Below, in pieces: positions 1 through 64,000 of a stretch of 64,000 nt of DNA (its first letter is position 1; each line of letters begins with the position of its first letter). The translations under genes and the position numbers were made by a program. Location of the stretch: the NCBI RefSeq assembly GCF_003318275.1, contig NZ_QOCH01000009.1, positions 212,623 to 276,622 of the forward strand. Direction: 5' to 3'. The DNA comes from Marinobacter sp. F3R11 (GTDB lineage: Bacteria; Pseudomonadota; Gammaproteobacteria; Pseudomonadales; Oleiphilaceae). The notes under the pieces are model-generated. The model had not been told where the DNA came from. It searched no databases and was given only the letters and a program-made list of their open reading frames with translations.

Positions 1-530
1 CCAAAGCACCCAGGAGTAGGAACTTCCTGCAGGACACTGCCATCCTTCAGATCCACCACTGTTACTGACGTAGCTGGTGTGGCGTTTTGTACAAAGGCGT
101 AATTGTCGTCGTATGAAATGGCAAGTACCGCGTTGGACGGAGCAACTTGAGCGGCTTTTTCAGGCACTACGACTTCCTGAAGTAGGGTCAGGGTAGGAAC
201 GTCAAATTCCTGAACTACAGACTCTGTCGGACCATAAGTAATTCGTTTTGCGTAATGGGACAAGCTATAGAGGCGGGTAAAGTCGCTATTGGCGGCCATC
301 TGGCCGACAAGACCGAAACTCAGATTTCCTTTCACACTGAGGTCGTCTCTGGACAGAACCACGGTCTGGCTTGCGCCATCCCAGCTCTGATCCAGAACAA
401 ACAGATTCGGGCCAGGCTGAATCTGCTCTTCAACCGTCAGTATTTCTGGCTCAAATGTATCCGCAGCCTGCACCGTTCCTGAAAGCAGAACGCTTGCCAG
501 CGCAGCGAGGGCCAACCTTGAGCTGTGCAT
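1..530 (-). CDS. amine dehydrogenase heavy (large) subunit-like protein, N-terminal part, cut by the window edge
   Basis: The reading frame starts at an ATG at 530-528 with a GGAGG ribosome site just upstream and runs open to base 1, giving about 176 residues. Residues 1-24 form a signal peptide (hydrophobic LALAALASVLLSG, then a VQAA cleavage region), so the product is periplasmic. The mature part resembles the beta-propeller heavy chain of methylamine/aralkylamine dehydrogenases: an acidic EPE..EEQIQPGPNLFVLDQ start, then RITYGPTESVVQEFDVPTL and VTVVDLKDG blade-like repeats. In that family the heavy chain pairs with a light chain carrying a tryptophan-derived cofactor and oxidises primary amines. 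The rest of the gene and any light chain lie outside the window, so the assignment is by resemblance only. Confidence 0.6.
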   Translation of the reverse strand, partial: MHSSRLALAALASVLLSGTVQAADTFEPEILTVEEQIQPGPNLFVLDQSWDGASQTVVLSRDDLSVKGNLSFGLVGQMAANSDFTRLYSLSHYAKRITYGPTESVVQEFDVPTLTLLQEVVVPEKAAQVAPSNAVLAISYDDNYAFVQNATPATSVTVVDLKDGSVLQEVPTPGCF

Positions 531-604
531 ATTAAACCTCCGAATGTATTTAAGGGGGCGTTGATACGCTCCTGAAACGGAAGTTTGCATAAGCTATGCC
601 ACTT

Positions 605-630
605 CGGGGTTTTTTGCTTAACCCCGTTTT
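605..630 (+). terminator. stem-loop with T-tail in the 531-829 gap
   Basis: CGGGGTT (605-611) pairs perfectly with AACCCCG (620-626) around an 8-base loop and is followed by TTTT on the + strand. It looks like an intrinsic terminator for rightward transcription, although both neighbouring genes are leftward and I see no + strand gene ending here. A second small palindrome, GCATA-AGC-TATGC, lies at 588-600. Nothing else is evident in this gap of about 300 bases. Confidence 0.4.
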
Positions 631-829
631 ATTGGCCACTGAACAGCCAGCATGATCAATTGATGAACAGCAGATTGCAATAATACCGGGCAGGAAAGGC
701 CGGCATTCCGGGAATTCCGCACCAAAACAGTAAAACAGGAGCAAAAACAGTGCAGATAAAGATTCAGCCGGATTGCAAAGTCAAAGCGGTGGCTGCTCAC
801 GCAGGCATGGCGCGGGCAGCCAGAACCCC

Positions 830-1921
830 CTAACGGGCGGAGCGACGGGCAATCAATGCTAACGGGCCACCACCCGGCGGCCCCTGATGTTCAGCACCAC
901 CGGATACATATATCATCGGGTTACCAATAGCTGCAGCCAGCACTGCACCGACAACAGATCGTGCGTGACGGGTATGATTGATGTCCGAATCGTCCAGCAT
1001 GGTGTTGCGATACCCACGCACGCGACCACTGGGATCAGCTTCAGCTTTTGCGAGAATCTGGATGATATCGAACCCTTCCGGTGCAAGTTCCCTGGCGCTC
1101 TGACACGCCCGCTCAAGCACTCCTGCATCCAGCGCATCCGTCATAACGTCGTGACATATAAACAGATCACCGTCGGACGCAGGGGAGTTACCCAGTACAA
1201 CCACCTCACAGCAGTCCAGCTCAGCGCCCGCCGACGCTGAGGCAACGGCTGAGTAGCTATGGAAGTCCGTGCAGTTGAGTCCGGCAACGGCATTGGCATC
1301 GGTAAACCCGCGCTCTCCGAGCCCTATCGCGATACCAAGTGCAGACGCTCCTCTGGAGTATGCCATGGATTTATAGGTTTCAGTGGTGATGGTCGTACCG
1401 CCAGTGTCTGCAAAATCAGAAGACACCAGTAACGGACACTTTACCTGCACAAAATGAACATCTGCGGGATCGGCAATACCGGCATCGCTCATAGCCGCCC
1501 TGGTAGCCTCAGACACCAGGCGAATCTGTTCTTCCCGGCCCAATGCTGTTGGCGTGATCACAGGGGTTCTTGCGACACCAGCAGCAAAAGCTTTTTTCCC
1601 GTCGGTGCGGAGGTTATCCGCCGAGGCCTTTCCTGAGCGGCTGATAACCGTCAGATGCGGGCTCAAAACACCTTCAGTCCCCCCGGACATAACCATGGAA
1701 ATGGCTGCCGCCTTCTCTGCACCGAGGTATTCCCGGAACAACGCCTTCAGCTCGCTGGCCATGTACGCACGGGTAAAATCGTTCACACAACCATTGCCTT
1801 CGGTCTTTCCAAGAATGGCAATAACCTCGCTGGCTCGTATATCACTGTTATCTATAGCAAGGCGGAGACCGCTCACGTCGCCTGGATGATCAATCGGAAT
1901 AGTATGGACATGGCAATGCAT
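830..1921 (-). CDS. ring-opening amidohydrolase, cyanuric acid hydrolase/barbiturase family
   Basis: This 363-residue protein has the three-fold repeated architecture of the AtzD/TrzD/barbiturase family, which hydrolyses an amide bond in cyclic imides such as cyanuric acid or barbiturate. The three expected Lys/Ser dyads are visible: K39 (LGKTEGNG) with S79 (SGGTEG), K161 (VKCPLL) with a serine in SASAGAEL near 228-230, and K292 (LAKAEAD) with S340 (VSGGAEHQGPPGGG). The family's usual length is about 350-370 residues. I chose the ATG at 1921 because AGGAG lies 7 bases upstream and it overlaps the permease stop as TGATG; a TTG one codon earlier is possible. It is the last gene of an operon with an NMT1-type ABC importer, which suggests the substrate is imported. 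Cyanurate versus barbiturate (pyrimidine) cannot be settled here. Confidence 0.88.
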   Translation of the reverse strand: MHCHVHTIPIDHPGDVSGLRLAIDNSDIRASEVIAILGKTEGNGCVNDFTRAYMASELKALFREYLGAEKAAAISMVMSGGTEGVLSPHLTVISRSGKASADNLRTDGKKAFAAGVARTPVITPTALGREEQIRLVSEATRAAMSDAGIADPADVHFVQVKCPLLVSSDFADTGGTTITTETYKSMAYSRGASALGIAIGLGERGFTDANAVAGLNCTDFHSYSAVASASAGAELDCCEVVVLGNSPASDGDLFICHDVMTDALDAGVLERACQSARELAPEGFDIIQILAKAEADPSGRVRGYRNTMLDDSDINHTRHARSVVGAVLAAAIGNPMIYVSGGAEHQGPPGGGPLALIARRSAR

Positions 1922-2709
1922 CAATCAGCTCCTTCCTGCTGCCAAAAAATAAAATGGCGATCAATCGCCTCAAGAATCCAGAAAAATGCCAGCCCGATGA
2001 ACGCGGCAGCGAAGATGGCAGAGAACATAATGTCGGTATCCAGATGGTACGACGACACCAGAACCACATATCCCAACCCGGCATTTGCACCAACAAACTC
2101 ACCGACAATCGCACCCACAACTGCCAGGGAGCTGGAAATCTTCAGCGCAGACATGACATACGGGAGGCTGGCAGGCAGCCGTAACTTCCAGAAAATTTCC
2201 TGCCGGCTGGCCTGATAGGTCCGGAAGAGTTCATCACTCTCGGCGTCGATGGACCGCAAGCCCTTCACACTGTTGATCAACACAGGGAAGAAGCAGATCA
2301 GGGCTGATGCTGCAATTTTCGAAGCCATCCCCGTACCCAGCCAAACCACCAGCAAGGGAGCCAGGGCAACCAGGGGTGTGGTTTTAAGGGCAATAGCCAC
2401 AGGAAAAAGACTCAACTCGACAGGCCGGAAATGTACAAACATTACCGCGACAAAGAAGCCGGCAATATTCGCAATCAAAAAGCCCCATAAGGTCTCCTGA
2501 AGCGTTACCCATGTATGGTTAATCAGGTCCGAATCCATGGCATCCAGCACGTCAGACGGTGCCGGTAGCATATAGGCCGGAATGTCAAAGACATGAACAG
2601 ATACTTCCCAGGCCACTAGCAACAGGCTGATAAACACCAGCGGGTACAACAGTGCGTCGTAGCGTTTGAGAATCCCGAGTGGCATACGTCTGGATACATC
2701 AGTCCTCAC
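1921..2709 (-). CDS. ABC transporter permease (SsuC/TauC/ThiX-type)
   Basis: Inner-membrane permease with about six hydrophobic segments and the BPD_transp_1 EAA-type loop (near SDELFRTYQASRQEIFWKLR, then LPASLPYVMSALK), which docks on the ATPase. It is the membrane channel of the importer formed with the two upstream genes. I prefer the GTG at 2709, preceded by GGGAG at 7 bases, which gives an 11-base overlap with the ATPase gene; an ATG at 2685 lacks a well spaced ribosome site, and longer forms would lie far inside the ATPase gene. Its stop overlaps the amidohydrolase start (TGATG), so the genes are probably translationally coupled. Substrate is inferred from context. Confidence 0.85.
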   Translation of the reverse strand: MRTDVSRRMPLGILKRYDALLYPLVFISLLLVAWEVSVHVFDIPAYMLPAPSDVLDAMDSDLINHTWVTLQETLWGFLIANIAGFFVAVMFVHFRPVELSLFPVAIALKTTPLVALAPLLVVWLGTGMASKIAASALICFFPVLINSVKGLRSIDAESDELFRTYQASRQEIFWKLRLPASLPYVMSALKISSSLAVVGAIVGEFVGANAGLGYVVLVSSYHLDTDIMFSAIFAAAFIGLAFFWILEAIDRHFIFWQQEGAD

Positions 2710-3532
2710 GGTGCAGCTCCCGTCGCAGTCTGGCGATTGTCTGTTGATAAGGCTGAGTTTCTTCAATACTGACGAAACCAGCGCTTCGTGGCTTCGGTAA
2801 CGGCACGTCAATAATCGTACGTATTCCCGCAGGGCGACTGCTCAGAACCACCACCCGATCGGACAGGCTGACTGCCTCGTGCAGCGAATGGGTAACCATG
2901 ACAATGCTTTTGAGCCCGTTTGCCCGGTTCTCCCAGAGTTTCAGCAGTTCAAGATTCAGTGTGTCCCGGGTCATTTCGTCGAGCGCGCCGAAAGGCTCAT
3001 CCATCAAGAGCAGCTCCGGTTCAGCCGCCAGAGTCCGGGCAAGTGCGACTCGCTGTTGCATGCCCCCGGACAACTGTTTCGGGTAATAGTTGGCGTAAGC
3101 GAGCAGTCCGACAAGCTCGAGTGCGGCTTCGGCCTTACCCCTGCGAAGGCTCTGGGGCGTTTTTTGCGGCCCCAGAGAGAGGCTGAGTTCTACGTTTCCG
3201 CGAACGGTAAGCCAGGGCATAAGAACCGGCTTCTGGAATGCCATGCCGCGGCGCGGCCGGACCTTCGGGAATATCACCTTGCCAGCACCCGAGCTGTCAT
3301 CAGCATCCGGCTTCAGCAGTTCGAGCATCAACCTGAGCGTTGTGGATTTCCCACAGCCGCTGGGGCCGATAATGGATACAAATTCACCCTGCCTGATTTC
3401 CAGGTCAATATTTCGCAATATGTGTGTATCGTTCAGGGTAAGGCTGCAGTTCTGAAGAGTCAGGAGCGGATCCCCCACCAGGGCGTTACCGCCCTGAGAG
3501 TCCGCCGGGGCCTGTATGGCTGTCGATTGCAT
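2699..3532 (-). CDS. ABC transporter ATP-binding protein (SsuB/TauB/ThiZ-type)
   Basis: The 277-residue protein carries Walker A GPSGCGKST (residues 56-64), a Q-loop region, the signature LSGGMQQR near residue 155 and Walker B LLLMDEPFG near 178, followed by the D-loop and the switch histidine (VTHSLHEA). It powers uptake through the permease encoded next. The gene starts one base into the stop of the binding-protein gene (TAATG), and its own stop lies within the permease start region, so the operon is tightly coupled. The SsuB/TauB/ThiZ subgroup usually serves sulfonate, taurine or pyrimidine-type substrates. Confidence 0.92.
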   Translation of the reverse strand: MQSTAIQAPADSQGGNALVGDPLLTLQNCSLTLNDTHILRNIDLEIRQGEFVSIIGPSGCGKSTTLRLMLELLKPDADDSSGAGKVIFPKVRPRRGMAFQKPVLMPWLTVRGNVELSLSLGPQKTPQSLRRGKAEAALELVGLLAYANYYPKQLSGGMQQRVALARTLAAEPELLLMDEPFGALDEMTRDTLNLELLKLWENRANGLKSIVMVTHSLHEAVSLSDRVVVLSSRPAGIRTIIDVPLPKPRSAGFVSIEETQPYQQTIARLRRELHRED

Positions 3533-4530
3533 TAGTTACTCTGTTCCAGGAATTCGTTTGTGTAGACATTTTCAAGTTCCTGCTTCTCGTCCAGGAACTC
3601 CAGGGATAGCAACTGTTCCTGAAGATTCTCCCATGCCATCCGGGTCATAGTGCCCAGTGGGGGCTGTTCAGGGGCAAGCAGAGGAATACTGGCATTCATC
3701 ATCGCCAGCTCGTGTTCAAAACTCAGTTTGTCGCTGTACTTCATACCAAAACGGGCAACTTCTTCCGGGTTTTCCAGTGCATAGGCCCAGCCCCGGAAAC
3801 TTGCGCGGACAAACGCTTCGACCATTGCAGGATCGGATTCAATGAGATCATCGCGGGCAAAAAGCGTATCGGCGTAGAAGTTGATACCGTAGTCCTCAGG
3901 CGATATGACATTGACGTCGTATCCCTTCTCCTGCACTGCGATCACTTCGTTAATCACATAACCGGGCCAGGCCTGAACCTGACCGTTCAGCAAGGGGCTC
4001 AGGTCGTATTTAACCGGCATTTCTCTTATCGCCGTCTTTTCCAGACCAGCAGCCTGAACCATGGCGCGGTAGGTCAACTCCTCATTGCCTCCGAGCTTCA
4101 CACCCGCCAGTTTTCCCTGCAGATCCTCCAGCGTTTCAATGCCCGAATCCGCCATTGCAAACAAAGCAAAGGGTGTTTTCCGGTAAACGGCCCCTACCGC
4201 TGTGATCGGTACACCTTTTTCTCTGGCCAGCAGGATCTGATCTGCTCCGGTAATACCGAAGTCTTCGCTGCCGGATGCAACCATTTGCACAGCCGGGAAG
4301 TCGACACCGCCGGGACGAATCTCGACATTGAGCCCGGCCTCTTCATAAAAACCTTTCTCTTTTGCCGCGTAGAACCCGGCAAACTGGGCCTGATGTACCC
4401 ATTTAAGCCTGAGTGTCACGTCTTTCAGGTCACTTGCAGCTGCCGCCTGTGAAACTACGGCAAAAACAAATGTGAGCCACATCATAAAGATCGGCCTTAC
4501 CATGCCTGCGGTCATTCGGTCGTTTTTCAT
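3532..4530 (-). CDS. ABC transporter substrate-binding protein, NMT1/THI5-like
   Basis: Residues 1-32 form a signal peptide (basic start, hydrophobic MMWLTFVFAVVSQAAAA), so this 332-residue protein is periplasmic. The mature start LKWVHQAQFAGFYAAKEKG followed by FYEEAGLNVEI is typical of the NMT1/THI5/ThiY family, whose members bind pyrimidine-like or other small heterocyclic and sulfonate ligands. GAGAGG lies just upstream of the ATG. It is the first gene of a four-gene leftward operon (binding protein, ATPase, permease, ring-opening amidohydrolase), so a cyclic-imide ligand such as a pyrimidine derivative or cyanurate is a reasonable inference. It is divergent from the LysR gene. Confidence 0.88.
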   Translation of the reverse strand: MKNDRMTAGMVRPIFMMWLTFVFAVVSQAAAASDLKDVTLRLKWVHQAQFAGFYAAKEKGFYEEAGLNVEIRPGGVDFPAVQMVASGSEDFGITGADQILLAREKGVPITAVGAVYRKTPFALFAMADSGIETLEDLQGKLAGVKLGGNEELTYRAMVQAAGLEKTAIREMPVKYDLSPLLNGQVQAWPGYVINEVIAVQEKGYDVNVISPEDYGINFYADTLFARDDLIESDPAMVEAFVRASFRGWAYALENPEEVARFGMKYSDKLSFEHELAMMNASIPLLAPEQPPLGTMTRMAWENLQEQLLSLEFLDEKQELENVYTNEFLEQSN

Positions 4531-4595
4531 GTCTGCCTCTCATATGCAACGGATGTTCTTTGGATCATCACAACAATAGTGACTCACGAGTGAGC

Positions 4596-4623
4596 TTGAC
4601 AAGCGACAAATTTAGCTCATAGT
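4596..4623 (+). promoter_or_regulatory. candidate sigma-70 promoter of the LysR gene
   Basis: A perfect TTGACA (4596-4601) is followed after 16 bases by CATAGT (4618-4623), which matches the -10 consensus at four of six positions. It lies in the divergent intergenic region about 80 bases upstream of the LysR start. A small inverted repeat CTCAC-GA-GTGAG (4583-4594) touches its upstream edge. This is a consensus match by eye only. Confidence 0.4.
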
Positions 4624-4643
4624 GATGCCAAAAAAGCATCACT
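4621..4643. promoter_or_regulatory. perfect 8-bp inverted repeat, candidate LysR operator
   Basis: AGTGATGC (4621-4628) and GCATCACT (4636-4643) are perfect inverted copies separated by C and six A. The site lies between the divergent LysR gene and the amidohydrolase/ABC operon and just downstream of the candidate promoter, a position fitting autoregulation or control of the operon. No T-tract follows, so a terminator is unlikely. Confidence 0.4.
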
Positions 4644-4704
4644 CTACAAGCGCTGAACTGGCCATTCCGGACACCGCCAGCATTCATATGGAGAGACTTT
4701 CATC

Positions 4705-5619
4705 GTGCAGCACATCCGTTATCTTCACTACGTTGACGAAGTAGCCAAAGCCGGTTCGATTCGCAAAGCTGCGGAGCGCCTGAACATAGTGTCCTCGGCG
4801 GTTAACCGCCGGATTCTGGACATCGAACGTGAGGTAGGTGCCCAGCTTTTTGAACGTTTGCCACGAGGGGTCCGGTTGACGTCTGCAGGGGAGATTTTTG
4901 TCGCCTATGCACGCAGCCAGATGTCGGAAACTGAAAGGATGAGATCAGAAATTGAGGCTTTGAACGGCCTCAGACGAGGAGAGGTCAGGCTGGCGGTCAT
5001 TGAAGCGGCGAGCGCAGATTTTCTTCCGCGCCTGATCGCAGATTTTCAACGCAGATACCCAAAGGTCGCCTTTAGAACAACCGTTTGCGGCAGGGATGAG
5101 GTTATGCAACTAGTGCTGAATTTTGAAGCCGATCTCGGGCTGGCACTGAACCCGCCAGCCGAAGCCAAATTCAGACCCTTGATGGTAATGGACCAGCGGG
5201 TCAGGGCCCTGGTGGCCGCCGACCATCCACTCACCAGGCTACATTCAGTGCGAGTTCTGGACTGCCTGGACTACCCGGTAGCCCTGCCAGCGCCATCGTT
5301 AGGAGGGAGGGTGCTGCTGAACACCTTCCTTGCCAATTCATCTATTAATATCGAGCCAGCTCTTGAGTCGAATTCATATGAAATGATGCGGAATTTCGCC
5401 AGGCTGGCGGGCGGCGTATGTTTTCAGGTGGATATAGGAATTTCGCCCCGGCGTGAGACCGATGCCCCCCTGCTTTCTAACGACCTTGTGGCATTACCAT
5501 TAACCGACAGCCGCCTTCCTGTGGGGAAGCTGGTTATGGGGATGCATCACGACCGGGCCCTGCCTGTCGCCGCCGCAAAATTTGCCCAGGAAATGGAGCT
5601 GGCTCTATCGGCCTTTTAG
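4705..5619 (+). CDS. LysR-family transcriptional regulator
   Basis: The 304-residue protein has an N-terminal winged helix-turn-helix (AKAGSIRKAAERLNIVSSAV, then NRRILDIEREVGAQLFERLP, about residues 13-52) and a C-terminal periplasmic-binding-protein-like effector domain. Translation starts at a GTG with GGAGAG upstream. It is divergent from the four-gene ABC/ring-opening amidohydrolase operon and is most likely its regulator, with the imported heterocycle or a breakdown product as inducer. The TRAP genes beginning about 195 bases downstream on the same strand could be another target, but a gene directly divergent from the regulator is the more usual one. Confidence 0.88.
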   Translation: MQHIRYLHYVDEVAKAGSIRKAAERLNIVSSAVNRRILDIEREVGAQLFERLPRGVRLTSAGEIFVAYARSQMSETERMRSEIEALNGLRRGEVRLAVIEAASADFLPRLIADFQRRYPKVAFRTTVCGRDEVMQLVLNFEADLGLALNPPAEAKFRPLMVMDQRVRALVAADHPLTRLHSVRVLDCLDYPVALPAPSLGGRVLLNTFLANSSINIEPALESNSYEMMRNFARLAGGVCFQVDIGISPRRETDAPLLSNDLVALPLTDSRLPVGKLVMGMHHDRALPVAAAKFAQEMELALSAF

Positions 5620-5814
5620 CAAACCTGCAGGCCTCTGTAACCTGATTCGGGCAAGGCCTGCCAACCCTCTCCACTGCACAAATTTGCCAATCGACTTCCG
5701 CGCATCCGCCATTGGTGGGCTTCTACTCAACCCATACACTGCTTACAGCAGCCCACGCCATACAAAACAAATAGCTGCGCAACAAAGACAAAAATCAAAA
5801 CAAGAGGTCTTTAA

Positions 5815-6909
5815 ATGAAACTGCTCAAGCATCTTCATATGCGCAAGGTAACCTATGCCTGCGCTCTTGTATTTTCAGTCTCCATGGGCCTGAGCGCATC
5901 CTTGGCCAACGCCCGAACACTGAACTACGCCACTCCTGCCTCCCCTACCGACCGTCCTACCAACCAGGTTCTGCGCTGGTGGGGCGATGAAATCGCAAAA
6001 CGTACCAACGGCTCTGTTGACGTTAAAATACACTGGGCGCAGAGCCTGCTGAAGTACAAGGATTCCGCACGCGGCATTCAGTCCGGTATCGCTGATATGG
6101 GGCCAATGACCCCGGAATACTCTTTGGCGATAACCCCACTTCTGTCCGTATCCCAATCAGAACTCGGTTCGGGCAACAACTACATAGCGGTCGAGGCCTG
6201 GCGCAGGGCTGTCGACGGCTTCGAGCCCATAGACAAAGAAGCTGCCCGTAGTGGCCTTCGCCCCATTGGCTACTATTCCAGCGGTGTTCGCGTGAACATG
6301 AGCACAACCCGCCCCTACCTTACACCGGACGATTTCAAAGGCGACAAAGTACGCCTCACACCACGTTCAATGAACGCAGCGAAAGCGAACGGCTGGAAGG
6401 TGACTCCGGTCAACATTACCTTCGCAGATTTCTATTCCGCTATGGAACGCGGCACCATCGACGGCGCCCAGAGTTACCTTTATCTGATGCCCCCTTACAA
6501 ACACAACGAGGTGGCAAAATATGTGGTAGAGCCCGGCATCGGGCAATCCATGATTGTTGTTGTGATGAACAACAGAGTCTGGGAAAGCTTGTCAGACACT
6601 GAAAAACAGGTATTTGAAGAACTTGCTCCGGTCTTCAGTGAGAAAATGGCCCAGGCCGGGCTTCAGGAGGTTGATATTGCAGTAGACCTTCTCAACAACA
6701 GCCCGGATTATCCTGTTGAGTACTACAAGCTGACGGATGAGCAGCGCAAGGTCTGGGAGGAACAGATGGTTCCGGCAGTCGATGAGTACATCGCTGATCT
6801 TGCCAAACGCAACCCCGCAGCAACAGAACTGCACGAGCGCTTTCTTGCAGAGTTGTACAACGTTGAGGAGGAAGTACGCGAACAGGGTTACCCCTGGCAG
6901 CGCAACTGA
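5815..6909 (+). CDS. TRAP transporter substrate-binding protein (DctP family), system 1
   Basis: A 364-residue periplasmic protein with a signal peptide (hydrophobic YACALVFSVSMGLSASLANA, about residues 14-33). The mature part has DctP features: LNYATPASPTDRP at the start, VDVKIHWAQSLLKY, DMGPMTPEYS, and the late AMERGTIDGAQSYLY region that carries the ligand-contacting segment. It resembles the two binding proteins at 44121 and 45304, which share IHWGGALLK. Genes for the small and large membrane subunits and an acyl-CoA ligase follow on the same strand, so the ligand is presumably an organic acid that is then turned into a CoA ester. AGAGG precedes the ATG. The 5620-5814 gap upstream shows no clear feature. 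Confidence 0.88.
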   Translation: MKLLKHLHMRKVTYACALVFSVSMGLSASLANARTLNYATPASPTDRPTNQVLRWWGDEIAKRTNGSVDVKIHWAQSLLKYKDSARGIQSGIADMGPMTPEYSLAITPLLSVSQSELGSGNNYIAVEAWRRAVDGFEPIDKEAARSGLRPIGYYSSGVRVNMSTTRPYLTPDDFKGDKVRLTPRSMNAAKANGWKVTPVNITFADFYSAMERGTIDGAQSYLYLMPPYKHNEVAKYVVEPGIGQSMIVVVMNNRVWESLSDTEKQVFEELAPVFSEKMAQAGLQEVDIAVDLLNNSPDYPVEYYKLTDEQRKVWEEQMVPAVDEYIADLAKRNPAATELHERFLAELYNVEEEVREQGYPWQRN

Positions 6910-6985
6910 TGGCAGTCACCGGGGCAGCAGCAGTACCTCCGCCCCGGTACTTCAACGATGCGCTGGATAAACGGAGGGTATTTTC

Positions 6986-7531
6986 ATGACCAGACTCAGC
7001 CAGTCTATTCCACGGGCAATAAACTCGGTGGACCGCCAGATTGTCCGCTTCAGCCAGCTATTGTTGGCACTGATGGTCGTCGTGACGTTTTTGTCTGTGG
7101 TAGGGAGAACCTTTTTCTCACAGGCCGTGCCTGACGATCTGTTGATTTCCGAAATGATCATGGTTGCCATCGTATTTCTGCCTATGGGCTACGTTCAGTC
7201 GGCTGGCGCCCATCTGGAAGTCACGGTTATTACCGACCACTTTCCCCGGAAGATCCAATCGGTACTGGTGACCCTGGGACTGATTCTTGGCGTCATATTC
7301 TTCGGCCTGATGACCTGGCTCAGTGCCCGCGTGGCCTGGGAGTCATGGGAGTTCGGCGTAATCGCCTACGGCAGCGCACTGGATCTGCCCGAGTGGCCAA
7401 TCCGGGCCCTGATCCCCCTGGGATTGTCCTGGTGGTGTGTCCGCATGTTCGTCCAGTTGATTTTCCCATCCAGCCGGCCCGACCATGAATCAGAACTCAC
7501 TCAGGCTCTTGAAGAAACCGAAGTCCACTGA
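6986..7531 (+). CDS. TRAP transporter small permease (DctQ family), system 1
   Basis: A 181-residue inner-membrane protein with four hydrophobic segments, matching DctQ in length and layout (first segment about residues 25-47, LLLALMVVVTFLSVVGRTFF; the later segment carries LGLILGVIFFGLMTW). DctQ connects the binding protein and the large permease in sodium-driven TRAP uptake. GGAGG lies about 9 bases before the ATG. It sits between the system 1 binding-protein and large-permease genes. The acidic tail HESELTQALEETE is hydrophilic and probably cytoplasmic. Confidence 0.88.
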   Translation: MTRLSQSIPRAINSVDRQIVRFSQLLLALMVVVTFLSVVGRTFFSQAVPDDLLISEMIMVAIVFLPMGYVQSAGAHLEVTVITDHFPRKIQSVLVTLGLILGVIFFGLMTWLSARVAWESWEFGVIAYGSALDLPEWPIRALIPLGLSWWCVRMFVQLIFPSSRPDHESELTQALEETEVH

Positions 7532-7572
7532 TTCAACCCATTTTTATAACAAACAGAACAGGTGTGTGAACA

Positions 7573-8907
7573 ATGGATCCAACTACCATTGGAATCTGGG
7601 CGACAGCTGGCATGGTAACCATGTTACTACTGCGTATTCCGATCGCTGTTGTACTGATTGCCACTGGCTATAGCGGTCTGATCTTTGTCATGGCCAGCCG
7701 GGGCGATACTTTTGATCTTGAACAGGGGTTTATAACGGCAAACAGCTTTCTGGGAGAGTTGCCCTACTCATCCACGGCAGAATATACCTTTACCACCATT
7801 CCGATGTTCCTGTTGATGGGCTACATAGCAACCGAAGCAGGATTCACCAAAGACATTTACCACACCGCACGGATGTGGCTGGGGCGTATGCCCGGTGGCC
7901 TGGCCGTAGCGTCTTCTGTTGGCTGCGCCCTGTTTGCTGCTATCAGTGGCAGCAGCCTCGCCACTGCCGCGGCAATGGGGCGCATGGCGGTCCCCGAGAT
8001 GCTTGCACGAGGCTACGACAAGGGGCTGGCCACCGGGGTAGTTGCGGCATCGGGCACTCTGGGGTCGCTGATTCCACCCAGTATCCTGATGATTCTCTAT
8101 GCGGTTTTCACTGACCAGTCCATCGCCGCAATGTTTGTGGCCGGAGTTATTCCCGGCCTGCTCTCGCTGCTGATCTACGTCGCCATGGTCATGGTCCGGG
8201 CCAGGATCAATCCGGAGCTGGCACCTCCTACGCCAAAGGTAAGCTGGCAGGAAAAGTTCGGGTCTCTGAAAAGCACCTGGGGCATGCTGCTCCTTATTGC
8301 CGTTGTAGTATCCGGGCTCTATTCCGGCCTCTTTACACCATCTGAAGCCGGGGCCATCGGTGCCTCCATCGCGTTTCTTATCAGCCTGTTTGCCCGTCGC
8401 CTGAATCGCAAAAAAACCTCCACGGCATTGCTGGAAACTCTGAAAAGTACTTCCATGCTGTTCGCCGCAGTGATCGGCGCTTATATGATCACATCCTTCA
8501 CCGCCCTGACCGGAATCGCTGCCGACCTGACCAGCTGGGCTGGTGGTTTTGATGTGCATCCGGTTGTGGTGATTGCGTCGCTGTCTGCCCTGTATATATT
8601 CCTTGGCACCTTCATGGGCTCTATCGAGATCATGTTACTGACGCTGCCAATTGTCATCCCCATCGTCCAGGGGCTGGAATACGACCTGATCTGGTTTGGC
8701 ATCATTATGATCAAGTACCTGGAGATAGGCCTGGTGTCACCGCCGGTGGGCATAAACTGCTTCATCCTTAAAACCGTCGTCGATGACAGTGTTCGCCTGG
8801 GGGATATTTTCAAAGGCGTCTCCTGGTTCATTGCGATGGATATAGTCACGATCGCGCTACTGGTTGCATTCCCTGAGATCGTCACCTTCCTGCCCAGCCT
8901 GATGTAA
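7573..8907 (+). CDS. TRAP transporter large permease (DctM family), system 1
   Basis: A 444-residue polytopic membrane protein with about 12 hydrophobic segments, typical of DctM, the transport channel of TRAP systems. Family landmarks include TTIPMFLLMGYIA, the RMPGGLAVAS loop, SGSSLATAAAMGRMAVPEM, GTLGSLIPPSILMILYAVF and the C-terminal LVSPPVGINCFI. It ends 50 bases before the acyl-CoA ligase gene, so transport and activation of the substrate are probably co-expressed. AGGTG lies upstream of the ATG. Confidence 0.92.
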   Translation: MDPTTIGIWATAGMVTMLLLRIPIAVVLIATGYSGLIFVMASRGDTFDLEQGFITANSFLGELPYSSTAEYTFTTIPMFLLMGYIATEAGFTKDIYHTARMWLGRMPGGLAVASSVGCALFAAISGSSLATAAAMGRMAVPEMLARGYDKGLATGVVAASGTLGSLIPPSILMILYAVFTDQSIAAMFVAGVIPGLLSLLIYVAMVMVRARINPELAPPTPKVSWQEKFGSLKSTWGMLLLIAVVVSGLYSGLFTPSEAGAIGASIAFLISLFARRLNRKKTSTALLETLKSTSMLFAAVIGAYMITSFTALTGIAADLTSWAGGFDVHPVVVIASLSALYIFLGTFMGSIEIMLLTLPIVIPIVQGLEYDLIWFGIIMIKYLEIGLVSPPVGINCFILKTVVDDSVRLGDIFKGVSWFIAMDIVTIALLVAFPEIVTFLPSLM

Positions 8908-8957
8908 GGCCCGGCATCACGGACATCTGTTACTAACAAGACAAACAAGAGGCAGTC

Positions 8958-10514
8958 ATGAACATCACGCAACCCCTTCACAAAGCACTCAGGGAATGCC
9001 CCGATGCGCTGGCCATTGTCGATGGTGAGCGCCGCCAGAACTGGCGTCATCTGGTCAGCCGAATCGGCAGTCTGGCCGGCGGCCTGCAAAGCCTGAGCAT
9101 GCAGCATGGTGACCGAGTTGGCATGCTGGCCCGCAATTCCGACCACTACATAGAATACCTCTATGGTGTGATCTGGGGCGGGGGCGTAGTCAACCCGGTG
9201 AACATTCGCTGGAGCGCCCGGGAAATAGCCTATTCCCTGGATGACAGCGACACCCGCATTCTGCTGATAGATGACACCTTTCTGGAACTTCTTCCAGCCA
9301 TTCGCGAACATTCTGTCGCACTTGAAACCATCGTTTTTGTCGGCCCGGGTAAAGCTCCTGAAGGCACAATCGATTTTGAGCAACTGATCAGCACATCCGC
9401 CGAAGTGCCCGACGCCAATCGCCATGGCGATGATCTGGCCGCCATTCTCTACACGGGCGGCACAACCGGACAGCCCAAAGGTGTCATGCTCAGCCACAAC
9501 AACTGTTACCTGGGGTCTATCGGGGCTTCTCTGGGCGCACCACGCCCCCCCAGACAGGCAGGCCTGCATGCAGCCCCGTTTTTTCATGTCGCAGGCATGC
9601 AATCGATGTTTGGGTTATCTATTCGTCTTGGCACCCATGTTGTTCTTACCGGCTTTGAGCCAGCATTGGTACTTCGGGCCATAGAGGAACACGGTATATC
9701 GGAGATTTTCCTGGTGCCAACCATGTTAAGAATGCTGCTGGACCATCCGGATTTCGGCGTACGCAACCTGAGTAGTCTGGAATCCGTTCGCTATGGTGCC
9801 TCGCCCATGGACATCAGCCTGCTGGAACGCGCCATGAACGAGTTACCGGGTGTGGACTTCTCTCAGGCCTACGGCATGACTGAGCTTGCGCCAACTGTTG
9901 CAGTCCTGCCTCCCTATTACCATACAGAAGAGGGTCGCAAAGCCGGAAAACTGCGCTCTGCTGGCATACCTACTCCGGTTGCCGAAATCCGGATTGTTGA
10001 CCCCATGGATAAGGAGCTACCCAACAATACTGTGGGAGAAATAGCTGTGCGCGGCCCTATGGTGATGCAGGGCTACTGGAATAAGCCTGAGCAAACAGCA
10101 GAGGCTCTCAGGGGGGGATGGATGCATACCGGAGATGCCGGCTATATGGACGATGACGGTTTTCTGTATGTGGTAGACCGCATCAAGGACATGGTTGTGA
10201 CTGGCGGTGAGAACGTATACTCGGCTGAGGTCGAGAACGCCATCCTCAAGCTTCCGCAGGTAGAGCTGTGTGCCGTATTCGGCGTGCCGGATGAGCGCTG
10301 GGGGGAGCGGGTTCATGCGGCCATCAAACTGCGTCCGGGCAGTGAGCTGAGCGAACAACAGGTGACAGATCACTGCAAAGAGCATATTGCCAGCTATAAG
10401 TGCCCACGTAGTATCGAATTCGTCGACGAGATGCCCATGTCCAGTGCCGGAAAACTGCTCAAGTTCAAAATGCGCGAACCTTACTGGGAAAATCAGGACC
10501 GTCGTGTTGGCTAA
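8958..10514 (+). CDS. AMP-forming acyl-CoA synthetase
   Basis: A 518-residue ANL-superfamily ligase that would make acyl-CoA from acid, ATP and CoA through an acyl-adenylate. The P-loop YTGGTTGQPKG is near residue 165, the A5 motif QAYGMTE near 305, the A7 motif HTGDAGYMDDDGF near 390 and the C-terminal catalytic lysine lies in SSAGKLLK near 500. It is the last gene of the TRAP system 1 unit, which suggests that it activates the imported acid. It resembles the ligase at 40430, which likewise follows a TRAP system. The substrate class cannot be read from the motifs. It ends 11 bases from the convergent AraC gene. Confidence 0.88.
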   Translation: MNITQPLHKALRECPDALAIVDGERRQNWRHLVSRIGSLAGGLQSLSMQHGDRVGMLARNSDHYIEYLYGVIWGGGVVNPVNIRWSAREIAYSLDDSDTRILLIDDTFLELLPAIREHSVALETIVFVGPGKAPEGTIDFEQLISTSAEVPDANRHGDDLAAILYTGGTTGQPKGVMLSHNNCYLGSIGASLGAPRPPRQAGLHAAPFFHVAGMQSMFGLSIRLGTHVVLTGFEPALVLRAIEEHGISEIFLVPTMLRMLLDHPDFGVRNLSSLESVRYGASPMDISLLERAMNELPGVDFSQAYGMTELAPTVAVLPPYYHTEEGRKAGKLRSAGIPTPVAEIRIVDPMDKELPNNTVGEIAVRGPMVMQGYWNKPEQTAEALRGGWMHTGDAGYMDDDGFLYVVDRIKDMVVTGGENVYSAEVENAILKLPQVELCAVFGVPDERWGERVHAAIKLRPGSELSEQQVTDHCKEHIASYKCPRSIEFVDEMPMSSAGKLLKFKMREPYWENQDRRVG

Positions 10515-10525
10515 CCCCAAATCCT

Positions 10526-11572
10526 TTACTGGCCAACCACCAGAGGACAATCATCCGCCAGCACTGCCTGGCGATACTCCCCGGGGGGCAACCCTGTCCA
10601 TTTTTTGAAGGCCCGGTGAAACGTGCTGGGCTCGGAAAATCCCAGCCGTTCCCCCACTTCCATGAGAGACAGGTTCGGGCACGCCAGATAATTGATAGCA
10701 GCATCCCTCCTCAGGTTGTCCTTCAGATCCTGGAAGCGCTCATGCTCCATCCGCAGCCTCCGGCGCAGCGTATAAGCAGGCATCCCGAGAGCTTCTGCAA
10801 CCTGTTCAAGTGGTACCGAACCATCGGCAAGGTGCTGTCTGAGGTAGCGCCGAACCCGCTCGATAATGTGTGAACGATCGCGGTAACGGACCAGGAGGTT
10901 ACCAAGGGAGCGCGGCAGAAAACTACGCAGGCTGGCGCAATCCTGGCGTAAGGCGCAATCAAGCAATCTGGCATCAAAGCAGAAAGCGTTGCAGGACTGT
11001 CCATACATAACGGGTCCGTTGAAGAGCATACTGGATTCCAGCTGCTCCGGGCATGTCTGACCACGCATCAGCACCCGGGTAATCGGTATGCGTTCCTCAA
11101 CCATCCAACACATCAGGCCATAGCTGAAAAACATGAAAATCCGTTCAGCGAACTCGGAGCATTTATTAATCTCCCCGTGACTTTGCAGACGAACCCACGC
11201 CAAATCGCCCTGGCGTTGCAGGCGAACCGTGAAATCCTGCAACATCAGATGATAAAACTGACAACCAGCCCCCAGAGCATCACCAAGTGTTGAGGAATGC
11301 ACCATCAATTCACAACATTGTGCGAATGTGCCGAGCTTCACAGGATGAGAGCAAAGGCTCCAGTATTCATCTCTGGTTTTGCGCTGAACAACCCGCAATA
11401 ATCTGGCGAACTGGGCCTGAGAAACCCGGGACAACGGGGAGCTTTGCAGCGATAGCGGAATCCCCGCCTGTAACAACAGGGAGTCTGTATCAAACCCCTG
11501 CCTGCGAGCCCCCTGGAGAATACTGTATACATAGGAAACTGAAATAGTGTGTTTTGGTAGTGTCTGCTTCAT
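10526..11572 (-). CDS. AraC-family transcriptional regulator with arabinose-binding-like N-terminal domain
   Basis: A 348-residue regulator. Residues about 20-210 resemble the Arabinose_bd domain found in OruR/ArgR-like AraC proteins (start SYVYSILQGARRQGFDTDSL). The C-terminal 100 residues carry the two helix-turn-helix motifs, including VPLEQVAEALGMPAYTLRRRL and LMEVGERLGFSEPSTFHRAF followed by KKWTGLPPGEYR, the classic AraC signature. No strong ribosome site precedes the ATG. It lies next to the leftward hydrolase-ligase-dehydrogenase genes, its most likely target, and convergent with the TRAP 1/ligase unit. Confidence 0.88.
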   Translation of the reverse strand: MKQTLPKHTISVSYVYSILQGARRQGFDTDSLLLQAGIPLSLQSSPLSRVSQAQFARLLRVVQRKTRDEYWSLCSHPVKLGTFAQCCELMVHSSTLGDALGAGCQFYHLMLQDFTVRLQRQGDLAWVRLQSHGEINKCSEFAERIFMFFSYGLMCWMVEERIPITRVLMRGQTCPEQLESSMLFNGPVMYGQSCNAFCFDARLLDCALRQDCASLRSFLPRSLGNLLVRYRDRSHIIERVRRYLRQHLADGSVPLEQVAEALGMPAYTLRRRLRMEHERFQDLKDNLRRDAAINYLACPNLSLMEVGERLGFSEPSTFHRAFKKWTGLPPGEYRQAVLADDCPLVVGQ

Positions 11573-11688
11573 GGTGTGGCATTCTGTTTTTATAGGTATA
11601 GAGGTTTACCATAATCCACAGAACGCCCCGCCAGCACCATCAAACAATCCTGAAGGCCATCTTTGCAATTCCTTAACCCCCGCCGGAC

Positions 11689-12726
11689 CTAGCGGAGACG
11701 GTACCAGCGCGTGCCATGAGCATCGATTTCATAACAAACCTCACCTGATTCCCGGAGATAATTCAGGCAAGCCAGGGCTTCCCCTGTTGCCAGATTGAAA
11801 ATCATGAAATTATCCTGGGGTATGTCACGGCCAAACAATACTGAAAACAGATCAATCACTCTTCTGGGGCCGGTATCCAGAGCCACACGTAACCTTTCCG
11901 TGGTGCATTTCTGGTCGTAGATCAGCGCATCGATGCGCTTGTGCAAGCCGGTAAAACAGTGTTGATGGGCTGGCAACACCAGCACATCGTCGGGGATCTC
12001 CGCTTTCAGTTTCTCTAGTGATGCGAGCCAGTCGGCCATAGGATTGGCCGTCGGTTCCATAGGCGTCACAGACACATTGGATGAAATTCCGGGCAACACC
12101 TGGTCACCGGAAATCAGCAATTTGCTGTCTTCGGAATACAGGCAGGCATGCTCCGGGGAATGGCCATTTCCAGTAACAATCCGCCAGCGATGACCACCTA
12201 TGACATGGTACTGGCCTTCCTCCAGGCACTGATATTGCCTGGGCAGCCGCGAGATCCGCCGGCCATAGTTCCGGTAATGGTTATGATAAGACTCTATTGC
12301 CGACCCTGGCCAGCCGACCGCCCGGTGAAATTCCGCAAAATCTTCGGGAAGGGTTTCATCGTGGGCTTGTGCCAGCAGTACCCGACATGTCAGGTACTCC
12401 AAGCGGGTCATCCAGAATTCTTCTGCACCCCGCTCCATCAACCATCCCGCCATGCCAACGTGATCAGGATGGAGGTGGGTCACAAATACTCGCCGTATAG
12501 GCATGCCCTCCGGAAGCGCAGCCAGCAGCGAATCCCAGGCAGCTTCGGCAGCGAGAGACTGCATTCCTGTATCAACAACCGAATAACCGTCTTCCTCACG
12601 GAGCAGCCAGATATTGATGTGGTTCAGCTTCCCGGGCAACGGAATCCGGGCCCAGAAGACATCCTGCGCTACTTCAACCAGCTCGCCCACTCCCGGTGGC
12701 GGACACAGACCTGACGGTTCAGCCAC
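11689..12726 (-). CDS. metallo-beta-lactamase-fold hydrolase
   Basis: A 345-residue protein with the metal-binding motif HLHPDH (H84-x-H86-x-D88-H89), a further histidine in GNGHSPEHAC near 193 and an aspartate in LLISGDQVLPG near 215, all typical of MBL-fold hydrolases of the glyoxalase II/thioesterase-like branch. The C-terminal region matches the extended domain seen in catabolic MBL proteins. The GTG start at 12726 overlaps the last 8 bases of the ligase gene, so they are co-transcribed. In this setting an acyl-thioester or lactone hydrolase role is plausible but not shown. Confidence 0.82.
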   Translation of the reverse strand: MAEPSGLCPPPGVGELVEVAQDVFWARIPLPGKLNHINIWLLREEDGYSVVDTGMQSLAAEAAWDSLLAALPEGMPIRRVFVTHLHPDHVGMAGWLMERGAEEFWMTRLEYLTCRVLLAQAHDETLPEDFAEFHRAVGWPGSAIESYHNHYRNYGRRISRLPRQYQCLEEGQYHVIGGHRWRIVTGNGHSPEHACLYSEDSKLLISGDQVLPGISSNVSVTPMEPTANPMADWLASLEKLKAEIPDDVLVLPAHQHCFTGLHKRIDALIYDQKCTTERLRVALDTGPRRVIDLFSVLFGRDIPQDNFMIFNLATGEALACLNYLRESGEVCYEIDAHGTRWYRLR

Positions 12727-14395
12727 AGGTCATGCTCTCTTTGCGTGCCTCGTCCTGTAACTGACGCCACATAATTTTGCCAGTACCAGACTTGGGTAAC
12801 TCATCAACGATGGCGACCGCAGTGGGCACTTTATACGCGGCCATATGCTGTTTGCACCAGGCAATAATATCGTCTTCAGTGAGGTTTGCCGGTGCAGTCG
12901 GCTTGAGCACAACCAATGCCTTGGCGGTTTCACCCCGCTTGGGATCAGGCACCGCAATAATGCAGGCTTCATGAATGTCGGGGTGACCGTACATGATACT
13001 TTCCACTTCTGCGGGCCAGACTTTGAAACCAGAGGCATTGATCATCCGTTTGAGCCGGTCAACCATGAAGAAATAGCCCTCTTCATCCATGTAACCCAGG
13101 TCACCTGTGCGCAGAAAGCGCCGCCCATCAAGTTCGATGAAACTTTTCGCCGTTGCCTCAGGATCATTCCAGTACTCCAGCATCACCTGCGGACCATGCA
13201 GGATGATTTCGCCAGTTTCCCCCTGCGGCAGCTCTTTCAGGGTGGCCGGGTCAATAATGCGGGCATCAACTCCGAATGTAGCTATTCCCAGACACTGGCG
13301 TTTGCCCCGCCCTAAGGGATTACCAAGAATGAAGGCCGCTGTCTCGGTTAGTCCATAAGCTTCGTTGTAAACAATGTCGAATTCCTCTGCCAGCTTCCGG
13401 GAGATAGCTTCCGGCATGGCAGCGCCGCCACCCATAAGTTTGCTCAGACTGGAAATATCATGGTTTTCCAGTTCAGGATTCGAGAAAAAATCGACAATCA
13501 TCGAAGGTGGAGCACTCCACAGACTAACGCCGTGGCGCTCAATCAGTTTCAGTGCCACATCCCTGTCCCAGCGCTGCATCAGCACCGAAGTTGCAGCGTT
13601 GAAGATAGGGCCGTTCATACCCCCCTGCATACCCAGAAAGTGAAACAGAGGCGCAATGGCCAGCGCCGAAAATGCGGGCGAGCCGCCACGCCAGATAGTC
13701 GAGGCCGCAATTGCAGCCATTACAGTGCTATGGGAATGAACACAGCCTTTGGGATGACCGGTAGTACCGGAGGTGTAACCAATGACGCAGAGGTCATCAT
13801 GCTTCCCGGTAAACGCTGCCGGCGTAATGTTGCAGTCAAGCGCATCCTGCCACAGGGTAACGCCGCGACCACTATGCCTGTGCCTTGGTTCAGTCACCGC
13901 TGCAGGTACAGCAAGATCGGTCGGCTCTGTCAGGTAGTCAGAGTATGCATGCACGATCAGGTGCTCAACGTCACCGGATTCCAGCAACGGCTGTGCGTTT
14001 GCATACAACTCCTGGGCTACCAGGGCTGTTCGCGCGCCGCTATTAACCACACAATATTGCAGTTCATCAGCCAGGTTCATCGGGTTAACAGGAACCACGA
14101 CCCCCTGTGCCCGAAGAATGGCGTAATAGCCAATAATGTACTGAGGGCTGTTCTGGGAATACAGGGCAACCCGGTCGCCAGGGCGAATGCCGCACTCCTG
14201 CTGCAGATATCCTGCCAGCGCCTGAACCCTCTGGAATATCCCGGAGTAACTCAGTACCGAGTCATAAAAGACCACCGCCGGTTTGTCCGGATATCGGGCT
14301 GCTGCCACCTCCAGATTGTAATACAGGCTGGTCTTCGGCAGTTCCAGTGTCCCAGGTAGTCCCTTGGGCCAATACCTGTCTTGTTCCACTTTCAT
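12719..14395 (-). CDS. AMP-forming acyl-CoA ligase, long-chain type
   Basis: A 558-residue ANL-superfamily ligase. The start (YWPKGLPGTLELPKTSLYYN) and length match the long-chain fatty-acyl-CoA ligase group. The P-loop YTSGTTGHPKG is near residue 208, the A5 motif EAYGLTETAA near 350, A7 LRTGDLGYMDEEGY near 440 and the C-terminal lysine in PKSGTGKIMWR near 543. A strong GGAGG lies 6 bases before the ATG. It sits between an acyl-CoA dehydrogenase gene upstream and the overlapping MBL hydrolase downstream, forming a small acid-activation and oxidation unit. Confidence 0.88.
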   Translation of the reverse strand: MKVEQDRYWPKGLPGTLELPKTSLYYNLEVAAARYPDKPAVVFYDSVLSYSGIFQRVQALAGYLQQECGIRPGDRVALYSQNSPQYIIGYYAILRAQGVVVPVNPMNLADELQYCVVNSGARTALVAQELYANAQPLLESGDVEHLIVHAYSDYLTEPTDLAVPAAVTEPRHRHSGRGVTLWQDALDCNITPAAFTGKHDDLCVIGYTSGTTGHPKGCVHSHSTVMAAIAASTIWRGGSPAFSALAIAPLFHFLGMQGGMNGPIFNAATSVLMQRWDRDVALKLIERHGVSLWSAPPSMIVDFFSNPELENHDISSLSKLMGGGAAMPEAISRKLAEEFDIVYNEAYGLTETAAFILGNPLGRGKRQCLGIATFGVDARIIDPATLKELPQGETGEIILHGPQVMLEYWNDPEATAKSFIELDGRRFLRTGDLGYMDEEGYFFMVDRLKRMINASGFKVWPAEVESIMYGHPDIHEACIIAVPDPKRGETAKALVVLKPTAPANLTEDDIIAWCKQHMAAYKVPTAVAIVDELPKSGTGKIMWRQLQDEARKESMTCG

Positions 14396-14442
14396 AGTTG
14401 TCCTCCCGGCTCCGCGCCTGACGTGTTATTGAAATACTGTAA

Positions 14443-15591
14443 TCAGATAATCTTGCGAGCAATCAGCTCTTTCATGATTTCATTAGACCCGCCGTATATC
14501 TTGCTTACCCGGGCATTGGCATACATTCGCGCGATGGGATATTCGAGGATATAGCCGTAGCCACCATGGAGCTGCAGGCATTCATCAATCACCTCACAGT
14601 TCTTCTGGGTGGTCCACCACTTGGCCATGGCTGCTGTAGTGGTATCCAGCTCTCCGGCCAGTAACTGCATCATGCACTGATCAACGAAGGTTGTGGCGAT
14701 GGTAGCTAGGGTTTTACATTCAGCCAGTTTGAAGCGAGTGTTCTGCAGTTCACTCAGTTGTTGGCCAAACACTTCCCGCTGCCGGACGTAATCAGTGGTG
14801 AACTCTATAGCCCTGTGCATACTGGCCTGAGCCGAAAGCGCAATAATCATGCGTTCCTGAGGCAACTGCTGCATCAGCTGACCAAATCCCAGGCCCTCCG
14901 TTGCTCCCAGCAAATTATTCACAGGCACCCGGACATCATCAAAAAAGAGCTCAGCAGTGTCCTGTGCTTTCTGCCCTATTTTTTCCAGCAGTTTGCCGCG
15001 GCGAAAACCTGTCTGCCCCTCGGTTTCCACCATGATCAAGGAGATTCCTCTGGCACCGAGTTCCGGATCAGTTTTGGTAACTACGCAAATCAGATTGGCA
15101 TGAAAGCCGTTTGTAATGAATGTTTTGGAGCCGCTGACAAGGTAATCATCGCCGTCACGAACCGCCCGGGTTTTAACATTTTTGAGATCAGAACCAACTC
15201 CCGGCTCGGACATGGCAATTGCGCCGACAAGCTCGCCGGTGGCCATGCGTGGCAGCCAGCGCTGTTTCTGCCCCTCACTCCCATAAGCGAGGATGTAATG
15301 AGCAAGAATGCCGTTGTGAACGCCTATACCAAAATTCAACAGTGCGCGGGTCAGCTCAATATTGATCACCGCCTCGTGGGCGAAGTTGCCGCCACCGCCA
15401 CCGTACTGTTCCGGGATACTGGCGCACAGCAGCCCCATTTCACCGGCTCTCAGCCATGCTTCGCGATCCACATAGCCTTGTTTGTTCCAGCGTTCCTGGT
15501 TGGGAACGAACTCTTTATCCAGAAACCTGCGCACAGAATCCCGGAAAATCTCCAACTCTTCGGTCATCCAGGGGGTTTTGTAATGCGCCAT
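14443..15591 (-). CDS. acyl-CoA dehydrogenase
   Basis: A 382-residue FAD enzyme that introduces an alpha,beta double bond into acyl-CoA and passes electrons to ETF. Landmarks are AMSEPGVGSDL and FITNGFHANLI in the middle domain, LLEKIGQKAQDTAELFFDDV, LHGGYGYILEYPIARMY and the C-terminal IYGGSNEIMKELIARKII. I start at the ATG of MAHYKTPW (15591), with GGGAG upstream; an earlier start would lengthen the N-terminus with untypical sequence. It is a close relative of the dehydrogenase at 59449 (same GARGISLIMVE-type and IGQKA.DT segments), so the window holds two members of this subgroup. Confidence 0.92.
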   Translation of the reverse strand: MAHYKTPWMTEELEIFRDSVRRFLDKEFVPNQERWNKQGYVDREAWLRAGEMGLLCASIPEQYGGGGGNFAHEAVINIELTRALLNFGIGVHNGILAHYILAYGSEGQKQRWLPRMATGELVGAIAMSEPGVGSDLKNVKTRAVRDGDDYLVSGSKTFITNGFHANLICVVTKTDPELGARGISLIMVETEGQTGFRRGKLLEKIGQKAQDTAELFFDDVRVPVNNLLGATEGLGFGQLMQQLPQERMIIALSAQASMHRAIEFTTDYVRQREVFGQQLSELQNTRFKLAECKTLATIATTFVDQCMMQLLAGELDTTTAAMAKWWTTQKNCEVIDECLQLHGGYGYILEYPIARMYANARVSKIYGGSNEIMKELIARKII

Positions 15592-15641
15592 TGTTTTTCT
15601 CCCGTTTATTCTTGTTGGTAGCCCGGGCAACCCCTTCGGGT

Positions 15642-15730
15642 GGGATGCGGAAGCCTTTGGCAAAATCCTGCATCAGAGTACGCATCCCGCCGGTGCATAC
15701 CAATGGCAAAACCGAATGCTTTTATTGGTA
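15642..15730. promoter_or_regulatory. two inverted repeats between the MFS gene and the dehydrogenase operon
   Basis: GGGATGCG (15642-15649) pairs with CGCATCCC (15681-15688), and TACCAAT (15698-15704) pairs with ATTGGTA (15724-15730). The stretch separates the end of the leftward efflux genes from the leftward dehydrogenase/ligase operon, so it could hold the end of the first transcript and an operator for the second. No clear T-tract or promoter hexamers were seen. Confidence 0.25.
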
Positions 15731-15740
15731 ATTATTAGCT

Positions 15741-17282
15741 TCAGGCTCCTGCCCGCCTCATCAACCAGGCTGGTATCAGGGCAAAGGCAAATGCCAGGGC
15801 AAGTATCAGAAAGCTATCCTGAAACCCCTGGCTGTACCCCTGAAACCAGACCACCTCACCAAGTTGACGCAACGCAAGGCTGTGTATCTGATCCGCACTC
15901 GCACCTGCCGCCGTGTAGCTGTCGTGCATAACCGACAGCCACTCGCGGGTCATCTCATTACCCATAGTCTGGGTTTCCGCAATAACCGCTGCATGCCCGA
16001 CGCTGCGCCACTCCAGTACCACAGCAAGAACATTCACACCCATGGCACCACCAAGCTGGCGCGAAAAATTATTGGCGCCAGCCCCCTGACTGAGCAGATG
16101 CGGTGGCAGAAGGTTCAGTGAGCCGGTACTCAGAGCCGGCATGCCCAGACCCAACCCTATCCGGCCCAGCGCAACCCAGCCCACAATGACCCACGGCAAG
16201 GTATAAACATCAATGACAGCCAGCGACCAGCATGACCACGCGAACAGTGTCGCTCCGAGTGCTATCAGCAATGGTGCCGGATACAGATCACTCAGACGTC
16301 CGGCTACCGGAAACATCAACCCCATGGCCAGCCCCGCAGGTATCAGCAGTAACCCGGAAGCACTGGCTGAAAACCCCTGAATTTCCTGCACAAACAGCGG
16401 AACAAGATAGGTTGAACCAAACAGCCCGGCCCCATAGCAAAAGGCCACAAGACAACTGGCGGCAAAACCGGGATTGGCAAAAATTCTGACCGCCAGTAAC
16501 GCCCGAGGGCTGTGCCACTCCCAGACCACAAATACAACTGAGGTCACCAGTGCCCCAATGCCACAGGACAGGATCTCTGTAGCTCCCCACCCCAACCTCT
16601 GGCCATTGGACAGGGTCCACAACAACAGCCCGAGAGCAGCACAAAGCAAGGTAAAACCGGTCCAGTCGAATGGCTGCATCCGGTCTTCCGACCCCCGGGC
16701 AGGTGCAAAAAACAGGGCGAACATAATACCGGCCAGACAAGCAGGGAGCGGCAGGAAAAACACCGCCCGCCAGCTCAACCAGTCCACCATGAAGCCACCC
16801 AGTGCAGGCCCTACTGCCGGACCCAGAACAACCCCCAGCCCATAAACTCCCATGCCCAAACCACGTTGCTCCGGAGGAAACACCCGGAAAATAACGGTCA
16901 TAGCCAGCGGCTGGATGATTCCTGCCATGGCGCCTTGCAGAATTCTGGACAGAATAACCATATCTTCGTGGAGACTGACGCCACCCAGGACAGCAGCGAT
17001 CATGAACAGCACCATGGCGCCGATGTACGCACCCTTCATACCGAAGGTCTGCAATACCCAGGAGCTTAGCAACATGAACGCCGCCATTGCGGCGAGAAAG
17101 CCAGTTGACAGCCACTGCGCCTTGGTCTGGGCAATTCCGAAGTTACCCATAATGTCCGGGATAGCCACATTGACAATGGTTGCGGCCATCGTCATGGACA
17201 GGGTGCCGAGCATCACTGTCAGGGTAATGAACCACTTGTATCTTGGCCCATAACGCTCGAACAGGGCTTCAGTCTCCGACAC
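15741..17282 (-). CDS. MFS efflux transporter, DHA2 family (EmrB-like)
   Basis: A 513-residue membrane protein with about 14 hydrophobic segments, as in the DHA2 drug:proton antiporters. The family start LTVMLGTLSMTMAATIVNVAIPDI and motif C-like GLGVVLGPAVGPALGGFMVD are clear. It starts with GTG and overlaps the end of the membrane-fusion-protein gene by 14 bases, the usual EmrA-EmrB arrangement for pumping hydrophobic acids and uncouplers out across both membranes with a TolC-type channel (not in this window). It may export toxic acids that accumulate during catabolism. Confidence 0.9.
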   Translation of the reverse strand: MSETEALFERYGPRYKWFITLTVMLGTLSMTMAATIVNVAIPDIMGNFGIAQTKAQWLSTGFLAAMAAFMLLSSWVLQTFGMKGAYIGAMVLFMIAAVLGGVSLHEDMVILSRILQGAMAGIIQPLAMTVIFRVFPPEQRGLGMGVYGLGVVLGPAVGPALGGFMVDWLSWRAVFFLPLPACLAGIMFALFFAPARGSEDRMQPFDWTGFTLLCAALGLLLWTLSNGQRLGWGATEILSCGIGALVTSVVFVVWEWHSPRALLAVRIFANPGFAASCLVAFCYGAGLFGSTYLVPLFVQEIQGFSASASGLLLIPAGLAMGLMFPVAGRLSDLYPAPLLIALGATLFAWSCWSLAVIDVYTLPWVIVGWVALGRIGLGLGMPALSTGSLNLLPPHLLSQGAGANNFSRQLGGAMGVNVLAVVLEWRSVGHAAVIAETQTMGNEMTREWLSVMHDSYTAAGASADQIHSLALRQLGEVVWFQGYSQGFQDSFLILALAFAFALIPAWLMRRAGA

Positions 17283-18381
17283 GGATACCCGCCTCTACCA
17301 TCATTCCGGGGCGTAACCGGCTATCAGGCTTGTCAAAAACAATCTTGAGCGGAATTCTCTGAGTCGTTTTGGTGAAATTACCGCTGGGGTTAGGGCTTGG
17401 TATCAACGCAAACTCACTGGTTGCTGCGTACCCTACCCGTGTCACCGTGCCGCGGAATGACTCTCCCGGGTATGCATCAACTTCAATGGATACCTTTTGC
17501 CCCGGCTTTACCTTTCTTACCGCGGTTTCCTTGACGTTTGCCTCTACCCAGAGCCTGTCCGGACGGAAAACCAGCATCAGGTTCTGACTGGTCTGTACAT
17601 ATTCACCAGCCTCAACAAAGGCACGGGCTACGCGACCATTTACCGGGCTGCGCAAATGGTGGTCACGCAGCCGCAGTTTCAGGGTCTGCTCTTCCGCTTC
17701 CAGACCGGCAAGACGACCGGCAACCACATCCGCCTCCCTGGCCAGTACTTGCTGCCTGAGTGCTTCGGCTTCCGCCCGGGTTCTGCCAGCCTTTGCCGCC
17801 AGCGACTGGCTCTCAGCCAGTTTCAGGTTCAGCTGTGAAGCGTCACGCAGGTGGCGTGCATCGGCCAGTTGTTGCGCCGATACCATGGCATTCGCGGTCA
17901 TACCCTGAAGACGCATGAGGTCTTCATCTGCCTTGGCCAACTCTAGCTTTTGCCGCGCAAGTTTCAGGCGAGCTGCAGCCAGCTCCTGCTCAGCCAGTTC
18001 CAGTTCTGTACGGTCAACGGCCCTGGCATAATCCAGTTCCGCCTGTATCCGGGCTGCATCCGCTTCCAGAACTGACCGGCGCCCGGACATCACTGCCAAC
18101 TCAAGTTCAAGCTCGCTGCTGTCAATCGCCAGCAACAGCTGACCTTCACTTACAGAGTCGCCCTCTTCCACCTCAATGGAACGAACCCAGCCGGGCAGCC
18201 GGGAAGCTATGGCGACCATGTCTGTCTTGATCCGGGCGTCCACCACATGCACATGGTTTATCCGGTAGATCAGCCATTGGCTTCCCCATATCAGCAAAAC
18301 CAAAACGAGTACCAGCACAGCAGCTGTCTTTACAGCGCTCCCACGCTGCAGATAACGCCTACGGGATCTTGACACCGTCAT
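17269..18381 (-). CDS. HlyD/EmrA-family membrane fusion protein
   Basis: A 370-residue periplasmic adaptor with one N-terminal membrane anchor (VKTAAVLVLVLVLLIWG, about residues 17-33). It has a split lipoyl domain (ASRLPGWVRSIEVEEGDSV, later LRSPVNGRVARAFVEAGEYV) flanking a long alanine/leucine/glutamate-rich coiled-coil hairpin, about residues 95-215, and a beta-barrel domain. Together with the overlapping EmrB-like gene it would form an efflux pump. It lies 47 bases after the CitE-like lyase gene on the same strand, so the pump may be the tail of the itaconate-type operon. Confidence 0.9.
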   Translation of the reverse strand: MTVSRSRRRYLQRGSAVKTAAVLVLVLVLLIWGSQWLIYRINHVHVVDARIKTDMVAIASRLPGWVRSIEVEEGDSVSEGQLLLAIDSSELELELAVMSGRRSVLEADAARIQAELDYARAVDRTELELAEQELAAARLKLARQKLELAKADEDLMRLQGMTANAMVSAQQLADARHLRDASQLNLKLAESQSLAAKAGRTRAEAEALRQQVLAREADVVAGRLAGLEAEEQTLKLRLRDHHLRSPVNGRVARAFVEAGEYVQTSQNLMLVFRPDRLWVEANVKETAVRKVKPGQKVSIEVDAYPGESFRGTVTRVGYAATSEFALIPSPNPSGNFTKTTQRIPLKIVFDKPDSRLRPGMMVEAGIRVGD

Positions 18382-18428
18382 ACCGGATATAGTCCTTGTT
18401 ATGGTTGTTTTGACATTCTGGCGCGAGT

Positions 18429-19244
18429 CTAGCCTGCCCGCTCAATAATCGTTCTGGCCATAGCTATGACCGGTGCATCCACCATCTGGCCATCCACTTT
18501 AAAGGCACCGTCTCCTGACCTGGCTGCCTTCATGACTTTGTAAGCCCACGCCACCTGCTCCGGATCCGGAGAAAAACCTGCCTGTACTGGTGCGATCTGC
18601 TTCGGGTGGATACAGAGCATACCCGCAAACCCCATGTTCCGGGCCCGACGAGCCCGACCAAGCACCGCATCTTCATCGTCAAAAACCGGGAAAACCGTAT
18701 CGATTGGCGCCAGCAAACCGGCCGCTCGGGAGCTGATCAGGAGCTGATAACGGCACTGATCCATAACAGTCTCTGCCCCCTCGGTATTGCCTTCAATGCC
18801 CAGATCATCACTGAGGTCCAGGCCGCCATAGCTCAGCCGTTCTACTCCCGGCACCGCTGCAATCTCGTTGAGAGCAACCAGCCCGATAGCAGATTCAATC
18901 AACGGGATAATGGCCTTCCCGGCACTGACCACAGCAAGAATATCATCCGCTGATTCAGCTTTCGGTAACATGATGCCGATTACCTTCGCATGACGCGTAC
19001 ACAGTGCCAGATCTTCCTCAAAACCCGCAGCTCCCCGGGCATTGATGCGCACATATACCGGCGCACCTTCATGGCTGGAAAGGAATACATCCAGCGCCTG
19101 ACGGGCAGAGTCCTTGGCGTCTGCCGGCACGGCGTCTTCCAGGTCCACAATCACCACTCCAGCATTGCTGGCAATTGCTTTGGGAATTCGCTCGGGGCGG
19201 GAAGCCGGCACGAAGAGCATGGTTTTCAAATCTCTGCCTGTCAT
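18429..19244 (-). CDS. ccl: CitE/HpcH-family CoA-ester lyase, probable citramalyl-CoA lyase
   Basis: A 271-residue TIM-barrel lyase of the CitE-like family: MLFVPASRPERIPKA at the start, IVDLEDAVPADAKDSAR (metal and substrate contacts) near residue 35, a glutamate in PLIESAIGLVAL, DLSDDLGIEGN, and the C-terminal CIHPKQIAPVQ. Such enzymes split beta-hydroxy acyl-CoAs such as (S)-citramalyl-CoA into acetyl-CoA and pyruvate. The gene is the end of a block (MaoC-like hydratase, dehydrogenase, CoA-transferase, lyase) matching in order the P. aeruginosa itaconate locus, where Ccl is the lyase. The name rests on that context; malyl-CoA-type substrates remain possible. Confidence 0.75.
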   Translation of the reverse strand: MTGRDLKTMLFVPASRPERIPKAIASNAGVVIVDLEDAVPADAKDSARQALDVFLSSHEGAPVYVRINARGAAGFEEDLALCTRHAKVIGIMLPKAESADDILAVVSAGKAIIPLIESAIGLVALNEIAAVPGVERLSYGGLDLSDDLGIEGNTEGAETVMDQCRYQLLISSRAAGLLAPIDTVFPVFDDEDAVLGRARRARNMGFAGMLCIHPKQIAPVQAGFSPDPEQVAWAYKVMKAARSGDGAFKVDGQMVDAPVIAMARTIIERAG

Positions 19245-19271
19245 GGTCAGATTCCTGTTTTCTGTATTACG

Positions 19272-20477
19272 TTAGTGTCCGATCACACCGCTATGCTGTA
19301 ACTGGCGGATCCGATCCTGGCCAATACCCAGCTCACCGAGAATTCCTGCGTTATGCTCGCCTAACTCTGGCACAGCAGAAACTGCATCGGGGAAACACAA
19401 GCCCGGCGACTTCAGGGCAGGCAGGGGTCCAGCCGGTGTTGCCACTTCCACCCAGCGGTCCCGGGCGGCCAGTTGAGGGTGGTTCCAGACCTGCGCCATA
19501 TTGTTTACCGAAGCATTAGCGATACCAGCCGAATCCAGGCGGCGCACCACTTCATCAAGGGTCATCCCGGAAAAGACCTCCCGGATAAGCGCTCCGAGCT
19601 GATCCCGGTTTGCAGATCGCCGGGGGTTATCAAGGTAGAGCTCATCCCGGGCCAGCTCCGGACGTTCCAGCACCAGCTCACAAAATACCTGCCATTCCCG
19701 GTCGTTCTGTAGCCCCAACATCACGGTTTTGCCATCCCCGACCGGAAAGGGGCCGTAGGGGTAAATCGTAGAATGGGAAGCTCCCGTCCGGGCTGGTTGC
19801 GGCGCACCCCTATAGCTGTAGTACATGGGGTAGCCCATCCACTCCACCAGACTCTCCAGCATCGACACATCAATATGACTGCCTTCGCCCGTGCGAGCCC
19901 GTAACAACAATGCTGACAAAACGGAGTTACTGGCGTACATCCCCGCAGCAATATCCGCAACTGAACAGCCAGCTTTCGCCATACCATCTGCGTCCGGCGC
20001 CCCGGTCACTGACAAAAAACCACTCTCACTCTGGATCAGCAAGTCATAGGCTTTCTTGCCACCATGGGTGCCTCCGTCGCCATAACCGGAGACGTCACAG
20101 ACAATCAACTGCGGATACTGTTCATGGAGCTCGTCGAAGGACAGCCCCATCCGGGCCGTAGCACCGGGCGCGAGGTTCTGCACAAGAACGTCTGCCTGTG
20201 CCAGCAACCTGTGAAGGATTTCCTGCCCCTCAGCAGCCTTCAGGTTCAGAGTCAGGCTTTCCTTTGAACGGTTGGCCCATACAAAGTGAGAGGAGAGTCC
20301 GTTGGCCCTGTCATCGTAGCCCCGGGCAAAATCTCCACCGTCAGGGCGCTCAACCTTGATCACTCTCGCGCCCTGTTCCGCAAGCTGACGCGTACACAAA
20401 GGAGCCGCTATGGCCTGCTCCAGTGAGACCACTGTCACCCCCTCCAGGGGGAGGGGCTTTCTGCTATTTCCTGCCAC
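19272..20477 (-). CDS. ict: CaiB/BaiF-family CoA-transferase, probable itaconate/mesaconate-type succinyl-CoA transferase
   Basis: A 401-residue class III CoA-transferase. The conserved catalytic aspartate is D175 in CSVADIAAGMYA, and the N-terminal SLEQAIAAPLCTRQLAEQGA and PDGGDFARGYD segments are typical of the family. Class III enzymes move CoA between acids through an aspartyl-CoA anhydride. Position in the operon (between a dehydrogenase and a citramalyl-CoA-lyase-like gene) matches the P. aeruginosa itaconate CoA-transferase, which moves CoA from succinyl-CoA to itaconate. GTG start with AAGGGAAGG upstream. Mesaconate or citramalate as acceptor cannot be excluded. Confidence 0.7.
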   Translation of the reverse strand: MAGNSRKPLPLEGVTVVSLEQAIAAPLCTRQLAEQGARVIKVERPDGGDFARGYDDRANGLSSHFVWANRSKESLTLNLKAAEGQEILHRLLAQADVLVQNLAPGATARMGLSFDELHEQYPQLIVCDVSGYGDGGTHGGKKAYDLLIQSESGFLSVTGAPDADGMAKAGCSVADIAAGMYASNSVLSALLLRARTGEGSHIDVSMLESLVEWMGYPMYYSYRGAPQPARTGASHSTIYPYGPFPVGDGKTVMLGLQNDREWQVFCELVLERPELARDELYLDNPRRSANRDQLGALIREVFSGMTLDEVVRRLDSAGIANASVNNMAQVWNHPQLAARDRWVEVATPAGPLPALKSPGLCFPDAVSAVPELGEHNAGILGELGIGQDRIRQLQHSGVIGH

Positions 20478-20503
20478 AAAAACCTTCCCTTGGATGCCAG
20501 ACG

Positions 20504-21667
20504 TCAGAAAGACCGCGGCAACTCCAGCAGATGCTCAGCCACATATGAGAGAATCAGATTGGTAGAGATGGGCGCTACCTGATACAGGCGCGTTTCCCGG
20601 AACTTCCGTTCCACGTCGTACTCATTGGCAAAGCCAAACCCACCGTGAGTCTGCAGGCATACATTGGCGGCCTCCCAGGAGGATTCGGCAGCCAGATACT
20701 TCGCCATATTGGCACTGGCACCTGCGTTCCGGCCACTGTCGTATTCTTCACAGGCGCGCCAGCGCATCAGATCCGCTGCTTCTACGTTGATATGGGCCTT
20801 GGCGATGGGAAACTGAACCCCCTGATTCTTGCCAATCGGGCGGCCAAACACTTCCCGCTCACTGGCGTACTTGCGTGCCTTGTCTATAAACCAGCGCCCG
20901 TCGCCAACGCATTCGGCTGCTATCAGAGTGCGCTCGGCATTGAGACCGTCGAGAATATAGCGAAACCCTTTACCCTCCTCGCCAATCAGATTTTCGGCGG
21001 GAATCTCCAGGTTATCGAAGAAGAGTTCATTGGTTTCGTGATTTACCATATTGGCAATAGGCTGAACTGTCAGACCATTACCTATGGCGTGTTGCAGGTC
21101 GACGATAAAAATCGACATGCCTTCTGACTTGCGTTTGACGTCTTCCAGCGGTGTTGTGCGGGCCAGCAGGATCATCAGGTCTGAATGCTGGATGCGGGAG
21201 ATCCATACTTTCTGGCCGTTGATCACGTACTTGTCGCCCTGGCGGACCGCTGTAGTCTTGATCTTGGTGGTATCCGTTCCTGTGGTTGGCTCGGTTACAC
21301 CCATGGATTGCAGACGTAATTTGCCTGCGGCAATTCCTGGAAGGTAGTTCTGTTTCTGTTCTTCGCTGCCGTGACGCAACAGGGTAAACATGTTGTACAT
21401 CTGGCCATGTACGGTTCCGGAATTACCACCGGCACGATTGACCTCTTCAAGAATAACCGAAGCTTCTGCCACCCCAAGGCCTGAACCGCCATACTCCTCA
21501 GGAATCATCGCGGCCAGCCAGCCAGCCCGGGTCATCGCCTCGACAAACTCCTCAGGGAAAGCTTTCCTTTCGTCTATGCCGCGCCAGTACGCAGCGTCAA
21601 ACTCCGCGCACAAGCCACGTACACCCTCGCGAATATCCTGATACTTCTCCAGTGATGGACTGGTCAT
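20504..21667 (-). CDS. acyl-CoA dehydrogenase in the itaconate-type operon
   Basis: A 387-residue FAD-dependent acyl-CoA dehydrogenase: GVTEPTTGTDTTKIKT, KVWISRIQHSDL, LIGEEGKGFRYILDGLNAER, LQTHGGFGFANEYDVERKFRE. The C-terminal end (YQVAPISTNLILSYVAEHLL) differs from the GGSNEI type. The start ATG directly follows the stop of the hydratase gene, with AAGGAG 8 bases upstream, so they are co-translated. The P. aeruginosa itaconate locus also has a dehydrogenase gene next to ich; its role there is not needed for the three core steps, and the substrate here is unknown. Confidence 0.88.
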   Translation of the reverse strand: MTSPSLEKYQDIREGVRGLCAEFDAAYWRGIDERKAFPEEFVEAMTRAGWLAAMIPEEYGGSGLGVAEASVILEEVNRAGGNSGTVHGQMYNMFTLLRHGSEEQKQNYLPGIAAGKLRLQSMGVTEPTTGTDTTKIKTTAVRQGDKYVINGQKVWISRIQHSDLMILLARTTPLEDVKRKSEGMSIFIVDLQHAIGNGLTVQPIANMVNHETNELFFDNLEIPAENLIGEEGKGFRYILDGLNAERTLIAAECVGDGRWFIDKARKYASEREVFGRPIGKNQGVQFPIAKAHINVEAADLMRWRACEEYDSGRNAGASANMAKYLAAESSWEAANVCLQTHGGFGFANEYDVERKFRETRLYQVAPISTNLILSYVAEHLLELPRSF

Positions 21668-22501
21668 CTATTTGTTCTCCTTGAACTCAAGTTCTGCCTC
21701 GTGCGCCGGGCCGTCTTCATTGGCAGCCCAAAGCAATGCCTGACCGTTGCCGTCTATCCGCCCTGCAACCTCGAATGACTTGTTTACGGTTAATGGTCGC
21801 AATCCCCGGTAGGACAGGCGTACCGGCGTCAGTCCCGGGTTGGCATCCACAAAGGCCTGCACCATCAGCGTGGCTATCATCGGCCCATGAACCACCAGAT
21901 CCGGATACCCTTCTTTCTCAGTGGCGTAAGGATGATCGTAATGAATACGGTGGCCATTGAACGTAACCGCCGAATAGCGGAACAACAGCAGCGGTGACGG
22001 CTGAATCGACTGGCTCCACTGAGCCTCTGCGACCGGCTTGTCCAGTGACAACCGCGGCGCTGCCGGTGCCTTGTATACAATGTCCTGCTCCTCGCTCAGA
22101 CACAGCACGCCATTCTGGCGGTATTCATGCTCCACCGTGACGAACAGCAACTTGCCAGAACGCCCCGTTTTTTCATTGATCGCCTTAATGCAGGACTGGC
22201 GTTCCGCTGGCTGACCTATGGCGAGTGGCCGGTGAAAATTAACGCGACCACCTGCCCACATCCGGGTGCTGCCTTCAGATATGGGCAAAAAACCACCCGG
22301 CGCTATGTGACCATCCGGCCCCGTAGCGGAAGGCGGTACCGGAATCTGGAAAAATGCCCAGTGCCACAGAGCTGCAAGGTCATCACCCTCCCGGGGGAGC
22401 GGGCGATCCAGCATGGCTGCAATACGACCGGCATGAGAGGGGTCCAGGCGATCCCTGCAGGATTCCTGCTTGCCGATCCAGCCTTCGGGAGAGCTTGACA
22501 T
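21668..22501 (-). CDS. ich: MaoC-like hydratase, itaconyl-CoA/mesaconyl-C4-CoA hydratase type
   Basis: A 277-residue two-hotdog protein of the HTD2/mesaconyl-C4-CoA hydratase group. The N-terminal half has WAFFQIPVP and APGGFLP..MWAGGRV; the C-terminal half carries FRYSAVTFNGHRIHYDHPYA and DLVVHGPMIATLM, the usual active-site block. Such enzymes hydrate itaconyl-CoA or mesaconyl-C4-CoA to citramalyl-CoA, the substrate of the CitE-like lyase three genes downstream. I start at the ATG (22501) with GAGG 7 bases upstream rather than the GTG one codon earlier. First gene of the leftward operon, divergent from a LysR gene. Confidence 0.75.
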   Translation of the reverse strand: MSSSPEGWIGKQESCRDRLDPSHAGRIAAMLDRPLPREGDDLAALWHWAFFQIPVPPSATGPDGHIAPGGFLPISEGSTRMWAGGRVNFHRPLAIGQPAERQSCIKAINEKTGRSGKLLFVTVEHEYRQNGVLCLSEEQDIVYKAPAAPRLSLDKPVAEAQWSQSIQPSPLLLFRYSAVTFNGHRIHYDHPYATEKEGYPDLVVHGPMIATLMVQAFVDANPGLTPVRLSYRGLRPLTVNKSFEVAGRIDGNGQALLWAANEDGPAHEAELEFKENK

Positions 22502-22631
22502 CACGCATCCTCTTATCAGTCTTTATTCTGGATTTCGAACAATGGTAAGAATGCCGTTATACAACGCCCGGGAGTATTCGTTTTTCCACAAGGGTGCGTT
22601 TTGTTTCCATGAACACCCCAGTGGGTTTAGA

Positions 22632-22650
22632 CTAATAACCTCTTTATTAG
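22632..22650. promoter_or_regulatory. perfect 7-bp palindrome, candidate LysR operator
   Basis: CTAATAA (22632-22638) and TTATTAG (22644-22650) are perfect inverted copies around five bases. The 19-bp site lies 19 bases before the LysR start, in the divergent intergenic region with the itaconate-type operon. Dyads of this size with AT-rich arms are common LysR targets; so close to the start codon it probably mediates autoregulation. Confidence 0.45.
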
Positions 22651-22669
22651 CCTGCTGATTATCTGAACC

Positions 22670-23629
22670 ATGCACTTTGATATTCCTGATCTCCGCCTGT
22701 TTATCCATGTAGCCGAAGCCAATAGTCTTACCGGCGGGGCCCGCCGTGCCTGCCTGTCCACTGCTGCGGCCAGCATGCGGATCAAGTCACTGGAGGGGCA
22801 GCTCGGCAGCCGTCTGTTCTACCGCGACAGCCAGGGCGTGGAACTGACGCCTGCTGGTCATGACCTCCTGGTCCATGCACGCGCAATCATGCGCCAGGTG
22901 GATTACATCAAAGATGAGTTTTCCCAGTATGCTGAAGGGGAGTCGGGGCATTTACGCATATTCGCCAATACCACAGCGGTAAGCGATTTCATGCCAGATG
23001 TGCTGGCGAGTTTTCTGGTCAACCGGCCTGGCGTTACGATTGACCTCCAGGAACGCCTCACCAACGACATCATTCGTGGGGTAGTTGACGGATCAACCGA
23101 CCTGGGTGTCGTCGCCGGCCCGGTAAGCCCCCACAAAAAGCTCGAAATTATTCCCTTCAGTGTAGACCGGCTGGTAGTTGTAACCCGGAAAGATCATGAA
23201 CTGGCCACGCGAAGGGCAGTTTCATTCATCGAAACTCTCCGCTACTCCCACATTGGTTTACGGGAAGGCAGCACCCTGTTCAACTTTCTCAAGGAGCAGT
23301 CCAGCGAAACCGGTTCAACTCTTCAGATGAGGATCCAGGTCTTCGGTTTTGAGTCAGCCTGCCGGATGGTCAGCCGGGGTGTGGGCATAAGCATATTGCC
23401 CCGTTCTATTGCACAGAGGTACGCGGATTTTCTGGATATTGCGACCATCGATCTGGAAGACGACTGGGCGGAGCGGGAACGTAGCCTGATTGTCCGCGAG
23501 TTTGATGCCCTGCCCAAATGTGGCAAGGAGTTAGTGGAGAAAATAAGAAATCTGTCCTCGCCTGAAGCGACGCACAAGCTGAAGGAAAGTGATCCCGCTC
23601 TTGCTCAAAGCATCAAAAAGGAAGAGTAA
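22670..23629 (+). CDS. LysR-family regulator of the itaconate-type operon
   Basis: A 319-residue LysR protein: N-terminal winged helix-turn-helix (AEANSLTGGARRACLSTAAA, then MRIKSLEGQLGSRLFYRDSQ) and a C-terminal effector domain (LRIFANTTAVSDFMPDVLASF). It is divergent from the hydratase/dehydrogenase/CoA-transferase/lyase operon, the same arrangement as the LysR gene beside the P. aeruginosa itaconate genes. No clear ribosome site precedes the ATG; a perfect palindrome lies just upstream. The last 17 bases overlap the convergent transporter gene. Confidence 0.88.
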   Translation: MHFDIPDLRLFIHVAEANSLTGGARRACLSTAAASMRIKSLEGQLGSRLFYRDSQGVELTPAGHDLLVHARAIMRQVDYIKDEFSQYAEGESGHLRIFANTTAVSDFMPDVLASFLVNRPGVTIDLQERLTNDIIRGVVDGSTDLGVVAGPVSPHKKLEIIPFSVDRLVVVTRKDHELATRRAVSFIETLRYSHIGLREGSTLFNFLKEQSSETGSTLQMRIQVFGFESACRMVSRGVGISILPRSIAQRYADFLDIATIDLEDDWAERERSLIVREFDALPKCGKELVEKIRNLSSPEATHKLKESDPALAQSIKKEE

Positions 23630-24953
23630 ATACAGCACACACCAGGCTACAGACTACCAGTGTAACCAGCGAGAATTTCAGGCTCCACCCGTAGGATGCT
23701 GTTCGGGCATCATAGCCAGTGCAACGCTCCAGCAGCAGGGCGTTAGCAGAATACGGCGTGCCCGCGATGGTGATGCCCCACCCGCCTACTATGCCAAGCC
23801 CCAGCCCCAGCAGTCCATACTCAGGCCAGATGGGTCCCAGAATGCTGCCCGACAGGGTACCTGAGATAATCGGATTCACTCCGATTGCTCCTCCGATGAA
23901 GAACATCCAGGGTACGGCCATGGCCACTACCGGGTAGGCCCATACCGGCAAACTGAACTCCATGCCCAGCCAGCTCAGCGCTATGGTGCCAATAATACCG
24001 CCAAGAAAGGATGACCCACCCATAATGGCCAGTTCATTGTTTGCCATGGCCATTGAAGGCAAGGACACCACACCATCATGAACTCGACGGTAGAAAAGCC
24101 CGATAACAACAGCGGTCAGACAGCTCAACGTAACCGCCTGGGAATAAACCAGCCCGCCGCCTACGCTCAGAGCGAAAGCCCCGAGGCAGATCAGAACAAT
24201 AATGCCGATAAAACGGAGCCACGACAGCATTGCAGACTCATCCCCGGCAGCATCAATCGCCAACTCCTCACGTGGTGGTTCATCCTCCCGCGCCAGGGCA
24301 CCAGCAAAAAGATAGAACAGGGCAAACGGAAGCCCGAGAGCAATAAGCTTCCAGCTCGATAAACCGGGAAGAAAGGTCACTGTCATAACAACAGAGATGG
24401 ACAGTGGTGATGCCATAGGCGATGCGGCAAAGCCCCGGATAACCGCCCGTGCAGCATTCCGCGCCATTGCACTGTCGCCCCGTTCCCTGACCTGCAACCC
24501 GATCATGGTTGCTACCACACCTACAGATCCGAAATTGAGGGGCACGGAAAGTAACGCAGTACCGGAACTCATACCGATGTAACGGAACAAGGATTTGCCG
24601 GCAAACAGACTGCGGGAAATTCGTTTGAGATCATCAGACTGTCCCAGCACTGCAGAGAGCAGCATCACCGTAATGATCAACGCCCCGATTCTGGACATGT
24701 TACCTGCTGCCTTGGGCACCGCTGCCGGATCTACCATAAGCCCGGCAAATGTCAGAATAAAGATCAGCAACAGGATAATGCGCCCCACCATGCGCAGATT
24801 TCCCCAACCCAGCAGAATAGCCAGGCAGATCAGAACCGTAGCAATATAGGTATTGCCTGGCAGAAAAGTCGCGATGCCAGTGAATAATGCCAGGTAAGCA
24901 AGAACCGAGCGCAGTCCGGAAAAGCTATCCGGCCGCAAAAAGGAGTGATTCAT
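23613..24953 (-). CDS. unrecognised polytopic membrane protein, probable transporter (family A)
   Basis: A 446-residue protein with about 12 hydrophobic segments and no signal peptide. I do not recognise the family with certainty; size and layout recall ion-transporter-superfamily carriers. The middle segment has LLSVPLNFGSVGVVATMI, AARAVIRGFAASPMASPLS and later GVNPIISGTLSGSILGPI. It is clearly related to the protein encoded at 34674 (shared layout LFSV.LN.G...V, R.FxxxPxxxPxS, GINAIITVTLMLG), and both sit beside acyl-CoA catabolic genes, which suggests uptake or export of organic acids. It is convergent with the LysR gene. The upstream stretch contains a stem that could mask the ribosome site. 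Confidence 0.7.
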   Translation of the reverse strand: MNHSFLRPDSFSGLRSVLAYLALFTGIATFLPGNTYIATVLICLAILLGWGNLRMVGRIILLLIFILTFAGLMVDPAAVPKAAGNMSRIGALIITVMLLSAVLGQSDDLKRISRSLFAGKSLFRYIGMSSGTALLSVPLNFGSVGVVATMIGLQVRERGDSAMARNAARAVIRGFAASPMASPLSISVVMTVTFLPGLSSWKLIALGLPFALFYLFAGALAREDEPPREELAIDAAGDESAMLSWLRFIGIIVLICLGAFALSVGGGLVYSQAVTLSCLTAVVIGLFYRRVHDGVVSLPSMAMANNELAIMGGSSFLGGIIGTIALSWLGMEFSLPVWAYPVVAMAVPWMFFIGGAIGVNPIISGTLSGSILGPIWPEYGLLGLGLGIVGGWGITIAGTPYSANALLLERCTGYDARTASYGWSLKFSLVTLVVCSLVCAVFTLPF

Positions 24954-24954
24954 A

Positions 24955-24999
24955 TCCCATCCATTTATGATCGAAATTTTTCTAAGGTTTTAGATGGGA
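24955..24999 (-). promoter_or_regulatory. leader stem-loop covering the ribosome site of the family A transporter
   Basis: In the leftward transcript TCCCATC (complement of 24993-24999) can pair with GATGGGA (complement of 24955-24961), which is the ribosome-binding sequence two bases before the start codon. The loop is 31 bases. Such pairing could restrain translation. The remaining gap 25000-25266 shows no gene or signal I can support. Confidence 0.3.
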
Positions 25000-25266
25000 C
25001 TTGCCACATCATGCGCTCACCGGGGCAGCAGCGTCACGTATTGCTCACAAACATCGAGTTCGCGCTTTTGAACCCGGCGGGTATCTGCAGGATGCCGTGA
25101 CGAGACTCATTTGGGCTACAAAACCTAAACCCTCTCTTGAGATTGGTCAACGAATCATATCCTCACGGTTAAACCATTTTTCTATAAAATCCATGCCGGT
25201 TTTATATACCTTATTTTGACTTCCTGGCCCGACGCGCTCCCTGCGTCATTTCCATAGGCCAACAAC

Positions 25267-26574
25267 TCAATACATCAGGGAGGGAAGGAAAAGTGAGATT
25301 TCCGGAAAGAACATCAACAACGCAAGCACTACAGCCTCTGCCGCCAGAAACCACAAGGTTCCCCGAACGATTGTGCCGAAAGGAACCGTGTCTCCGACGC
25401 CGGCACTGACAACAAAAAGATTGAGCCCTATAGGGGGTGTAAGCAGGCCTATTTCAATAAACTTCACCACAAGCACACCAAACCATATGACGTTGATATC
25501 GAAAGCAATAACAAATGGAGCCAAAACCGGAAGCGTTACGAGCATCAACCCTATAGGGTCGAGAAACATGCCCAGAATGATATAGAAAACCGTTACCATA
25601 ATGAGAAATATCCATAGCGCCACAGCATAATTTTCGACCCAGCCCCCAATGCTCATCGGTATCTGGCTCAACGTAAGCATCCGGCTGAACAACACCGCAC
25701 CAATGGCAATAAGGAAGATAGAAGCTGTGCTTTGAACGGTTTCAGAGACCGCATTCCTCATCGCATCCCAGCTGAAGGAACCCTGGACAACGGCAGCTAT
25801 CACCGCAATGAAGGCTCCGAAAGCACCAGCCTCTGTGGCAGTTACAATCCCCGTATACAAACCGCCCACTACACCTGCAACAATCACAGGCAAAGGCCAG
25901 GATTTAGCCAGCAAAAGGAGCTTTTCCGGCATGTCCAGTTTGTCGTTGGTTCGTGGTGCGAGGCTCGGGTTCAGTTTCACCCGGATTATGATCACGGCCG
26001 CGTAGGCCAGCATTGTCAGCAGCCCCGGTATTATCCCAGCCATAAGCAGCTGGCCAACCGATGCCTCCATGAATACCGCATAAAGAACAAACGGAATACT
26101 GGGCGGTATAAACGCTCCAAGGGTTCCTGACGCCGCAACGATGCCTGTGGCAAGCCCCGGGTCATACTTTGCCCTTAGCATTTCAGGAACTGCAAGCCGG
26201 GACATTGCTCCTGCCATCGCCACACTGGAACCACTAGCAGCAGCAAAGCCGGCACTTGAAACATTAGTGGCAATTGCCAGCCCTCCCGGCAAAAAACTGA
26301 GCCAGGCGCGCCCTGCGTCGAACAGTGTGCGGGTCAGACCGGTATGAAAGGCAATCGCCCCCATCAGGATGAACATGGGAATTGCAGTCAGTGACCAGTG
26401 GGCGATGAACTGGAAGGTAGTTGCCCCCATCAGCGAAAATGCAGCGCTGGATCCACGGAGCCACCAGATTCCTGAGAAAGCGGTCAATCCTAACGCGATC
26501 CCGATAGGTATGCGCAGGACAAGAAGCAGTAACAGAATACCTATACAACAAAGGCCAATTTCTACAGGGCTCAC
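25267..26574 (-). CDS. TRAP transporter large permease (DctM family), system 2
   Basis: A 435-residue polytopic protein with DctM landmarks: LRIPIGIALGLTAF, AIPMFILMGAIAFHTG, LPGGLAIATN, SGSSVAMAGAMSRLAVPEM, GTLGAFIPPSIPFVLYAVF, LLTPPIGLNLFV. I start at the GTG at 26574: GGAGG lies 7 bases upstream, it overlaps the small-permease stop by four bases (GTGA), and the length becomes normal for DctM. It is the last gene of the TRAP system 2 operon, whose binding-protein gene is first, at 29382. Confidence 0.9.
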   Translation of the reverse strand: MSPVEIGLCCIGILLLLLVLRIPIGIALGLTAFSGIWWLRGSSAAFSLMGATTFQFIAHWSLTAIPMFILMGAIAFHTGLTRTLFDAGRAWLSFLPGGLAIATNVSSAGFAAASGSSVAMAGAMSRLAVPEMLRAKYDPGLATGIVAASGTLGAFIPPSIPFVLYAVFMEASVGQLLMAGIIPGLLTMLAYAAVIIIRVKLNPSLAPRTNDKLDMPEKLLLLAKSWPLPVIVAGVVGGLYTGIVTATEAGAFGAFIAVIAAVVQGSFSWDAMRNAVSETVQSTASIFLIAIGAVLFSRMLTLSQIPMSIGGWVENYAVALWIFLIMVTVFYIILGMFLDPIGLMLVTLPVLAPFVIAFDINVIWFGVLVVKFIEIGLLTPPIGLNLFVVSAGVGDTVPFGTIVRGTLWFLAAEAVVLALLMFFPEISLFLPSLMY

Positions 26575-27074
26575 AGGCTGTCCTCCTGACCACTGCCCCA
26601 TGAAGAGACAAACTGATACAGCCAGTACAAAGACGCCATCAGAGCAAGAGAAATTCCGATAACGGCCAGCCATCGGGATGGCCAGATCGCAAGCTCTGCA
26701 ACGATTGCATCCACTGTTTCCTGCCGCTTCCAGCTGCGCACAGCCTGGAGATACAGACCATAAGAGAAGATGGCAAAATAGACAGTTATTGCAACCATGC
26801 CTATACCATCAACCACCCGCCTGAAACGCCCCCGAAAAAACTGGGCAACCACATCAACCCGGATATGCACATCAGCTGCAGTACAGGAAAAAATACCTAC
26901 AAACACTGCAGCCACCATGTAGTAATAGGTGACCACTTCCATGGTTCCCGGAATATGCATTCCGAACAGAAGCCTGAGCAATACTTCAGCCGTAACATGC
27001 ACCACCATAAGTACCGTTACCGCTCCAACAGCTATTGCACCGCCATTACTGATTTTTTTCAGCCATGCACCCAT
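26571..27074 (-). CDS. TRAP transporter small permease (DctQ family), system 2
   Basis: A 167-residue inner-membrane protein with four hydrophobic segments (first AIAVGAVTVLMVVHVTAEVLL; third MVAITVYFAIFSYGLYL), the normal DctQ layout, including the DVHIRVDVVAQFFRGR linker. GGAGG precedes the ATG by 6 bases. It overlaps the large-permease gene by four bases and starts 11 bases after the oxidoreductase gene, so it is part of the same five-gene operon. Confidence 0.88.
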   Translation of the reverse strand: MGAWLKKISNGGAIAVGAVTVLMVVHVTAEVLLRLLFGMHIPGTMEVVTYYYMVAAVFVGIFSCTAADVHIRVDVVAQFFRGRFRRVVDGIGMVAITVYFAIFSYGLYLQAVRSWKRQETVDAIVAELAIWPSRWLAVIGISLALMASLYWLYQFVSSWGSGQEDSL

Positions 27075-27085
27075 AAATGCCTCCG

Positions 27086-28084
27086 CTAACGAACCCTGAG
27101 AACCACCTTTCCTACCGAGCGGCGGCCAACGACGCAGGCAATCGCTTGCTTCGCATCCGCAAGGTCAAACATCTGGGGGGATCTCAGATTAAGGTTGCCG
27201 GCTGCGGCGGCTGAGAAAAGCCACTCCATTAAAGCACGCATCTGAGGGACAAACTCCTGACGACGATCGGTCTTTCCCCAGCCGATATACTCGGAAAAGT
27301 TCACTCCGTGCAGGCTGACATTTTTAACAAGAAGCAGGTTCACAGGCGCCTGAGGGATCAGGCCACTGGCAAAGCCCAGAGAAAGAATGCTGCCACCGTT
27401 TGCAGTACAGCGGATGAGGCTCTCAAAATCAGCCCCCCCCACGGGGTCGAACACCACATCCACGCCCTGCCCTGCGGTTTCGGCACGGACGGTCTCCAGC
27501 AGATTCTGAGATTTATAATCAATGAGTATGTCTGCCCCGGCCAGGCGGGCTGCCTCCAGTTTAAGTCCAGAACTGGCTGCTGCAATAACCGTCGCTCCTT
27601 TTTGTTTAGCGACTTCGACAGCCGCCAGACCAAGAGCCCCACCCGCCCCACAGACCAGTACCCTCTGTCCATCCTTTACACCACCACGCTCCAATGCAGT
27701 TGCCGCTGTACCATAAGACAGGGGGATTCCAACAGCCCGCTCCAGCGAAACATTGTCTGGAACCGGATAGACCGTTGCGGCGTCTATTACAACTTCCTCG
27801 GCAAACCCTCCTGCATCGACAATTGCCGCCACCCGACTACCGGTACTCAAACGTTCAACGCCCGGGCCACATTCAATGATTTCCCCGGAGACCTCGGTAC
27901 CCGGAATGAACGGTAACGTCATCTTCCGCTGATAACGGCCGGCGACCATCAAAGAAATAGCATAGCCGACGCTTGCATAGTCAACCTTGATCCGCACACA
28001 ACCTGGCGCAATGTCCGGCCGGGGAACGTCAACCATCGTCAAGTCTTCAAAACTCGTGAACTGGTCACACAAAATCGCTTTCAT
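27086..28084 (-). CDS. zinc-independent MDR oxidoreductase (NADPH:quinone oxidoreductase/enoyl reductase type)
   Basis: A 332-residue medium-chain dehydrogenase/reductase. The GroES-like N-terminal half (PGTEVSGEIIECGPGVERL) lacks the zinc ligands of alcohol dehydrogenases; the Rossmann half has VLVCGAGGALGLAAVEVAKQ near residue 145 for NADPH. Such proteins reduce quinones or the double bond of enoyl compounds, including enoyl-CoAs. The ATG at 28084 has AAGGAGGG just upstream. It lies between a CoA-transferase gene and the TRAP permease genes, so it probably acts on the imported, CoA-linked substrate. Confidence 0.82.
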   Translation of the reverse strand: MKAILCDQFTSFEDLTMVDVPRPDIAPGCVRIKVDYASVGYAISLMVAGRYQRKMTLPFIPGTEVSGEIIECGPGVERLSTGSRVAAIVDAGGFAEEVVIDAATVYPVPDNVSLERAVGIPLSYGTAATALERGGVKDGQRVLVCGAGGALGLAAVEVAKQKGATVIAAASSGLKLEAARLAGADILIDYKSQNLLETVRAETAGQGVDVVFDPVGGADFESLIRCTANGGSILSLGFASGLIPQAPVNLLLVKNVSLHGVNFSEYIGWGKTDRRQEFVPQMRALMEWLFSAAAAGNLNLRSPQMFDLADAKQAIACVVGRRSVGKVVLRVR

Positions 28085-28097
28085 GGAGCCCTCCTTA

Positions 28098-29306
28098 TTA
28101 ATTGTTGTCATTTGAAGTCGGGGCCTGAATACAGGCCTTCGATTGGACCAGCGAAGTAATTTTCTCTTCGTCGTAACCAGCCTCACGCAGTACTTCATAC
28201 GTATGTTCCCCCAGGTCGGGGGCAGGCTTCAGGTTCTCTGTGACGGGTTCCGCGCCTGGAAATCTAGGCAGTGGAATCTTGCCAAATGCCTTGTGACTGA
28301 CTTCTGGCATTAAGTCGAGAGACTGGACCTGGGGATCGCAAAGCAAATCGGCGTAACTGTTCAACGGGCCGCAGAGCACACCAGCCTCGTTGAGACGATC
28401 AATCCAGTAAAGTCTTGGGCGGGAAACAAACACTTCTGCCATCATTCGGTGAATTTCAGCAGCATGAACCTGGCGGGATTCATTGTCGGCAAATCGCGAA
28501 TCATGCTGCCACTCCGGATGCCCGAGCACCTCTGCGAGAGCATAAAACATCCCATCCCGGAGGCAGGCCACGGATATTGCGCCATCGCTCGCATCAAAGG
28601 TGCCCGATGGCACAGTCACATGAGCACTGCGCTGGCCATCCTGCAAAAAAGACTCGATTATCGGCATTGCCTGGAAGGCGGAAGCCCCCGCCAGCAAAGA
28701 CAGGTCCAGATGTCGCCCTTCACCGGTCAACTTTTGCTGGTACAGCGCAGCAGAAAGGGCGTATCCGGCATAAAGCCCCGTAATCATGTCCACTGCCAGC
28801 ATTCCAACGCGCTGCGGCTGACCGTCAGCACCGGAATTCATGGACGACATACCGGTAATTCCCTGCAGAATGCTGTCAGACCCGGGCCTTCCAGCGTAGG
28901 GGCCTAACCGGCCAAAACCACTGATGGAGCCCAGGATAATTCCCGGGCGGAGTTCATTTAACACCTCAAAACCAAGGCCCAGTTTGTCCATCACCCCTGG
29001 CCGGAAGCTTTCCATAACCAGATCAGACTGGGTTGCGAGTTGTTTCAATACCTCAACGCCCTCTTCCGTTCGGGCGTCAATACATATCGAGCGTTTGTTC
29101 CAGTTAGCCGAAACACTCAAAGCGCTGTGGCCCTGCTTCCGAAGCCCCATCAGTCGCCCCCAGTCTCCTTGCGGAGGCTCCACTTTCAAAACGCTGGCCC
29201 CCATCATGGCCAGCATCTGAGTTGCATAGGGGCCAGCAAGCCCCTGACTTACATCCAGTACCCGGATACCACGGAACGGCATCAGCTCAGGCGTTTTGTT
29301 ACTCAT
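28098..29306 (-). CDS. CaiB/BaiF-family CoA-transferase
   Basis: A 402-residue class III CoA-transferase with the catalytic aspartate at D173 (GMLAVDMITGLYAG), the VLDVSQGLAGPYATQML start and the NWNKRSICIDAR segment. It lies inside the TRAP system 2 operon, between the binding-protein and oxidoreductase genes. It would transfer CoA to the imported acid from another acyl-CoA such as succinyl-CoA, in place of an ATP-driven ligase. The donor and acceptor cannot be told from sequence. Confidence 0.85.
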   Translation of the reverse strand: MSNKTPELMPFRGIRVLDVSQGLAGPYATQMLAMMGASVLKVEPPQGDWGRLMGLRKQGHSALSVSANWNKRSICIDARTEEGVEVLKQLATQSDLVMESFRPGVMDKLGLGFEVLNELRPGIILGSISGFGRLGPYAGRPGSDSILQGITGMSSMNSGADGQPQRVGMLAVDMITGLYAGYALSAALYQQKLTGEGRHLDLSLLAGASAFQAMPIIESFLQDGQRSAHVTVPSGTFDASDGAISVACLRDGMFYALAEVLGHPEWQHDSRFADNESRQVHAAEIHRMMAEVFVSRPRLYWIDRLNEAGVLCGPLNSYADLLCDPQVQSLDLMPEVSHKAFGKIPLPRFPGAEPVTENLKPAPDLGEHTYEVLREAGYDEEKITSLVQSKACIQAPTSNDNN

Positions 29307-29381
29307 TGATCAGCTCACCTTGAATAGCGGGCTACGGACACCAGCCAACTGCTGGAACTCCGCGCCCGGGATGACATGGGT

Positions 29382-30503
29382 TCAGAAGGCTTTGTCGTAT
29401 ATTTCGCTTTTCAACAAAGCAGCGTACTGCGTCTCCGTGATATCCGGGTCCGTCAGCAATTTCTCCCATTTTTCAAGATTGGCTATGAAGTTCGTAACAA
29501 TCTGATCCGCGTCCTTAACGCCACGGCCGGATGCTGTCGTGGCCGCCCTTTCTACCTGGGCCTGCATGAAGGCTTCACGTACATTTTTCATTTCATCGGA
29601 TACCGCAACAAAACGAATACCCTGGCCACCGGCGGCCTTGCGCACCTCGGTTTCTTCTTTCTGATACTCGAAAATGGTTCTGGCAACACCTACAGGAGTG
29701 GCTTCGATAATTGCCTGTCGCTCGGAATCTGAAAGATCCTGCCAGACAGAATCACGGATATTGAGTAATGAACCACCAAGGAAAGCCCCCATCGGCAGTT
29801 CAACAACACTGCTGGCAACTTCGTTCAGGGACAGTGACTTCAGCCAGCTGGTAGCCCCTATCACACAGTCAAGCTGACTGCGCTCCATCGCTTCATAAGA
29901 CTCGTTATTGGGGATGTTGACCGGAATGCCGCCGATCTGAGTAACCCAGCGGCCGATTTCCTCTCCGGCAACCCGCATTCGCATTCCGTCAGGCTCAAAC
30001 CCGGATGCAAATTCGTTCTTACAGATGGCCTGGTAGGGGGGCGTGGCGTAACTGGCGAGAAAGCGGACATCGTGCTCCTCCAGCTCCTCGAGGCATTGAG
30101 GGCAACCAGTGAGAACCGTGTCGATACTCGCCGCCGTAGCGACCAGCGAGTTCTGGTTCCAGAATGAAAGATCGCTGATTGTCGTGTTCGCCGGTATGGC
30201 CGTCGGGTAATACACGGTCACCAGAAAGCCACCATCGATCATTCCGTCACGAACCGCAGATAACATTTCCTTGCCTGATGCAGCCGCTCCTGAGGGGAAA
30301 AACTTGAATTCAATACTACCGTCCGTGCGCTTTTCCACCTCTTCAAGAAATGTGGCTATCCCTACACTGGTAGGGTGCTGGGGCGGCAGGTAACTACCAT
30401 AAGTGAGATCGCGTGCCAGGACACCAGAAGAAGCGAGGGAACCAGCCACCAGCAGGCAGCCCGCGCTCATAGATACAAACAGACCAGGACTCTTTTTTAA
30501 CAT
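29382..30503 (-). CDS. TRAP transporter substrate-binding protein (DctP family), system 2
   Basis: A 373-residue periplasmic protein. Signal peptide about residues 1-30 (LFVSMSAGCLLVAGSLASSGVLA split around the cleavage site), mature start RDLTYGSYLPPQHPTS. DctP features include SIEFKFFPSGAAASGKEML, RMRVAGEEIGRWVTQIGGIP and SYEAMERSQLDCVIGATSW. It differs from the three other binding proteins in the window, which share an IHWG motif, so it probably binds a different ligand. Two close cysteines (TGCPQC) are present. I start at the ATG at 30503 with GGAG upstream. First gene of a five-gene operon. Confidence 0.87.
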   Translation of the reverse strand: MLKKSPGLFVSMSAGCLLVAGSLASSGVLARDLTYGSYLPPQHPTSVGIATFLEEVEKRTDGSIEFKFFPSGAAASGKEMLSAVRDGMIDGGFLVTVYYPTAIPANTTISDLSFWNQNSLVATAASIDTVLTGCPQCLEELEEHDVRFLASYATPPYQAICKNEFASGFEPDGMRMRVAGEEIGRWVTQIGGIPVNIPNNESYEAMERSQLDCVIGATSWLKSLSLNEVASSVVELPMGAFLGGSLLNIRDSVWQDLSDSERQAIIEATPVGVARTIFEYQKEETEVRKAAGGQGIRFVAVSDEMKNVREAFMQAQVERAATTASGRGVKDADQIVTNFIANLEKWEKLLTDPDITETQYAALLKSEIYDKAF

Positions 30504-30543
30504 TGTAGTTATCTCCAGTTTCCGGGATTGCACAGCGACTTAC

Positions 30544-30572
30544 TTGTTATTTGTTCGCTGTGCGCACATAAT
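30544..30572 (+). promoter_or_regulatory. candidate sigma-70 promoter of the IclR gene
   Basis: TTGTTA (30544-30549) and CATAAT (30567-30572) are separated by the optimal 17 bases; they match the -35 and -10 consensus at four and five of six positions. The palindrome at 30572-30588 covers the expected transcription start, which suggests autorepression. Confidence 0.5.
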
Positions 30573-30588
30573 GTTCTCCATGAGAACA
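30572..30588. promoter_or_regulatory. 17-bp perfect palindrome, candidate IclR operator
   Basis: TGTTCTC-CAT-GAGAACA is a perfect 7-bp dyad with a 3-base centre. An outer pair, ACTTGTT (30542-30548) and AACAAGT (30585-30591), is also perfectly inverted. The sites lie between the divergent TRAP system 2 operon and the IclR gene and overlap the start region of the candidate IclR promoter. IclR-family proteins commonly bind dyads of this length. Confidence 0.55.
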
Positions 30589-30646
30589 AGTGAAGAAAAG
30601 ACTATATGTCTGCCAGTGTCAAAATAATTTTTGGGGAGAGACAAGG

Positions 30647-31429
30647 ATGACCCTGCAACAAGAAAGAGATCAAAATCTTATAGTTCAATCATTTATAAGA
30701 GGTCTGGAGGTAATAAGAACTTTTGGGGAAGGTGCAACGACACTATCACTTTCTGAGGTTGCCACCCGGGCTGCCATATCCCGGGCCAGTGCACGCAGGC
30801 TGCTGCATACCCTTTGTGACCAGGGTTATGCGTGTACAGATGGAAAACTGTTCTGGCTGACTCCCCGCATTCTGGAGCTGGGTTTCTCCTACCTGTCCTC
30901 CATGGAGATCTGGTCATTCGCACAGACCTACATGGAAGAGCTGGTACAACGAGTTCACGAATCCTGCTCGATCGCAGTGCTCGACGGATATGACATCTAC
31001 TACGTAATGCGTGTTCCGACCCGAAAACTGCTCAAAAGTACGCTGAACATAGGCTCATCGCTTCCGGCCCATGTGGTTTCCCTTGGCCGGATACAGCTTG
31101 CTGAGCTTCCGGATGAAGAACTCAACCATTTCCTTGAGACTGCCAGCATCGAGCAATACACGAGATTTACCGTCACGGATAAAGACAGGTTACGCCAGAT
31201 TATCCGGGAAGATGGGGCCAAAGGCTGGTCGGTAGTTGACCGGGAGCTGGAAGAAGGTATGTGTGGCATATCCGTCCCCATCCACAATCCGCAAAGCAAA
31301 ACAATCGCAGCCATAAATATCACTCTTCCCCCAAGCAAGGCTGCAGAACCAGGCGTGCTGGATTACTTGCTGGACCAGCTTCGGGAAACCGCCAACCAGA
31401 TTCACTGCGAACTTGCCCGGCGCCAATAA
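30647..31429 (+). CDS. IclR-family transcriptional regulator
   Basis: A 260-residue regulator of the PcaR/PobR-like IclR branch. The N-terminal winged helix-turn-helix is at about residues 8-65 (SFIRGLEVIRTFGEG, LSEVATRAAISRASARRLL); the GAF-like effector domain follows (SIAVLDGYDIYYVMRVPTRK, GWSVVDRELEEGMCGISVP). The ATG at 30647 has GGGGAGAG at good spacing; upstream in-frame starts are less suitable. It is divergent from the TRAP system 2/CoA-transferase operon, its likely target. Confidence 0.9.
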   Translation: MTLQQERDQNLIVQSFIRGLEVIRTFGEGATTLSLSEVATRAAISRASARRLLHTLCDQGYACTDGKLFWLTPRILELGFSYLSSMEIWSFAQTYMEELVQRVHESCSIAVLDGYDIYYVMRVPTRKLLKSTLNIGSSLPAHVVSLGRIQLAELPDEELNHFLETASIEQYTRFTVTDKDRLRQIIREDGAKGWSVVDRELEEGMCGISVPIHNPQSKTIAAINITLPPSKAAEPGVLDYLLDQLRETANQIHCELARRQ

Positions 31430-31554
31430 AATCCAGACGCACCCATCCTATACATCATAGGCATAGCTCTGATAAAAAATATGCTTTTCTCTGTGGCGCG
31501 CTATCTTGGTAACGTGTACGTAATAACAACTTCAAGCGCCCATCGGAGAACTCT

Positions 31555-32238
31555 ATGGTTTTGTCCAAACCCACCATGTCCCTGATCGATGCAATTACGT
31601 CAAGGCGCTCCATCCGGGGCTTTTTGCCCGATCAGGTGCCGCAGGAAGTCATGCAGCATGTATTTGAAATTGCCCAACAGACTCCCTCAAACTGCAACAC
31701 CCAGCCATGGAAGGTGTTTGTCGCTTCTGGCGAGGTCAAGGACCGCCTGCGCGACCAGTTTGTTGAACGATTAGAACAGGGCGTGCCGGGTCAGCCGGAT
31801 TATCCCTATGTTTCCCGCTGGGAAGGAGAATACCGCCAACGCCAGGTAGATTGTGCTGTTGCGCTCTATAACGAAATGGGCATTGCCCGCGATGACAAAG
31901 TGGGACGCCACCGGGCCATCCGCCGCAACTTCGAACTCTTCGACGCGCCGCATATTGTTTTTCTGGGAATGAACCGTGACTTTGGCGCAACTATCTCGCT
32001 GGACGTGGGCATGTATGCCCAGACGCTCATGCTTACCATGCACGCATTTGGCATCAGTTCATGCGCTATGGGCAGCATGCGGGCATACCCGGATCTGGTA
32101 CGGGAAGCATTCGGGCTCGGCGAGGATACCGGCATCCTGCTGGGTATCAGTTTTGGTTACGAAGACCCTGATGTTGATGCCAACAGAACGCGAACAGTAC
32201 GCGAGCCCCTGAGCAACGCTGTCATTTTCAAAGGCTGA
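31555..32238 (+). CDS. nitroreductase-family flavoprotein
   Basis: A 227-residue FMN-dependent nitroreductase: RRSIRGFLPDQVP near residue 18, TPSNCNTQPWKVFVAS near 42, and the C-terminal GISFGYEDPDVDANR. Members reduce nitro groups, quinones or activated double bonds with NAD(P)H. GGAGA precedes the ATG. A stem-loop lies 13 bases after the stop and separates it from the dehydrogenase genes. Its place ahead of the catabolic dehydrogenase genes suggests a reduction step in the same pathway, but its substrate is unknown. Confidence 0.88.
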   Translation: MVLSKPTMSLIDAITSRRSIRGFLPDQVPQEVMQHVFEIAQQTPSNCNTQPWKVFVASGEVKDRLRDQFVERLEQGVPGQPDYPYVSRWEGEYRQRQVDCAVALYNEMGIARDDKVGRHRAIRRNFELFDAPHIVFLGMNRDFGATISLDVGMYAQTLMLTMHAFGISSCAMGSMRAYPDLVREAFGLGEDTGILLGISFGYEDPDVDANRTRTVREPLSNAVIFKG

Positions 32239-32251
32239 CAATCTACTGAAA

Positions 32252-32274
32252 AGCCCGGTCCCGCCGGGCTATTT
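32252..32274 (+). terminator. intrinsic terminator-like stem-loop after the nitroreductase gene
   Basis: AGCCCGG (32252-32258) pairs with CCGGGCT (32264-32270) around TCCCG and is followed by ATTTCT. The T-tract is short, so termination is probably partial. Confidence 0.6.
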
Positions 32275-32313
32275 CTGGCAATAACAATAAGCAAGCTATC
32301 TGGAGCCTGTACT

Positions 32314-33495
32314 GTGGACATCACGTTTTCATCAGACGACCTGAAATTTCGGGATGAGGTCCGGTTATTTTTTGCCAATGCAGCACCGGAGGCCTCCCAA
32401 CAACTGATCAATAATCCCGGTACCTATAAGCAGGGGGTCATCCAATGGCAGAAAAAACTCTTCGCTCAGGGCTGGGTAGCTCCTTTCTGGCCTCGTGAAC
32501 ATGGCGGTGCCGGCTGGTCCGCAACCCAGTCATACATTTATGAATGTGAGAGGGTTATTGCCCAGGCCCCGGATGTGGTGCCTTTCGGGCTGAAAATGGT
32601 TGGTCCGGTTATTTATACCTATGGCAACAGTGAGCAGAAAGCACGCTTCCTCCCGGGTATTCTGAATGGCTCTGACTGGTGGTGTCAGGGCTACTCTGAA
32701 CCAGGCGCTGGCTCTGATCTCGCAGCACTGAAAACCCGTGCTGACAGGGATGGCGACGATTACGTCGTTAACGGTTCAAAAATCTGGACGACTTACGCCC
32801 AGTACGCTGACTGGATTTTCTGTCTGGTCCGTACAGATAACTCCGGTAAACCCCAGCAGGGAATCACCTTCCTGCTGATCGACATGAAAACACCAGGCAT
32901 CACCGTATCACCCATTCCCAGCATCAACGGTGTGGACTCGCTCAATGAAGTCCACTTTGAAAATGTTCGCGTCCCCCGAAGTAACCGCATTGGTGAAGAG
33001 GGCCAGGGCTGGACCTATGCAAAATCTCTGCTGGCTCATGAGCGTACGGCTATAGCCCGCGTTGCCGATTCCAAGAGCCGGCTCGACAGATTGCGCAAGT
33101 TTGCTTCCTGCGAACTCCAGGGCGGACGTCCCATGATCCAGGACGAAGAATTTCGCGCCCGTTTCACAACTATCGAAGCAGAACTGATGGCCCTCGAATA
33201 CATGGAGCTTCGGGTACTTGCCGCCATGGCAAGTAACCGCAGCCCCGGAGCCGAATCTTCTTTGCTCAAGATCCGAGGCACCGAGATTCAGCAAGCTCTC
33301 CATGAGCTGACCATCGAGCTGGCAGGCCTTTATGGTTGCATGATTGCCGATAACGACACTTCGTCAGCTGATATAGGACACAGCTTTGGTGATCAGGCAC
33401 GCAAAGACTTTATGTACGGTCGGGCAGCGACAATTTTCGGGGGATCCAACGAGATCCAGAAAAATATTATCGCCAAGCGAGTACTCGGCCTCTGA
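32314..33495 (+). CDS. acyl-CoA dehydrogenase, pimeloyl-CoA dehydrogenase large-subunit (PimC) type
   Basis: A 393-residue FAD enzyme. The sequence closely recalls PimC: DLKFRDEVRLFF at the start, GLKMVGPVIYTYGNSEQK, SDWWCQGYSEPGAGSDLAAL, ADWIFCLVRTD, LIDMKTPGITVSPIPSI, LLAHERTAIARVADSK and the C-terminal GGSNEIQKNIIAKRVLGL. PimC works with a smaller partner, PimD, on dicarboxylyl-CoA such as pimeloyl-CoA, and the next gene looks like PimD. GTG start with GGAG upstream. The true chain length and structure of the substrate cannot be told. Confidence 0.85.
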   Translation: MDITFSSDDLKFRDEVRLFFANAAPEASQQLINNPGTYKQGVIQWQKKLFAQGWVAPFWPREHGGAGWSATQSYIYECERVIAQAPDVVPFGLKMVGPVIYTYGNSEQKARFLPGILNGSDWWCQGYSEPGAGSDLAALKTRADRDGDDYVVNGSKIWTTYAQYADWIFCLVRTDNSGKPQQGITFLLIDMKTPGITVSPIPSINGVDSLNEVHFENVRVPRSNRIGEEGQGWTYAKSLLAHERTAIARVADSKSRLDRLRKFASCELQGGRPMIQDEEFRARFTTIEAELMALEYMELRVLAAMASNRSPGAESSLLKIRGTEIQQALHELTIELAGLYGCMIADNDTSSADIGHSFGDQARKDFMYGRAATIFGGSNEIQKNIIAKRVLGL

Positions 33496-33534
33496 TCGCA
33501 GTCAGCGGCGGATTATCAATAAAAGGATTGGGCT

Positions 33535-34677
33535 GTGAATTTTTCTCTCACCGAAGAACAACAAATACTTCAGGACAGTGCTGCCCGCCTTGTCGGCCAG
33601 AGCTATCCGTTCGAGCGCAGGCAGCGGGATGTCAGCAGCGCCACTGGCTTCGACCCGGAGCTCTGGAAACAATTCGCAGATATGGGCTGGCTGGCAATAC
33701 CCTTCCGGGAAGAAAACGGAGGGTTTGGTGGTGAAGCAACTGAGCTGATGCTGCTAATGGAAGAGATGGGCAAGGGCCTGGTGGCAGTACCCTATTTGGC
33801 CACGGTTTTGCTGTTTGGCAAACTGGTAGAAGCCGGAACCGAAGGCCCCCTGCGCGATGATCTGCTTACCCGACTGATTGCAGGCCAGCTACAGGGTAGC
33901 GTCGCATACATGGAGCGCCAGGCGCGTTATACCCTCAACGATACCTGCACCCGCGCCAGCCAAACCCCTACAGGCTTCCGGTTGAGCGGGGAAAAAACCA
34001 TGGCGTTCAATGGCCCTGCCGCCGACAAACTCATAGTCTCGGCCCGCACAGAGGGAGGCCAGCAGGATGAATGGGGAATCAGCCTGTTCCTGGTGGATGC
34101 AACAGCACCCGGCCTGGAACTGACCAGCTACAGGCTGATGGATGGCCAGCGGGCTGCCAAGGTGCTGCTGAACGACGTTCAGGTTAAATCCGGGCAGCTG
34201 GTTGGTCAGGAAAACAAGGGGGCCGCTCTGTTACAAGGGGTCATCAACAACGCCCTGCCCGGGCTTTGCGCTGAAGCTCTTGGACTCATGACTCACCTGA
34301 CCAATACCACCATCGAATACACCAAGGTCCGCAAGCAGTTCGCAGTACCTATCAGCTCCTTCCAGGCACTGCAGCATCGCATGGTGGATATGTTTACCGC
34401 CTGTGAGGAAACCCGCTCCCTTGTATATCGCTCAGTCTGTTCGGCTGACAAACCAGACTCTCAGGAACACCTCCGGAATCTCCATGCACTGAAGGTAATT
34501 ACTGGCCGCCGAGGAAAGCGGGTGGGCAATGATGCCATTCAACTACACGGTGGAATGGGCATTACCGACGAGCTGGACGTGGGGCATTATGTCAAACACC
34601 TGATGGTACTCAACTCCCTGTTCGGAGACGCTGACTACCACCAGCAGCAACTGGCGACCCTGTCGCTATCTGTGTGA
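33535..34677 (+). CDS. acyl-CoA dehydrogenase, pimeloyl-CoA dehydrogenase small-subunit (PimD) type
   Basis: A 380-residue acyl-CoA dehydrogenase homologue. The start MNFSLTEEQQILQDSAARL and the block GFGGEATELMLLMEEMGKGL, VAVPYLATVLLFGKLVEAG resemble PimD. The C-terminal end has LHGGMGITDELDVGHYVKHL but not the GGSNEI motif of its neighbour, as expected for the partner subunit of a heteromeric enzyme. GTG start. Its stop overlaps the following transporter gene by four bases (GTGA), so the pair and the transporter are co-translated. Confidence 0.83.
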   Translation: MNFSLTEEQQILQDSAARLVGQSYPFERRQRDVSSATGFDPELWKQFADMGWLAIPFREENGGFGGEATELMLLMEEMGKGLVAVPYLATVLLFGKLVEAGTEGPLRDDLLTRLIAGQLQGSVAYMERQARYTLNDTCTRASQTPTGFRLSGEKTMAFNGPAADKLIVSARTEGGQQDEWGISLFLVDATAPGLELTSYRLMDGQRAAKVLLNDVQVKSGQLVGQENKGAALLQGVINNALPGLCAEALGLMTHLTNTTIEYTKVRKQFAVPISSFQALQHRMVDMFTACEETRSLVYRSVCSADKPDSQEHLRNLHALKVITGRRGKRVGNDAIQLHGGMGITDELDVGHYVKHLMVLNSLFGDADYHQQQLATLSLSV

Positions 34678-36101
34678 GCACTTTGGCCCTGCAACAGGCT
34701 CGCAATGAAAGCTGGTTCCTGAACAGGTGCAACCTTGCAACTCTGTGCCTGTTGCTGGTTTGTGCCTGCGCAATCATCGAACAGTTTGTCACCGCTGACT
34801 GGCTCAGCAGCCTGTCGGCAGTAACTTTGCTTATTTTTGTGGTGTTGCAGTGGCCTGGAATCAGCCCGACTTACAGATTCTTCGCAATCCTCGCTCCGGC
34901 GCTTGCCGCGGGACTCTGGCTTAGCGGCAAGATTGGCAGTGAAGCCATTGCCGGTGGTGCCGACCGGGCTGCATTTTTCACTCTTTTTATTACGTCTCTG
35001 GCGGTGCTGAGGGAATCCGCAAAATCATCAGCGCTTGTTCGCAAGTGCGGCAAAGTGCTGGTTAATCAGCCCCCGGCACGGCGCTATATGCTGATGACCT
35101 TTGGCTCTCATCTCTTCAGTGTGATGCTGAATATCGGGGCGCTCAACGTATTGGGCACCATGGTGCGCAGAGCCATTCGCCCTGGCGTGGATCCGGAAAC
35201 CCGGCGGATTGCCACCATTCGCAGCCGACGCATGCTTACGGCAACTTTACGGGGCTTTTGCGGTGTTCCTCTCTGGGCTCCGACGTCAGTAACCATGCTA
35301 CTGGTTCTGTCAGGGATTCCGGAGCTGAGCTGGGAGCAGTATGCACCAGTTGGCCTGCTCTGGACCTTACTGTTTATTCTCTGGGGGGGGCTGCTGGACT
35401 GGCTGGCCTACCCGCGGCCGCCCACCCCCACGGTTGCCAACGGCAACCTGACTCAGCTGATTCCGCTCGCTGGTCTGGTCGCGCTTGTTCCGGGACTTGC
35501 TTACGTTCTTTCCAGGCTCTCGGGGCTGGAGCTGTTTCCGACACTGTTAATGTGTGCTCCCGTTATTGGCCTGGCCTGGATCTGGCAGCAATACCGGGGG
35601 CTGCCGCTGGCCTTCAAAGCAGGGCTGCTGGCAAGGCGGCTGAAGCGATCATTCCCGGAAACCTTTACCAATCAGCGTAACGAAGTCGTCCTGTTCACCA
35701 CGTCGGGGTTCATAGGAGTCATTCTGATTCCACTGATTGACCCGGCAACTGCCAGCACGCTGCTCACCGAGGCTAACATCAGCAATGCAACAATAATGGT
35801 TGGGATTTCCCTGATCATGCTGATTGGTTCCTTCATGGGAATCAACGCCATTATCACTGTCACCCTGATGCTGGGGGCGCTGCAACAGATTCCCGATCTG
35901 AGCATCTCGCCCCTGGTGCAGGCCTCCGTTATTGCCATTACCTGGGCAGTGTTTGCGGGGGCCTCGCCGTTCACCGCATCTCTTCGTTTCATTTCCAGCT
36001 TTTCAGGCATATCTCCTTTGCGTTTTGGAGTGCTCTGGAATGGCTGGTTCAGCATCAGCGTTCTGGCAATTATGTACCTGACTCTTTACCTGGCGCTGTG
36101 A
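34674..36101 (+). CDS. unrecognised polytopic membrane protein, probable transporter (family A paralogue)
   Basis: A 475-residue protein with about 12 hydrophobic segments, related to the protein at 23613. Shared landmarks: LFSVMLNIGALNVLGTMV, a basic RSRRMLTATLRGFCGVPLW loop, and late GSFMGINAIITVTLMLGAL with GASPFTASL. I cannot name the family. It starts with GTG overlapping the PimD-like gene's stop by four bases, so translation is coupled and the protein probably moves the substrate or a product of the dehydrogenase pair across the inner membrane. Confidence 0.7.
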   Translation: MSTLALQQARNESWFLNRCNLATLCLLLVCACAIIEQFVTADWLSSLSAVTLLIFVVLQWPGISPTYRFFAILAPALAAGLWLSGKIGSEAIAGGADRAAFFTLFITSLAVLRESAKSSALVRKCGKVLVNQPPARRYMLMTFGSHLFSVMLNIGALNVLGTMVRRAIRPGVDPETRRIATIRSRRMLTATLRGFCGVPLWAPTSVTMLLVLSGIPELSWEQYAPVGLLWTLLFILWGGLLDWLAYPRPPTPTVANGNLTQLIPLAGLVALVPGLAYVLSRLSGLELFPTLLMCAPVIGLAWIWQQYRGLPLAFKAGLLARRLKRSFPETFTNQRNEVVLFTTSGFIGVILIPLIDPATASTLLTEANISNATIMVGISLIMLIGSFMGINAIITVTLMLGALQQIPDLSISPLVQASVIAITWAVFAGASPFTASLRFISSFSGISPLRFGVLWNGWFSISVLAIMYLTLYLAL

Positions 36102-36137
36102 AGTGCCACCCGATAAAAACCTGAAAGGAGCCTCAAC

Positions 36138-37103
36138 ATGAGTCTACCGGATGCATTAAAAGGCAAGCTGAATCTCCCGGTGCTCTGCTCACCGATGTTC
36201 ATCATTTCTACCCCAAAGATGGTTATCGAGCAATGCAAGGCCGGTATCATTGGCTCGTTCCCGGCTCTTAACGCCCGCCCGGCAGAAAAGCTTGATGAAT
36301 GGCTGACCGAAATCGAAGAGACACTCGCCTCTTACCAGGCAGAAAACCCGGACCTGAAAGTCGGCCCTTATGCAGTCAATCAGATTGCACACCCAACCAA
36401 TGATCGCCTCGAACACGACATGCAGGTGTGCGTGAAACACAAAGTGCCAATCATCATAACCAGCCTGCAGGCCAACCCGATGGTTATCGAAGCTGCGCAC
36501 AGCTACGGTGGTCTGGTCTTTCACGACGTCACAAACATTCGCCATGCAAAAAAAGCCCTGAGCATGGGTGTGGATGGCCTGATTCTTGTGACCGCCGGCG
36601 CCGGTGGCCATGCAGGAACCCTCAGCCCCTTTGCACTGTTGTCGGAGATCCGCCAGATCTTTAATGGCCCTGTAGTCCTCGGTGGGGCCATTACCAAGGG
36701 CAACCACGTCCTCAGTGCCGAGGTTATGGGGGCAGACATGGCATATATGGGCACCCGGTTTATCGCTACAGAGGAAGCCAATGCCGATCAGGAGTACAAG
36801 GATATGATTGTCGAGTCCTCAGCCTCTGAAATTGTCTATACAAATCTGTTTACCGGTGTTCACGGCAACTACCTCAGAGGCAGCATCCTGCGGGCCGGAA
36901 TGGACCCCGACAACCTGCCCGAATCAGATAAAAGCAAAATGAGTTTCGGTTCCGACAGGACCAAGAGCAAAGCCTGGAGAGATATCTGGGGCGCAGGTCA
37001 GGGCGTAGGAGGCATCACCCAACAGAAATCTGTGGCTGACGCAGTGGCAGAGCTGAGGGACGAATACGAAACAGCAAAACAACAAATTACCAGCAGTCAC
37101 TGA
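36138..37103 (+). CDS. NAD(P)H-dependent flavin oxidoreductase, nitronate monooxygenase-like
   Basis: A 321-residue FMN TIM-barrel protein of the 2-nitropropane dioxygenase/NMO family: LPVLCSPMFIISTPKMV at the start, GLILVTAGAGGHAGTLSP with the typical GGHAG phosphate-binding element near residue 155, and GPVVLGGAITKG, MGADMAYMGTRFIATEE. Relatives oxidise nitronates or act as NADH:quinone or enoyl reductases. AAAGGAG precedes the ATG. It ends the rightward unit that begins with the PimC-like gene and is followed by a strong terminator. Substrate not determinable. Confidence 0.85.
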   Translation: MSLPDALKGKLNLPVLCSPMFIISTPKMVIEQCKAGIIGSFPALNARPAEKLDEWLTEIEETLASYQAENPDLKVGPYAVNQIAHPTNDRLEHDMQVCVKHKVPIIITSLQANPMVIEAAHSYGGLVFHDVTNIRHAKKALSMGVDGLILVTAGAGGHAGTLSPFALLSEIRQIFNGPVVLGGAITKGNHVLSAEVMGADMAYMGTRFIATEEANADQEYKDMIVESSASEIVYTNLFTGVHGNYLRGSILRAGMDPDNLPESDKSKMSFGSDRTKSKAWRDIWGAGQGVGGITQQKSVADAVAELRDEYETAKQQITSSH

Positions 37104-37110
37104 TGTAAAA

Positions 37111-37132
37111 AAAGGGCCTCAAGGCCCTTTTT
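37111..37132. terminator. bidirectional intrinsic terminator between convergent genes
   Basis: AAAGGGCC (37111-37118) pairs with GGCCCTTT (37123-37130) around TCAA, with a T-tract to the right and an A-tract to the left. It can end both the rightward NMO-like unit and the leftward crotonase unit. Confidence 0.85.
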
Positions 37133-37162
37133 CAAACTACTGCAAAAATCCTGATTACTGAA

Positions 37163-37945
37163 TCACGATCGATTGAAGTTCCCCGCCCGCCGCTCTTTTA
37201 CTGCAGCCATCCCTTCCTTGTGATCAGACGTTGTGGCCAGCCAGGCCTGTTCTGCAAACTCATGTTCGAGACGCACCCGCAATTCCTCACCGAGGCCCTG
37301 GCGGAGCGTGGCCCGGGTAGACTCCACTGCCAGGGGGGCACACTGGGCAATCTCAGAGGCCAGTGCCAGTGCTTCATCACGAACTTTATCTGCCGAAACC
37401 AGCACGTCACCCAGCCCGAACTCAAGAGCCTCTTCACCCTTGATCCGGCGACCGGTAAGGAGCATCAATCGGGCTCGCTGCTGCCCGATCAACCGCGGTA
37501 ACAACAGACTGATCCCGAAACCCGGGTGAATACCAAGCTGGACAAAATTAGCGGCAAAGCGGGCCTCGGGGCAGATCACCCGGAAGTCCGGCACCAGCGA
37601 CAAACCAAGCCCACCGCCAATGGCTGCCCCATGAATCGCTCCAACCACCGGCTTGCTGCAGTCAAATAACCGGACAGCCGCTTTATACAATGTAATGGCG
37701 CTGTTATCAGAACCCGGTCTGAAAAGATCATTACCGCTGGAAGAGAAGTCCGCGCCAGCGCAGAAAGCCTTTCCCCGGGCTGCGAGAACTATCGCCCGGC
37801 AGCGGTCATCCTGATCAAGAGCCTCAAAGGTTTCCGCAAGGTGCTCAATCAGCGTCACATCAAAAAAGTTAAGTGGTGGCCGGCAGATTTCCACCAGTGC
37901 GACGTGGCCGTGCCACTCTACAACAACATCTTCAAACTTGTTCAT
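37163..37945 (-). CDS. enoyl-CoA hydratase/isomerase-family protein lacking both usual catalytic glutamates
   Basis: A 260-residue crotonase-fold protein. The oxyanion-hole segments are present (KAFCAGADFSSS near residue 60 and GAIHGAAIGGGLGLSL near 108). By alignment with rat enoyl-CoA hydratase, the position of Glu144 is glycine (AIGGGLGLS) and that of Glu164 is phenylalanine (FAANFVQLGIHPG), so simple water addition is unlikely by the classical mechanism. It could be an isomerase, dehalogenase-like or hydrolase member. GGAG precedes the ATG. It lies 17 bases after the dehydrogenase pair on the same strand. Confidence 0.85.
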   Translation of the reverse strand: MNKFEDVVVEWHGHVALVEICRPPLNFFDVTLIEHLAETFEALDQDDRCRAIVLAARGKAFCAGADFSSSGNDLFRPGSDNSAITLYKAAVRLFDCSKPVVGAIHGAAIGGGLGLSLVPDFRVICPEARFAANFVQLGIHPGFGISLLLPRLIGQQRARLMLLTGRRIKGEEALEFGLGDVLVSADKVRDEALALASEIAQCAPLAVESTRATLRQGLGEELRVRLEHEFAEQAWLATTSDHKEGMAAVKERRAGNFNRS

Positions 37946-37962
37946 GGGTTCTCCTGCTTGCT

Positions 37963-39063
37963 CTATCGGGATACTACATCCCAGGCTCGGGTAGCGGACT
38001 TGCCGGACCCATGAGTATCAATCTCAGATGCGACAGCCATTCCGAGTCGTTCTGACCAGTAGAACTCAGAACCAAACTCCTCCCGCCAGCTCCATACCCT
38101 GCGGCTATACTGGTGCAGCGGGTACTCAAAGCTGAATCCCATGGCGCCATGGGCCTGATGTGCATCGCGAGGCACCTTGCCAGCCGCCTCTGAAGCCACC
38201 ACCTTGGCGGTTGCCACCGGAAGCAAGATATCCATACTCCCATCGAACGGGGCAGGGTGCGAAGATATCATGCGAATTGCCTGTTCAACCGCTGCGCCGC
38301 TAATGGCACTTTCACCAGCGATATCGGCGACCTTGTGCTGAACCGCCTGAAACTTGCCCAATGGACGGCCAAACTGCTGGCGCTCCTTGACGTAACCAAC
38401 CGTCAGTTCCCCCATTTTTTCCAGCGCACCCGCAATCTGACATGCACGCACCAGTGCACAAAACTGCCCCAGACCATCCGCTGTCATGCCATCGACCGGA
38501 TCAGACAACTGGTCAGGAACCGCTGCATTGAGAGTAATACGAGAGCGGGCCTCGCCAGCCAGACTTTCATGGTGCTGAACATCGACAACTGACGGGGTGA
38601 ACACGGCTATCCGGATCTGGCCACCTTGTGTCACCGGCATCACCAGGACCTCGGCCTCAGGCATCCCCGAGGCAGCCTCTACCACACCGCTGACCTTTCC
38701 CTGCACCAGAACTGGCAGTTCGCCGCCATCCATCGCCAGGGCCGCCCACTGGTCGGCTATCTCAAGTCCGCTTTCAGCCAGCAACAGGTTGGCAACCAGC
38801 GTATCAGCCAGAGGCACAGGCAGAGCAAAACCAGCAGCCTGACGAATCAGACTGAACCCCAGAGCCAGGGATCCACCAACACCACCCGCAGCCTCCGGCA
38901 CCCATGCCAGAGTCAGGCCGGCCTCGAGAATCGCTTTTTGCAGCCGCTCAGGAGCCTCACCACATTCAGAACCATTAACAGTCTCTGCATCACACTGATC
39001 AGTAAACAGGCGGTGAGCAGTATCACGAATCAGCTGATCCGTTTCTTCCATATCAAATCCCAT
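37963..39063 (-). CDS. acyl-CoA dehydrogenase homologue, probable small subunit of a heteromeric pair
   Basis: A 366-residue acyl-CoA dehydrogenase-fold protein. The C-terminal HQAHGAMGFSFEYPLHQYSRR is typical, but the GGxNEI-type ending is absent, as in the partner subunits of heteromeric dehydrogenases of ring and side-chain degradation (steroid-type FadE pairs, PimD). The N-terminal half is divergent. I start at MGFDMEETDQ (39063) with GGGAG 8 bases upstream. It follows the dehydrogenase at 39089 by 25 bases and precedes the atypical crotonase. Confidence 0.82.
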   Translation of the reverse strand: MGFDMEETDQLIRDTAHRLFTDQCDAETVNGSECGEAPERLQKAILEAGLTLAWVPEAAGGVGGSLALGFSLIRQAAGFALPVPLADTLVANLLLAESGLEIADQWAALAMDGGELPVLVQGKVSGVVEAASGMPEAEVLVMPVTQGGQIRIAVFTPSVVDVQHHESLAGEARSRITLNAAVPDQLSDPVDGMTADGLGQFCALVRACQIAGALEKMGELTVGYVKERQQFGRPLGKFQAVQHKVADIAGESAISGAAVEQAIRMISSHPAPFDGSMDILLPVATAKVVASEAAGKVPRDAHQAHGAMGFSFEYPLHQYSRRVWSWREEFGSEFYWSERLGMAVASEIDTHGSGKSATRAWDVVSR

Positions 39064-39088
39064 AATAAATCTCCCATGAGCTGTGAGC

Positions 39089-40249
39089 TCAGCGTAACCC
39101 CATGCCACGGGCGATGATGCCCTTGAGTATCTCGTTGGTACCGCCCCGCAAGGTAAACGAGGGCGACCGCAGCAAGCTGTCAGCCATGAGATTCTGCAGC
39201 TCATCGCCATAACCCTGCTTCATTCGTACCGGCCAGAACTCCCGTAGCCGTTCAATAATGTCCTGCTCAAAACGGGTCCCCAGGTCCTTGACCAGCGCCG
39301 CCTCCACTTCAGGGGAATGCCCTTGCCCCAGCAAAGCGGCAACCCCCAGAGACATGGCACGTAATGCACGGATACGGGCGATAATACTGCCCGCAACGGC
39401 GGCCTGGTGCCCGCTCATGTTCGGCGCGCCTTGTTGCAGCGCTTTCTCCAACGCAACAAAGGTACTCAGAAAACGTTCCGGCCCCGAGCGCTCCAGCGCC
39501 AGCTCATTGGTTATCTGCTTCCAGCCCTCACCAACAGCACCCAGTACTGCATCATCCGGCACAAAGACCTTCTCAAAATGGCTTTCGTTGAAGTGCTCTA
39601 CCCCACTCATGTCCCGGATACCCCGCACCGTTACCCCGGGGGAATCCAGCGGAATGAAAAACTGGGTCAGCCCATCGTGGCGCTTTTCAGGATTCCGCTC
39701 TCCCGTGCGAGCGAGTACTGTCATGTATTGGCATTGCTGTGCGCCAGATGACCAGAGCTTGGTGCCAGTAACCTCCCAGCCCCCTTCTACCCTGACCGCC
39801 CGCGTGCGGACAGAGGCAAGATCTGAACCGGACTCAGGCTCACTCAGCCCCAGAGCCACAAAGCACTTGCCTGCGGCAATCTGCGGCAGGATTTTCTGTT
39901 TCATCTCTTCAGTTCCGGTAGCCAGGATCAGCGGCCCGCTCTGGCGATCAGCGATCCAGTGGGCATGTACCGGGGCTCCCGCCACCAGCATTTCTTCAGT
40001 AATCACGTAGCGATGGAGGGCACTCAGTTCACGGCCACCGTACTGCCGGGGCCAGGTAACGCCAATCCAGCCTTTCTCACCAAGTTTCCGGCTGAACTCC
40101 GGGTCAATCCCGGCGCACCAGCAGTCCGTTACCGGAGTAAAACCACCACTACGGACTTCCTCTTCAAGAAAGGCCCGCACTTCCTTGCGAAGCTCATCTA
40201 CGCTTTCATCAATCTGTGGAGCGGGAAAATTGAAACGAACACTTTCCAT
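39089..40249 (-). CDS. acyl-CoA dehydrogenase, probable large subunit of a heteromeric pair
   Basis: A 386-residue FAD-dependent dehydrogenase with the full set of motifs: VTWPRQYGGRELS, LSEPESGSDLASVRT, KLWSSGAQQCQYM, FIPLDSPGVTVRGIRDM, ELALERSGPERF and a C-terminal LRGGTNEILKGIIARGMGL. It resembles the FadE-type enzymes that work on bulky acyl-CoAs together with a neighbouring smaller subunit, here encoded next. I choose the ATG at 40249 (GGGTG upstream) over a GTG three codons earlier. A terminator upstream at 40289-40320 suggests that it has its own promoter. Confidence 0.88.
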   Translation of the reverse strand: MESVRFNFPAPQIDESVDELRKEVRAFLEEEVRSGGFTPVTDCWCAGIDPEFSRKLGEKGWIGVTWPRQYGGRELSALHRYVITEEMLVAGAPVHAHWIADRQSGPLILATGTEEMKQKILPQIAAGKCFVALGLSEPESGSDLASVRTRAVRVEGGWEVTGTKLWSSGAQQCQYMTVLARTGERNPEKRHDGLTQFFIPLDSPGVTVRGIRDMSGVEHFNESHFEKVFVPDDAVLGAVGEGWKQITNELALERSGPERFLSTFVALEKALQQGAPNMSGHQAAVAGSIIARIRALRAMSLGVAALLGQGHSPEVEAALVKDLGTRFEQDIIERLREFWPVRMKQGYGDELQNLMADSLLRSPSFTLRGGTNEILKGIIARGMGLR

Positions 40250-40288
40250 AATGAGCACCCATATAAATCATTAGTATTTTTGTCAGAC

Positions 40289-40320
40289 AAAAAAAAGGTT
40301 TTCTGAAACATCAGAAAACC
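40289..40320 (-). terminator. strong intrinsic terminator for leftward transcription
   Basis: GGTTTTCTGA (40297-40306) and TCAGAAAACC (40311-40320) form a perfect 10-bp stem with a 4-base loop. On the minus strand the stem is followed by eight T (complement of 40289-40296). It ends the ligase/TRAP system 3 transcript and separates it from the dehydrogenase pair downstream. Confidence 0.9.
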
Positions 40321-40429
40321 CGGACTCAACCTTAAAAGGGGCCAAGAAACAACAACGAATTATTAATATCAGGCATTTCAATCCAGCAAACAAATATCAA
40401 TAAAATATAAACCCGATACAACTCCGGCA

Positions 40430-42025
40430 TTACTTCACATTATCAACTACCATTTTCCGAATTTCGGTTTTCAGTATTTTATTAACTGTTGATACAGGTA
40501 ATGCATCTTCCACAAAAGTTACGCCGGTCGGGCATTTATAATGTGCAATCCGCTCCCGGCAATAATCCTTGATATCAGTTTCAGAAACCCGGCCAGGTTC
40601 AATCAGCCTTATTACAGCGTGGACAGACTCGCCCCACTTTTCATGAGGCACGCCTATCACCGCACACTCTCTTATATCCGGATGTCGGGACAGAATATTC
40701 TCGATCTCAATGGGGTATACGTTCTCACCGCCACTGACGATCATGTCTTTGATCCGGCCTGCAAGGAAAAGATAACCATCCTTATCCAGATAACCACTGT
40801 CTCCGGTGTAGTACCAGCCATCCTGCAGCACCTCGTCCGTCAACCCGGGGGCGCGCCAGTACCCTGTCATTACATTGGACCCTTTGACCGCAACTTCCCC
40901 CACCTCTCCAGGCGCCAGGGGGTGCCGTTCACCATCTACTATCCGAACCTGGTTGTGGAACACTGGGCGACCTACAGACTCAAGCCGTGGCAAACGTTCA
41001 GGGTCAAGAGAATGATCATTGCCATCAAGCACAGTCACAACCGGCGATGCTTCAGTCATGCCATAGGATTGAGCGAAGGACACACCCGGCAACACCCTCA
41101 GTGCCCGCTCCAGCAATGCCACCGGCATAGGTGCAGCGCCATAGGTGATAAGCCGAAGGCTGGACAGATCAAAGTCAGAAAATCCCGGATGGTCAAACAT
41201 CATCTGAAGCGTTGTGGGTACAAGCTGCAAAGTACTGATGCTGTACTTCTCCACCAGCTGCATCACTTCCACAACATCAAAACGGGACACAATCACTGTA
41301 TGGGTTCCGGTCATGGTCGCAGTGTAAACACGAGATCCCGCTGCGGTATGAAACATGGGGCCCGCAAGCAAGTGGGTTTCGCGCTCAACCATGCGATACC
41401 AGGAGATCCCGCCCAGGGCATTGGTAAACTGGTTGATATGGGAAAGCATCACCCCTTTGGCCCGCCCCGTAGTGCCACCGGTATAGAAGATGACCAGGGT
41501 ATCGTCGTTGCCACTGGGTTCCAGCGCCGCCTCCGGGGCTCCCACCACCAACGCTTCATATGACTTCATATGTGAAGGCGCCAGTTCTGATGCCCCGGTA
41601 TAGATCACCGACCTTAAACTGGAGCAGGCACTGATAATAGCCTCAGCCTGGGACACATGATGTTCGTCTACCAACAGAACAACCGGTTCGGCATCGTCTA
41701 TACAGGTGATCATCTCGCCAACGGACAGGCGGAAATTCACTGGCACAACAATGGCTCCGGCCATAGGTGCGGCAAAGAACAACTCGAAGCACCAATGCGA
41801 ATTGAAGCCCAGATAAGCGACCCGGTCACCGGGGCCTACCCCCAACCCAGCCAGAGCACTCGCCAGTCCCTGGCAACGGCTATATGTCTCCCTCCAGCTG
41901 AAGGTCCTGCCTTCATAGCTGACTGAAGGACTCTGAGGCCAGCACTCCGCAGCTTTTTCCAGCAGATGATGAACCGCTATGGCTGCCGGTTTCCGGCCTG
42001 TATCAACTCTATTCTCACTAACCAT
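40430..42025 (-). CDS. AMP-forming acyl-CoA synthetase
   Basis: A 531-residue ANL ligase with P-loop YTGGTTGRAKG near residue 180, QSYGMTEASP near 320, YTGDSGYLDKDGYLF near 410 and a C-terminal lysine in STVNKILKTE near 520. It is related to the ligase at 8958, which also lies just behind a TRAP system (same GTHTVIVSRFD / GTHVVLTGFE-type core). It lies 22 bases after the TRAP 3 large-permease gene and is followed by a terminator, so it probably activates the acid imported by system 3. Confidence 0.88.
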   Translation of the reverse strand: MVSENRVDTGRKPAAIAVHHLLEKAAECWPQSPSVSYEGRTFSWRETYSRCQGLASALAGLGVGPGDRVAYLGFNSHWCFELFFAAPMAGAIVVPVNFRLSVGEMITCIDDAEPVVLLVDEHHVSQAEAIISACSSLRSVIYTGASELAPSHMKSYEALVVGAPEAALEPSGNDDTLVIFYTGGTTGRAKGVMLSHINQFTNALGGISWYRMVERETHLLAGPMFHTAAGSRVYTATMTGTHTVIVSRFDVVEVMQLVEKYSISTLQLVPTTLQMMFDHPGFSDFDLSSLRLITYGAAPMPVALLERALRVLPGVSFAQSYGMTEASPVVTVLDGNDHSLDPERLPRLESVGRPVFHNQVRIVDGERHPLAPGEVGEVAVKGSNVMTGYWRAPGLTDEVLQDGWYYTGDSGYLDKDGYLFLAGRIKDMIVSGGENVYPIEIENILSRHPDIRECAVIGVPHEKWGESVHAVIRLIEPGRVSETDIKDYCRERIAHYKCPTGVTFVEDALPVSTVNKILKTEIRKMVVDNVK

Positions 42026-42047
42026 TCAATTCAGGCTCCGAAACTGG

Positions 42048-43394
42048 TCAACTCATGCTGTTGGGGATTAGCAGAGATATGATCGGGAACGCGACGATCA
42101 GCCCCAGCACAACCAGGTCAGCCACCAGGAACTTCATTACCCCGAAGAAGATGGTGTGTACCTTGATCTCCTTGCCAACCACACTGTTGATAACAAAAAC
42201 ATTCATACCAAGAGGCGGAGTAACCAGTCCGATTTCCAGAAGCTTGACGACAACAACACCAAACCAGATCAGATCCATTCCCATGCCTTCCACCAGAGGA
42301 ATGACAAAAGGCAAGGTCAGAAGCATGGTACCGATGGAATCCAGAAACATACCCAGAACTATGTACAGCAGGACAATGAAGAACAGCACCATCCAGGGCT
42401 CAAGCCCCAGCCCGTCAACAAAGCCGACAAAGGCGCCGGTAACTCCGGTCAGCGATACAAAGGAAACAAAGATTTTTGCGCCAACCGCAATAAAGAAAAG
42501 AGCAGCAGACTGGAAAGCAGTTTCCTTCATGGAGCTCAGGAAATCCGCCCAGCTCAGCCGGCCGGAAAGTGTACCGAAACCAATGGCAAACAACAGACAC
42601 ACCGCCGCCGCTTCCGTCGCAGTAAAGAACCCGCCATAAATACCTCCAATGATGATGACCATCAGGGTAAGTGCCGGCCAGCCTTTAACAGCAGCTTTGA
42701 AACGATCGCGATTGGTGAAGTTGAGATCCTTGGGTGCGGGTGCATGGTCCGGCTTGACCATGGCCCAGATAACCACCACCAGAATAAACCCGCCAATCGT
42801 GAGAATGCCCGGAAGCACGCCCGCCAGGAAAAGCTTGTTTACAGACTGCTCAGTAAACATGCCGTACAAAATGAACAGTACACTGGGGGGGATTAGTGAA
42901 CCCAGAGTACCACCCATGGCAACAGTGGATGTTGCCAACTGTTTGTTATAGCCAAACCGCAGCATCTCTGGCACACAGATTCGTCCCATGGACGAGGCAC
43001 ACGCCAGGCTGGATCCAGTGATAGCAGAAAAACCACCGCAACCAAACAGCGAGGCAATGGCCAGACCGCCAGGCATCTTGGCCAGCCAGACCCGGACCGC
43101 CTCGTAAATATCAGTAGTAATACGGGAGTGATACGCAATATGCCCTGCCGCAATGAATAGCGGGATCATGCTCAGGGAATAGGAGTGGATAAAATCAAAG
43201 GCATTGGATTCGATCAGAGCCATAGCTGGACGCAATCCACGCTCAAACATGAACTCACCACCCGGGCGCCATGCATAAGTGATCAACGAACACGCTGAGG
43301 CCACACCAACCAGTACGAATGCGATAGGCACCCGCATGATCATCAAAACCAACGCAATACCAAAACCCCAGCCGCCAATAATGGATGCTTCCAT
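42048..43394 (-). CDS. TRAP transporter large permease (DctM family), system 3
   Basis: A 448-residue polytopic protein with DctM landmarks: MRVPIAFVLVGVASA, SMIPLFIAAGHIAYHS, KMPGGLAIASLFG, TGSSLACASSMGRICVPEM, GTLGSLIPPSVLFILYGMF and LVTPPLGMNVFVI. It shares one base with the small-permease stop (TGATG). Part of the operon binding protein(s), small permease, large permease, ligase. Confidence 0.92.
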   Translation of the reverse strand: MEASIIGGWGFGIALVLMIMRVPIAFVLVGVASACSLITYAWRPGGEFMFERGLRPAMALIESNAFDFIHSYSLSMIPLFIAAGHIAYHSRITTDIYEAVRVWLAKMPGGLAIASLFGCGGFSAITGSSLACASSMGRICVPEMLRFGYNKQLATSTVAMGGTLGSLIPPSVLFILYGMFTEQSVNKLFLAGVLPGILTIGGFILVVVIWAMVKPDHAPAPKDLNFTNRDRFKAAVKGWPALTLMVIIIGGIYGGFFTATEAAAVCLLFAIGFGTLSGRLSWADFLSSMKETAFQSAALFFIAVGAKIFVSFVSLTGVTGAFVGFVDGLGLEPWMVLFFIVLLYIVLGMFLDSIGTMLLTLPFVIPLVEGMGMDLIWFGVVVVKLLEIGLVTPPLGMNVFVINSVVGKEIKVHTIFFGVMKFLVADLVVLGLIVAFPIISLLIPNSMS

Positions 43395-43993
43395 CAGTAA
43401 GTTACCTCATCATTGGTTTCCGGCAGCTTGCTGTTGATCACACCAAACGCGTCCAGGATGTCATGGATGGCCAGGTCAATCAGCCGAATAAAAAACAGGA
43501 AATATCCAAGAAAAAATAACGTCTGTCCTGGCCATTTCGGCAGTTCCATCAACCCGAAGAAATAAGCTCCGGATTCGAAAGCATCCACCAGGGAAAGGTA
43601 TGCCGCATAGGTAATCGGTGCCACCGCAATCAGGCCTACTATGGCGGTCAGTACATTCAGCCCCTTCTGGAACTTCGGCCCCAGCCTCTGGGTGAAGATC
43701 TCCACGCAAATAAATCCGCGATCTGCAGCAACAAAGGCCAGCGGAAGAATAAGGGCGCCGATCATCATTTCGCCCACAATAACGATTTCATCCGGAATGC
43801 CGGACGATGAAAATGTACGCAACAGGACACTGCTGGCGATAATCAGGCACAGGCCCATGATGCAAAGCACCCCGACCAACAAAAAAATATTTTCCAGCCA
43901 GGCCAGCGAGCCTCTTGCACAACCCAGCGTCTTCATCGGAGTGGACGTCGGGTTATGGGTCTGAAGTGGTTCCGTACGCTCGGTGACAACCAT
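43394..43993 (-). CDS. TRAP transporter small permease (DctQ family), system 3
   Basis: A 199-residue inner-membrane protein with four hydrophobic segments; the first (IFLLVGVLCIMGLCLIIASSV) starts near residue 37, so there is a hydrophilic N-terminal tail of about 35 residues, longer than in many DctQ proteins. The typical DRGFICVEIFTQRL linker is present. I choose the ATG at 43993, 5 bases after GGAGG; a GTG two codons upstream would lie inside that ribosome site. A hairpin lies between this gene and the binding-protein gene upstream. Confidence 0.87.
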   Translation of the reverse strand: MVVTERTEPLQTHNPTSTPMKTLGCARGSLAWLENIFLLVGVLCIMGLCLIIASSVLLRTFSSSGIPDEIVIVGEMMIGALILPLAFVAADRGFICVEIFTQRLGPKFQKGLNVLTAIVGLIAVAPITYAAYLSLVDAFESGAYFFGLMELPKWPGQTLFFLGYFLFFIRLIDLAIHDILDAFGVINSKLPETNDEVTY

Positions 43994-44082
43994 ATGCACC
44001 TCCCGGTAGAGACCTGCCCAGAACCAGGACAGGTCACGATTTCTGAATGATGGTGTTTCCCGGTCAAACTGACCGTTCAGGA

Positions 44083-44109
44083 ACTGCCGGCAGCAATAAC
44101 GCCGGCAGT
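44083..44109 (-). other. intercistronic hairpin after the second TRAP 3 binding-protein gene
   Basis: ACTGCCGGC (44083-44091) and GCCGGCAGT (44101-44109) form a perfect 9-bp stem 11 bases after the binding-protein stop. No T-tract follows. A smaller dyad CGGTCA-AAC-TGACCG lies at 44061-44075. Such hairpins often protect the binding-protein message so that it outnumbers the permease message. Confidence 0.6.
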
Positions 44110-44120
44110 AAGGTCAGCAA

Positions 44121-45197
44121 TCAGCTGCGGTTCCAGGGATAATCCTTCTCATCCAGTTCAGCCTGGTACTTGTGCAACAATGCCTGGTATTCGTCCCAGA
44201 CCGCCTTGCCATCAAGCCCGGCCTTGTTCATGTCGCCGATCCAGGCGTCGATGTATTTGTCTGACTGGGCAAACAACTTGGCACGATTCGCTTCAGACCA
44301 CTTGATGACTTCAACTTTGTTGCCAAGCTCACCTGTAGGCAGTTTTTCGGTCACATCCTGATTGTCAGAAATGAGCTTCTGGGCGTAGAAGTCGACCATC
44401 TCAGACCCCACTTTCCGCATCAGCTTCTGCTGTTCAGCAGACAACTCATCCCAGGTCCATTTATTCATGACCATCGCAAAACCGGCAATCTGTCCCCAGT
44501 TCATCAATGCCACGCTGGTAGTAACTTCCGGTGTTTTGAAGGCGCGCATGGCGTACAGGTAGCCACCAGAGCAGTCCACCAGCCCGGTATCCAAAGCCTG
44601 ATACACCTCGGAATAGACAAAATTCACCATATTCGCACCAACCTCATCGAGGATTTTTGCGTAGATGGCGGAGGCCCGGATTTTCTTGCCGGCAAAGTCC
44701 TCGATTTTCTCGATACGTACATCACCCGCGCATTCGAACTGCATCTCACTGGTGGTGTAGTTGGTGATATAGACGACATCATTCTTGTCAAACTGCTGCT
44801 GCAGCTGCTCGTTGGTGGTCATCAGTTCATACATGGCCCGCATGCCTACCCAGGCATCGGACTGGGGCACAGGAATATCGCCAACGCTCAGAGCCCGCAT
44901 CTTCTGTGGTTCATAGGCAGAGAGTACTGTTCCCATGTCCGCTGTTCCGGAGCTGACGCCACCGAGAATTGCGCTGTATTTCAGCAAGGCACCGCCCCAG
45001 TGAATGTCCAGCTGCATATCGCCTCCGGACTGGTCTTTCAACTGATCAGCAAAATATTGCAAAGCTGCGGCCCTGGCGCCCCGGTTCGGGGTTGCCTCAG
45101 CGTAACGCAGGGTTGTTTCAGCCATGGCTGGCGCAAGTGTAGTAAGGGAAAGAACTGAACCGACTATCAGAGATCTGTACATCTTATTAATATTCAT
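44121..45197 (-). CDS. TRAP transporter substrate-binding protein (DctP family), system 3, copy 2
   Basis: A 358-residue periplasmic protein with a signal peptide (LIVGSVLSLTTLAPAMA, cleavage near residue 26). Mature start ETTLRYAEATPNRGARAAA, then LDIHWGGALLKY, DMGTVLSAYEPQK and VYQALDTGLVDCSGG. It is closely related to the protein encoded immediately upstream at 45304 (same NRG.RAAA, IHWGGALLK, YEPQ, GIGDIP/VGDIP and YPW ending), a tandem duplication. The two may bind different but related acids for a shared permease. Confidence 0.9.
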   Translation of the reverse strand: MNINKMYRSLIVGSVLSLTTLAPAMAETTLRYAEATPNRGARAAALQYFADQLKDQSGGDMQLDIHWGGALLKYSAILGGVSSGTADMGTVLSAYEPQKMRALSVGDIPVPQSDAWVGMRAMYELMTTNEQLQQQFDKNDVVYITNYTTSEMQFECAGDVRIEKIEDFAGKKIRASAIYAKILDEVGANMVNFVYSEVYQALDTGLVDCSGGYLYAMRAFKTPEVTTSVALMNWGQIAGFAMVMNKWTWDELSAEQQKLMRKVGSEMVDFYAQKLISDNQDVTEKLPTGELGNKVEVIKWSEANRAKLFAQSDKYIDAWIGDMNKAGLDGKAVWDEYQALLHKYQAELDEKDYPWNRS

Positions 45198-45271
45198 TTT
45201 TATTATGCCCTTTGGTTTTAAAGGTTACTTGTCCGACTATCCGTCATTTCAATGGCATATCTGAAACGTTC

Positions 45272-45294
45272 GGCAAGGAGGGAGCATCCTTGCC
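45272..45294 (-). other. intercistronic hairpin after the first TRAP 3 binding-protein gene
   Basis: GGCAAGGA (45272-45279) and TCCTTGCC (45287-45294) form a perfect 8-bp stem with a 7-base loop, 9 bases after the stop of the binding-protein gene at 45304. No T-tract follows. It has the same position relative to its gene as the hairpin at 44083. Confidence 0.55.
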
Positions 45295-45303
45295 TGCCAA
45301 CCA

Positions 45304-46371
45304 TCAGCTCTCCCAAGGGTAGCCCTTGGAATCAGCCTGGGCCTGATATTTTTTCAGCAGTTCGATGTAGTGGTCCCAGATCTGTTGACCAGCCATCCCG
45401 CGACCATTGACCTCTTCAATCCAGCTATCCCGGAACTTGAGAGTGGCATCAAGAATTTTCTGGCGTTCCTCCGGGGCCATGTCGGTAACAGGAACCACCT
45501 TTCCAAACCCACCGCTGGCCAGACTCTTGGCAACTTCACCCGCATCTTCGATTGTCAGCTGGGAAAAATGATCGATCATGTTGTCACCAGCCTGCATCAG
45601 AATCGCCTGCTGCTTTTCATCAAAATCAGACCAGACAAATTCGTTCATCACGATGGCAAAACCCAGTAGCTGGCCCCAGTCAACCCGGGTTACCGACTCA
45701 ACTACTTCGTATGTCTTATAGGCTTTCATGGTGTAGAAATAGCTGGCGAGGCAATCCACCAGGCCAGTATCCAGCGCCTGATAGACTTCACCGAAAGTCA
45801 TACTCACGGTGTCGGCCCCAAGGTCTGCCAACACATTGGTATAAGTGCCGGTCGCGCGGATCCGTTTGCCCTTGATGTCGTCAACGGTGAGAATCTGGTT
45901 GCCCTCCGTACATTCGAACTGGACACCAGTTGTACTGAAATTACTGATATAGACCAGGGATTGGTCCGCAAGGGATTTTTTGAGCTGAGGCTCAGTGGTC
46001 ATGAGCTCATACATTGCACGCATACCTACCCAGGGATCTGCGTACTCGAGGGGGATATCGCCGATACCAAGCGCCTTCAATTCCTGCGGCTCGTAGGATG
46101 ACAGCACTGAGCCAAGGTCTGCACTACCTGCAGAAACACCGTCCAACACGCCGCTCCACTTGAGCAGTGCACCACCCCAGTGGATATCAACCTTGATATC
46201 ACCACCAGACAGGCGTTCAACTTCATCGGCAAAAAACTGAACAGCTGCAGCACGGGTGCCTCGATTAGGCCCACCTTCTGCATATCGCAACACGACTTCA
46301 GCATGGGCCTGAACGGCCCCGGCTATAACCAGAACAAATCCTAAAACCAGAGATCTGAGGGTTGTTACCAT
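45304..46371 (-). CDS. TRAP transporter substrate-binding protein (DctP family), system 3, copy 1
   Basis: A 355-residue periplasmic protein; signal peptide about residues 1-24 (SLVLGFVLVIAGAVQAHA). The mature part VVLRYAEGGPNRGTRAAAVQ, VDIHWGGALLKWS, DLGSVLSSYEPQE, VYQALDTGLVDCLASY parallels the downstream copy. GGGAG lies 7 bases before the ATG. First gene of the TRAP 3/ligase unit. The 46372-46519 gap before it, which should contain its promoter, shows no clear motif to me. Confidence 0.9.
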   Translation of the reverse strand: MVTTLRSLVLGFVLVIAGAVQAHAEVVLRYAEGGPNRGTRAAAVQFFADEVERLSGGDIKVDIHWGGALLKWSGVLDGVSAGSADLGSVLSSYEPQELKALGIGDIPLEYADPWVGMRAMYELMTTEPQLKKSLADQSLVYISNFSTTGVQFECTEGNQILTVDDIKGKRIRATGTYTNVLADLGADTVSMTFGEVYQALDTGLVDCLASYFYTMKAYKTYEVVESVTRVDWGQLLGFAIVMNEFVWSDFDEKQQAILMQAGDNMIDHFSQLTIEDAGEVAKSLASGGFGKVVPVTDMAPEERQKILDATLKFRDSWIEEVNGRGMAGQQIWDHYIELLKKYQAQADSKGYPWES

Positions 46372-46519
46372 GACATTGCTCCCGAGGGGGTATTGTTTTT
46401 GTTAGCTGTGGCAGATGAACAACACCCACCGCACGCAACCAAACTATCACCGGAAACCAATATCAACAACGACCCATATTCTATAGAACCCATGCCTTTA
46501 CGGCATAGATAAACAGATT

Positions 46520-46957
46520 CTAACCGGCCGGAACGCCCTCCTCGTTTTCACCACCGAAAACATAACGAAAAGTACCCTGCCCAGTGGCAATCAAAGTGCC
46601 CTCACAGGTAATCTTCGATTCAACAAAGAAAATCTTGCGACCGCGGCTGACTACGCGGGCCTCAACTTCCAGAAATCCGTCTTTTACCGGGTTCATAAAG
46701 TGAGTATTCAGGGAAATTGTAATGCAGCGTCGGATGTTGCCAGGCACAGAACAGTATGTGCCAGATAACCCCGAAGCACTGTCCAGCAGGGAAGCGAACA
46801 CGCCTCCATGGACAAACCCGTTACGGTTGAGGTGCCGTTCAGCCATCTGTGCGGTGATCACCGCACGCTCAGGCCCCCACTCGGTCAAGGTAAACCCGAG
46901 AACTTCCCTGAAACCGTTTGTATTCTCGGCTTCCAACTGCAAACTGGCGTCAGTCAT
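46520..46957 (-). CDS. PaaI-type hotdog thioesterase
   Basis: A 145-residue single-hotdog protein. The motif LNRNGFVHGGVFASLLDSASG carries the usual HGG element and aspartate of PaaI-like acyl-CoA thioesterases (seen in two parts: NGFVHGG and SLLDSASG). Such enzymes release CoA from stalled or toxic acyl-CoAs such as aryl- or hydroxyacyl-CoA. I choose the ATG at 46957 with AGTGAG upstream; a GTG three codons earlier lacks a ribosome site. It may head the transcript of the leftward TRAP 3 genes, 148 bases away. Confidence 0.85.
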   Translation of the reverse strand: MTDASLQLEAENTNGFREVLGFTLTEWGPERAVITAQMAERHLNRNGFVHGGVFASLLDSASGLSGTYCSVPGNIRRCITISLNTHFMNPVKDGFLEVEARVVSRGRKIFFVESKITCEGTLIATGQGTFRYVFGGENEEGVPAG

Positions 46958-47292
46958 ATTGCTCACTTATTTTTCTGGCTGCGGCCGGAACACCGCCACG
47001 GCAGCTGTTTTTGTATAAATCCGGCAAACCTCATAGGACAACCGAATACCATTTCTTTTCCGCAGCGGGAGCATCGCAGCAATTTTGTTTTTTTCATTTT
47101 AAAGCTCCGTGCATTTTCTGAACTTTAAAGCTAACACTCAGCCGACAGCGGAACCTTTATAATTTATCTATACGTTCCATACCGATCAGATATATCCAAA
47201 AAGGAGCTTTTATATAGGTTACGGGCTATTTTTAACGGGCCAGAAATATCGCCAGATAAATTACCGAAACCTATAAAACAAATGGAATAGTC
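46958..47292. other. 335-base divergent intergenic region with inverted repeat
   Basis: No gene is evident. The region separates the leftward thioesterase/TRAP 3 genes from the rightward crotonase gene at 47293. It is AT-rich near 47155-47180 (TATAATTTATCTATA), which could hold a -10 element. TATAGGTT (47213-47220) and AACCTATA (47268-47275) are perfect inverted copies 47 bases apart, and ACGGGC occurs twice, 14 bases apart (47221 and 47235). These could be paired regulator half-sites. Confidence 0.3.
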
Positions 47293-48072
47293 ATGGCTGA
47301 TTTATTATATGAAATCAATAACAACATCCTTACCATTACCCTGAACCGGCCTGACCGACTTAATGCCATGAGCAACGAAATGCGTGAGTCGATGCTTCAT
47401 GTTCTGACACAACAAACCTCGAGTCCAAGTGTTCGCGCCATCGTTATCCGGGCCAATGGCCGAGGTTTCTGTACCGGCGCAGATGTGCAGCCGGAACAGA
47501 TCCTGGCTCGCCGCGCAAACATCGGAGAACAAGTAAAAAAGGGGATCAATCAGGTCATAAAGCTGATCACCAGCCTGCCGATACCTGTGATCGCCGCTGT
47601 TAACGGCCCCGCCGCAGGCGCTGGCGTCAGCCTTGCGCTGGCATCCGACCTTATGCTGGTTAACAGAGATGCCGCATTCCACCTGTCCTTTGCCCGCATT
47701 GGCGCCGTGATGGATGGCGGTAGCTCCTGGTTTCTGACCCGGGCCATCGGTGCTCGTCGCACAGCAGCCCTCGCGCTGACCGGAGGCAACTTCCAGGCGG
47801 AGGAAGCTCTGTCCTGGGGTCTGGCCTATAAAGTGGTCGACAACGACCGGCTATGGGAAGAAGCGAATGAGTTGGCATATCAGCTGGCGTCCGGGCCTAC
47901 CACTGCCCTGGGCCTAATCAAGAAGGAGATTGCTCTGGCCGCGACACTGGATCTGGACTCGGCACTGGATCTGGAAGCGGAATGCCAGCAGACGGCATTC
48001 AATACTTCTGATTTTGCTGAGGCCATCGAGGCCCGTCAGCAAAAGCGGTCACCGGAATTTACAGGCCGCTAA
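47293..48072 (+). CDS. enoyl-CoA hydratase/isomerase family protein, PaaG-like
   Basis: A 259-residue crotonase-fold protein: TLNRPDRLNAMSNEMRESM, GFCTGADVQPEQ and NGPAAGAGVSLALASDL form the oxyanion hole. The Glu144 position is serine and the Glu164 position is not acidic, but an aspartate is kept in IGAVMDGGSSW, as in PaaG-type isomerases (1,2-epoxyphenylacetyl-CoA isomerase), which use that residue. An isomerase role is thus more likely than hydration. It stands alone on the + strand between leftward units and ends at a hairpin. Confidence 0.85.
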   Translation: MADLLYEINNNILTITLNRPDRLNAMSNEMRESMLHVLTQQTSSPSVRAIVIRANGRGFCTGADVQPEQILARRANIGEQVKKGINQVIKLITSLPIPVIAAVNGPAAGAGVSLALASDLMLVNRDAAFHLSFARIGAVMDGGSSWFLTRAIGARRTAALALTGGNFQAEEALSWGLAYKVVDNDRLWEEANELAYQLASGPTTALGLIKKEIALAATLDLDSALDLEAECQQTAFNTSDFAEAIEARQQKRSPEFTGR

Positions 48073-48087
48073 CCGCTTCCACAAGGC

Positions 48088-48112
48088 AGTGGACCCTCTT
48101 TCGAGGGCCACT
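48088..48112. terminator. hairpin between convergent genes
   Basis: AGTGG-A-CCCTC (48088-48098) pairs with GAGGG-CCACT (48103-48112) around TTTC, with one bulged A. It lies between the convergent crotonase and ligase genes and could act on both. There is no proper T-tract. Confidence 0.45.
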
Positions 48113-48120
48113 GACCAGGG

Positions 48121-49674
48121 TCAGATCTTGCGACCGGCCAGTTGCCAGTATTTATCCCGTAGCCTGCGCTTGAAAATCTTGCCCGAGTCTTCCCGGGGCA
48201 GATCCTTGCCGGTCTCGATCGTTCTGGGCACTTTGAAGCCTGCAAGGTGCTCTCGCAGATAAACCCTGACTTCATCAAGGGAAATACTATCCTCGCTTTC
48301 GACTTCCAGTACCGCCATCACGGCTTCCCCGAACTCTTCATCCGGCACCCCGAACACTGCACAATCCTTGATACCCGGATAGTTGTGCAAGACTGCCTCG
48401 ATCTCCGCCGGATAAATATTCACTCCACCCGAGATAACCATATCCTTCACACGATCGGCAATGAACAGGAAATCGTCCTCGTCCATATAGCCCATGTCAC
48501 CAGAGGTGATATGGCCATCGCGCTCGATTTCCGCCCGCGCTTCCGGCCTGCCATTGTAGGTAAAATCATTCATGGGAAAGCGCGAATAGATTTCACCGAT
48601 GGCGTTTGCTGGCAGTACATTGCCATCCTCATCAAGGATGCGAACACTGGCCTCCGGTACTGGTTTACCAACACTGCCGGGTTTTGACAGTGCCTGTGCC
48701 GAGTTACAGGCAACTACAGCACCGGATTCAGTAGAACCATAGAATTCGTATATCACGGGCCCGAACCACTCGATCATCCGGCGTTTAACATCCGCAGGAC
48801 AGGGTGCGGCCGCGTGAATAATAAATTCCAGAGACGACAGGTCGCACCTGTTGCGAACATCGTCCGCAAGCTTGAGCATACGGATAAACATGATCGGCAC
48901 CAGCATGCCTGCCGTGAGCCGGTATTCCTCTACAAGCTGAAGCAGGCTCTCTGCATCAAAACGCGGCACGATCACCAGAAGGTCACTGATCCTGGATGCC
49001 TGCATGCTGTAGCCGTTGGGTGCACTGTGATAAAGAGGGCCTGGCACCACGCAGCGGGCGCCGGGAGCACAACCGTATACCCGTGACCGGAAATCACGCA
49101 TCAGGGCCGCTTTCTCTTCATCAAGGGCAAACCGGCGAACACCTTTAGGGTGACCTGTAGTACCTGAGGTATACAGCATAGATGACAGCCCGGCCTGAGC
49201 CGGCCCGGTAATCGGCTGCTGGCCTTGAAGCCACTGGCTCCAGTTGGTCAGACCTTCCGGCACTTTGCAGGCCTGGGGATCCAGGCCGAAAGCATTCCCT
49301 ACGTCCTCGTGAGTTTCCACCACCAGACACTTCACACTTTCTGGAATCGCCTCATGGATAGCTCGCCAGAGGTCGGCATGGATAACCAGAACTTTGGCAC
49401 CACAGTCGTTCAGAATATAGGTCAGTTCCTCTCCGACCAGATGCCAGTTGATGGGCACTGCATAGGCGCCCACATAGTTGGCAGCCTGGCTGGCTGTAAG
49501 AAAAGGGATATCGTTACGCATGAAAATGCCGACACAATCTCCCGGCTCGACACCCATGCCTGTGAAGCCCGCTGCAGCACGGCGGACATCGTTCTGGAAT
49601 GCTTCGTGGGTCAGATGCCTGCTGCCACAGACAATACCTTTGAACGTACTTCTATCAATTGTTGTAGTGGTCAC
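48121..49674 (-). CDS. AMP-forming acyl-CoA synthetase
   Basis: A 517-residue ANL ligase: P-loop YTSGTTGHPKG near residue 165, EFYGSTESGA near 310, ITSGDMGYMDEDDFLF near 395 and C-terminal lysine in REDSGKIFKRRL near 500. I start at the GTG at 49674, which has AGGAG 8 bases upstream and leaves a 43-base gap after the crotonase gene; an ATG at 49752 would overlap that gene by 35 bases. It is the last gene of the long leftward operon that starts near 60588 and may activate the pathway's entry acid. Confidence 0.85.
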   Translation of the reverse strand: MTTTTIDRSTFKGIVCGSRHLTHEAFQNDVRRAAAGFTGMGVEPGDCVGIFMRNDIPFLTASQAANYVGAYAVPINWHLVGEELTYILNDCGAKVLVIHADLWRAIHEAIPESVKCLVVETHEDVGNAFGLDPQACKVPEGLTNWSQWLQGQQPITGPAQAGLSSMLYTSGTTGHPKGVRRFALDEEKAALMRDFRSRVYGCAPGARCVVPGPLYHSAPNGYSMQASRISDLLVIVPRFDAESLLQLVEEYRLTAGMLVPIMFIRMLKLADDVRNRCDLSSLEFIIHAAAPCPADVKRRMIEWFGPVIYEFYGSTESGAVVACNSAQALSKPGSVGKPVPEASVRILDEDGNVLPANAIGEIYSRFPMNDFTYNGRPEARAEIERDGHITSGDMGYMDEDDFLFIADRVKDMVISGGVNIYPAEIEAVLHNYPGIKDCAVFGVPDEEFGEAVMAVLEVESEDSISLDEVRVYLREHLAGFKVPRTIETGKDLPREDSGKIFKRRLRDKYWQLAGRKI

Positions 49675-49717
49675 TGTCTGAGCTCCTGTGACCAGCCGGT
49701 CAAATGGTGTGACAAAA

Positions 49718-50515
49718 TTAACGGCCGGTATACTGCGGTTTGCGCTTTTCATTAAAGGCAGTGACGCCTTCTACCCAGTCATCCGCCATGACGCTATCCC
49801 CAAAGGTTTCAGCCTCGGACTGCAACTGCTGCTCAAGGGAATTTTCAGAGGATTGCAGAATCAGCTTCTTGATATTGCCCAAAGCTCTGGATGGCCCCTT
49901 CGCCAGCCGTTCTGCCAGCCTGCGGGTTTCCGACTCAAGGTCCGCTCCAGGCACAACCCGATTGATCATGCCTATATCTTTGGCTTCTTCAGCGGTGAAG
50001 CGGTCCCCCAGGAGCGCAATTTCCATGGCTTTCTTGGTTCCGACCAATCTTGGCAGATAGTAAGTAGCCCCTCCATCCGGACTGCTTGCAATGTGGCTAT
50101 AGGCCAAAGTGAAGAAAGCGTCTTCGGCAGCCACAACCAGGTCGCAGCTCAGGGCCATGCTGACACCAGCGCCCGCAGCTGCTCCTCGCACGCTGGCGAT
50201 AACAGGTTTGTTGAGCCTGCGCATTGTGTACATGAGGCCATTGAGATTGGCGTGAATCCGGTTAACGAACGTCAGCCGTCGCTCTACCGGAGTCAGACTG
50301 GCGAACTCCATGAAGGACTTGACGTCGCCTCCAGCCATGAAATGTTCGCCTGCACCTCGCAGGACCACACACCGGACTGACTCGTCAGATTCCAGGGACT
50401 GAAAGGTCTCCAGTAGCTTCTTGCGCATATCCAATGAAAGTGCGTTTCTAACCTCTGGACGATTCATTGTCAGGTAAGCAACACCGTTTTTTGTTTCGTA
50501 TAGAAGATGGCTCAT
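49718..50515 (-). CDS. enoyl-CoA hydratase/isomerase family protein, PaaG-like
   Basis: A 265-residue crotonase-fold protein. The oxyanion-hole segments HFMAGGDVKSFME and GAAAGAGVSMALSCDL are present; the Glu144 position is serine and the Glu164 site is not acidic, but an aspartate is kept in IASSPDGGATYYLPRL, as in PaaG-type isomerases. It is related to the protein at 47293 (same QYTGR/EFTGR ending), so the cluster holds two such isomerase-like enzymes on opposite strands. AGGA precedes the ATG. Confidence 0.86.
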   Translation of the reverse strand: MSHLLYETKNGVAYLTMNRPEVRNALSLDMRKKLLETFQSLESDESVRCVVLRGAGEHFMAGGDVKSFMEFASLTPVERRLTFVNRIHANLNGLMYTMRRLNKPVIASVRGAAAGAGVSMALSCDLVVAAEDAFFTLAYSHIASSPDGGATYYLPRLVGTKKAMEIALLGDRFTAEEAKDIGMINRVVPGADLESETRRLAERLAKGPSRALGNIKKLILQSSENSLEQQLQSEAETFGDSVMADDWVEGVTAFNEKRKPQYTGR

Positions 50516-50571
50516 TTGTTATTGTCCTCATGCTGTTTCGTCCGATTAGCCCAGGTTCAGCCAGGAACGCT

Positions 50572-51687
50572 TTAAGCGCCTATTGCTTCCAGTTGTTCCT
50601 TACTGAACCCCAGTTCAGCAAAAACTGACTCCGTATCAATTCCCAAAGCCCTGGCCGGATGACGAACCTCCGGCGGAGTCCTGCTGAAGCGGGGAGCCGG
50701 GGCCGGCTGCGTCATGTCGCCTACCTTCACATAGGTTTGCCGGGCCAGGTTGTGCGGATGCCCCTGCGCCTCCTGGATATCAAGTACAGGCGCAAAGCAG
50801 ATATCGGTTCCTTCCATCAGGTCACACCACTGATCCCGGGTCTTTGTCAGGAAGACTTCACTGATCACCTGTTTGAGTTCCGGCCAACGCTGATTATTGA
50901 GCTGGTCAGCAAACAGATCCTGCGGCAAACCCGCCACATCCAATAGCTGGGCATAGAACTGAGGCTCGATCGAACCAATTGAAATGTACTTGCCATCAAG
51001 GGTTTCGTAGGTGTCGTAGAAATGCGCGCCACCATCAAGCTTGTTGGTGCCCCGCTCAAGAGAGTATGTCCCCATGGCATGAGCTGTATGAAACATGGAC
51101 ATCAGAATGGCGGAGCCGTCGGTCATGGCTGCATCGATCACCTGCCCTTTTCCTGACGTCCGGGCCTCCAGGAGCCCCGCAACCAGCCCAAGTGCCAGGA
51201 ACATGCCGCCGCCGCCAAAGTCACCTACCAGATTAAGTGGCGGCACCGGTTTTTCTCCGGCACGACCCACTGCATTAAGGGCACCGGTCAGAGAGATGTA
51301 GTTGATATCGTGGCCGGCCGCATGAGACAGAGGGCCAAACTGGCCCCAACCGGTCATGCGACCAAAAATCAGTTTTGGATTGCGGGCGAGACACTCGTCC
51401 GGGCCAATACCCAGTTTTTCGGTTACGCCAGGGCGGAAACCTTCGAACAGGGCGTCGGCGCTTTCCACCAGTTTCAGCAAAGCCTCTACGCCAGCCTCGC
51501 TCTTGAGATCCAAAGCAATGGAGCGTTTGCCCCTGCGACTGCAATCCAGTGCCACATCTGGCGCACTGGCACCGAGGCGCTCTACGCTGATTACTTCGGC
51601 ACCCATATCGGCCAGTACCATGCCGCAGAATGGTCCCGGACCAATGCCGGCCAACTCGATAATACGAAACCCGTGCAGCGGTCCCAT
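50572..51687 (-). CDS. alpha-methylacyl-CoA racemase (AMACR/MCR family)
   Basis: A 371-residue CaiB-family protein with the racemase catalytic pair: H126 in AAGHDINYISLTG and D156 in NLVGDFGGGGMF, at the same numbering as in the well studied mycobacterial MCR. These residues exchange the alpha proton of 2-methylacyl-CoAs so that the (2S) form can enter beta-oxidation. AAGGAG precedes the ATG. The neighbouring hydratase-2, SDR and SCP2-thiolase genes are the same set used in peroxisomal branched-chain oxidation, which strengthens the assignment over plain CoA transfer. Confidence 0.9.
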   Translation of the reverse strand: MGPLHGFRIIELAGIGPGPFCGMVLADMGAEVISVERLGASAPDVALDCSRRGKRSIALDLKSEAGVEALLKLVESADALFEGFRPGVTEKLGIGPDECLARNPKLIFGRMTGWGQFGPLSHAAGHDINYISLTGALNAVGRAGEKPVPPLNLVGDFGGGGMFLALGLVAGLLEARTSGKGQVIDAAMTDGSAILMSMFHTAHAMGTYSLERGTNKLDGGAHFYDTYETLDGKYISIGSIEPQFYAQLLDVAGLPQDLFADQLNNQRWPELKQVISEVFLTKTRDQWCDLMEGTDICFAPVLDIQEAQGHPHNLARQTYVKVGDMTQPAPAPRFSRTPPEVRHPARALGIDTESVFAELGFSKEQLEAIGA

Positions 51688-51743
51688 TTGAACACTCCTT
51701 TTCCGCAGGGGTTCTGCGGTCTTTGTTATTATTTAAAGGATTT

Positions 51744-52970
51744 TTACTGGCCAGAACCTGCCACAATTTTCTGGTCGAACAATCGTGCGATCTCACCAGC
51801 AGACAGGTTGAGGGTTTCCGCCAGAATTTCCTCAGTATGTTCACCCAGGGCCGGCGCGGGCCGAACTGGCTCCTGCTCTAACGAGGTAAAGCGCAATGGG
51901 TTATCAGGCATCAGGTATTTACCAATACCAGGTTGCTCCACCATCTGAAACAACGGGTTATCCACTGAGCAGTCCACGTCGTTTTCAACCACTTCCCGGA
52001 CGGTCTGGTATTTCCCCCAGCAGGCTCCGGCATTGTCCAGTTCTGTCGCCACCTGCTCAAAACGGCGGGCAGCAAACCAGGGGCGGAAAATCCCGGTAAT
52101 ACCATCACGGCCTTCGTAACGATCGCCTTCCTTACGGAAGTCCAGTCCCATACTCTGCTGAAGAGCGGTAATTTCTGCTTCAGTTCCCGTCACTTCCACC
52201 AACGCCCGCCAGTGATTCGGGCTGACACCCACCACCATCACCCGCTCGCCATCAAGACACTGGAAGTCATGTCCGTAAGTGCCGTAAATGTCATTACCAA
52301 TGGCCTCACGATCCGTACCATTTATCATGGTTTCAGCGATATAGCCGAGATTGCCAAGGGTCGCCAGTGCTACGTCCGCCAGGGCAATACGCACTAATTG
52401 TCCCTGGCCTGTGCGGCTGCGATGGCGTTCGGCCGCCAGCAACCCAAGGGCGATTTGCTGACCGGTGATAACATCCCAGGCTGGCATGGGGTTGTTCAGC
52501 GGAGGAATCTCACCGCTCTTCCCTACCCCTGTAAGCGCCGGGAAACCCACTTTGCAGTTGACTGTGTAATCAAGGGCTCCACGACCATGGCGGTCGCCAA
52601 TCAGATTGAGATAAATCAGATCTTCCCGGTGCTCTTTCAACCGGTCATAGGACAACCAGCCTTTGGCGGGGAAATTGGTCAGAAACATACCGGCTTCATC
52701 ACCCGGAGCGGCAATCAGCCGGGTCAGCAACTCCTGACCTTCGGGCCGGCGGAAGTCCACCGCAATGGAGCGCTTGCCCTTATTCAGGCTATGCCAGTAA
52801 AGGCTTTTTCTGTCGGCTGTCACCGGCCAGCGGTTGTAATCGATACCGCCACCAATGGGATCAAAACGAATAACGTCCGCTCCCAGTTGAGCCAATGTCA
52901 TACCACCGGACGGCGCAGCCACGAAAGCGCTGCCTTCAACGATACGAAGCCCTGAAAGAATGTTCTGCAT
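51744..52970 (-). CDS. CaiB-family protein, mesaconyl-C1/C4-CoA transferase (Mct; 2-methylfumaryl-CoA isomerase) type
   Basis: A 408-residue class III CoA-transferase. The start (LRIVEGSAFVAAPSGGMTLA, then QLGADVIRFDPIGGGIDYNR), NKGKRSIAVDFR, MFLTNFPAKGWLSYD and DYTVN segments match what I know of the Mct group, and the family aspartate is D166 in PAWDVITGQ. Mct moves CoA within mesaconyl-CoA from C1 to C4. The gene lies two genes from a methylsuccinyl-CoA-dehydrogenase-like gene, whose product would be mesaconyl-C1-CoA, so the pairing makes chemical sense. Related family members may act on other diacids. Confidence 0.72.
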   Translation of the reverse strand: MQNILSGLRIVEGSAFVAAPSGGMTLAQLGADVIRFDPIGGGIDYNRWPVTADRKSLYWHSLNKGKRSIAVDFRRPEGQELLTRLIAAPGDEAGMFLTNFPAKGWLSYDRLKEHREDLIYLNLIGDRHGRGALDYTVNCKVGFPALTGVGKSGEIPPLNNPMPAWDVITGQQIALGLLAAERHRSRTGQGQLVRIALADVALATLGNLGYIAETMINGTDREAIGNDIYGTYGHDFQCLDGERVMVVGVSPNHWRALVEVTGTEAEITALQQSMGLDFRKEGDRYEGRDGITGIFRPWFAARRFEQVATELDNAGACWGKYQTVREVVENDVDCSVDNPLFQMVEQPGIGKYLMPDNPLRFTSLEQEPVRPAPALGEHTEEILAETLNLSAGEIARLFDQKIVAGSGQ

Positions 52971-52989
52971 GATGTTCAGTTCCTGACTG

Positions 52990-53847
52990 TCAGCTGACTT
53001 CGGCGTATCCGTTATTGATCACCACAACATCCCGCTCGGTCACTCGACAGCGGAAAGCGACTTCATTGCCGTTGCGCCAGATTTCAGTGCGGATAGTCTC
53101 ACCCGGGTAAACAGGGGATGAGAACCTCAGCCGAATACGGTGGAACCTGGCCGGATCGTAATCACACAGGGTCTTCAGAATAGCGTGAGTGGCTACCCCG
53201 AATGTGCACAGACCATGCAGAATCGGCGCTTTGAAGCCGGCAGATTTTGCTACCGACGGGGAAGCATGCAGCGGGTTATAATCTCCGGACAACCGGTAGA
53301 TCAGTGCCGACATGGGGAGGGTTGGCAGATCACAGATCATATCCGCCTCACGTTCAGGAATCGGATCCGGCTTGGGTGAAGGTACTGACGGGCCACCAAA
53401 ACCACCATCACCCCGGGCTATGGTTGTGCTGATCAGGGTACACAGGTCTTCACCAGTAGCAGCATCACGAACTGTTCGTTCTGAAAGGATCAGGGCACCT
53501 TTGCCCTCTCCCTTGTCGACGATTTCGTTTATTTTAGTCGTAGCTTCAACCGTTCCGGATGCAGGCAGGGGTTTATGTATGATCATTTCCTGGCCTGCGT
53601 GAAGGATCTTCACCCAGTCGATCCCTGTATCCGGCTCTTTCGCCCAGAAACCGGGGTATGCCAGTACATTGGCCATACTCGGCATAGCCTTAAGGCCATC
53701 TTCGTAGACAAATCTCAGGCAGTCTTCATCAAGAGGGTCTATACCCAGCCCCACACCCAATGCATACAGGATCGTGTCTTTCTCGGTATAGGTGTGCTCA
53801 AGACGCTCGAACTTGCGGTTCATCAGCTTATCGTAATCGATGGCCAC
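52990..53847 (-). CDS. MaoC-type 2-enoyl-CoA hydratase 2 (peroxisomal MFE-2 hydratase domain type)
   Basis: A 285-residue double-hotdog protein. The hydratase-2 motif is complete: YRLSGDYNPLHASP (D189, N191, H194) followed by GFKAPILHGLCTFG, and the N-terminal half YALGVGLGIDPLDEDCLRFVYED matches the MFE-2 hydratase domain. It would add water to trans-2-enoyl-CoA to give (3R)-hydroxyacyl-CoA, the substrate of the SDR encoded just upstream. GTG start with AAGGAG 7 bases upstream. It is distinct from the shorter-chain, HTD2-type hydratase at 21668. Confidence 0.87.
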   Translation of the reverse strand: MAIDYDKLMNRKFERLEHTYTEKDTILYALGVGLGIDPLDEDCLRFVYEDGLKAMPSMANVLAYPGFWAKEPDTGIDWVKILHAGQEMIIHKPLPASGTVEATTKINEIVDKGEGKGALILSERTVRDAATGEDLCTLISTTIARGDGGFGGPSVPSPKPDPIPEREADMICDLPTLPMSALIYRLSGDYNPLHASPSVAKSAGFKAPILHGLCTFGVATHAILKTLCDYDPARFHRIRLRFSSPVYPGETIRTEIWRNGNEVAFRCRVTERDVVVINNGYAEVS

Positions 53848-53887
53848 CGTGGCGCTCCTTTTATTATTACTGTATAGGCCAAGTCAG

Positions 53888-53913
53888 GCATCCGGCCCCA
53901 ACAGGCCGGATGC
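53888..53913 (-). other. intercistronic hairpin after the SDR gene
   Basis: GCATCCGGCC (53888-53897) and GGCCGGATGC (53904-53913) form a perfect 10-bp stem with a 6-base loop, 21 bases after the SDR stop and before the hydratase gene. No T-tract follows. It probably shapes message stability or gives partial termination inside the operon. Confidence 0.6.
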
Positions 53914-53934
53914 TGTTCCTGAGTCAGACAAGGA

Positions 53935-54855
53935 TCAGAACGGATCCCAGCTGAATACGTCCGCAGAGCGGCTCAGGGGATAAAAATCCGCTTCAAAGGC
54001 AGGCAACACCCGGCTCAGAACCGTCTCAGGAGTCCAGCCGTCAGACGTGTGCGCAGACCGGAACGGGCGTGGCTGGCTGAACAGGAAGATCTCGTTATTA
54101 CGTACGCCAAAGATCTGACCTGTCACGTTCCTGGCCTGATCACTGCACAGGGACACAGCCAGAGTAGCGATCTTGTCTGGTGTCATCTGCTGGATCTTGG
54201 CTACGCGTGCCTTCTGAGCTTCATCATCTGTAGGGATGGTTCCGATCAGACGACTCCATGCGAATGGTGCGATACAGTTAGAGGTTACCCCGAAACGCTG
54301 CATGTCCAGCGCCATGGATTTGGACAGACCAACAATACCCATTTTGGCGGCAGCGTAGTTGGCCTGGCCAAAGTTACCAATAAGGCCAGAGGTGGACGTC
54401 ATGTTGACGAAAGTACCGCTGCCCTGTTCACGGAAAATCGGGGCTGCAGCGCGGCTTACGTTGAAGGTTCCCTTCAGGTGTACCGCAAGCACTGCGTCAA
54501 AATCTTCCTCAGTCATCTTGTGGAAAATCACGTCACGCAGGTTACCGGCATTGTTGATCACGCCGTCAAGGCGCCCAAAGGTATCGATAGCCGACTGTAC
54601 AATTTTCTGACCACCTTCCCAGGACGTCACGCTGTCAAAGTTTGCAACAGCGTCACCGCCGGCAGCTTTGATTTCATTCACCACTTCCTGAGCCGGGGTG
54701 GCATCGTTACCGGAACCATCGGCATTACCACCGATATCGTTAACCACTACCCGGGCACCTTTTTCTGCCAGCATCAGTGCAGTCGCACGGCCAATACCAC
54801 GGCCGGCTCCGGTAACCACGATAACTTTGCCTTCCAGAAGTTTTTTATCGCTCAT
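53935..54855 (-). CDS. short-chain dehydrogenase, (3R)-hydroxyacyl-CoA dehydrogenase (MFE-2/HSD17B4 SDR domain) type
   Basis: A 306-residue SDR: cofactor motif TGAGRGIG (15-22), VVVNDIGGNADGSG, NNAG (101-104), serine near 154, and YxxxK at Y167/K171 in FGQANYAAAKMG. The VNDIGG segment, AGNLRD and the GNFGQANY block match the dehydrogenase domain of peroxisomal multifunctional enzyme type 2, which oxidises (3R)-hydroxyacyl-CoA with NAD. AGGAGG precedes the ATG. The hydratase-2 gene follows, so the two MFE-2 domains are encoded by separate adjacent genes here. Confidence 0.87.
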   Translation of the reverse strand: MSDKKLLEGKVIVVTGAGRGIGRATALMLAEKGARVVVNDIGGNADGSGNDATPAQEVVNEIKAAGGDAVANFDSVTSWEGGQKIVQSAIDTFGRLDGVINNAGNLRDVIFHKMTEEDFDAVLAVHLKGTFNVSRAAAPIFREQGSGTFVNMTSTSGLIGNFGQANYAAAKMGIVGLSKSMALDMQRFGVTSNCIAPFAWSRLIGTIPTDDEAQKARVAKIQQMTPDKIATLAVSLCSDQARNVTGQIFGVRNNEIFLFSQPRPFRSAHTSDGWTPETVLSRVLPAFEADFYPLSRSADVFSWDPF

Positions 54856-54902
54856 GACACCCTCCTACAGGTCTCTTATTGTCTGATTATTGATTTATTG
54901 GA

Positions 54903-54917
54903 GCAGTGAAACACTGC
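54903..54917 (-). other. small intercistronic hairpin after the Mcd-like gene
   Basis: GCAGTG-AAA-CACTGC is a perfect 6-bp stem with a 3-base loop, 29 bases after the stop of the Mcd-like gene and about 50 bases before the SDR start. No T-tract follows. Confidence 0.4.
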
Positions 54918-54946
54918 GGGACAATCAGGTCTGGTACGTCCGCCAT

Positions 54947-56614
54947 TCAGGCGTTACTCACCAGGTTTCTTGCAATAACTTTAAGCGCGAGGGTTTCTTC
55001 GGCACCCTCAAAAATAGACAGCACCCGGGCATCGACAAAATAACGGCTCACCGCGGTTTCTTCGGCATACCCCATGCCGCCATGAATCTGCATCGCTTCG
55101 CGGGTAACCCACTCAGCCGCACGACAACTGAACAACTTCACCAGGCTTGCTTCCATCTGCCCGGCTCCATTGTCCATCATGCGCGCAACTGCATAGCTGA
55201 ACTGACGAGAGGCCGTCAGGGTTGCCATGATCCTCCCGAGTTTTACCCGGGTAAGCTGATAGTCGCCCACAGGGCTACCAAACACCTTGCGTTCACGGGA
55301 GTAACTCAAAGCCTTCTCAAAAGCTGCCTGCATTACTCCGGTTGCCCGCGCTGCGGTCTGGATACGACCACCGGAGAAGCCGGCCATGGTGAAATAAAAG
55401 CCTTTTCCACGGCCATTCTCCTCACCGATCAGTCGGTCAGCAGGTACAAAGTAGTCCTCAAAAAAAACATCATAGGAATGCATACCACGGTAACCCAGAG
55501 TGGCAATCGCCTTGCCCTGAATCACTCCGCCCCGGGGTTGCTGGTGACGGAATTCATGGCCCGCAACAGGCGGTTTTTCCACCAGAAAAAGGCTCAGCCC
55601 TTTGTGCCCCAGCGCTGAATCCGGCTCAGTACGGGCCATTGCCAGCAACAAACTGGCCTTGCCGGCAAAGGTACACCAGGTTTTGCTGCCATTGAGCACC
55701 CAGCCACCTTCCACAGGCGTAGCCCTGAGCCCCAGCGATGCGACATCAGAACCGTAGTTCGGTTCGGTAATTGCAATGGCACACAGTTTTTCGCCTGATG
55801 CTATTTGGGGCAGCCAGGTCTCCTGCTGAGCCTGTGTACCACCCTGCAACAACGCCTTGGCTGCGATTTCGGGACGGGTAATCAGAGAACCCGCAGCACC
55901 CAGAGAAGCTTTTGAAAGTTCTTCTGTAACCACAATCATGCCAAGGCTGTCGTCATGATCGTCTGGCTGCAGCCCCCCGAAACGCTCGGGAATACTGATG
56001 CCAAAACAACCAAGTTCTGCCGCCCGGCTCAGAATGTCATCAGGAATATCGAGATCTTTACGGTGGATTTCCTCCGCCAGTGGCGCAACAACATCCGCAC
56101 CAAAACGTGCAAACATGTCGCGGACCATTTCCTTGTCTTCACTTAACAGACTCGGCAAACGACTGCTGCCACGTTCGGCAACAGCTGTTCCGATAGCAGC
56201 GAGAAACTCAGCGCTGCCGTAGCGGGCACTCATGTTGCGGATGTCAGTGGCACCATAGAGTGCAGATACTTCCACAACATCCAGCCCCAGATCCGCTGCG
56301 CGGGCAACCAGGCGCTGGAGAACGGAACCGACGGCTTCAGCGGTGAACGCAAGTGCGGTATCCGTCGCAATGGGATCAACATCACCCAGCTTACGTGCGT
56401 ATGAGCACAGCTCGCGGGCAGCGCCCAATTCAGCAGTACAGAAAGCCAGTTCGTAACAGCCGAGCTGATGATCGTCCAATAGCTTCCCGTCCAGCGTGTC
56501 ATTCACTGTGCAGGCCGCCCGGAGATACTTCAGTGCCTGACGGACAAATGGCTCAACCGTATTAATGCTACTGCCTGCCAGTTCAAGAGCTGCTGCCTGT
56601 TCACCGAGACTCAT
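54947..56614 (-). CDS. acyl-CoA dehydrogenase with N-terminal extension, methylsuccinyl-CoA dehydrogenase (Mcd)-like
   Basis: A 555-residue protein, about 170 residues longer than ordinary acyl-CoA dehydrogenases. Residues 1-155 are an alanine-rich helical extension; the dehydrogenase fold starts near 160. Core motifs: ISIPERFGGLQPDD, AITEPNYGSDVASLGL, TWCTFAGKASLLL, and near the end IHGGMGYAEETAVSRYFVDA with VLSIFEGAEETLALKVIA. Length, extension and the FEGAEETL ending match what I know of (2S)-methylsuccinyl-CoA dehydrogenase of the ethylmalonyl-CoA pathway, which makes mesaconyl-C1-CoA. No ethylmalonyl-CoA pathway genes for the earlier steps are seen, so methylsuccinyl-CoA or a related branched acyl-CoA would come from elsewhere. 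Confidence 0.72.
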   Translation of the reverse strand: MSLGEQAAALELAGSSINTVEPFVRQALKYLRAACTVNDTLDGKLLDDHQLGCYELAFCTAELGAARELCSYARKLGDVDPIATDTALAFTAEAVGSVLQRLVARAADLGLDVVEVSALYGATDIRNMSARYGSAEFLAAIGTAVAERGSSRLPSLLSEDKEMVRDMFARFGADVVAPLAEEIHRKDLDIPDDILSRAAELGCFGISIPERFGGLQPDDHDDSLGMIVVTEELSKASLGAAGSLITRPEIAAKALLQGGTQAQQETWLPQIASGEKLCAIAITEPNYGSDVASLGLRATPVEGGWVLNGSKTWCTFAGKASLLLAMARTEPDSALGHKGLSLFLVEKPPVAGHEFRHQQPRGGVIQGKAIATLGYRGMHSYDVFFEDYFVPADRLIGEENGRGKGFYFTMAGFSGGRIQTAARATGVMQAAFEKALSYSRERKVFGSPVGDYQLTRVKLGRIMATLTASRQFSYAVARMMDNGAGQMEASLVKLFSCRAAEWVTREAMQIHGGMGYAEETAVSRYFVDARVLSIFEGAEETLALKVIARNLVSNA

Positions 56615-56652
56615 GCTAAACCTTCCTGACTCTTAGAATTCTGTGAAGATAA

Positions 56653-56681
56653 CCGGGGCCGCCCTTTCAGTGCGGCCCCGG
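56653..56681 (-). other. GC-rich intercistronic hairpin after the thiolase gene
   Basis: CCGGGGCCGC (56653-56662) and GCGGCCCCGG (56672-56681) form a perfect 10-bp stem with a 9-base loop, 10 bases after the thiolase stop. The following minus-strand bases (TTATCTTC) are only weakly T-rich. Likely a message-stabilising element or partial terminator inside the operon. Confidence 0.6.
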
Positions 56682-56691
56682 ATAAACAGCC

Positions 56692-57891
56692 TTACTCGTA
56701 CCGACCGATAATCGAGATACTGCAGATATTCTGGTGCGGGAAGCCCCCCAGATTGTGATTCAGAGCCAGTCGCGGATCCTTCAGCTGGCGCTTGCCCGCC
56801 CGGCCATGAAACTGCAGGTAATTTTCATAGATCATCCGCATGCCAGAGGCACCAATCGGGTGACCAAAACACTTGAGGCCGCCGTCAATCTGACAGGGAA
56901 TACGACCGTCCGCATCAAAGTCGCCATTCAGCACATCCCAAACAGCCTGACCTTCATCCGAGAGTTGCAGGTCTTCCATGGTGACCAGTTCGGTAATCGA
57001 GAAGCAGTCGTGCACCTCTGTCATATCGATCTCTTCACGAGGCTTGCTGATACCTGCTTCGTTGTATGCATTCTGCGCAGCAACTCTGGTGGTTTGCAGG
57101 TATGAACCATCCCACTTGCTGAAGCCGGCCTCTTCACCGTTGGAAGCAGCCAACTGCAAGGCTTTAACGGAAACCAGATCTGCCTTGCCAAGGGCGCGGG
57201 CAATCTCTGGTGTGCAGACAATGGCACAGGCAGCACCATCACTTACACCACAGCAGTCAAACAGGCCAATGGGTTCCGCTATGTAAGGCGCATTGATTGC
57301 CTGTTCTTCAGTTATTTCACGCTGCAGGTGGGCCTTGGGATTCTTCGCGCCATTGGCGTGACTCTTCACGGAGATATGAGCCATGGCCCGCTTGAGGTCA
57401 GCTTTTTCTATGCCATACTTCGCGCGGTAACCACTGGCAAGCTGGGCGAAAGCGCCTGGCGCAGAGAGGTTCGGCCAGTACATGTCGTTTTCAACACCGC
57501 GAGTACGCTGGGGCAAGCCTCCGTAACCAACATCCTTCAGCTTTTCGACACCCAGAGCCAGGGCGATATCACAGGCACCAGATGCTACGGCATAGACTGC
57601 ACCGCGGAATGCCTCAGTACCGGTCGCACACATGTTCTCGACCTTGGTCACCGGTATGTTCGGCAGACGCAATGCTATGGACAACGGCATTGCACTGGAA
57701 CCAACATTGGAAGCATCAATACCGGCACCAAACCATGCCATCTGAATCTGGCCCTTTTCGATACCCGCATCAGCCAGCCCTTCTTCAAATGCCTCAGACA
57801 TCAGATCAGCCGGGCTCATATCCCAACGCTCACCAAATTTGCTGCACCCCATTCCGAGGATCACTACCTTATCTTTGATTCCACTAGCCAT
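56692..57891 (-). CDS. SCP2-type thiolase (acyl-CoA acetyl/propionyltransferase)
   Basis: A 399-residue thiolase of the sterol-carrier-protein-X type. The nucleophile is C88 (ENMCATGTEA); VHDCFSITE places a histidine at 294, and GGLKCFGHPIGASG supplies C341 and H344. SCP2-type thiolases cleave 3-oxoacyl-CoAs with a 2-methyl branch, releasing propionyl-CoA, as well as straight chains. AGGTGA precedes the ATG. It lies 28 bases after the HMGS/DUF35-like gene; thiolases of this type often need a DUF35 partner, here fused to that neighbour. Confidence 0.9.
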   Translation of the reverse strand: MASGIKDKVVILGMGCSKFGERWDMSPADLMSEAFEEGLADAGIEKGQIQMAWFGAGIDASNVGSSAMPLSIALRLPNIPVTKVENMCATGTEAFRGAVYAVASGACDIALALGVEKLKDVGYGGLPQRTRGVENDMYWPNLSAPGAFAQLASGYRAKYGIEKADLKRAMAHISVKSHANGAKNPKAHLQREITEEQAINAPYIAEPIGLFDCCGVSDGAACAIVCTPEIARALGKADLVSVKALQLAASNGEEAGFSKWDGSYLQTTRVAAQNAYNEAGISKPREEIDMTEVHDCFSITELVTMEDLQLSDEGQAVWDVLNGDFDADGRIPCQIDGGLKCFGHPIGASGMRMIYENYLQFHGRAGKRQLKDPRLALNHNLGGFPHQNICSISIIGRYE

Positions 57892-57919
57892 TTTTATTCA
57901 CCTGTATTCGCTGCGTGTG

Positions 57920-59368
57920 TTATTGCTGGACCGGGGTAGCCTTCCAGAAGTACTTCCGGAACCCCCGCTGGTTATCGAACTGCCGGATACGGAAGTGCAA
58001 GGAAACCTCAACCCCTGTATCCATGCCACCAGGCTCCACTTCGGTGAAGTCCATCATCAGTCGACCGCCGCCTTCAAATTCCACCAGGCCAAAGTAGGCA
58101 GGAGGATTCCAGTCAAACGTCAAACGGTCAGCCGTCCAGGTCATCACACGCCCTTTAGCGTTTGCCATCGGGTGATCATCCTGACTATCCAGGGCGCCAC
58201 ACTCAGGGTTAACACAGTATTTTTCCTTGGGAATCTGAACCGTGCCGCAGCTGCGGCATTTGCCACCGATGAACCCGGTGAGCAAGTCCTTGCGCCGATA
58301 CATGGCCGCCAGATAGCTCTGCTTGTCCAGCTCTCCACGCTTGCCAACCTCACGATCCACCAGATTGTTGAAACTGAGGAACTTGTTGTAGTTGGTGTCT
58401 TCGCGACGGCGGGCCAGTGCGCCACCGAAGCCCGTTTTCGGTCGTTTTCCTGCGATAGCATCAGTTGCCCGCAACAGTACCGCGTCGGTGCCCTGACCAA
58501 ACCCGGTCAACAGAATCAGATCACCGGCTTTTGCCTTCTCCAGCACGCTGGTAAGCAAGAGCACAGGATGAGCCACGCCGGTCACACCTATGCCACCAAT
58601 GTGGTTATCGGCAACCGCATCTGCAGCAATTCCTATAGCCTTGGCAACCGCAGCCGGAGTGCGGGCCTGATCAGAAGCCAGTACAAAATGAGCAATCTCG
58701 GAAGCCTTTACACCGGTTTTTTCCAGCAGGCGGGACACCGCCAGTGGCACACTCTTCATATAACCTTCGTCACGGATCCAGCGCTCTTCCCACTCGTAGT
58801 CGATGGTGGAATCTTCACCCCTGTAGTGGTCTACAAAATCGGTCACGTAGGTTTCGCTGCCCAGATACTCGGCAATCACGTCTTCATTTCCAACCGCGAT
58901 AGCTGCAGCACCATCGCCCCACAACATCTCGGCACGGGAGCCACACTTGCTGCGACGGTGCTCAGAGGCAAGCAACAGGGCGTTGCCCTTGCCAGAAACG
59001 CCGGCTTCCAGCATGGAGATCAGCGCAGAGGTTGCAGCACGCTGGGAAGCGGCAACATCCATAGTGCGCAGACTGCTGCCCAGGTTCAGCGCCTGACTCG
59101 CCACAACCGAGTTCTGGCGATCAAGAAATGGCAGGGTGGTCGACGCCAGATACAAGGAAGTGACAGAGGCTGTTCCCAGGGCCGACAAACAATCCTGACC
59201 GGCTTCAACAGCCATGGTGATGGTGTCTTCATCCCAGTTGCAGACACTGCGCTCACCCTTGGCAAGGCCGCGCAGACTGGCATCAAACCAGTCATTGGCG
59301 TCGGCGATGGCAGACTTCAGCAGGCGGGTCCGGGGAATGTAGGCACCGTAGGCGGTAATACCAGACAT
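57920..59368 (-). CDS. HMG-CoA synthase-like/thiolase-fold protein fused to a DUF35 zinc-ribbon and OB domain
   Basis: A 482-residue two-part protein. Residues 1-340 have the HMG-CoA synthase/ketoacyl synthase III fold (GITAYGAYIPRTRL, MLWGDGAAAIAVG, GVAHPVLLLTSVLE, LTGFGQGTDAVLLR). Residues 365-482 are a DUF35 unit: zinc ribbon with C371, C374, C385 and C390 (CRSCG...CVNPEC) and an OB fold. Around the usual catalytic cysteine the sequence is DVAASQRAATSAL, so the cysteine is replaced by Gln109 (or Ser108, depending on alignment). The condensing reaction is thus doubtful; a structural, hydrolytic or channelling role with the adjacent thiolase is possible. GGAAGG precedes the ATG. Confidence 0.82.
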   Translation of the reverse strand: MSGITAYGAYIPRTRLLKSAIADANDWFDASLRGLAKGERSVCNWDEDTITMAVEAGQDCLSALGTASVTSLYLASTTLPFLDRQNSVVASQALNLGSSLRTMDVAASQRAATSALISMLEAGVSGKGNALLLASEHRRSKCGSRAEMLWGDGAAAIAVGNEDVIAEYLGSETYVTDFVDHYRGEDSTIDYEWEERWIRDEGYMKSVPLAVSRLLEKTGVKASEIAHFVLASDQARTPAAVAKAIGIAADAVADNHIGGIGVTGVAHPVLLLTSVLEKAKAGDLILLTGFGQGTDAVLLRATDAIAGKRPKTGFGGALARRREDTNYNKFLSFNNLVDREVGKRGELDKQSYLAAMYRRKDLLTGFIGGKCRSCGTVQIPKEKYCVNPECGALDSQDDHPMANAKGRVMTWTADRLTFDWNPPAYFGLVEFEGGGRLMMDFTEVEPGGMDTGVEVSLHFRIRQFDNQRGFRKYFWKATPVQQ

Positions 59369-59448
59369 GTGATTTCCTTCCTTTCTTGTTATGCAATCCC
59401 AGCAACTCTCGATTGTTGGCGGCCGGAATTGCCAGATTAATAGCCGGG

Positions 59449-60588
59449 TTAGAGAGAGCGGGCGATAACCAGCTTCATGACTTCGGAGGCGCCACCATAG
59501 ATTCGGCGGACCCGGGCATCGACAAACATACGGGCGATCGGGTACTCACTCATGTAGCCGTAGCCGCCGAACAACTGCAGACACTTATCGACCACCACAC
59601 CTTCGTTCTCGGTGGTCCACAGTTTGGCCATAGCACCTTCTTCTGGTGTCAGGGTGCCTTCTGCACATTTTTTGATGCACTGATCAAGATAGGCCCAACC
59701 AACTTCCAGATTGGTCTTGAGATCAGCAAGGGTGAACTGGGTATTCTGAAAATCGGCCAGTGCCTGACCGAACATCTTGCGTTCTTTAACGTAGGCGTTG
59801 GTGACATCAAAAGCACGCTGGGCTTCAGCCTGGGCCCGACAGGCAATGGTGATTCGCTCGCGGGGTAACTCACGCATCATCATGGTGAATCCCTCGCCTT
59901 CCTTGCCAACCAGATTGGAAACAGGCACACGAACATCCTGGAAGAACATTTCAGAGGTATCCGCAGCCTTCTGGCCAATTTTGTCCAGATTGCGGCCGCG
60001 CTCAAAGCCCGGGCGATCAGCTTCTACAATGATCATACTGATGCCACGAGCCCCCTTTCCGGGTTCGGTGACACATGCAAGAAGAACGAAATCAGAGTTC
60101 TGCCCGTTGGTAATGTAGGTTTTCTGGCCATTGATGACGTACTCATCACCGTCACGGACAGCTGAGGTACGGATGGCCTTCAGATCGCTACCGGCCCCTG
60201 GCTCGGTCATACCAATTGAGGCAATCACTTCACCGGCAACCATCCCCGGCAACCACCGGCGTTTCTGTTCTTCAGTACCTGCGTTCATCAAGTAGTACGC
60301 GACGATATCCGCACTCACCGAAAAGCCAACACTGGCACCACCAATGGCATAACCCGTTTCTTCTGACAGCGCCATGTTATAGAGAAAGTCGGCTCCCGGG
60401 CCTCCGTACTCTTCAGGTACACCACAGCACAGAAAACCGTTCGCGCCCGCTTTACGCCAGAAGGCTTTGGGTACGATGCCATCCTTTTCCCACTGCTCGA
60501 TATTGGGTTCGAGTTCTTCGCGGAAAAACCGGCGTGCGTTCGCTCGGAACAGCTCGTGATCGCTGCTATAGATAGAACGGTTTTGCAT
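59449..60588 (-). CDS. acyl-CoA dehydrogenase
   Basis: A 379-residue FAD enzyme with the normal motifs: CCGVPEEYGGPGADF, GMTEPGAGSDLKAIRT, TYITNGQNSDFVLLACV, NLDKIGQKAADTSEMFF, LFGGYGYMSEYPIARMF and the C-terminal IYGGASEVMKLVIARSL. It is closely related to the dehydrogenase at 14443. It is the first gene of the long leftward operon running to 48121 and lies divergent from a LysR gene, so it probably performs the first oxidation of the pathway's acyl-CoA. GAGGG precedes the ATG. A small CCCGCA-ATG-TGCGGG hairpin lies in its leader at 60664-60678. Confidence 0.92.
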   Translation of the reverse strand: MQNRSIYSSDHELFRANARRFFREELEPNIEQWEKDGIVPKAFWRKAGANGFLCCGVPEEYGGPGADFLYNMALSEETGYAIGGASVGFSVSADIVAYYLMNAGTEEQKRRWLPGMVAGEVIASIGMTEPGAGSDLKAIRTSAVRDGDEYVINGQKTYITNGQNSDFVLLACVTEPGKGARGISMIIVEADRPGFERGRNLDKIGQKAADTSEMFFQDVRVPVSNLVGKEGEGFTMMMRELPRERITIACRAQAEAQRAFDVTNAYVKERKMFGQALADFQNTQFTLADLKTNLEVGWAYLDQCIKKCAEGTLTPEEGAMAKLWTTENEGVVVDKCLQLFGGYGYMSEYPIARMFVDARVRRIYGGASEVMKLVIARSL

Positions 60589-60755
60589 AAATTTAACCCT
60601 CGTTGATACGTTTGATCAGGTGTGATTCCGAACATCAGTCACCCTGAGCAGGATGCAGCGGAGCCCGCAATGTGCGGGGAAACCGGATGTGAACAACCGT
60701 ATCAGCAAGGAAAAACTACAGCAATTATATACTTTTTATATCTGCCATCTTATTT

Positions 60756-60790
60756 AGGCATACCTTAGCTGGACAATTACCCTTATGCCT
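60756..60790. promoter_or_regulatory. paired inverted repeat, candidate LysR operator
   Basis: AGGCATA (60756-60762) and TATGCCT (60784-60790) are perfect inverted copies with centres 28 bases apart, in the 266-base region between the divergent dehydrogenase operon and LysR gene. The left copy is itself part of a near-palindrome TTAGG-CATA-CCTTA. The spacing suits a LysR tetramer contacting two half-sites. AT-rich stretches on either side (for example TATACTTTTTATAT near 60727-60740) could contain the promoters. Confidence 0.4.
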
Positions 60791-60854
60791 TTCCGACAAA
60801 AGTGATATAGAGTATGGGAAATGAATACTTTAATGTTATAGAAGAGAACCTGTC

Positions 60855-61877
60855 ATGGCCTTCAACCTCAACATCGACTTACGCCAACTCAACACCTTTC
60901 TGACTGTTGCCGATACGGGCAGTTTCAGTCGCGCCTCCGAAAAACTCTTCGTGGCGCAACCAGCATTAAGCCGCCAGATTCGGATGCTGGAGGAAGCTCT
61001 GAATGTAGACGTTTTCGTTCGTCACGGGCGCGGTGTGGTCCTCACAGCGGCAGGGGAACTGCTCTACGAAAGAGCCCGGACATTGCTGCAGAGCCTTGAA
61101 CGAACCCAGGCCGACGTCACCGCCGTCGCCGGCGAGGTAACCGGGCAGGTTGTGCTGGGTTTACTTCCAACGGTAACTCACAGTTTTTCAGGCACCATCG
61201 TTGAGCAATACCGCAAACAATTTCCTCAGGTTCATCTTGCGGTCCGGTCCGCCATGAGCGGCACTCTGCAACAGATGGTCATGCAACACCGGGCTAACAT
61301 TGCCATCACCTATAACCACAGCAACCACAAAAACCTGCGGTACCGGCCACTGATAGAAGAACGGCTGTATCTGATTTCGCCAACCAATACCAAGGTATCC
61401 AACCGCTCCGAGATCACACTTGAAGAAGTACTGGACCTTCCATTGGTCATGCCAGAAGAAAAACACGGCCTGCGGGTGGCTATGGAGAAGCAGGCTGCAG
61501 AGCGTAAAAAAAGCCTGAATGTTGCTCTGGAAGTGAGTGCATGGCCTATGCTGACAGACATGGTACGTCGTGGCCTGGGCTACACCATTCTTTCCTCAGC
61601 CGCCGTTCATGATATGACTCAGCGCAACGAAGTCGTCGCCGTCCCTATTACATCCCCGGAAATCAAACGCTCCCTGTCCCTTGTCACACCTACTGACCTG
61701 CCATCCTCCGTGGCCACTACAAAACTGGCGGAAATCATCATGTTGCAAGTAGCCGAGCAGGTAAAAGCGGGCACCTGGAAGGGCGAGCTTCTCTTCAACC
61801 CCAAGGACATAAAACAATCGGCCATCGATACTGGCACTACTGAAAATACCAGCAAAGCACAGGAAATCATCGAGTAA
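60855..61877 (+). CDS. LysR-family transcriptional regulator
   Basis: A 340-residue LysR protein. The N-terminal helix-turn-helix is typical (FLTVADTGSFSRASEKLFVA, QPALSRQIRMLEEAL, about residues 14-48), and the effector domain begins at GQVVLGLLPTVTHSF. A hydrophilic tail of about 35 residues (KQSAIDTGTTENTSKAQE) is longer than usual. It is divergent from the 59449-48121 operon, its likely target, and next to a porin gene on the same strand that may be controlled too. Confidence 0.9.
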   Translation: MAFNLNIDLRQLNTFLTVADTGSFSRASEKLFVAQPALSRQIRMLEEALNVDVFVRHGRGVVLTAAGELLYERARTLLQSLERTQADVTAVAGEVTGQVVLGLLPTVTHSFSGTIVEQYRKQFPQVHLAVRSAMSGTLQQMVMQHRANIAITYNHSNHKNLRYRPLIEERLYLISPTNTKVSNRSEITLEEVLDLPLVMPEEKHGLRVAMEKQAAERKKSLNVALEVSAWPMLTDMVRRGLGYTILSSAAVHDMTQRNEVVAVPITSPEIKRSLSLVTPTDLPSSVATTKLAEIIMLQVAEQVKAGTWKGELLFNPKDIKQSAIDTGTTENTSKAQEIIE

Positions 61878-62089
61878 CCTGCGTCATCCAGGGCGGAACG
61901 CCAAACCTGTGATATACCGAAAACGCATAGGACTTATCAAATTTGGATAATTGTTGGGATCAGGGTCTGCTGCTAGCGTGTCTCCTGCCGTGCAACGGCG
62001 AGTGACACTGCTGGCACCAAGGCAGAAATAAAAACCAGTCCAAGCCAGCGGACGTAATTCCAACAAAAATCTTTGAGACAGGTACCCCT

Positions 62090-63199
62090 ATGTCCACGAA
62101 TAAACTAGCACTGGCAGTAAAGGCAGCAACAGCGGTTCTCGCACTCGGAATGGCGAGCCAGGCATCTGCCATCAGCTTCAAAGCTGGCGATGTAGATGCA
62201 AGTATCTACGGCTATACCCGCCTGAGCATGACCTACGACATTGACGAGGACCTTGCCGGACCAGCCCAGGAAGGCCATTTCACCAAGATCACCGGCTCTT
62301 CTGCCACCGGTCACTTTGGTGCCAGCGCAAACCAGAGCCGTATCGGTATCCGCCTGACAAACCCTGATGGCGTAAAAGTGAATGTAGAAGGTGACTTCTA
62401 CGCTGGCACCTTCCGCCTGCGCCATGCTTACGGCGCGTATAACGGTATTCTCGCGGGCCAGACCTGGTCTAACTACACCAGCTTTGTTGGTAACACCTCC
62501 GTGCTGGACTTCCAGGGCCCCGCCGGTAACGCTGGCCTGCAACACCGCCAGGCTCAGTTGCGCTACACCACAGGCAAGCTATCGTTTTCTGTGGAAGACC
62601 CCAAAGGCGACCTGAACACCGGCAATGGCCTGGTTGCCAAGGACAGTTCGCCGGTTCTGACTGCCCGCTATGAATCAAAGTTTGATGGCGGTGCTTTCTC
62701 GGTTGCAGGTCTGACAAAACAGAATTCCCATGACAACGGCATTTCGGATGACTCCGCCATTGCCTATGCAGCCTTCGCAGCAGGTAAGATTGCCCTGGGC
62801 GACAGCGTTACTTTGCAAGGTGCCGTCAATTACACCAACGGAGCCAACAAATACCTGTACCAGTCCAATGCCGATGATGCTTACCTTGATGGAACCGGAG
62901 ATCTGGAAAACATTTCCGGTTACGGCGGCAGCCTGGGCGTCAGTTTCAAAATGAACGCAGGCAGCAGCATCAACGCCGTAGTAGGCATGACCAAAGTAGA
63001 CTGGGATGACGCTCTGGCTGATGGTCTGGCTGTAGGTGGCGAGTCAGAAACCAACCGCAACATCCTGGTAAATTACCAGTGGGTTCCGGTGAAAAACGTG
63101 AAAATGGGTGTGGAACTCAGCAACTGGTACACCGACCGGGTTAATGGCACCGATGACGATGCCACCCGCATTATGTTTGCGGCCCAGTACAACTTCTGA
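62090..63199 (+). CDS. outer-membrane porin, DcaP-like
   Basis: A 369-residue outer-membrane beta-barrel protein. Signal peptide about residues 1-27 (AVLALGMASQASA), then alternating amphipathic strands and a C-terminal aromatic residue (AAQYNF), the signal for barrel assembly. The segment ILAGQTWSNYTSFVGNTSVLDF, followed by QGPAG, is typical of DcaP-like trimeric porins, some of which admit dicarboxylic acids. It lies between the LysR gene and etfB, next to the branched-acyl operon, so a role in uptake of the pathway's acid is likely. A terminator follows. Confidence 0.88.
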   Translation: MSTNKLALAVKAATAVLALGMASQASAISFKAGDVDASIYGYTRLSMTYDIDEDLAGPAQEGHFTKITGSSATGHFGASANQSRIGIRLTNPDGVKVNVEGDFYAGTFRLRHAYGAYNGILAGQTWSNYTSFVGNTSVLDFQGPAGNAGLQHRQAQLRYTTGKLSFSVEDPKGDLNTGNGLVAKDSSPVLTARYESKFDGGAFSVAGLTKQNSHDNGISDDSAIAYAAFAAGKIALGDSVTLQGAVNYTNGANKYLYQSNADDAYLDGTGDLENISGYGGSLGVSFKMNAGSSINAVVGMTKVDWDDALADGLAVGGESETNRNILVNYQWVPVKNVKMGVELSNWYTDRVNGTDDDATRIMFAAQYNF

Positions 63200-63215
63200 T
63201 CAGCACACAATCTCG

Positions 63216-63245
63216 AGGCCCGGATCAGCAGAATCCGGGCCTTTA
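63216..63245 (+). terminator. intrinsic terminator after the porin gene
   Basis: AGGCCCGGAT (63216-63225) and ATCCGGGCCT (63233-63242) form a perfect 10-bp stem with a 7-base loop, followed by TTTACAT. It should end the porin transcript before etfB. Confidence 0.8.
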
Positions 63246-63342
63246 CATGTGTATTCCCCCGGGGCCCGCTCCTGACAACTGCGCCCCGAAAATGTAACCG
63301 AGGGAGGTCCGGTGCCGCCCTGCACTTTCAACGGAGATTTAG

Positions 63343-64000
63343 ATGAAGGTTTTGGTCGCGGTTAAACGCGTTATCGACTACAACGTAAAGGTCCGCGTCA
63401 AGCCGGATAATACTGGCGTTGATCTCGCCAACGTAAAAATGGCAATGAACCCATTCTGCGAAATCGCTGTTGAAGAAGCGGTTCGCCTCAAGGAAAAAGG
63501 TGTTGCCAGCGAAATCGTAGTGGTATCCATTGGCCCCAAAGCCTGCCAGGAGCAGGTCCGTACCGCTCTGGCACTGGGTGCTGACCGTGGTATTCACGTT
63601 GAAACCGACGAAGAAGTCCAGTCTCTTGAAGCGGCCAAGTTGCTTAAGGCCATTGTTGAGAAAGAAGAGCCGAAACTGGTCATTCTCGGTAAACAGTCCA
63701 TCGATTCCGATAACAACCAGACTGGTCAGATGCTGGCTGCACTGACGGGTATGGGGCAGGGCACCTTTGCTTCAGAAGTGGTTGTTGAAGGTGAAAAAGT
63801 CAATGTAACCCGTGAGGTAGATGGTGGTCTGATGACCCTTTCCCTGAATCTGCCGGCGGTTGTAACCACAGACCTGCGTTTGAACGAGCCGCGTTACGCG
63901 TCTCTGCCAAACATCATGAAGGCCAAGAAAAAGCCACTCGACGTATCGAGCCCGGCTGATCTGGGTGTTGAAATTGCACCACGCCTGACCACTTTGAAAG
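63343..64000 (+). CDS. etfB: electron transfer flavoprotein beta subunit, cut by the window edge
   Basis: The first 219 residues of a protein normally near 250. The start [51 protein letters not shown] and the AMP-binding-region [18 protein letters not shown] are classic EtfB. ETF accepts electrons from acyl-CoA dehydrogenases, eight of which are encoded in this window, and hands them to the ETF:quinone oxidoreductase. GGAG precedes the ATG. etfA is expected next, outside the window. Confidence 0.96.

Follow-up and report, generated by a model that had tools for sequence, protein, structure and literature searches.

Two operons of Marinobacter sp. F3R11 likely form one catabolic route. The upstream operon probably shortens a methyl-branched diacid to methylsuccinyl-C1-CoA, which would then pass through a dehydrogenase (Mcd) and a CoA-transferase/isomerase-like protein (Mct) into a downstream operon of the itaconate type. 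The enzymes are of known kinds; what is new is their combination. Both operons lie in a 64,000-nt stretch of contig NZ_QOCH01000009.1, here called the window (Table 1).

Table 1. Genes of the two operons and their surroundings in the window
Feature	Position	Strand	Evidence
Ccl, (S)-citramalyl-CoA lyase-like	18429..19244	-	262 bits to 8khl/9nzb (acyl-CoA lyases)
Ict-like family III (CaiB-type) CoA-transferase	19272..20477	-	PF02515, 347 bits
Acyl-CoA dehydrogenase, counterpart of published methylsuccinyl-C4-CoA dehydrogenase	20504..21667	-	Function by analogy with PMC12290011
Ich, itaconyl-CoA/mesaconyl-C4-CoA hydratase-like	21668..22504	-	317 bits to 8khg, named itaconyl-CoA hydratase
LysR-type regulator, divergent from downstream operon	22670..23629	+	Pfam
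TRAP transporter (DctM, DctQ, two DctP)	42048..46371	-	Pfam
Acyl-CoA ligase	48121..49752	-	NF009071, 749 bits, above cut-off 701
Enoyl-CoA hydratase/isomerase family protein	49718..50515	-	ECH_1, 215 bits
Alpha-methylacyl-CoA racemase-like protein	50572..51687	-	406 bits to 1x74
Mct-like CoA-transferase/isomerase	51744..52970	-	541 bits, 60% identity to 7xkg
MFE-2-type (hydratase 2) MaoC-fold enoyl-CoA hydratase	52990..53847	-	187 bits to 1s9c
SDR, predicted 3-hydroxyacyl-CoA dehydrogenase	53935..54855	-	NF005861, 281 bits, below cut-off 373
Mcd, (2S)-methylsuccinyl-CoA dehydrogenase family, N-terminal extension, 555 aa	54947..56614	-	604 bits to 8ciw
SCP2-type thiolase	56692..57891	-	194 bits to 7yvy, 174 to 6esq chain A
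HMGCS/PhlA-like + DUF35-type OB fold fusion, predicted thiolase partner	57920..59368	-	119 bits to 9skh
Acyl-CoA dehydrogenase, upstream operon gene 1	59449..60588	-	Pfam; 9/10 relatives' loci
LysR-type regulator, divergent from upstream operon	60855..61877	+	Pfam
DcaP-type outer membrane protein (porin)	62090..63199	+	PF19577, 46 bits, cut-off 27

The four open reading frames named in the initial annotation are all present on the minus strand where it placed them, with the Ich frame listed as 21668-22504 from a GTG start (21668-22501 in that annotation). Its family names are upheld by matches to 8ciw (Mcd), 7xkg/8apq (Mct), 8khg (Ich) and 8khl/9nzb (Ccl); with all four families present, the gene set that it proposed from methylsuccinyl-CoA to pyruvate and acetyl-CoA is complete. 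It overlooked the CoA-transferase and the second acyl-CoA dehydrogenase in the downstream operon. It had made its reading depend in part on the clade placement of Mcd and Mct, and both fall within their expected groups, Mcd by tree and Mct by residues and tree.

The top solved structure for Mcd is 8ciw, named (2S)-methylsuccinyl-CoA dehydrogenase (residues 22-553), followed by 6es9 (310 bits, residues 7-552). Both alignments cover most of the extension; the acyl-CoA dehydrogenase N domain starts at residue 158. In the tree, which has very long outgroup branches, Mcd belongs to a 65-row clade that includes 8ciw (support 100/99), and four Paracoccus-type rows are separate (100/97). The clade of Mcd takes in 8ciw but not the Paracoccus denitrificans protein, so Mcd is not an enzyme of the ethylmalonyl-CoA pathway put in a new setting. 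The Mcd step of that pathway shares the N-terminal extension, and mesaconyl-C1-CoA is the predicted product here too; however, the carboxylase/reductase is not found over the cut-off, and the predicted course of the product leads to Mct and Ich rather than to glyoxylate and propionyl-CoA.

Mct has its best matches in 7xkg and in 8apq, which is named 2-methylfumaryl-CoA isomerase (541 bits). It scores below the cut-off of the curated NCBIfam model TIGR04253 (579 bits vs 725); consequently, judged by residues and tree, it is a member of the Mct family and not a certified equivalog. The catalytic pair Arg47 and Asp166 is kept in 76/76 family rows, while Arg47 is missing in all three outgroup proteins of the alignment. 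Catalytic roles are assigned to Arg47 and Asp165 (Asp166 here) in the excerpted text of PMC9196870. Between mesaconyl-C1-CoA and the end products pyruvate and acetyl-CoA, the intermediates follow in identical order in the 3-hydroxypropionate bicycle; the window protein shares 60% identity with 7xkg. In contrast to the bicycle, where mesaconyl-C1-CoA is derived from beta-methylmalyl-CoA, it is predicted to arise here from methylsuccinyl-CoA, and Mct sits in a beta-oxidation operon.

Linkage of the two operons, as suggested in the initial annotation, is seen in relatives. In a survey of 61 Marinobacter genomes (presence criteria: at least 72% identity for Mcd, E < 1e-100 for Mct and E < 0.001 for Ich), Mcd and Mct occur in the identical 10 genomes; Ich is on the same contig in 10/10 carriers, approximately 5-50 kb distant. 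Ich without Mct is found at full length in 2/51 genomes and as a weak partial match in one more (3 in all). The Fisher p values of 1e-11 and 7e-10 (3e-9 including the weak Ich match) are too small because the genomes are kin to one another. A core of HMGCS-like protein, thiolase, Mcd, SDR, hydratase and Mct is present in all 10 relatives' loci that were compared. In two loci (L011, L012), diverged dehydrogenase-Ict-Ich-Ccl genes run into the upstream operon across a gap of 23 bp; Ich and Ccl are just 30-42% identical to those of the window. In two others (L018, L019), closely similar copies of the downstream operon stand directly after the upstream one.

The arrangement varies among 80 Mct loci. 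Mcd is present in 58 and thiolase in 33; full-length Mcd is absent from the examined flank in 22, including 13 of Acidimicrobiia type. Thiolase adjoins Mcd in every layout that has it. Related layouts are found in marine Gammaproteobacteria, Burkholderiales and Bradyrhizobium.

The downstream operon contains ich, dehydrogenase, ict and ccl, and thus four of the five genes of the itaconate/methylsuccinate cluster described in pseudomonads (ich, mcd, mmgE, ict, ccl; PMC12290011), a match overlooked in the initial annotation; the same end products are predicted. The order, including the Ict-like gene, matches a plasmid-borne itaconate cluster of Marinobacter sp. M3C. The dehydrogenase is 81% identical to its M3C counterpart, whose neighbours are hydratase, MmgE/PrpD, CoA-transferase and lyase. 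Unlike the five-gene form, the window has no MmgE/PrpD methylsuccinate isomerase gene among the proteins scanned, and the upstream operon adds a C1-type dehydrogenase and Mct; the host genome has one MmgE/PrpD match, on contig C1. Ccl is below the NF038242 RipC_Ccl cut-off (143 bits vs 375) and Ich has no NCBIfam match. Ich of this kind acts on mesaconyl-C4-CoA (PMC12290011).

By its gene content, the operon of Mcd and Mct resembles one for beta-oxidation, which also escaped the initial annotation. AMACR, MFE-2 and SCPx are the peroxisomal branched-chain beta-oxidation set; a racemase, a hydratase-2 type hydratase (matched by 1s9c, peroxisomal multifunctional enzyme type 2) and an SCP2-type thiolase likewise occur together in the upstream operon. 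In contrast to the peroxisomal system, the enzymes here are bacterial and lie on separate polypeptides, and a C5 diacid would be left at the end of the chain. The racemase is nearer to solved racemases than to the best CoA-transferase (132 bits); it is present in 8/10 relatives' loci and 12/80 Mct loci and is therefore not essential to the core. The thiolase is above the NF004810 cut-off (676 bits), and the HMGCS/PhlA-like fusion matches 6esq chains I (82 bits) and E (26 bits). The TRAP genes adjoin the upstream operon in several relatives (L009, L025, L028 and others), and a DcaP-type gene of about 50% identity is near it in 5/10. The island also holds a PimC-like dehydrogenase and further acyl-CoA dehydrogenases. 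No gene of the window was identified as ring-opening or chain-oxidising for the proposed substrate.

Because the upstream operon is beta-oxidation-like, a longer methyl-branched diacid, arriving as a C1 thioester, is the likelier input. This diacid would enter through the DcaP-type porin and the TRAP transporter and be activated by the acyl-CoA ligase (48121). The steps of beta-oxidation would fall to the acyl-CoA dehydrogenase (59449), MFE-2-type hydratase (52990) and SDR (53935), and thiolysis to the SCP2-type thiolase (56692) with its HMGCS-like/OB partner (57920). 3-Methyladipate, activated at the carboxyl distant from the methyl group, would yield acetyl-CoA and methylsuccinyl-C1-CoA, in which C1 is the carboxyl adjoining the methyl-bearing carbon. 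The racemase (50572) may supply the 2S form; Mcd would convert this to mesaconyl-C1-CoA, Mct would move CoA from C1 to C4 to give mesaconyl-C4-CoA, Ich would add water to form (S)-citramalyl-CoA, and Ccl would cleave this to pyruvate and acetyl-CoA. Every one of these reactions in Marinobacter sp. F3R11 is inferred, and so are the substrate and what the HMGCS-like protein does.

The initial annotation offered methylsuccinate or a branched diacid as substrate; the branched diacid is preferred over free methylsuccinate, since in published work an operon of the downstream type deals with the latter unaided, through a C4-type dehydrogenase and a CoA-transferase of its own (PMC12290011). It is unlikely that free methylsuccinate (or mesaconate/itaconate) is the substrate of both operons, Mcd and Mct then being a second entry that is C1-based. 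Every C5 step is present, itaconate/methylsuccinate clusters are widespread (PMC12290011), and some loci (e.g. L016, L055) have bare Mcd-Mct near Ich and Ccl without thiolase. However, the dehydrogenase and CoA-transferase of the C4 route are already in the downstream operon, and the beta-oxidation set found in 10/10 relatives' loci would be superfluous for a C5 acid. Thiolysis of 4-methyl-3-oxoadipyl-CoA gives the same product, methylsuccinyl-C1-CoA. An origin from methyl-aromatics by ortho cleavage via this compound, and not from a saturated branched diacid, would agree with the position of thiolase beside Mcd; it is nonetheless improbable, as no ring-cleavage or muconolactone gene is among the window proteins scanned and the acyl-CoA dehydrogenase, hydratase and SDR would be superfluous for an oxo-acid.

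There is an equally small chance that the Mcd and Mct homologues, like ThnO/ThnP, have thioesters of larger or cyclic diacids as substrates instead of C5 compounds. In the excerpted account of anaerobic naphthalene breakdown (PMC11659651), CoA is shifted within a cyclic diacid thioester after thiolysis, as proposed here, and the island has additional acyl-CoA dehydrogenases; but ThnP is there a family I, not a family III, transferase and precedes its dehydrogenase. Further, Mct is 60% identical to 7xkg with the catalytic pair kept, Mcd clusters with 8ciw, and the fact that Ich co-occurs with them speaks for C5 products. Although assimilation cycles are the best-known setting of Mcd and Mct (PMC12290011; PMC9196870, in excerpt), a variant ethylmalonyl-CoA pathway or 3-hydroxypropionate bicycle for acetate or CO2 is very improbable. 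Crotonyl-CoA carboxylase/reductase (TIGR01751) is above cut-off in 0/20 genomes, 10 of them Mcd carriers, which makes the ethylmalonyl-CoA pathway unlikely; weaker matches occur in 20/20 (best 118 of 379 bits), the control is above cut-off in 1/14, and the host genome is 82% complete. The mesaconyl-CoA hydratase family PF19315 has no match in 9/10 carriers and a split match over cut-off in one. The preference for catabolism over acetate assimilation in the initial annotation agrees with these results.

Shortening of a methyl-branched diacid to methylsuccinyl-C1-CoA therefore remains the preferred reading. We more tentatively propose, at somewhat less than even confidence, a complete bacterial route for 3-methyladipate-type branched diacids, made up of peroxisome-style beta-oxidation, a catabolic Mcd clade, a re-used 3-hydroxypropionate-bicycle Mct and itaconate enzymes. 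As a similarly tentative part of this proposal, such diacids could be the tails of methylcycloalkanes and isoprenoids.

The usual view is that Mcd and Mct indicate cycles of carbon assimilation or CO2 fixation. If the proposed route is true, they would mark methyl-branched diacid breakdown in many Proteobacteria, and gene-based surveys of these cycles would need rechecking. Methylsuccinyl-C1-CoA, described as a dead end in C. necator (PMC12290011), would gain both a source and an outlet. The route would also provide testable genes for the final breakdown of methylated rings and chains by marine oil-degrading bacteria.

The upstream operon reads on one strand in the order acyl-CoA dehydrogenase, HMGCS-like/OB fusion, SCP2-type thiolase, Mcd, SDR, MFE-2-type hydratase, Mct, racemase, enoyl-CoA hydratase/isomerase and acyl-CoA ligase. 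It is preceded by genes for a LysR regulator and a DcaP-type porin and followed by those for a TRAP transporter that has two binding proteins. A PimC-like dehydrogenase between the two operons also suggests that the island is concerned with diacid metabolism. Together, the gene set, regulator, porin, transporter and PimC-like dehydrogenase point to beta-oxidation of methyl-branched dicarboxylates as the probable role. Promoter-like sites (5 against 9.3 expected) and terminator-like sites (16 against 14.7 expected) give no signal. An acyl-CoA dehydrogenase pair and enoyl-CoA hydratase also found between the operons directly follow Mct in three related loci (L005, L018 and L019), and thus may belong to the same pathway as Mct.

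Features of the two operons and of the DNA between them (window coordinates)
Feature	Coordinates	Score or match	Remark
Upstream operon	60588 down to 48121		ten genes, one strand, gaps -35 to 91 bp
HMGCS/PhlA-like protein fused to DUF35-type OB fold	57920-59368
Mcd, methylsuccinyl-CoA dehydrogenase-like	54947-56614
Mct, CoA-transferase/isomerase	51744-52970	TIGR04253, 579 bits (cut-off 725)
Racemase	50572	406 bits to alpha-methylacyl-CoA racemases vs 132 bits to CoA-transferases
Acyl-CoA dehydrogenase pair and enoyl-CoA hydratase	37163-40258
Frame, 475 aa	34674-36101	no Pfam/NCBIfam match
PimC-like pimeloyl-CoA dehydrogenase	within 32314-34677	438 bits (cut-off 624)	adjoins second acyl-CoA dehydrogenase
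Frame, 446 aa	23613-24953	no Pfam/NCBIfam match	candidate for MmgE isomerase, rejected
Downstream operon	22504 down to 18429
Ich, itaconyl-CoA/mesaconyl-C4-CoA hydratase-like	21668-22504	no NCBIfam model matched
Acyl-CoA dehydrogenase	20504-21667		between hydratase and lyase; left out of the initial annotation's count
CaiB-type CoA-transferase (Ict)	19272-20477		between hydratase and lyase; left out of the initial annotation's count
Ccl, citramalyl-CoA lyase-like	18429-19244	NF038242, 143 bits (cut-off 375)

In all loci that have the HMGCS-like fusion, the SCP2-type thiolase is adjacent to it. Activity as an HMG-CoA synthase is not supported: the stretch compared, which we take to be the active-site region, is without Cys in the window copy. 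Among 13 relatives, 11 likewise lack Cys there, and two Porticoccaceae-type copies have one.

The downstream operon is of the itaconate type. Working with C. necator and P. aeruginosa proteins, Goenner et al. showed that this cluster processes itaconate and methylsuccinate via methylsuccinyl-C4-CoA and mesaconyl-C4-CoA (PMC12290011); genetics reported by De Witt et al. gave a result consistent with that role (PMC9875883). The downstream half of the route is already known and in print. The dehydrogenase is 81% identical to its counterpart on a Marinobacter sp. M3C plasmid. The cluster there runs MaoC-type hydratase, dehydrogenase, MmgE/PrpD and CoA-transferase, then the lyase on the opposite strand. 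A Burkholderia pyrrocinia plasmid cluster is, like the downstream operon here, without an MmgE gene. Both unmatched frames in the table appear from their hydrophobic sequence to encode membrane proteins, perhaps transporters. An MmgE/PrpD match is present in nine of the ten Marinobacter genomes that carry Mcd; the F3R11 copy is on a contig other than that of the window. One carrier, G003, has a second match about 50 kb from Mcd on the same contig, so an isomerase on the Mcd contig may be possible in that genome.

Mcd, Mct and Ich were each sought in one set of 61 Marinobacter genomes. Mcd at at least 72% identity is found in ten genomes (11 copies; the next among the matches listed is at 37%), and Mct at E <1e-100 in the same ten. 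Ich at E <0.001 is found in 13: the ten carriers, G004 and G020 with full-length matches and G057 with a weak partial match. By coordinates, Ich and Mcd share a contig in all ten carriers, about 5 to 50 kb apart; Ich identity to the window copy is at least 78% in eight of them (own copy included) and 41-45% in G050 and G013. The F3R11 assembly itself is 3.38 Mb in 19 contigs and 82% complete.

Gene content was compared across ten loci from nine relatives. The core (HMGCS-like protein, thiolase, Mcd, SDR, hydratase, Mct) is present in every locus, the first acyl-CoA dehydrogenase in nine, and the racemase and ligase in eight each. In loci L011 and L012, a dehydrogenase-Ict-Ich-Ccl run precedes the upstream operon in the same orientation and at a distance of 23 bp; this run has diverged from that of the window (identity 39-42% for Ich, 30-32% for Ccl, 64-65% for the dehydrogenase). 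Loci L018 and L019 have close copies of the downstream operon after the upstream operon, within ~20 kb, with two opposite-strand genes between. Marinobacter genome G008 contains two diverged upstream operons (L005 and L008), with Mcd 87% and 76% identical to that of the window. On Actibacterium plasmid pNS6002 (L103), from an oil-contaminated tidal flat, genes for a dehydrogenase, a CoA-transferase and Ich-like and Ccl-like proteins repeat the order that precedes the operon in L011 and L012, and the opposite strand nearby encodes a thiolase and an OB-fold protein.

Open reading frames for all four enzymes named in the initial annotation (Mcd, Mct, Ich and Ccl) are present at the coordinates given there, and each matches its named family; Mct and Ccl score below the cut-offs of their NCBIfam models. 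In a tree of 72 Mcd rows, in which the outgroup branches are very long, the window protein falls in a 65-row clade (100/99) with 8ciw, a solved (2S)-methylsuccinyl-CoA dehydrogenase; four Paracoccus-type rows stand apart (100/97). At the sequence level, short marks agree with this split: WCTFAG and GYRGMHS occur in 9/9 rows compared of the 8ciw-type clade, WITHA and GYRGM(K/R)E in 4/4 Paracoccus-type rows. Evidence for the ethylmalonyl-CoA pathway among these four rows comes from P. denitrificans only, an organism described as using that pathway (PMC10370305). Membership of the window Mcd in the pathway is not supported by a carboxylase/reductase search, the Mcd tree or a PF19315 search. The loci do not divide cleanly into Mct-linked and other Mcd clades: Paracoccus-type rows L098 (Azospirillum) and L099 (Ancylobacter) have an Mct-like CoA-transferase nearby, placed in the Mct tree in both cases, and the flank of L014, in the large Mcd clade, contains no Mct. 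In a Granulosicoccaceae genome (L022), a Marinobacter-like operon copy has its Mcd nested in the Marinobacter clade, which hints that the operon moved between families or that the genome is mislabelled.

The window Mct is 94% identical to Mct on NZ_KZ319372.1 of Marinobacter profundi. In a tree of 79 rows (quick method) it lies within the Mct family with the solved match 7xkg, presumably the Roseiflexus enzyme. Its Arg47 and Asp166 match the catalytic Arg47 and Asp165 reported for Roseiflexus Mct (PMC9196870); both are kept in 76/76 family rows.

Beyond the genus, a scan using an Mct alignment yielded 107 relatives, from which 80 loci were retained. The flanks contain full-length Mcd in 58 loci, thiolase in 33, an HMGCS-like gene in 32, hydratase in 26, SDR in 22, Ich in 19, Ccl in 18 and racemase in 12; these counts are not independent, because several loci are from genomes of the Marinobacter sample and many flanks stop at contig ends. 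Mcd lies <=100 bp before Mct in 32 of the 58 loci, ~1.8-2.0 kb before it in 24 and on the opposite strand in two. Three layouts can be distinguished: the Marinobacter type, which Porticoccaceae and other marine Gammaproteobacteria share; a type with HMGCS-like, thiolase and crotonase-type genes (Variovorax, Hydrogenophaga, Spongiibacter, Pseudomaricurvus, Bradyrhizobium); and a bare Mcd-Mct pair. On the IncP conjugative plasmid pAKD34 (JN106175.1; L013, 7116-17334), the pair is bracketed by two ISPps1 transposase genes, which suggests that it is mobile as a module.

Genes flanking the core in gammaproteobacterial locus L038 encode a luciferase-type monooxygenase (best solved match 3,6-diketocamphane 1,6-monooxygenase, 81 bits) as well as an alpha/beta hydrolase and an aldehyde dehydrogenase. 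The hydrolase and aldehyde dehydrogenase recur at at least 73% in six more loci and the monooxygenase in two. Such a set, found outside the window, would fit opening of a cyclic ketone to a diacid. Acidimicrobiia-type actinobacterial Mct homologues (51-56% identity) have no Mcd in the flank and form one clade (L056, L060, L063, L064, L067, L074, L076, L077, L081, L089, L090, L091, L095); they may serve another pathway.

We infer all reactions in Marinobacter sp. F3R11 from sequence. The enzymes and catabolic direction of the initial annotation stand; the input, proposed there as methylsuccinate or a branched diacid, is likely to be a longer branched diacid. The simplest substrate that fits is 3-methyladipate; methyl-aromatic or larger diacid inputs are possible instead. 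With 3-methyladipate, the final thiolysis of beta-oxidation would yield methylsuccinate with CoA on C1, which is the carboxyl beside the methyl-bearing carbon, and seven carbons would give two acetyl-CoA and one pyruvate. The published downstream enzymes act on C4 thioesters, and methylsuccinyl-C1-CoA is called a dead end for C. necator by the authors (PMC12290011). This mismatch would be overcome if a C1-type Mcd acted first and Mct second. A 2-methylacyl-CoA racemase would suit the C1 thioester; in the published C4 route, by contrast, stereoisomers are described as handled by MmgE on the free acid (PMC12290011). ThnP, reported to shift CoA within a diacid thioester after thiolysis (PMC11659651), is a parallel to the proposed Mct step; it belongs to a different transferase family and is rejected as an Mct relative.

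In open-licence PubMed Central, no earlier description of the whole route was found, no paper contains '3-methyladipate' together with 'methylsuccinyl-CoA', and no title among the matches listed concerns bacterial catabolism of 3-methyladipate. What is new is that a beta-oxidation operon, with an 8ciw-clade Mcd and Mct, is joined to the itaconate cluster; the joined set is kept in 10 of the 61 genomes of the genus, and related layouts extend beyond it.
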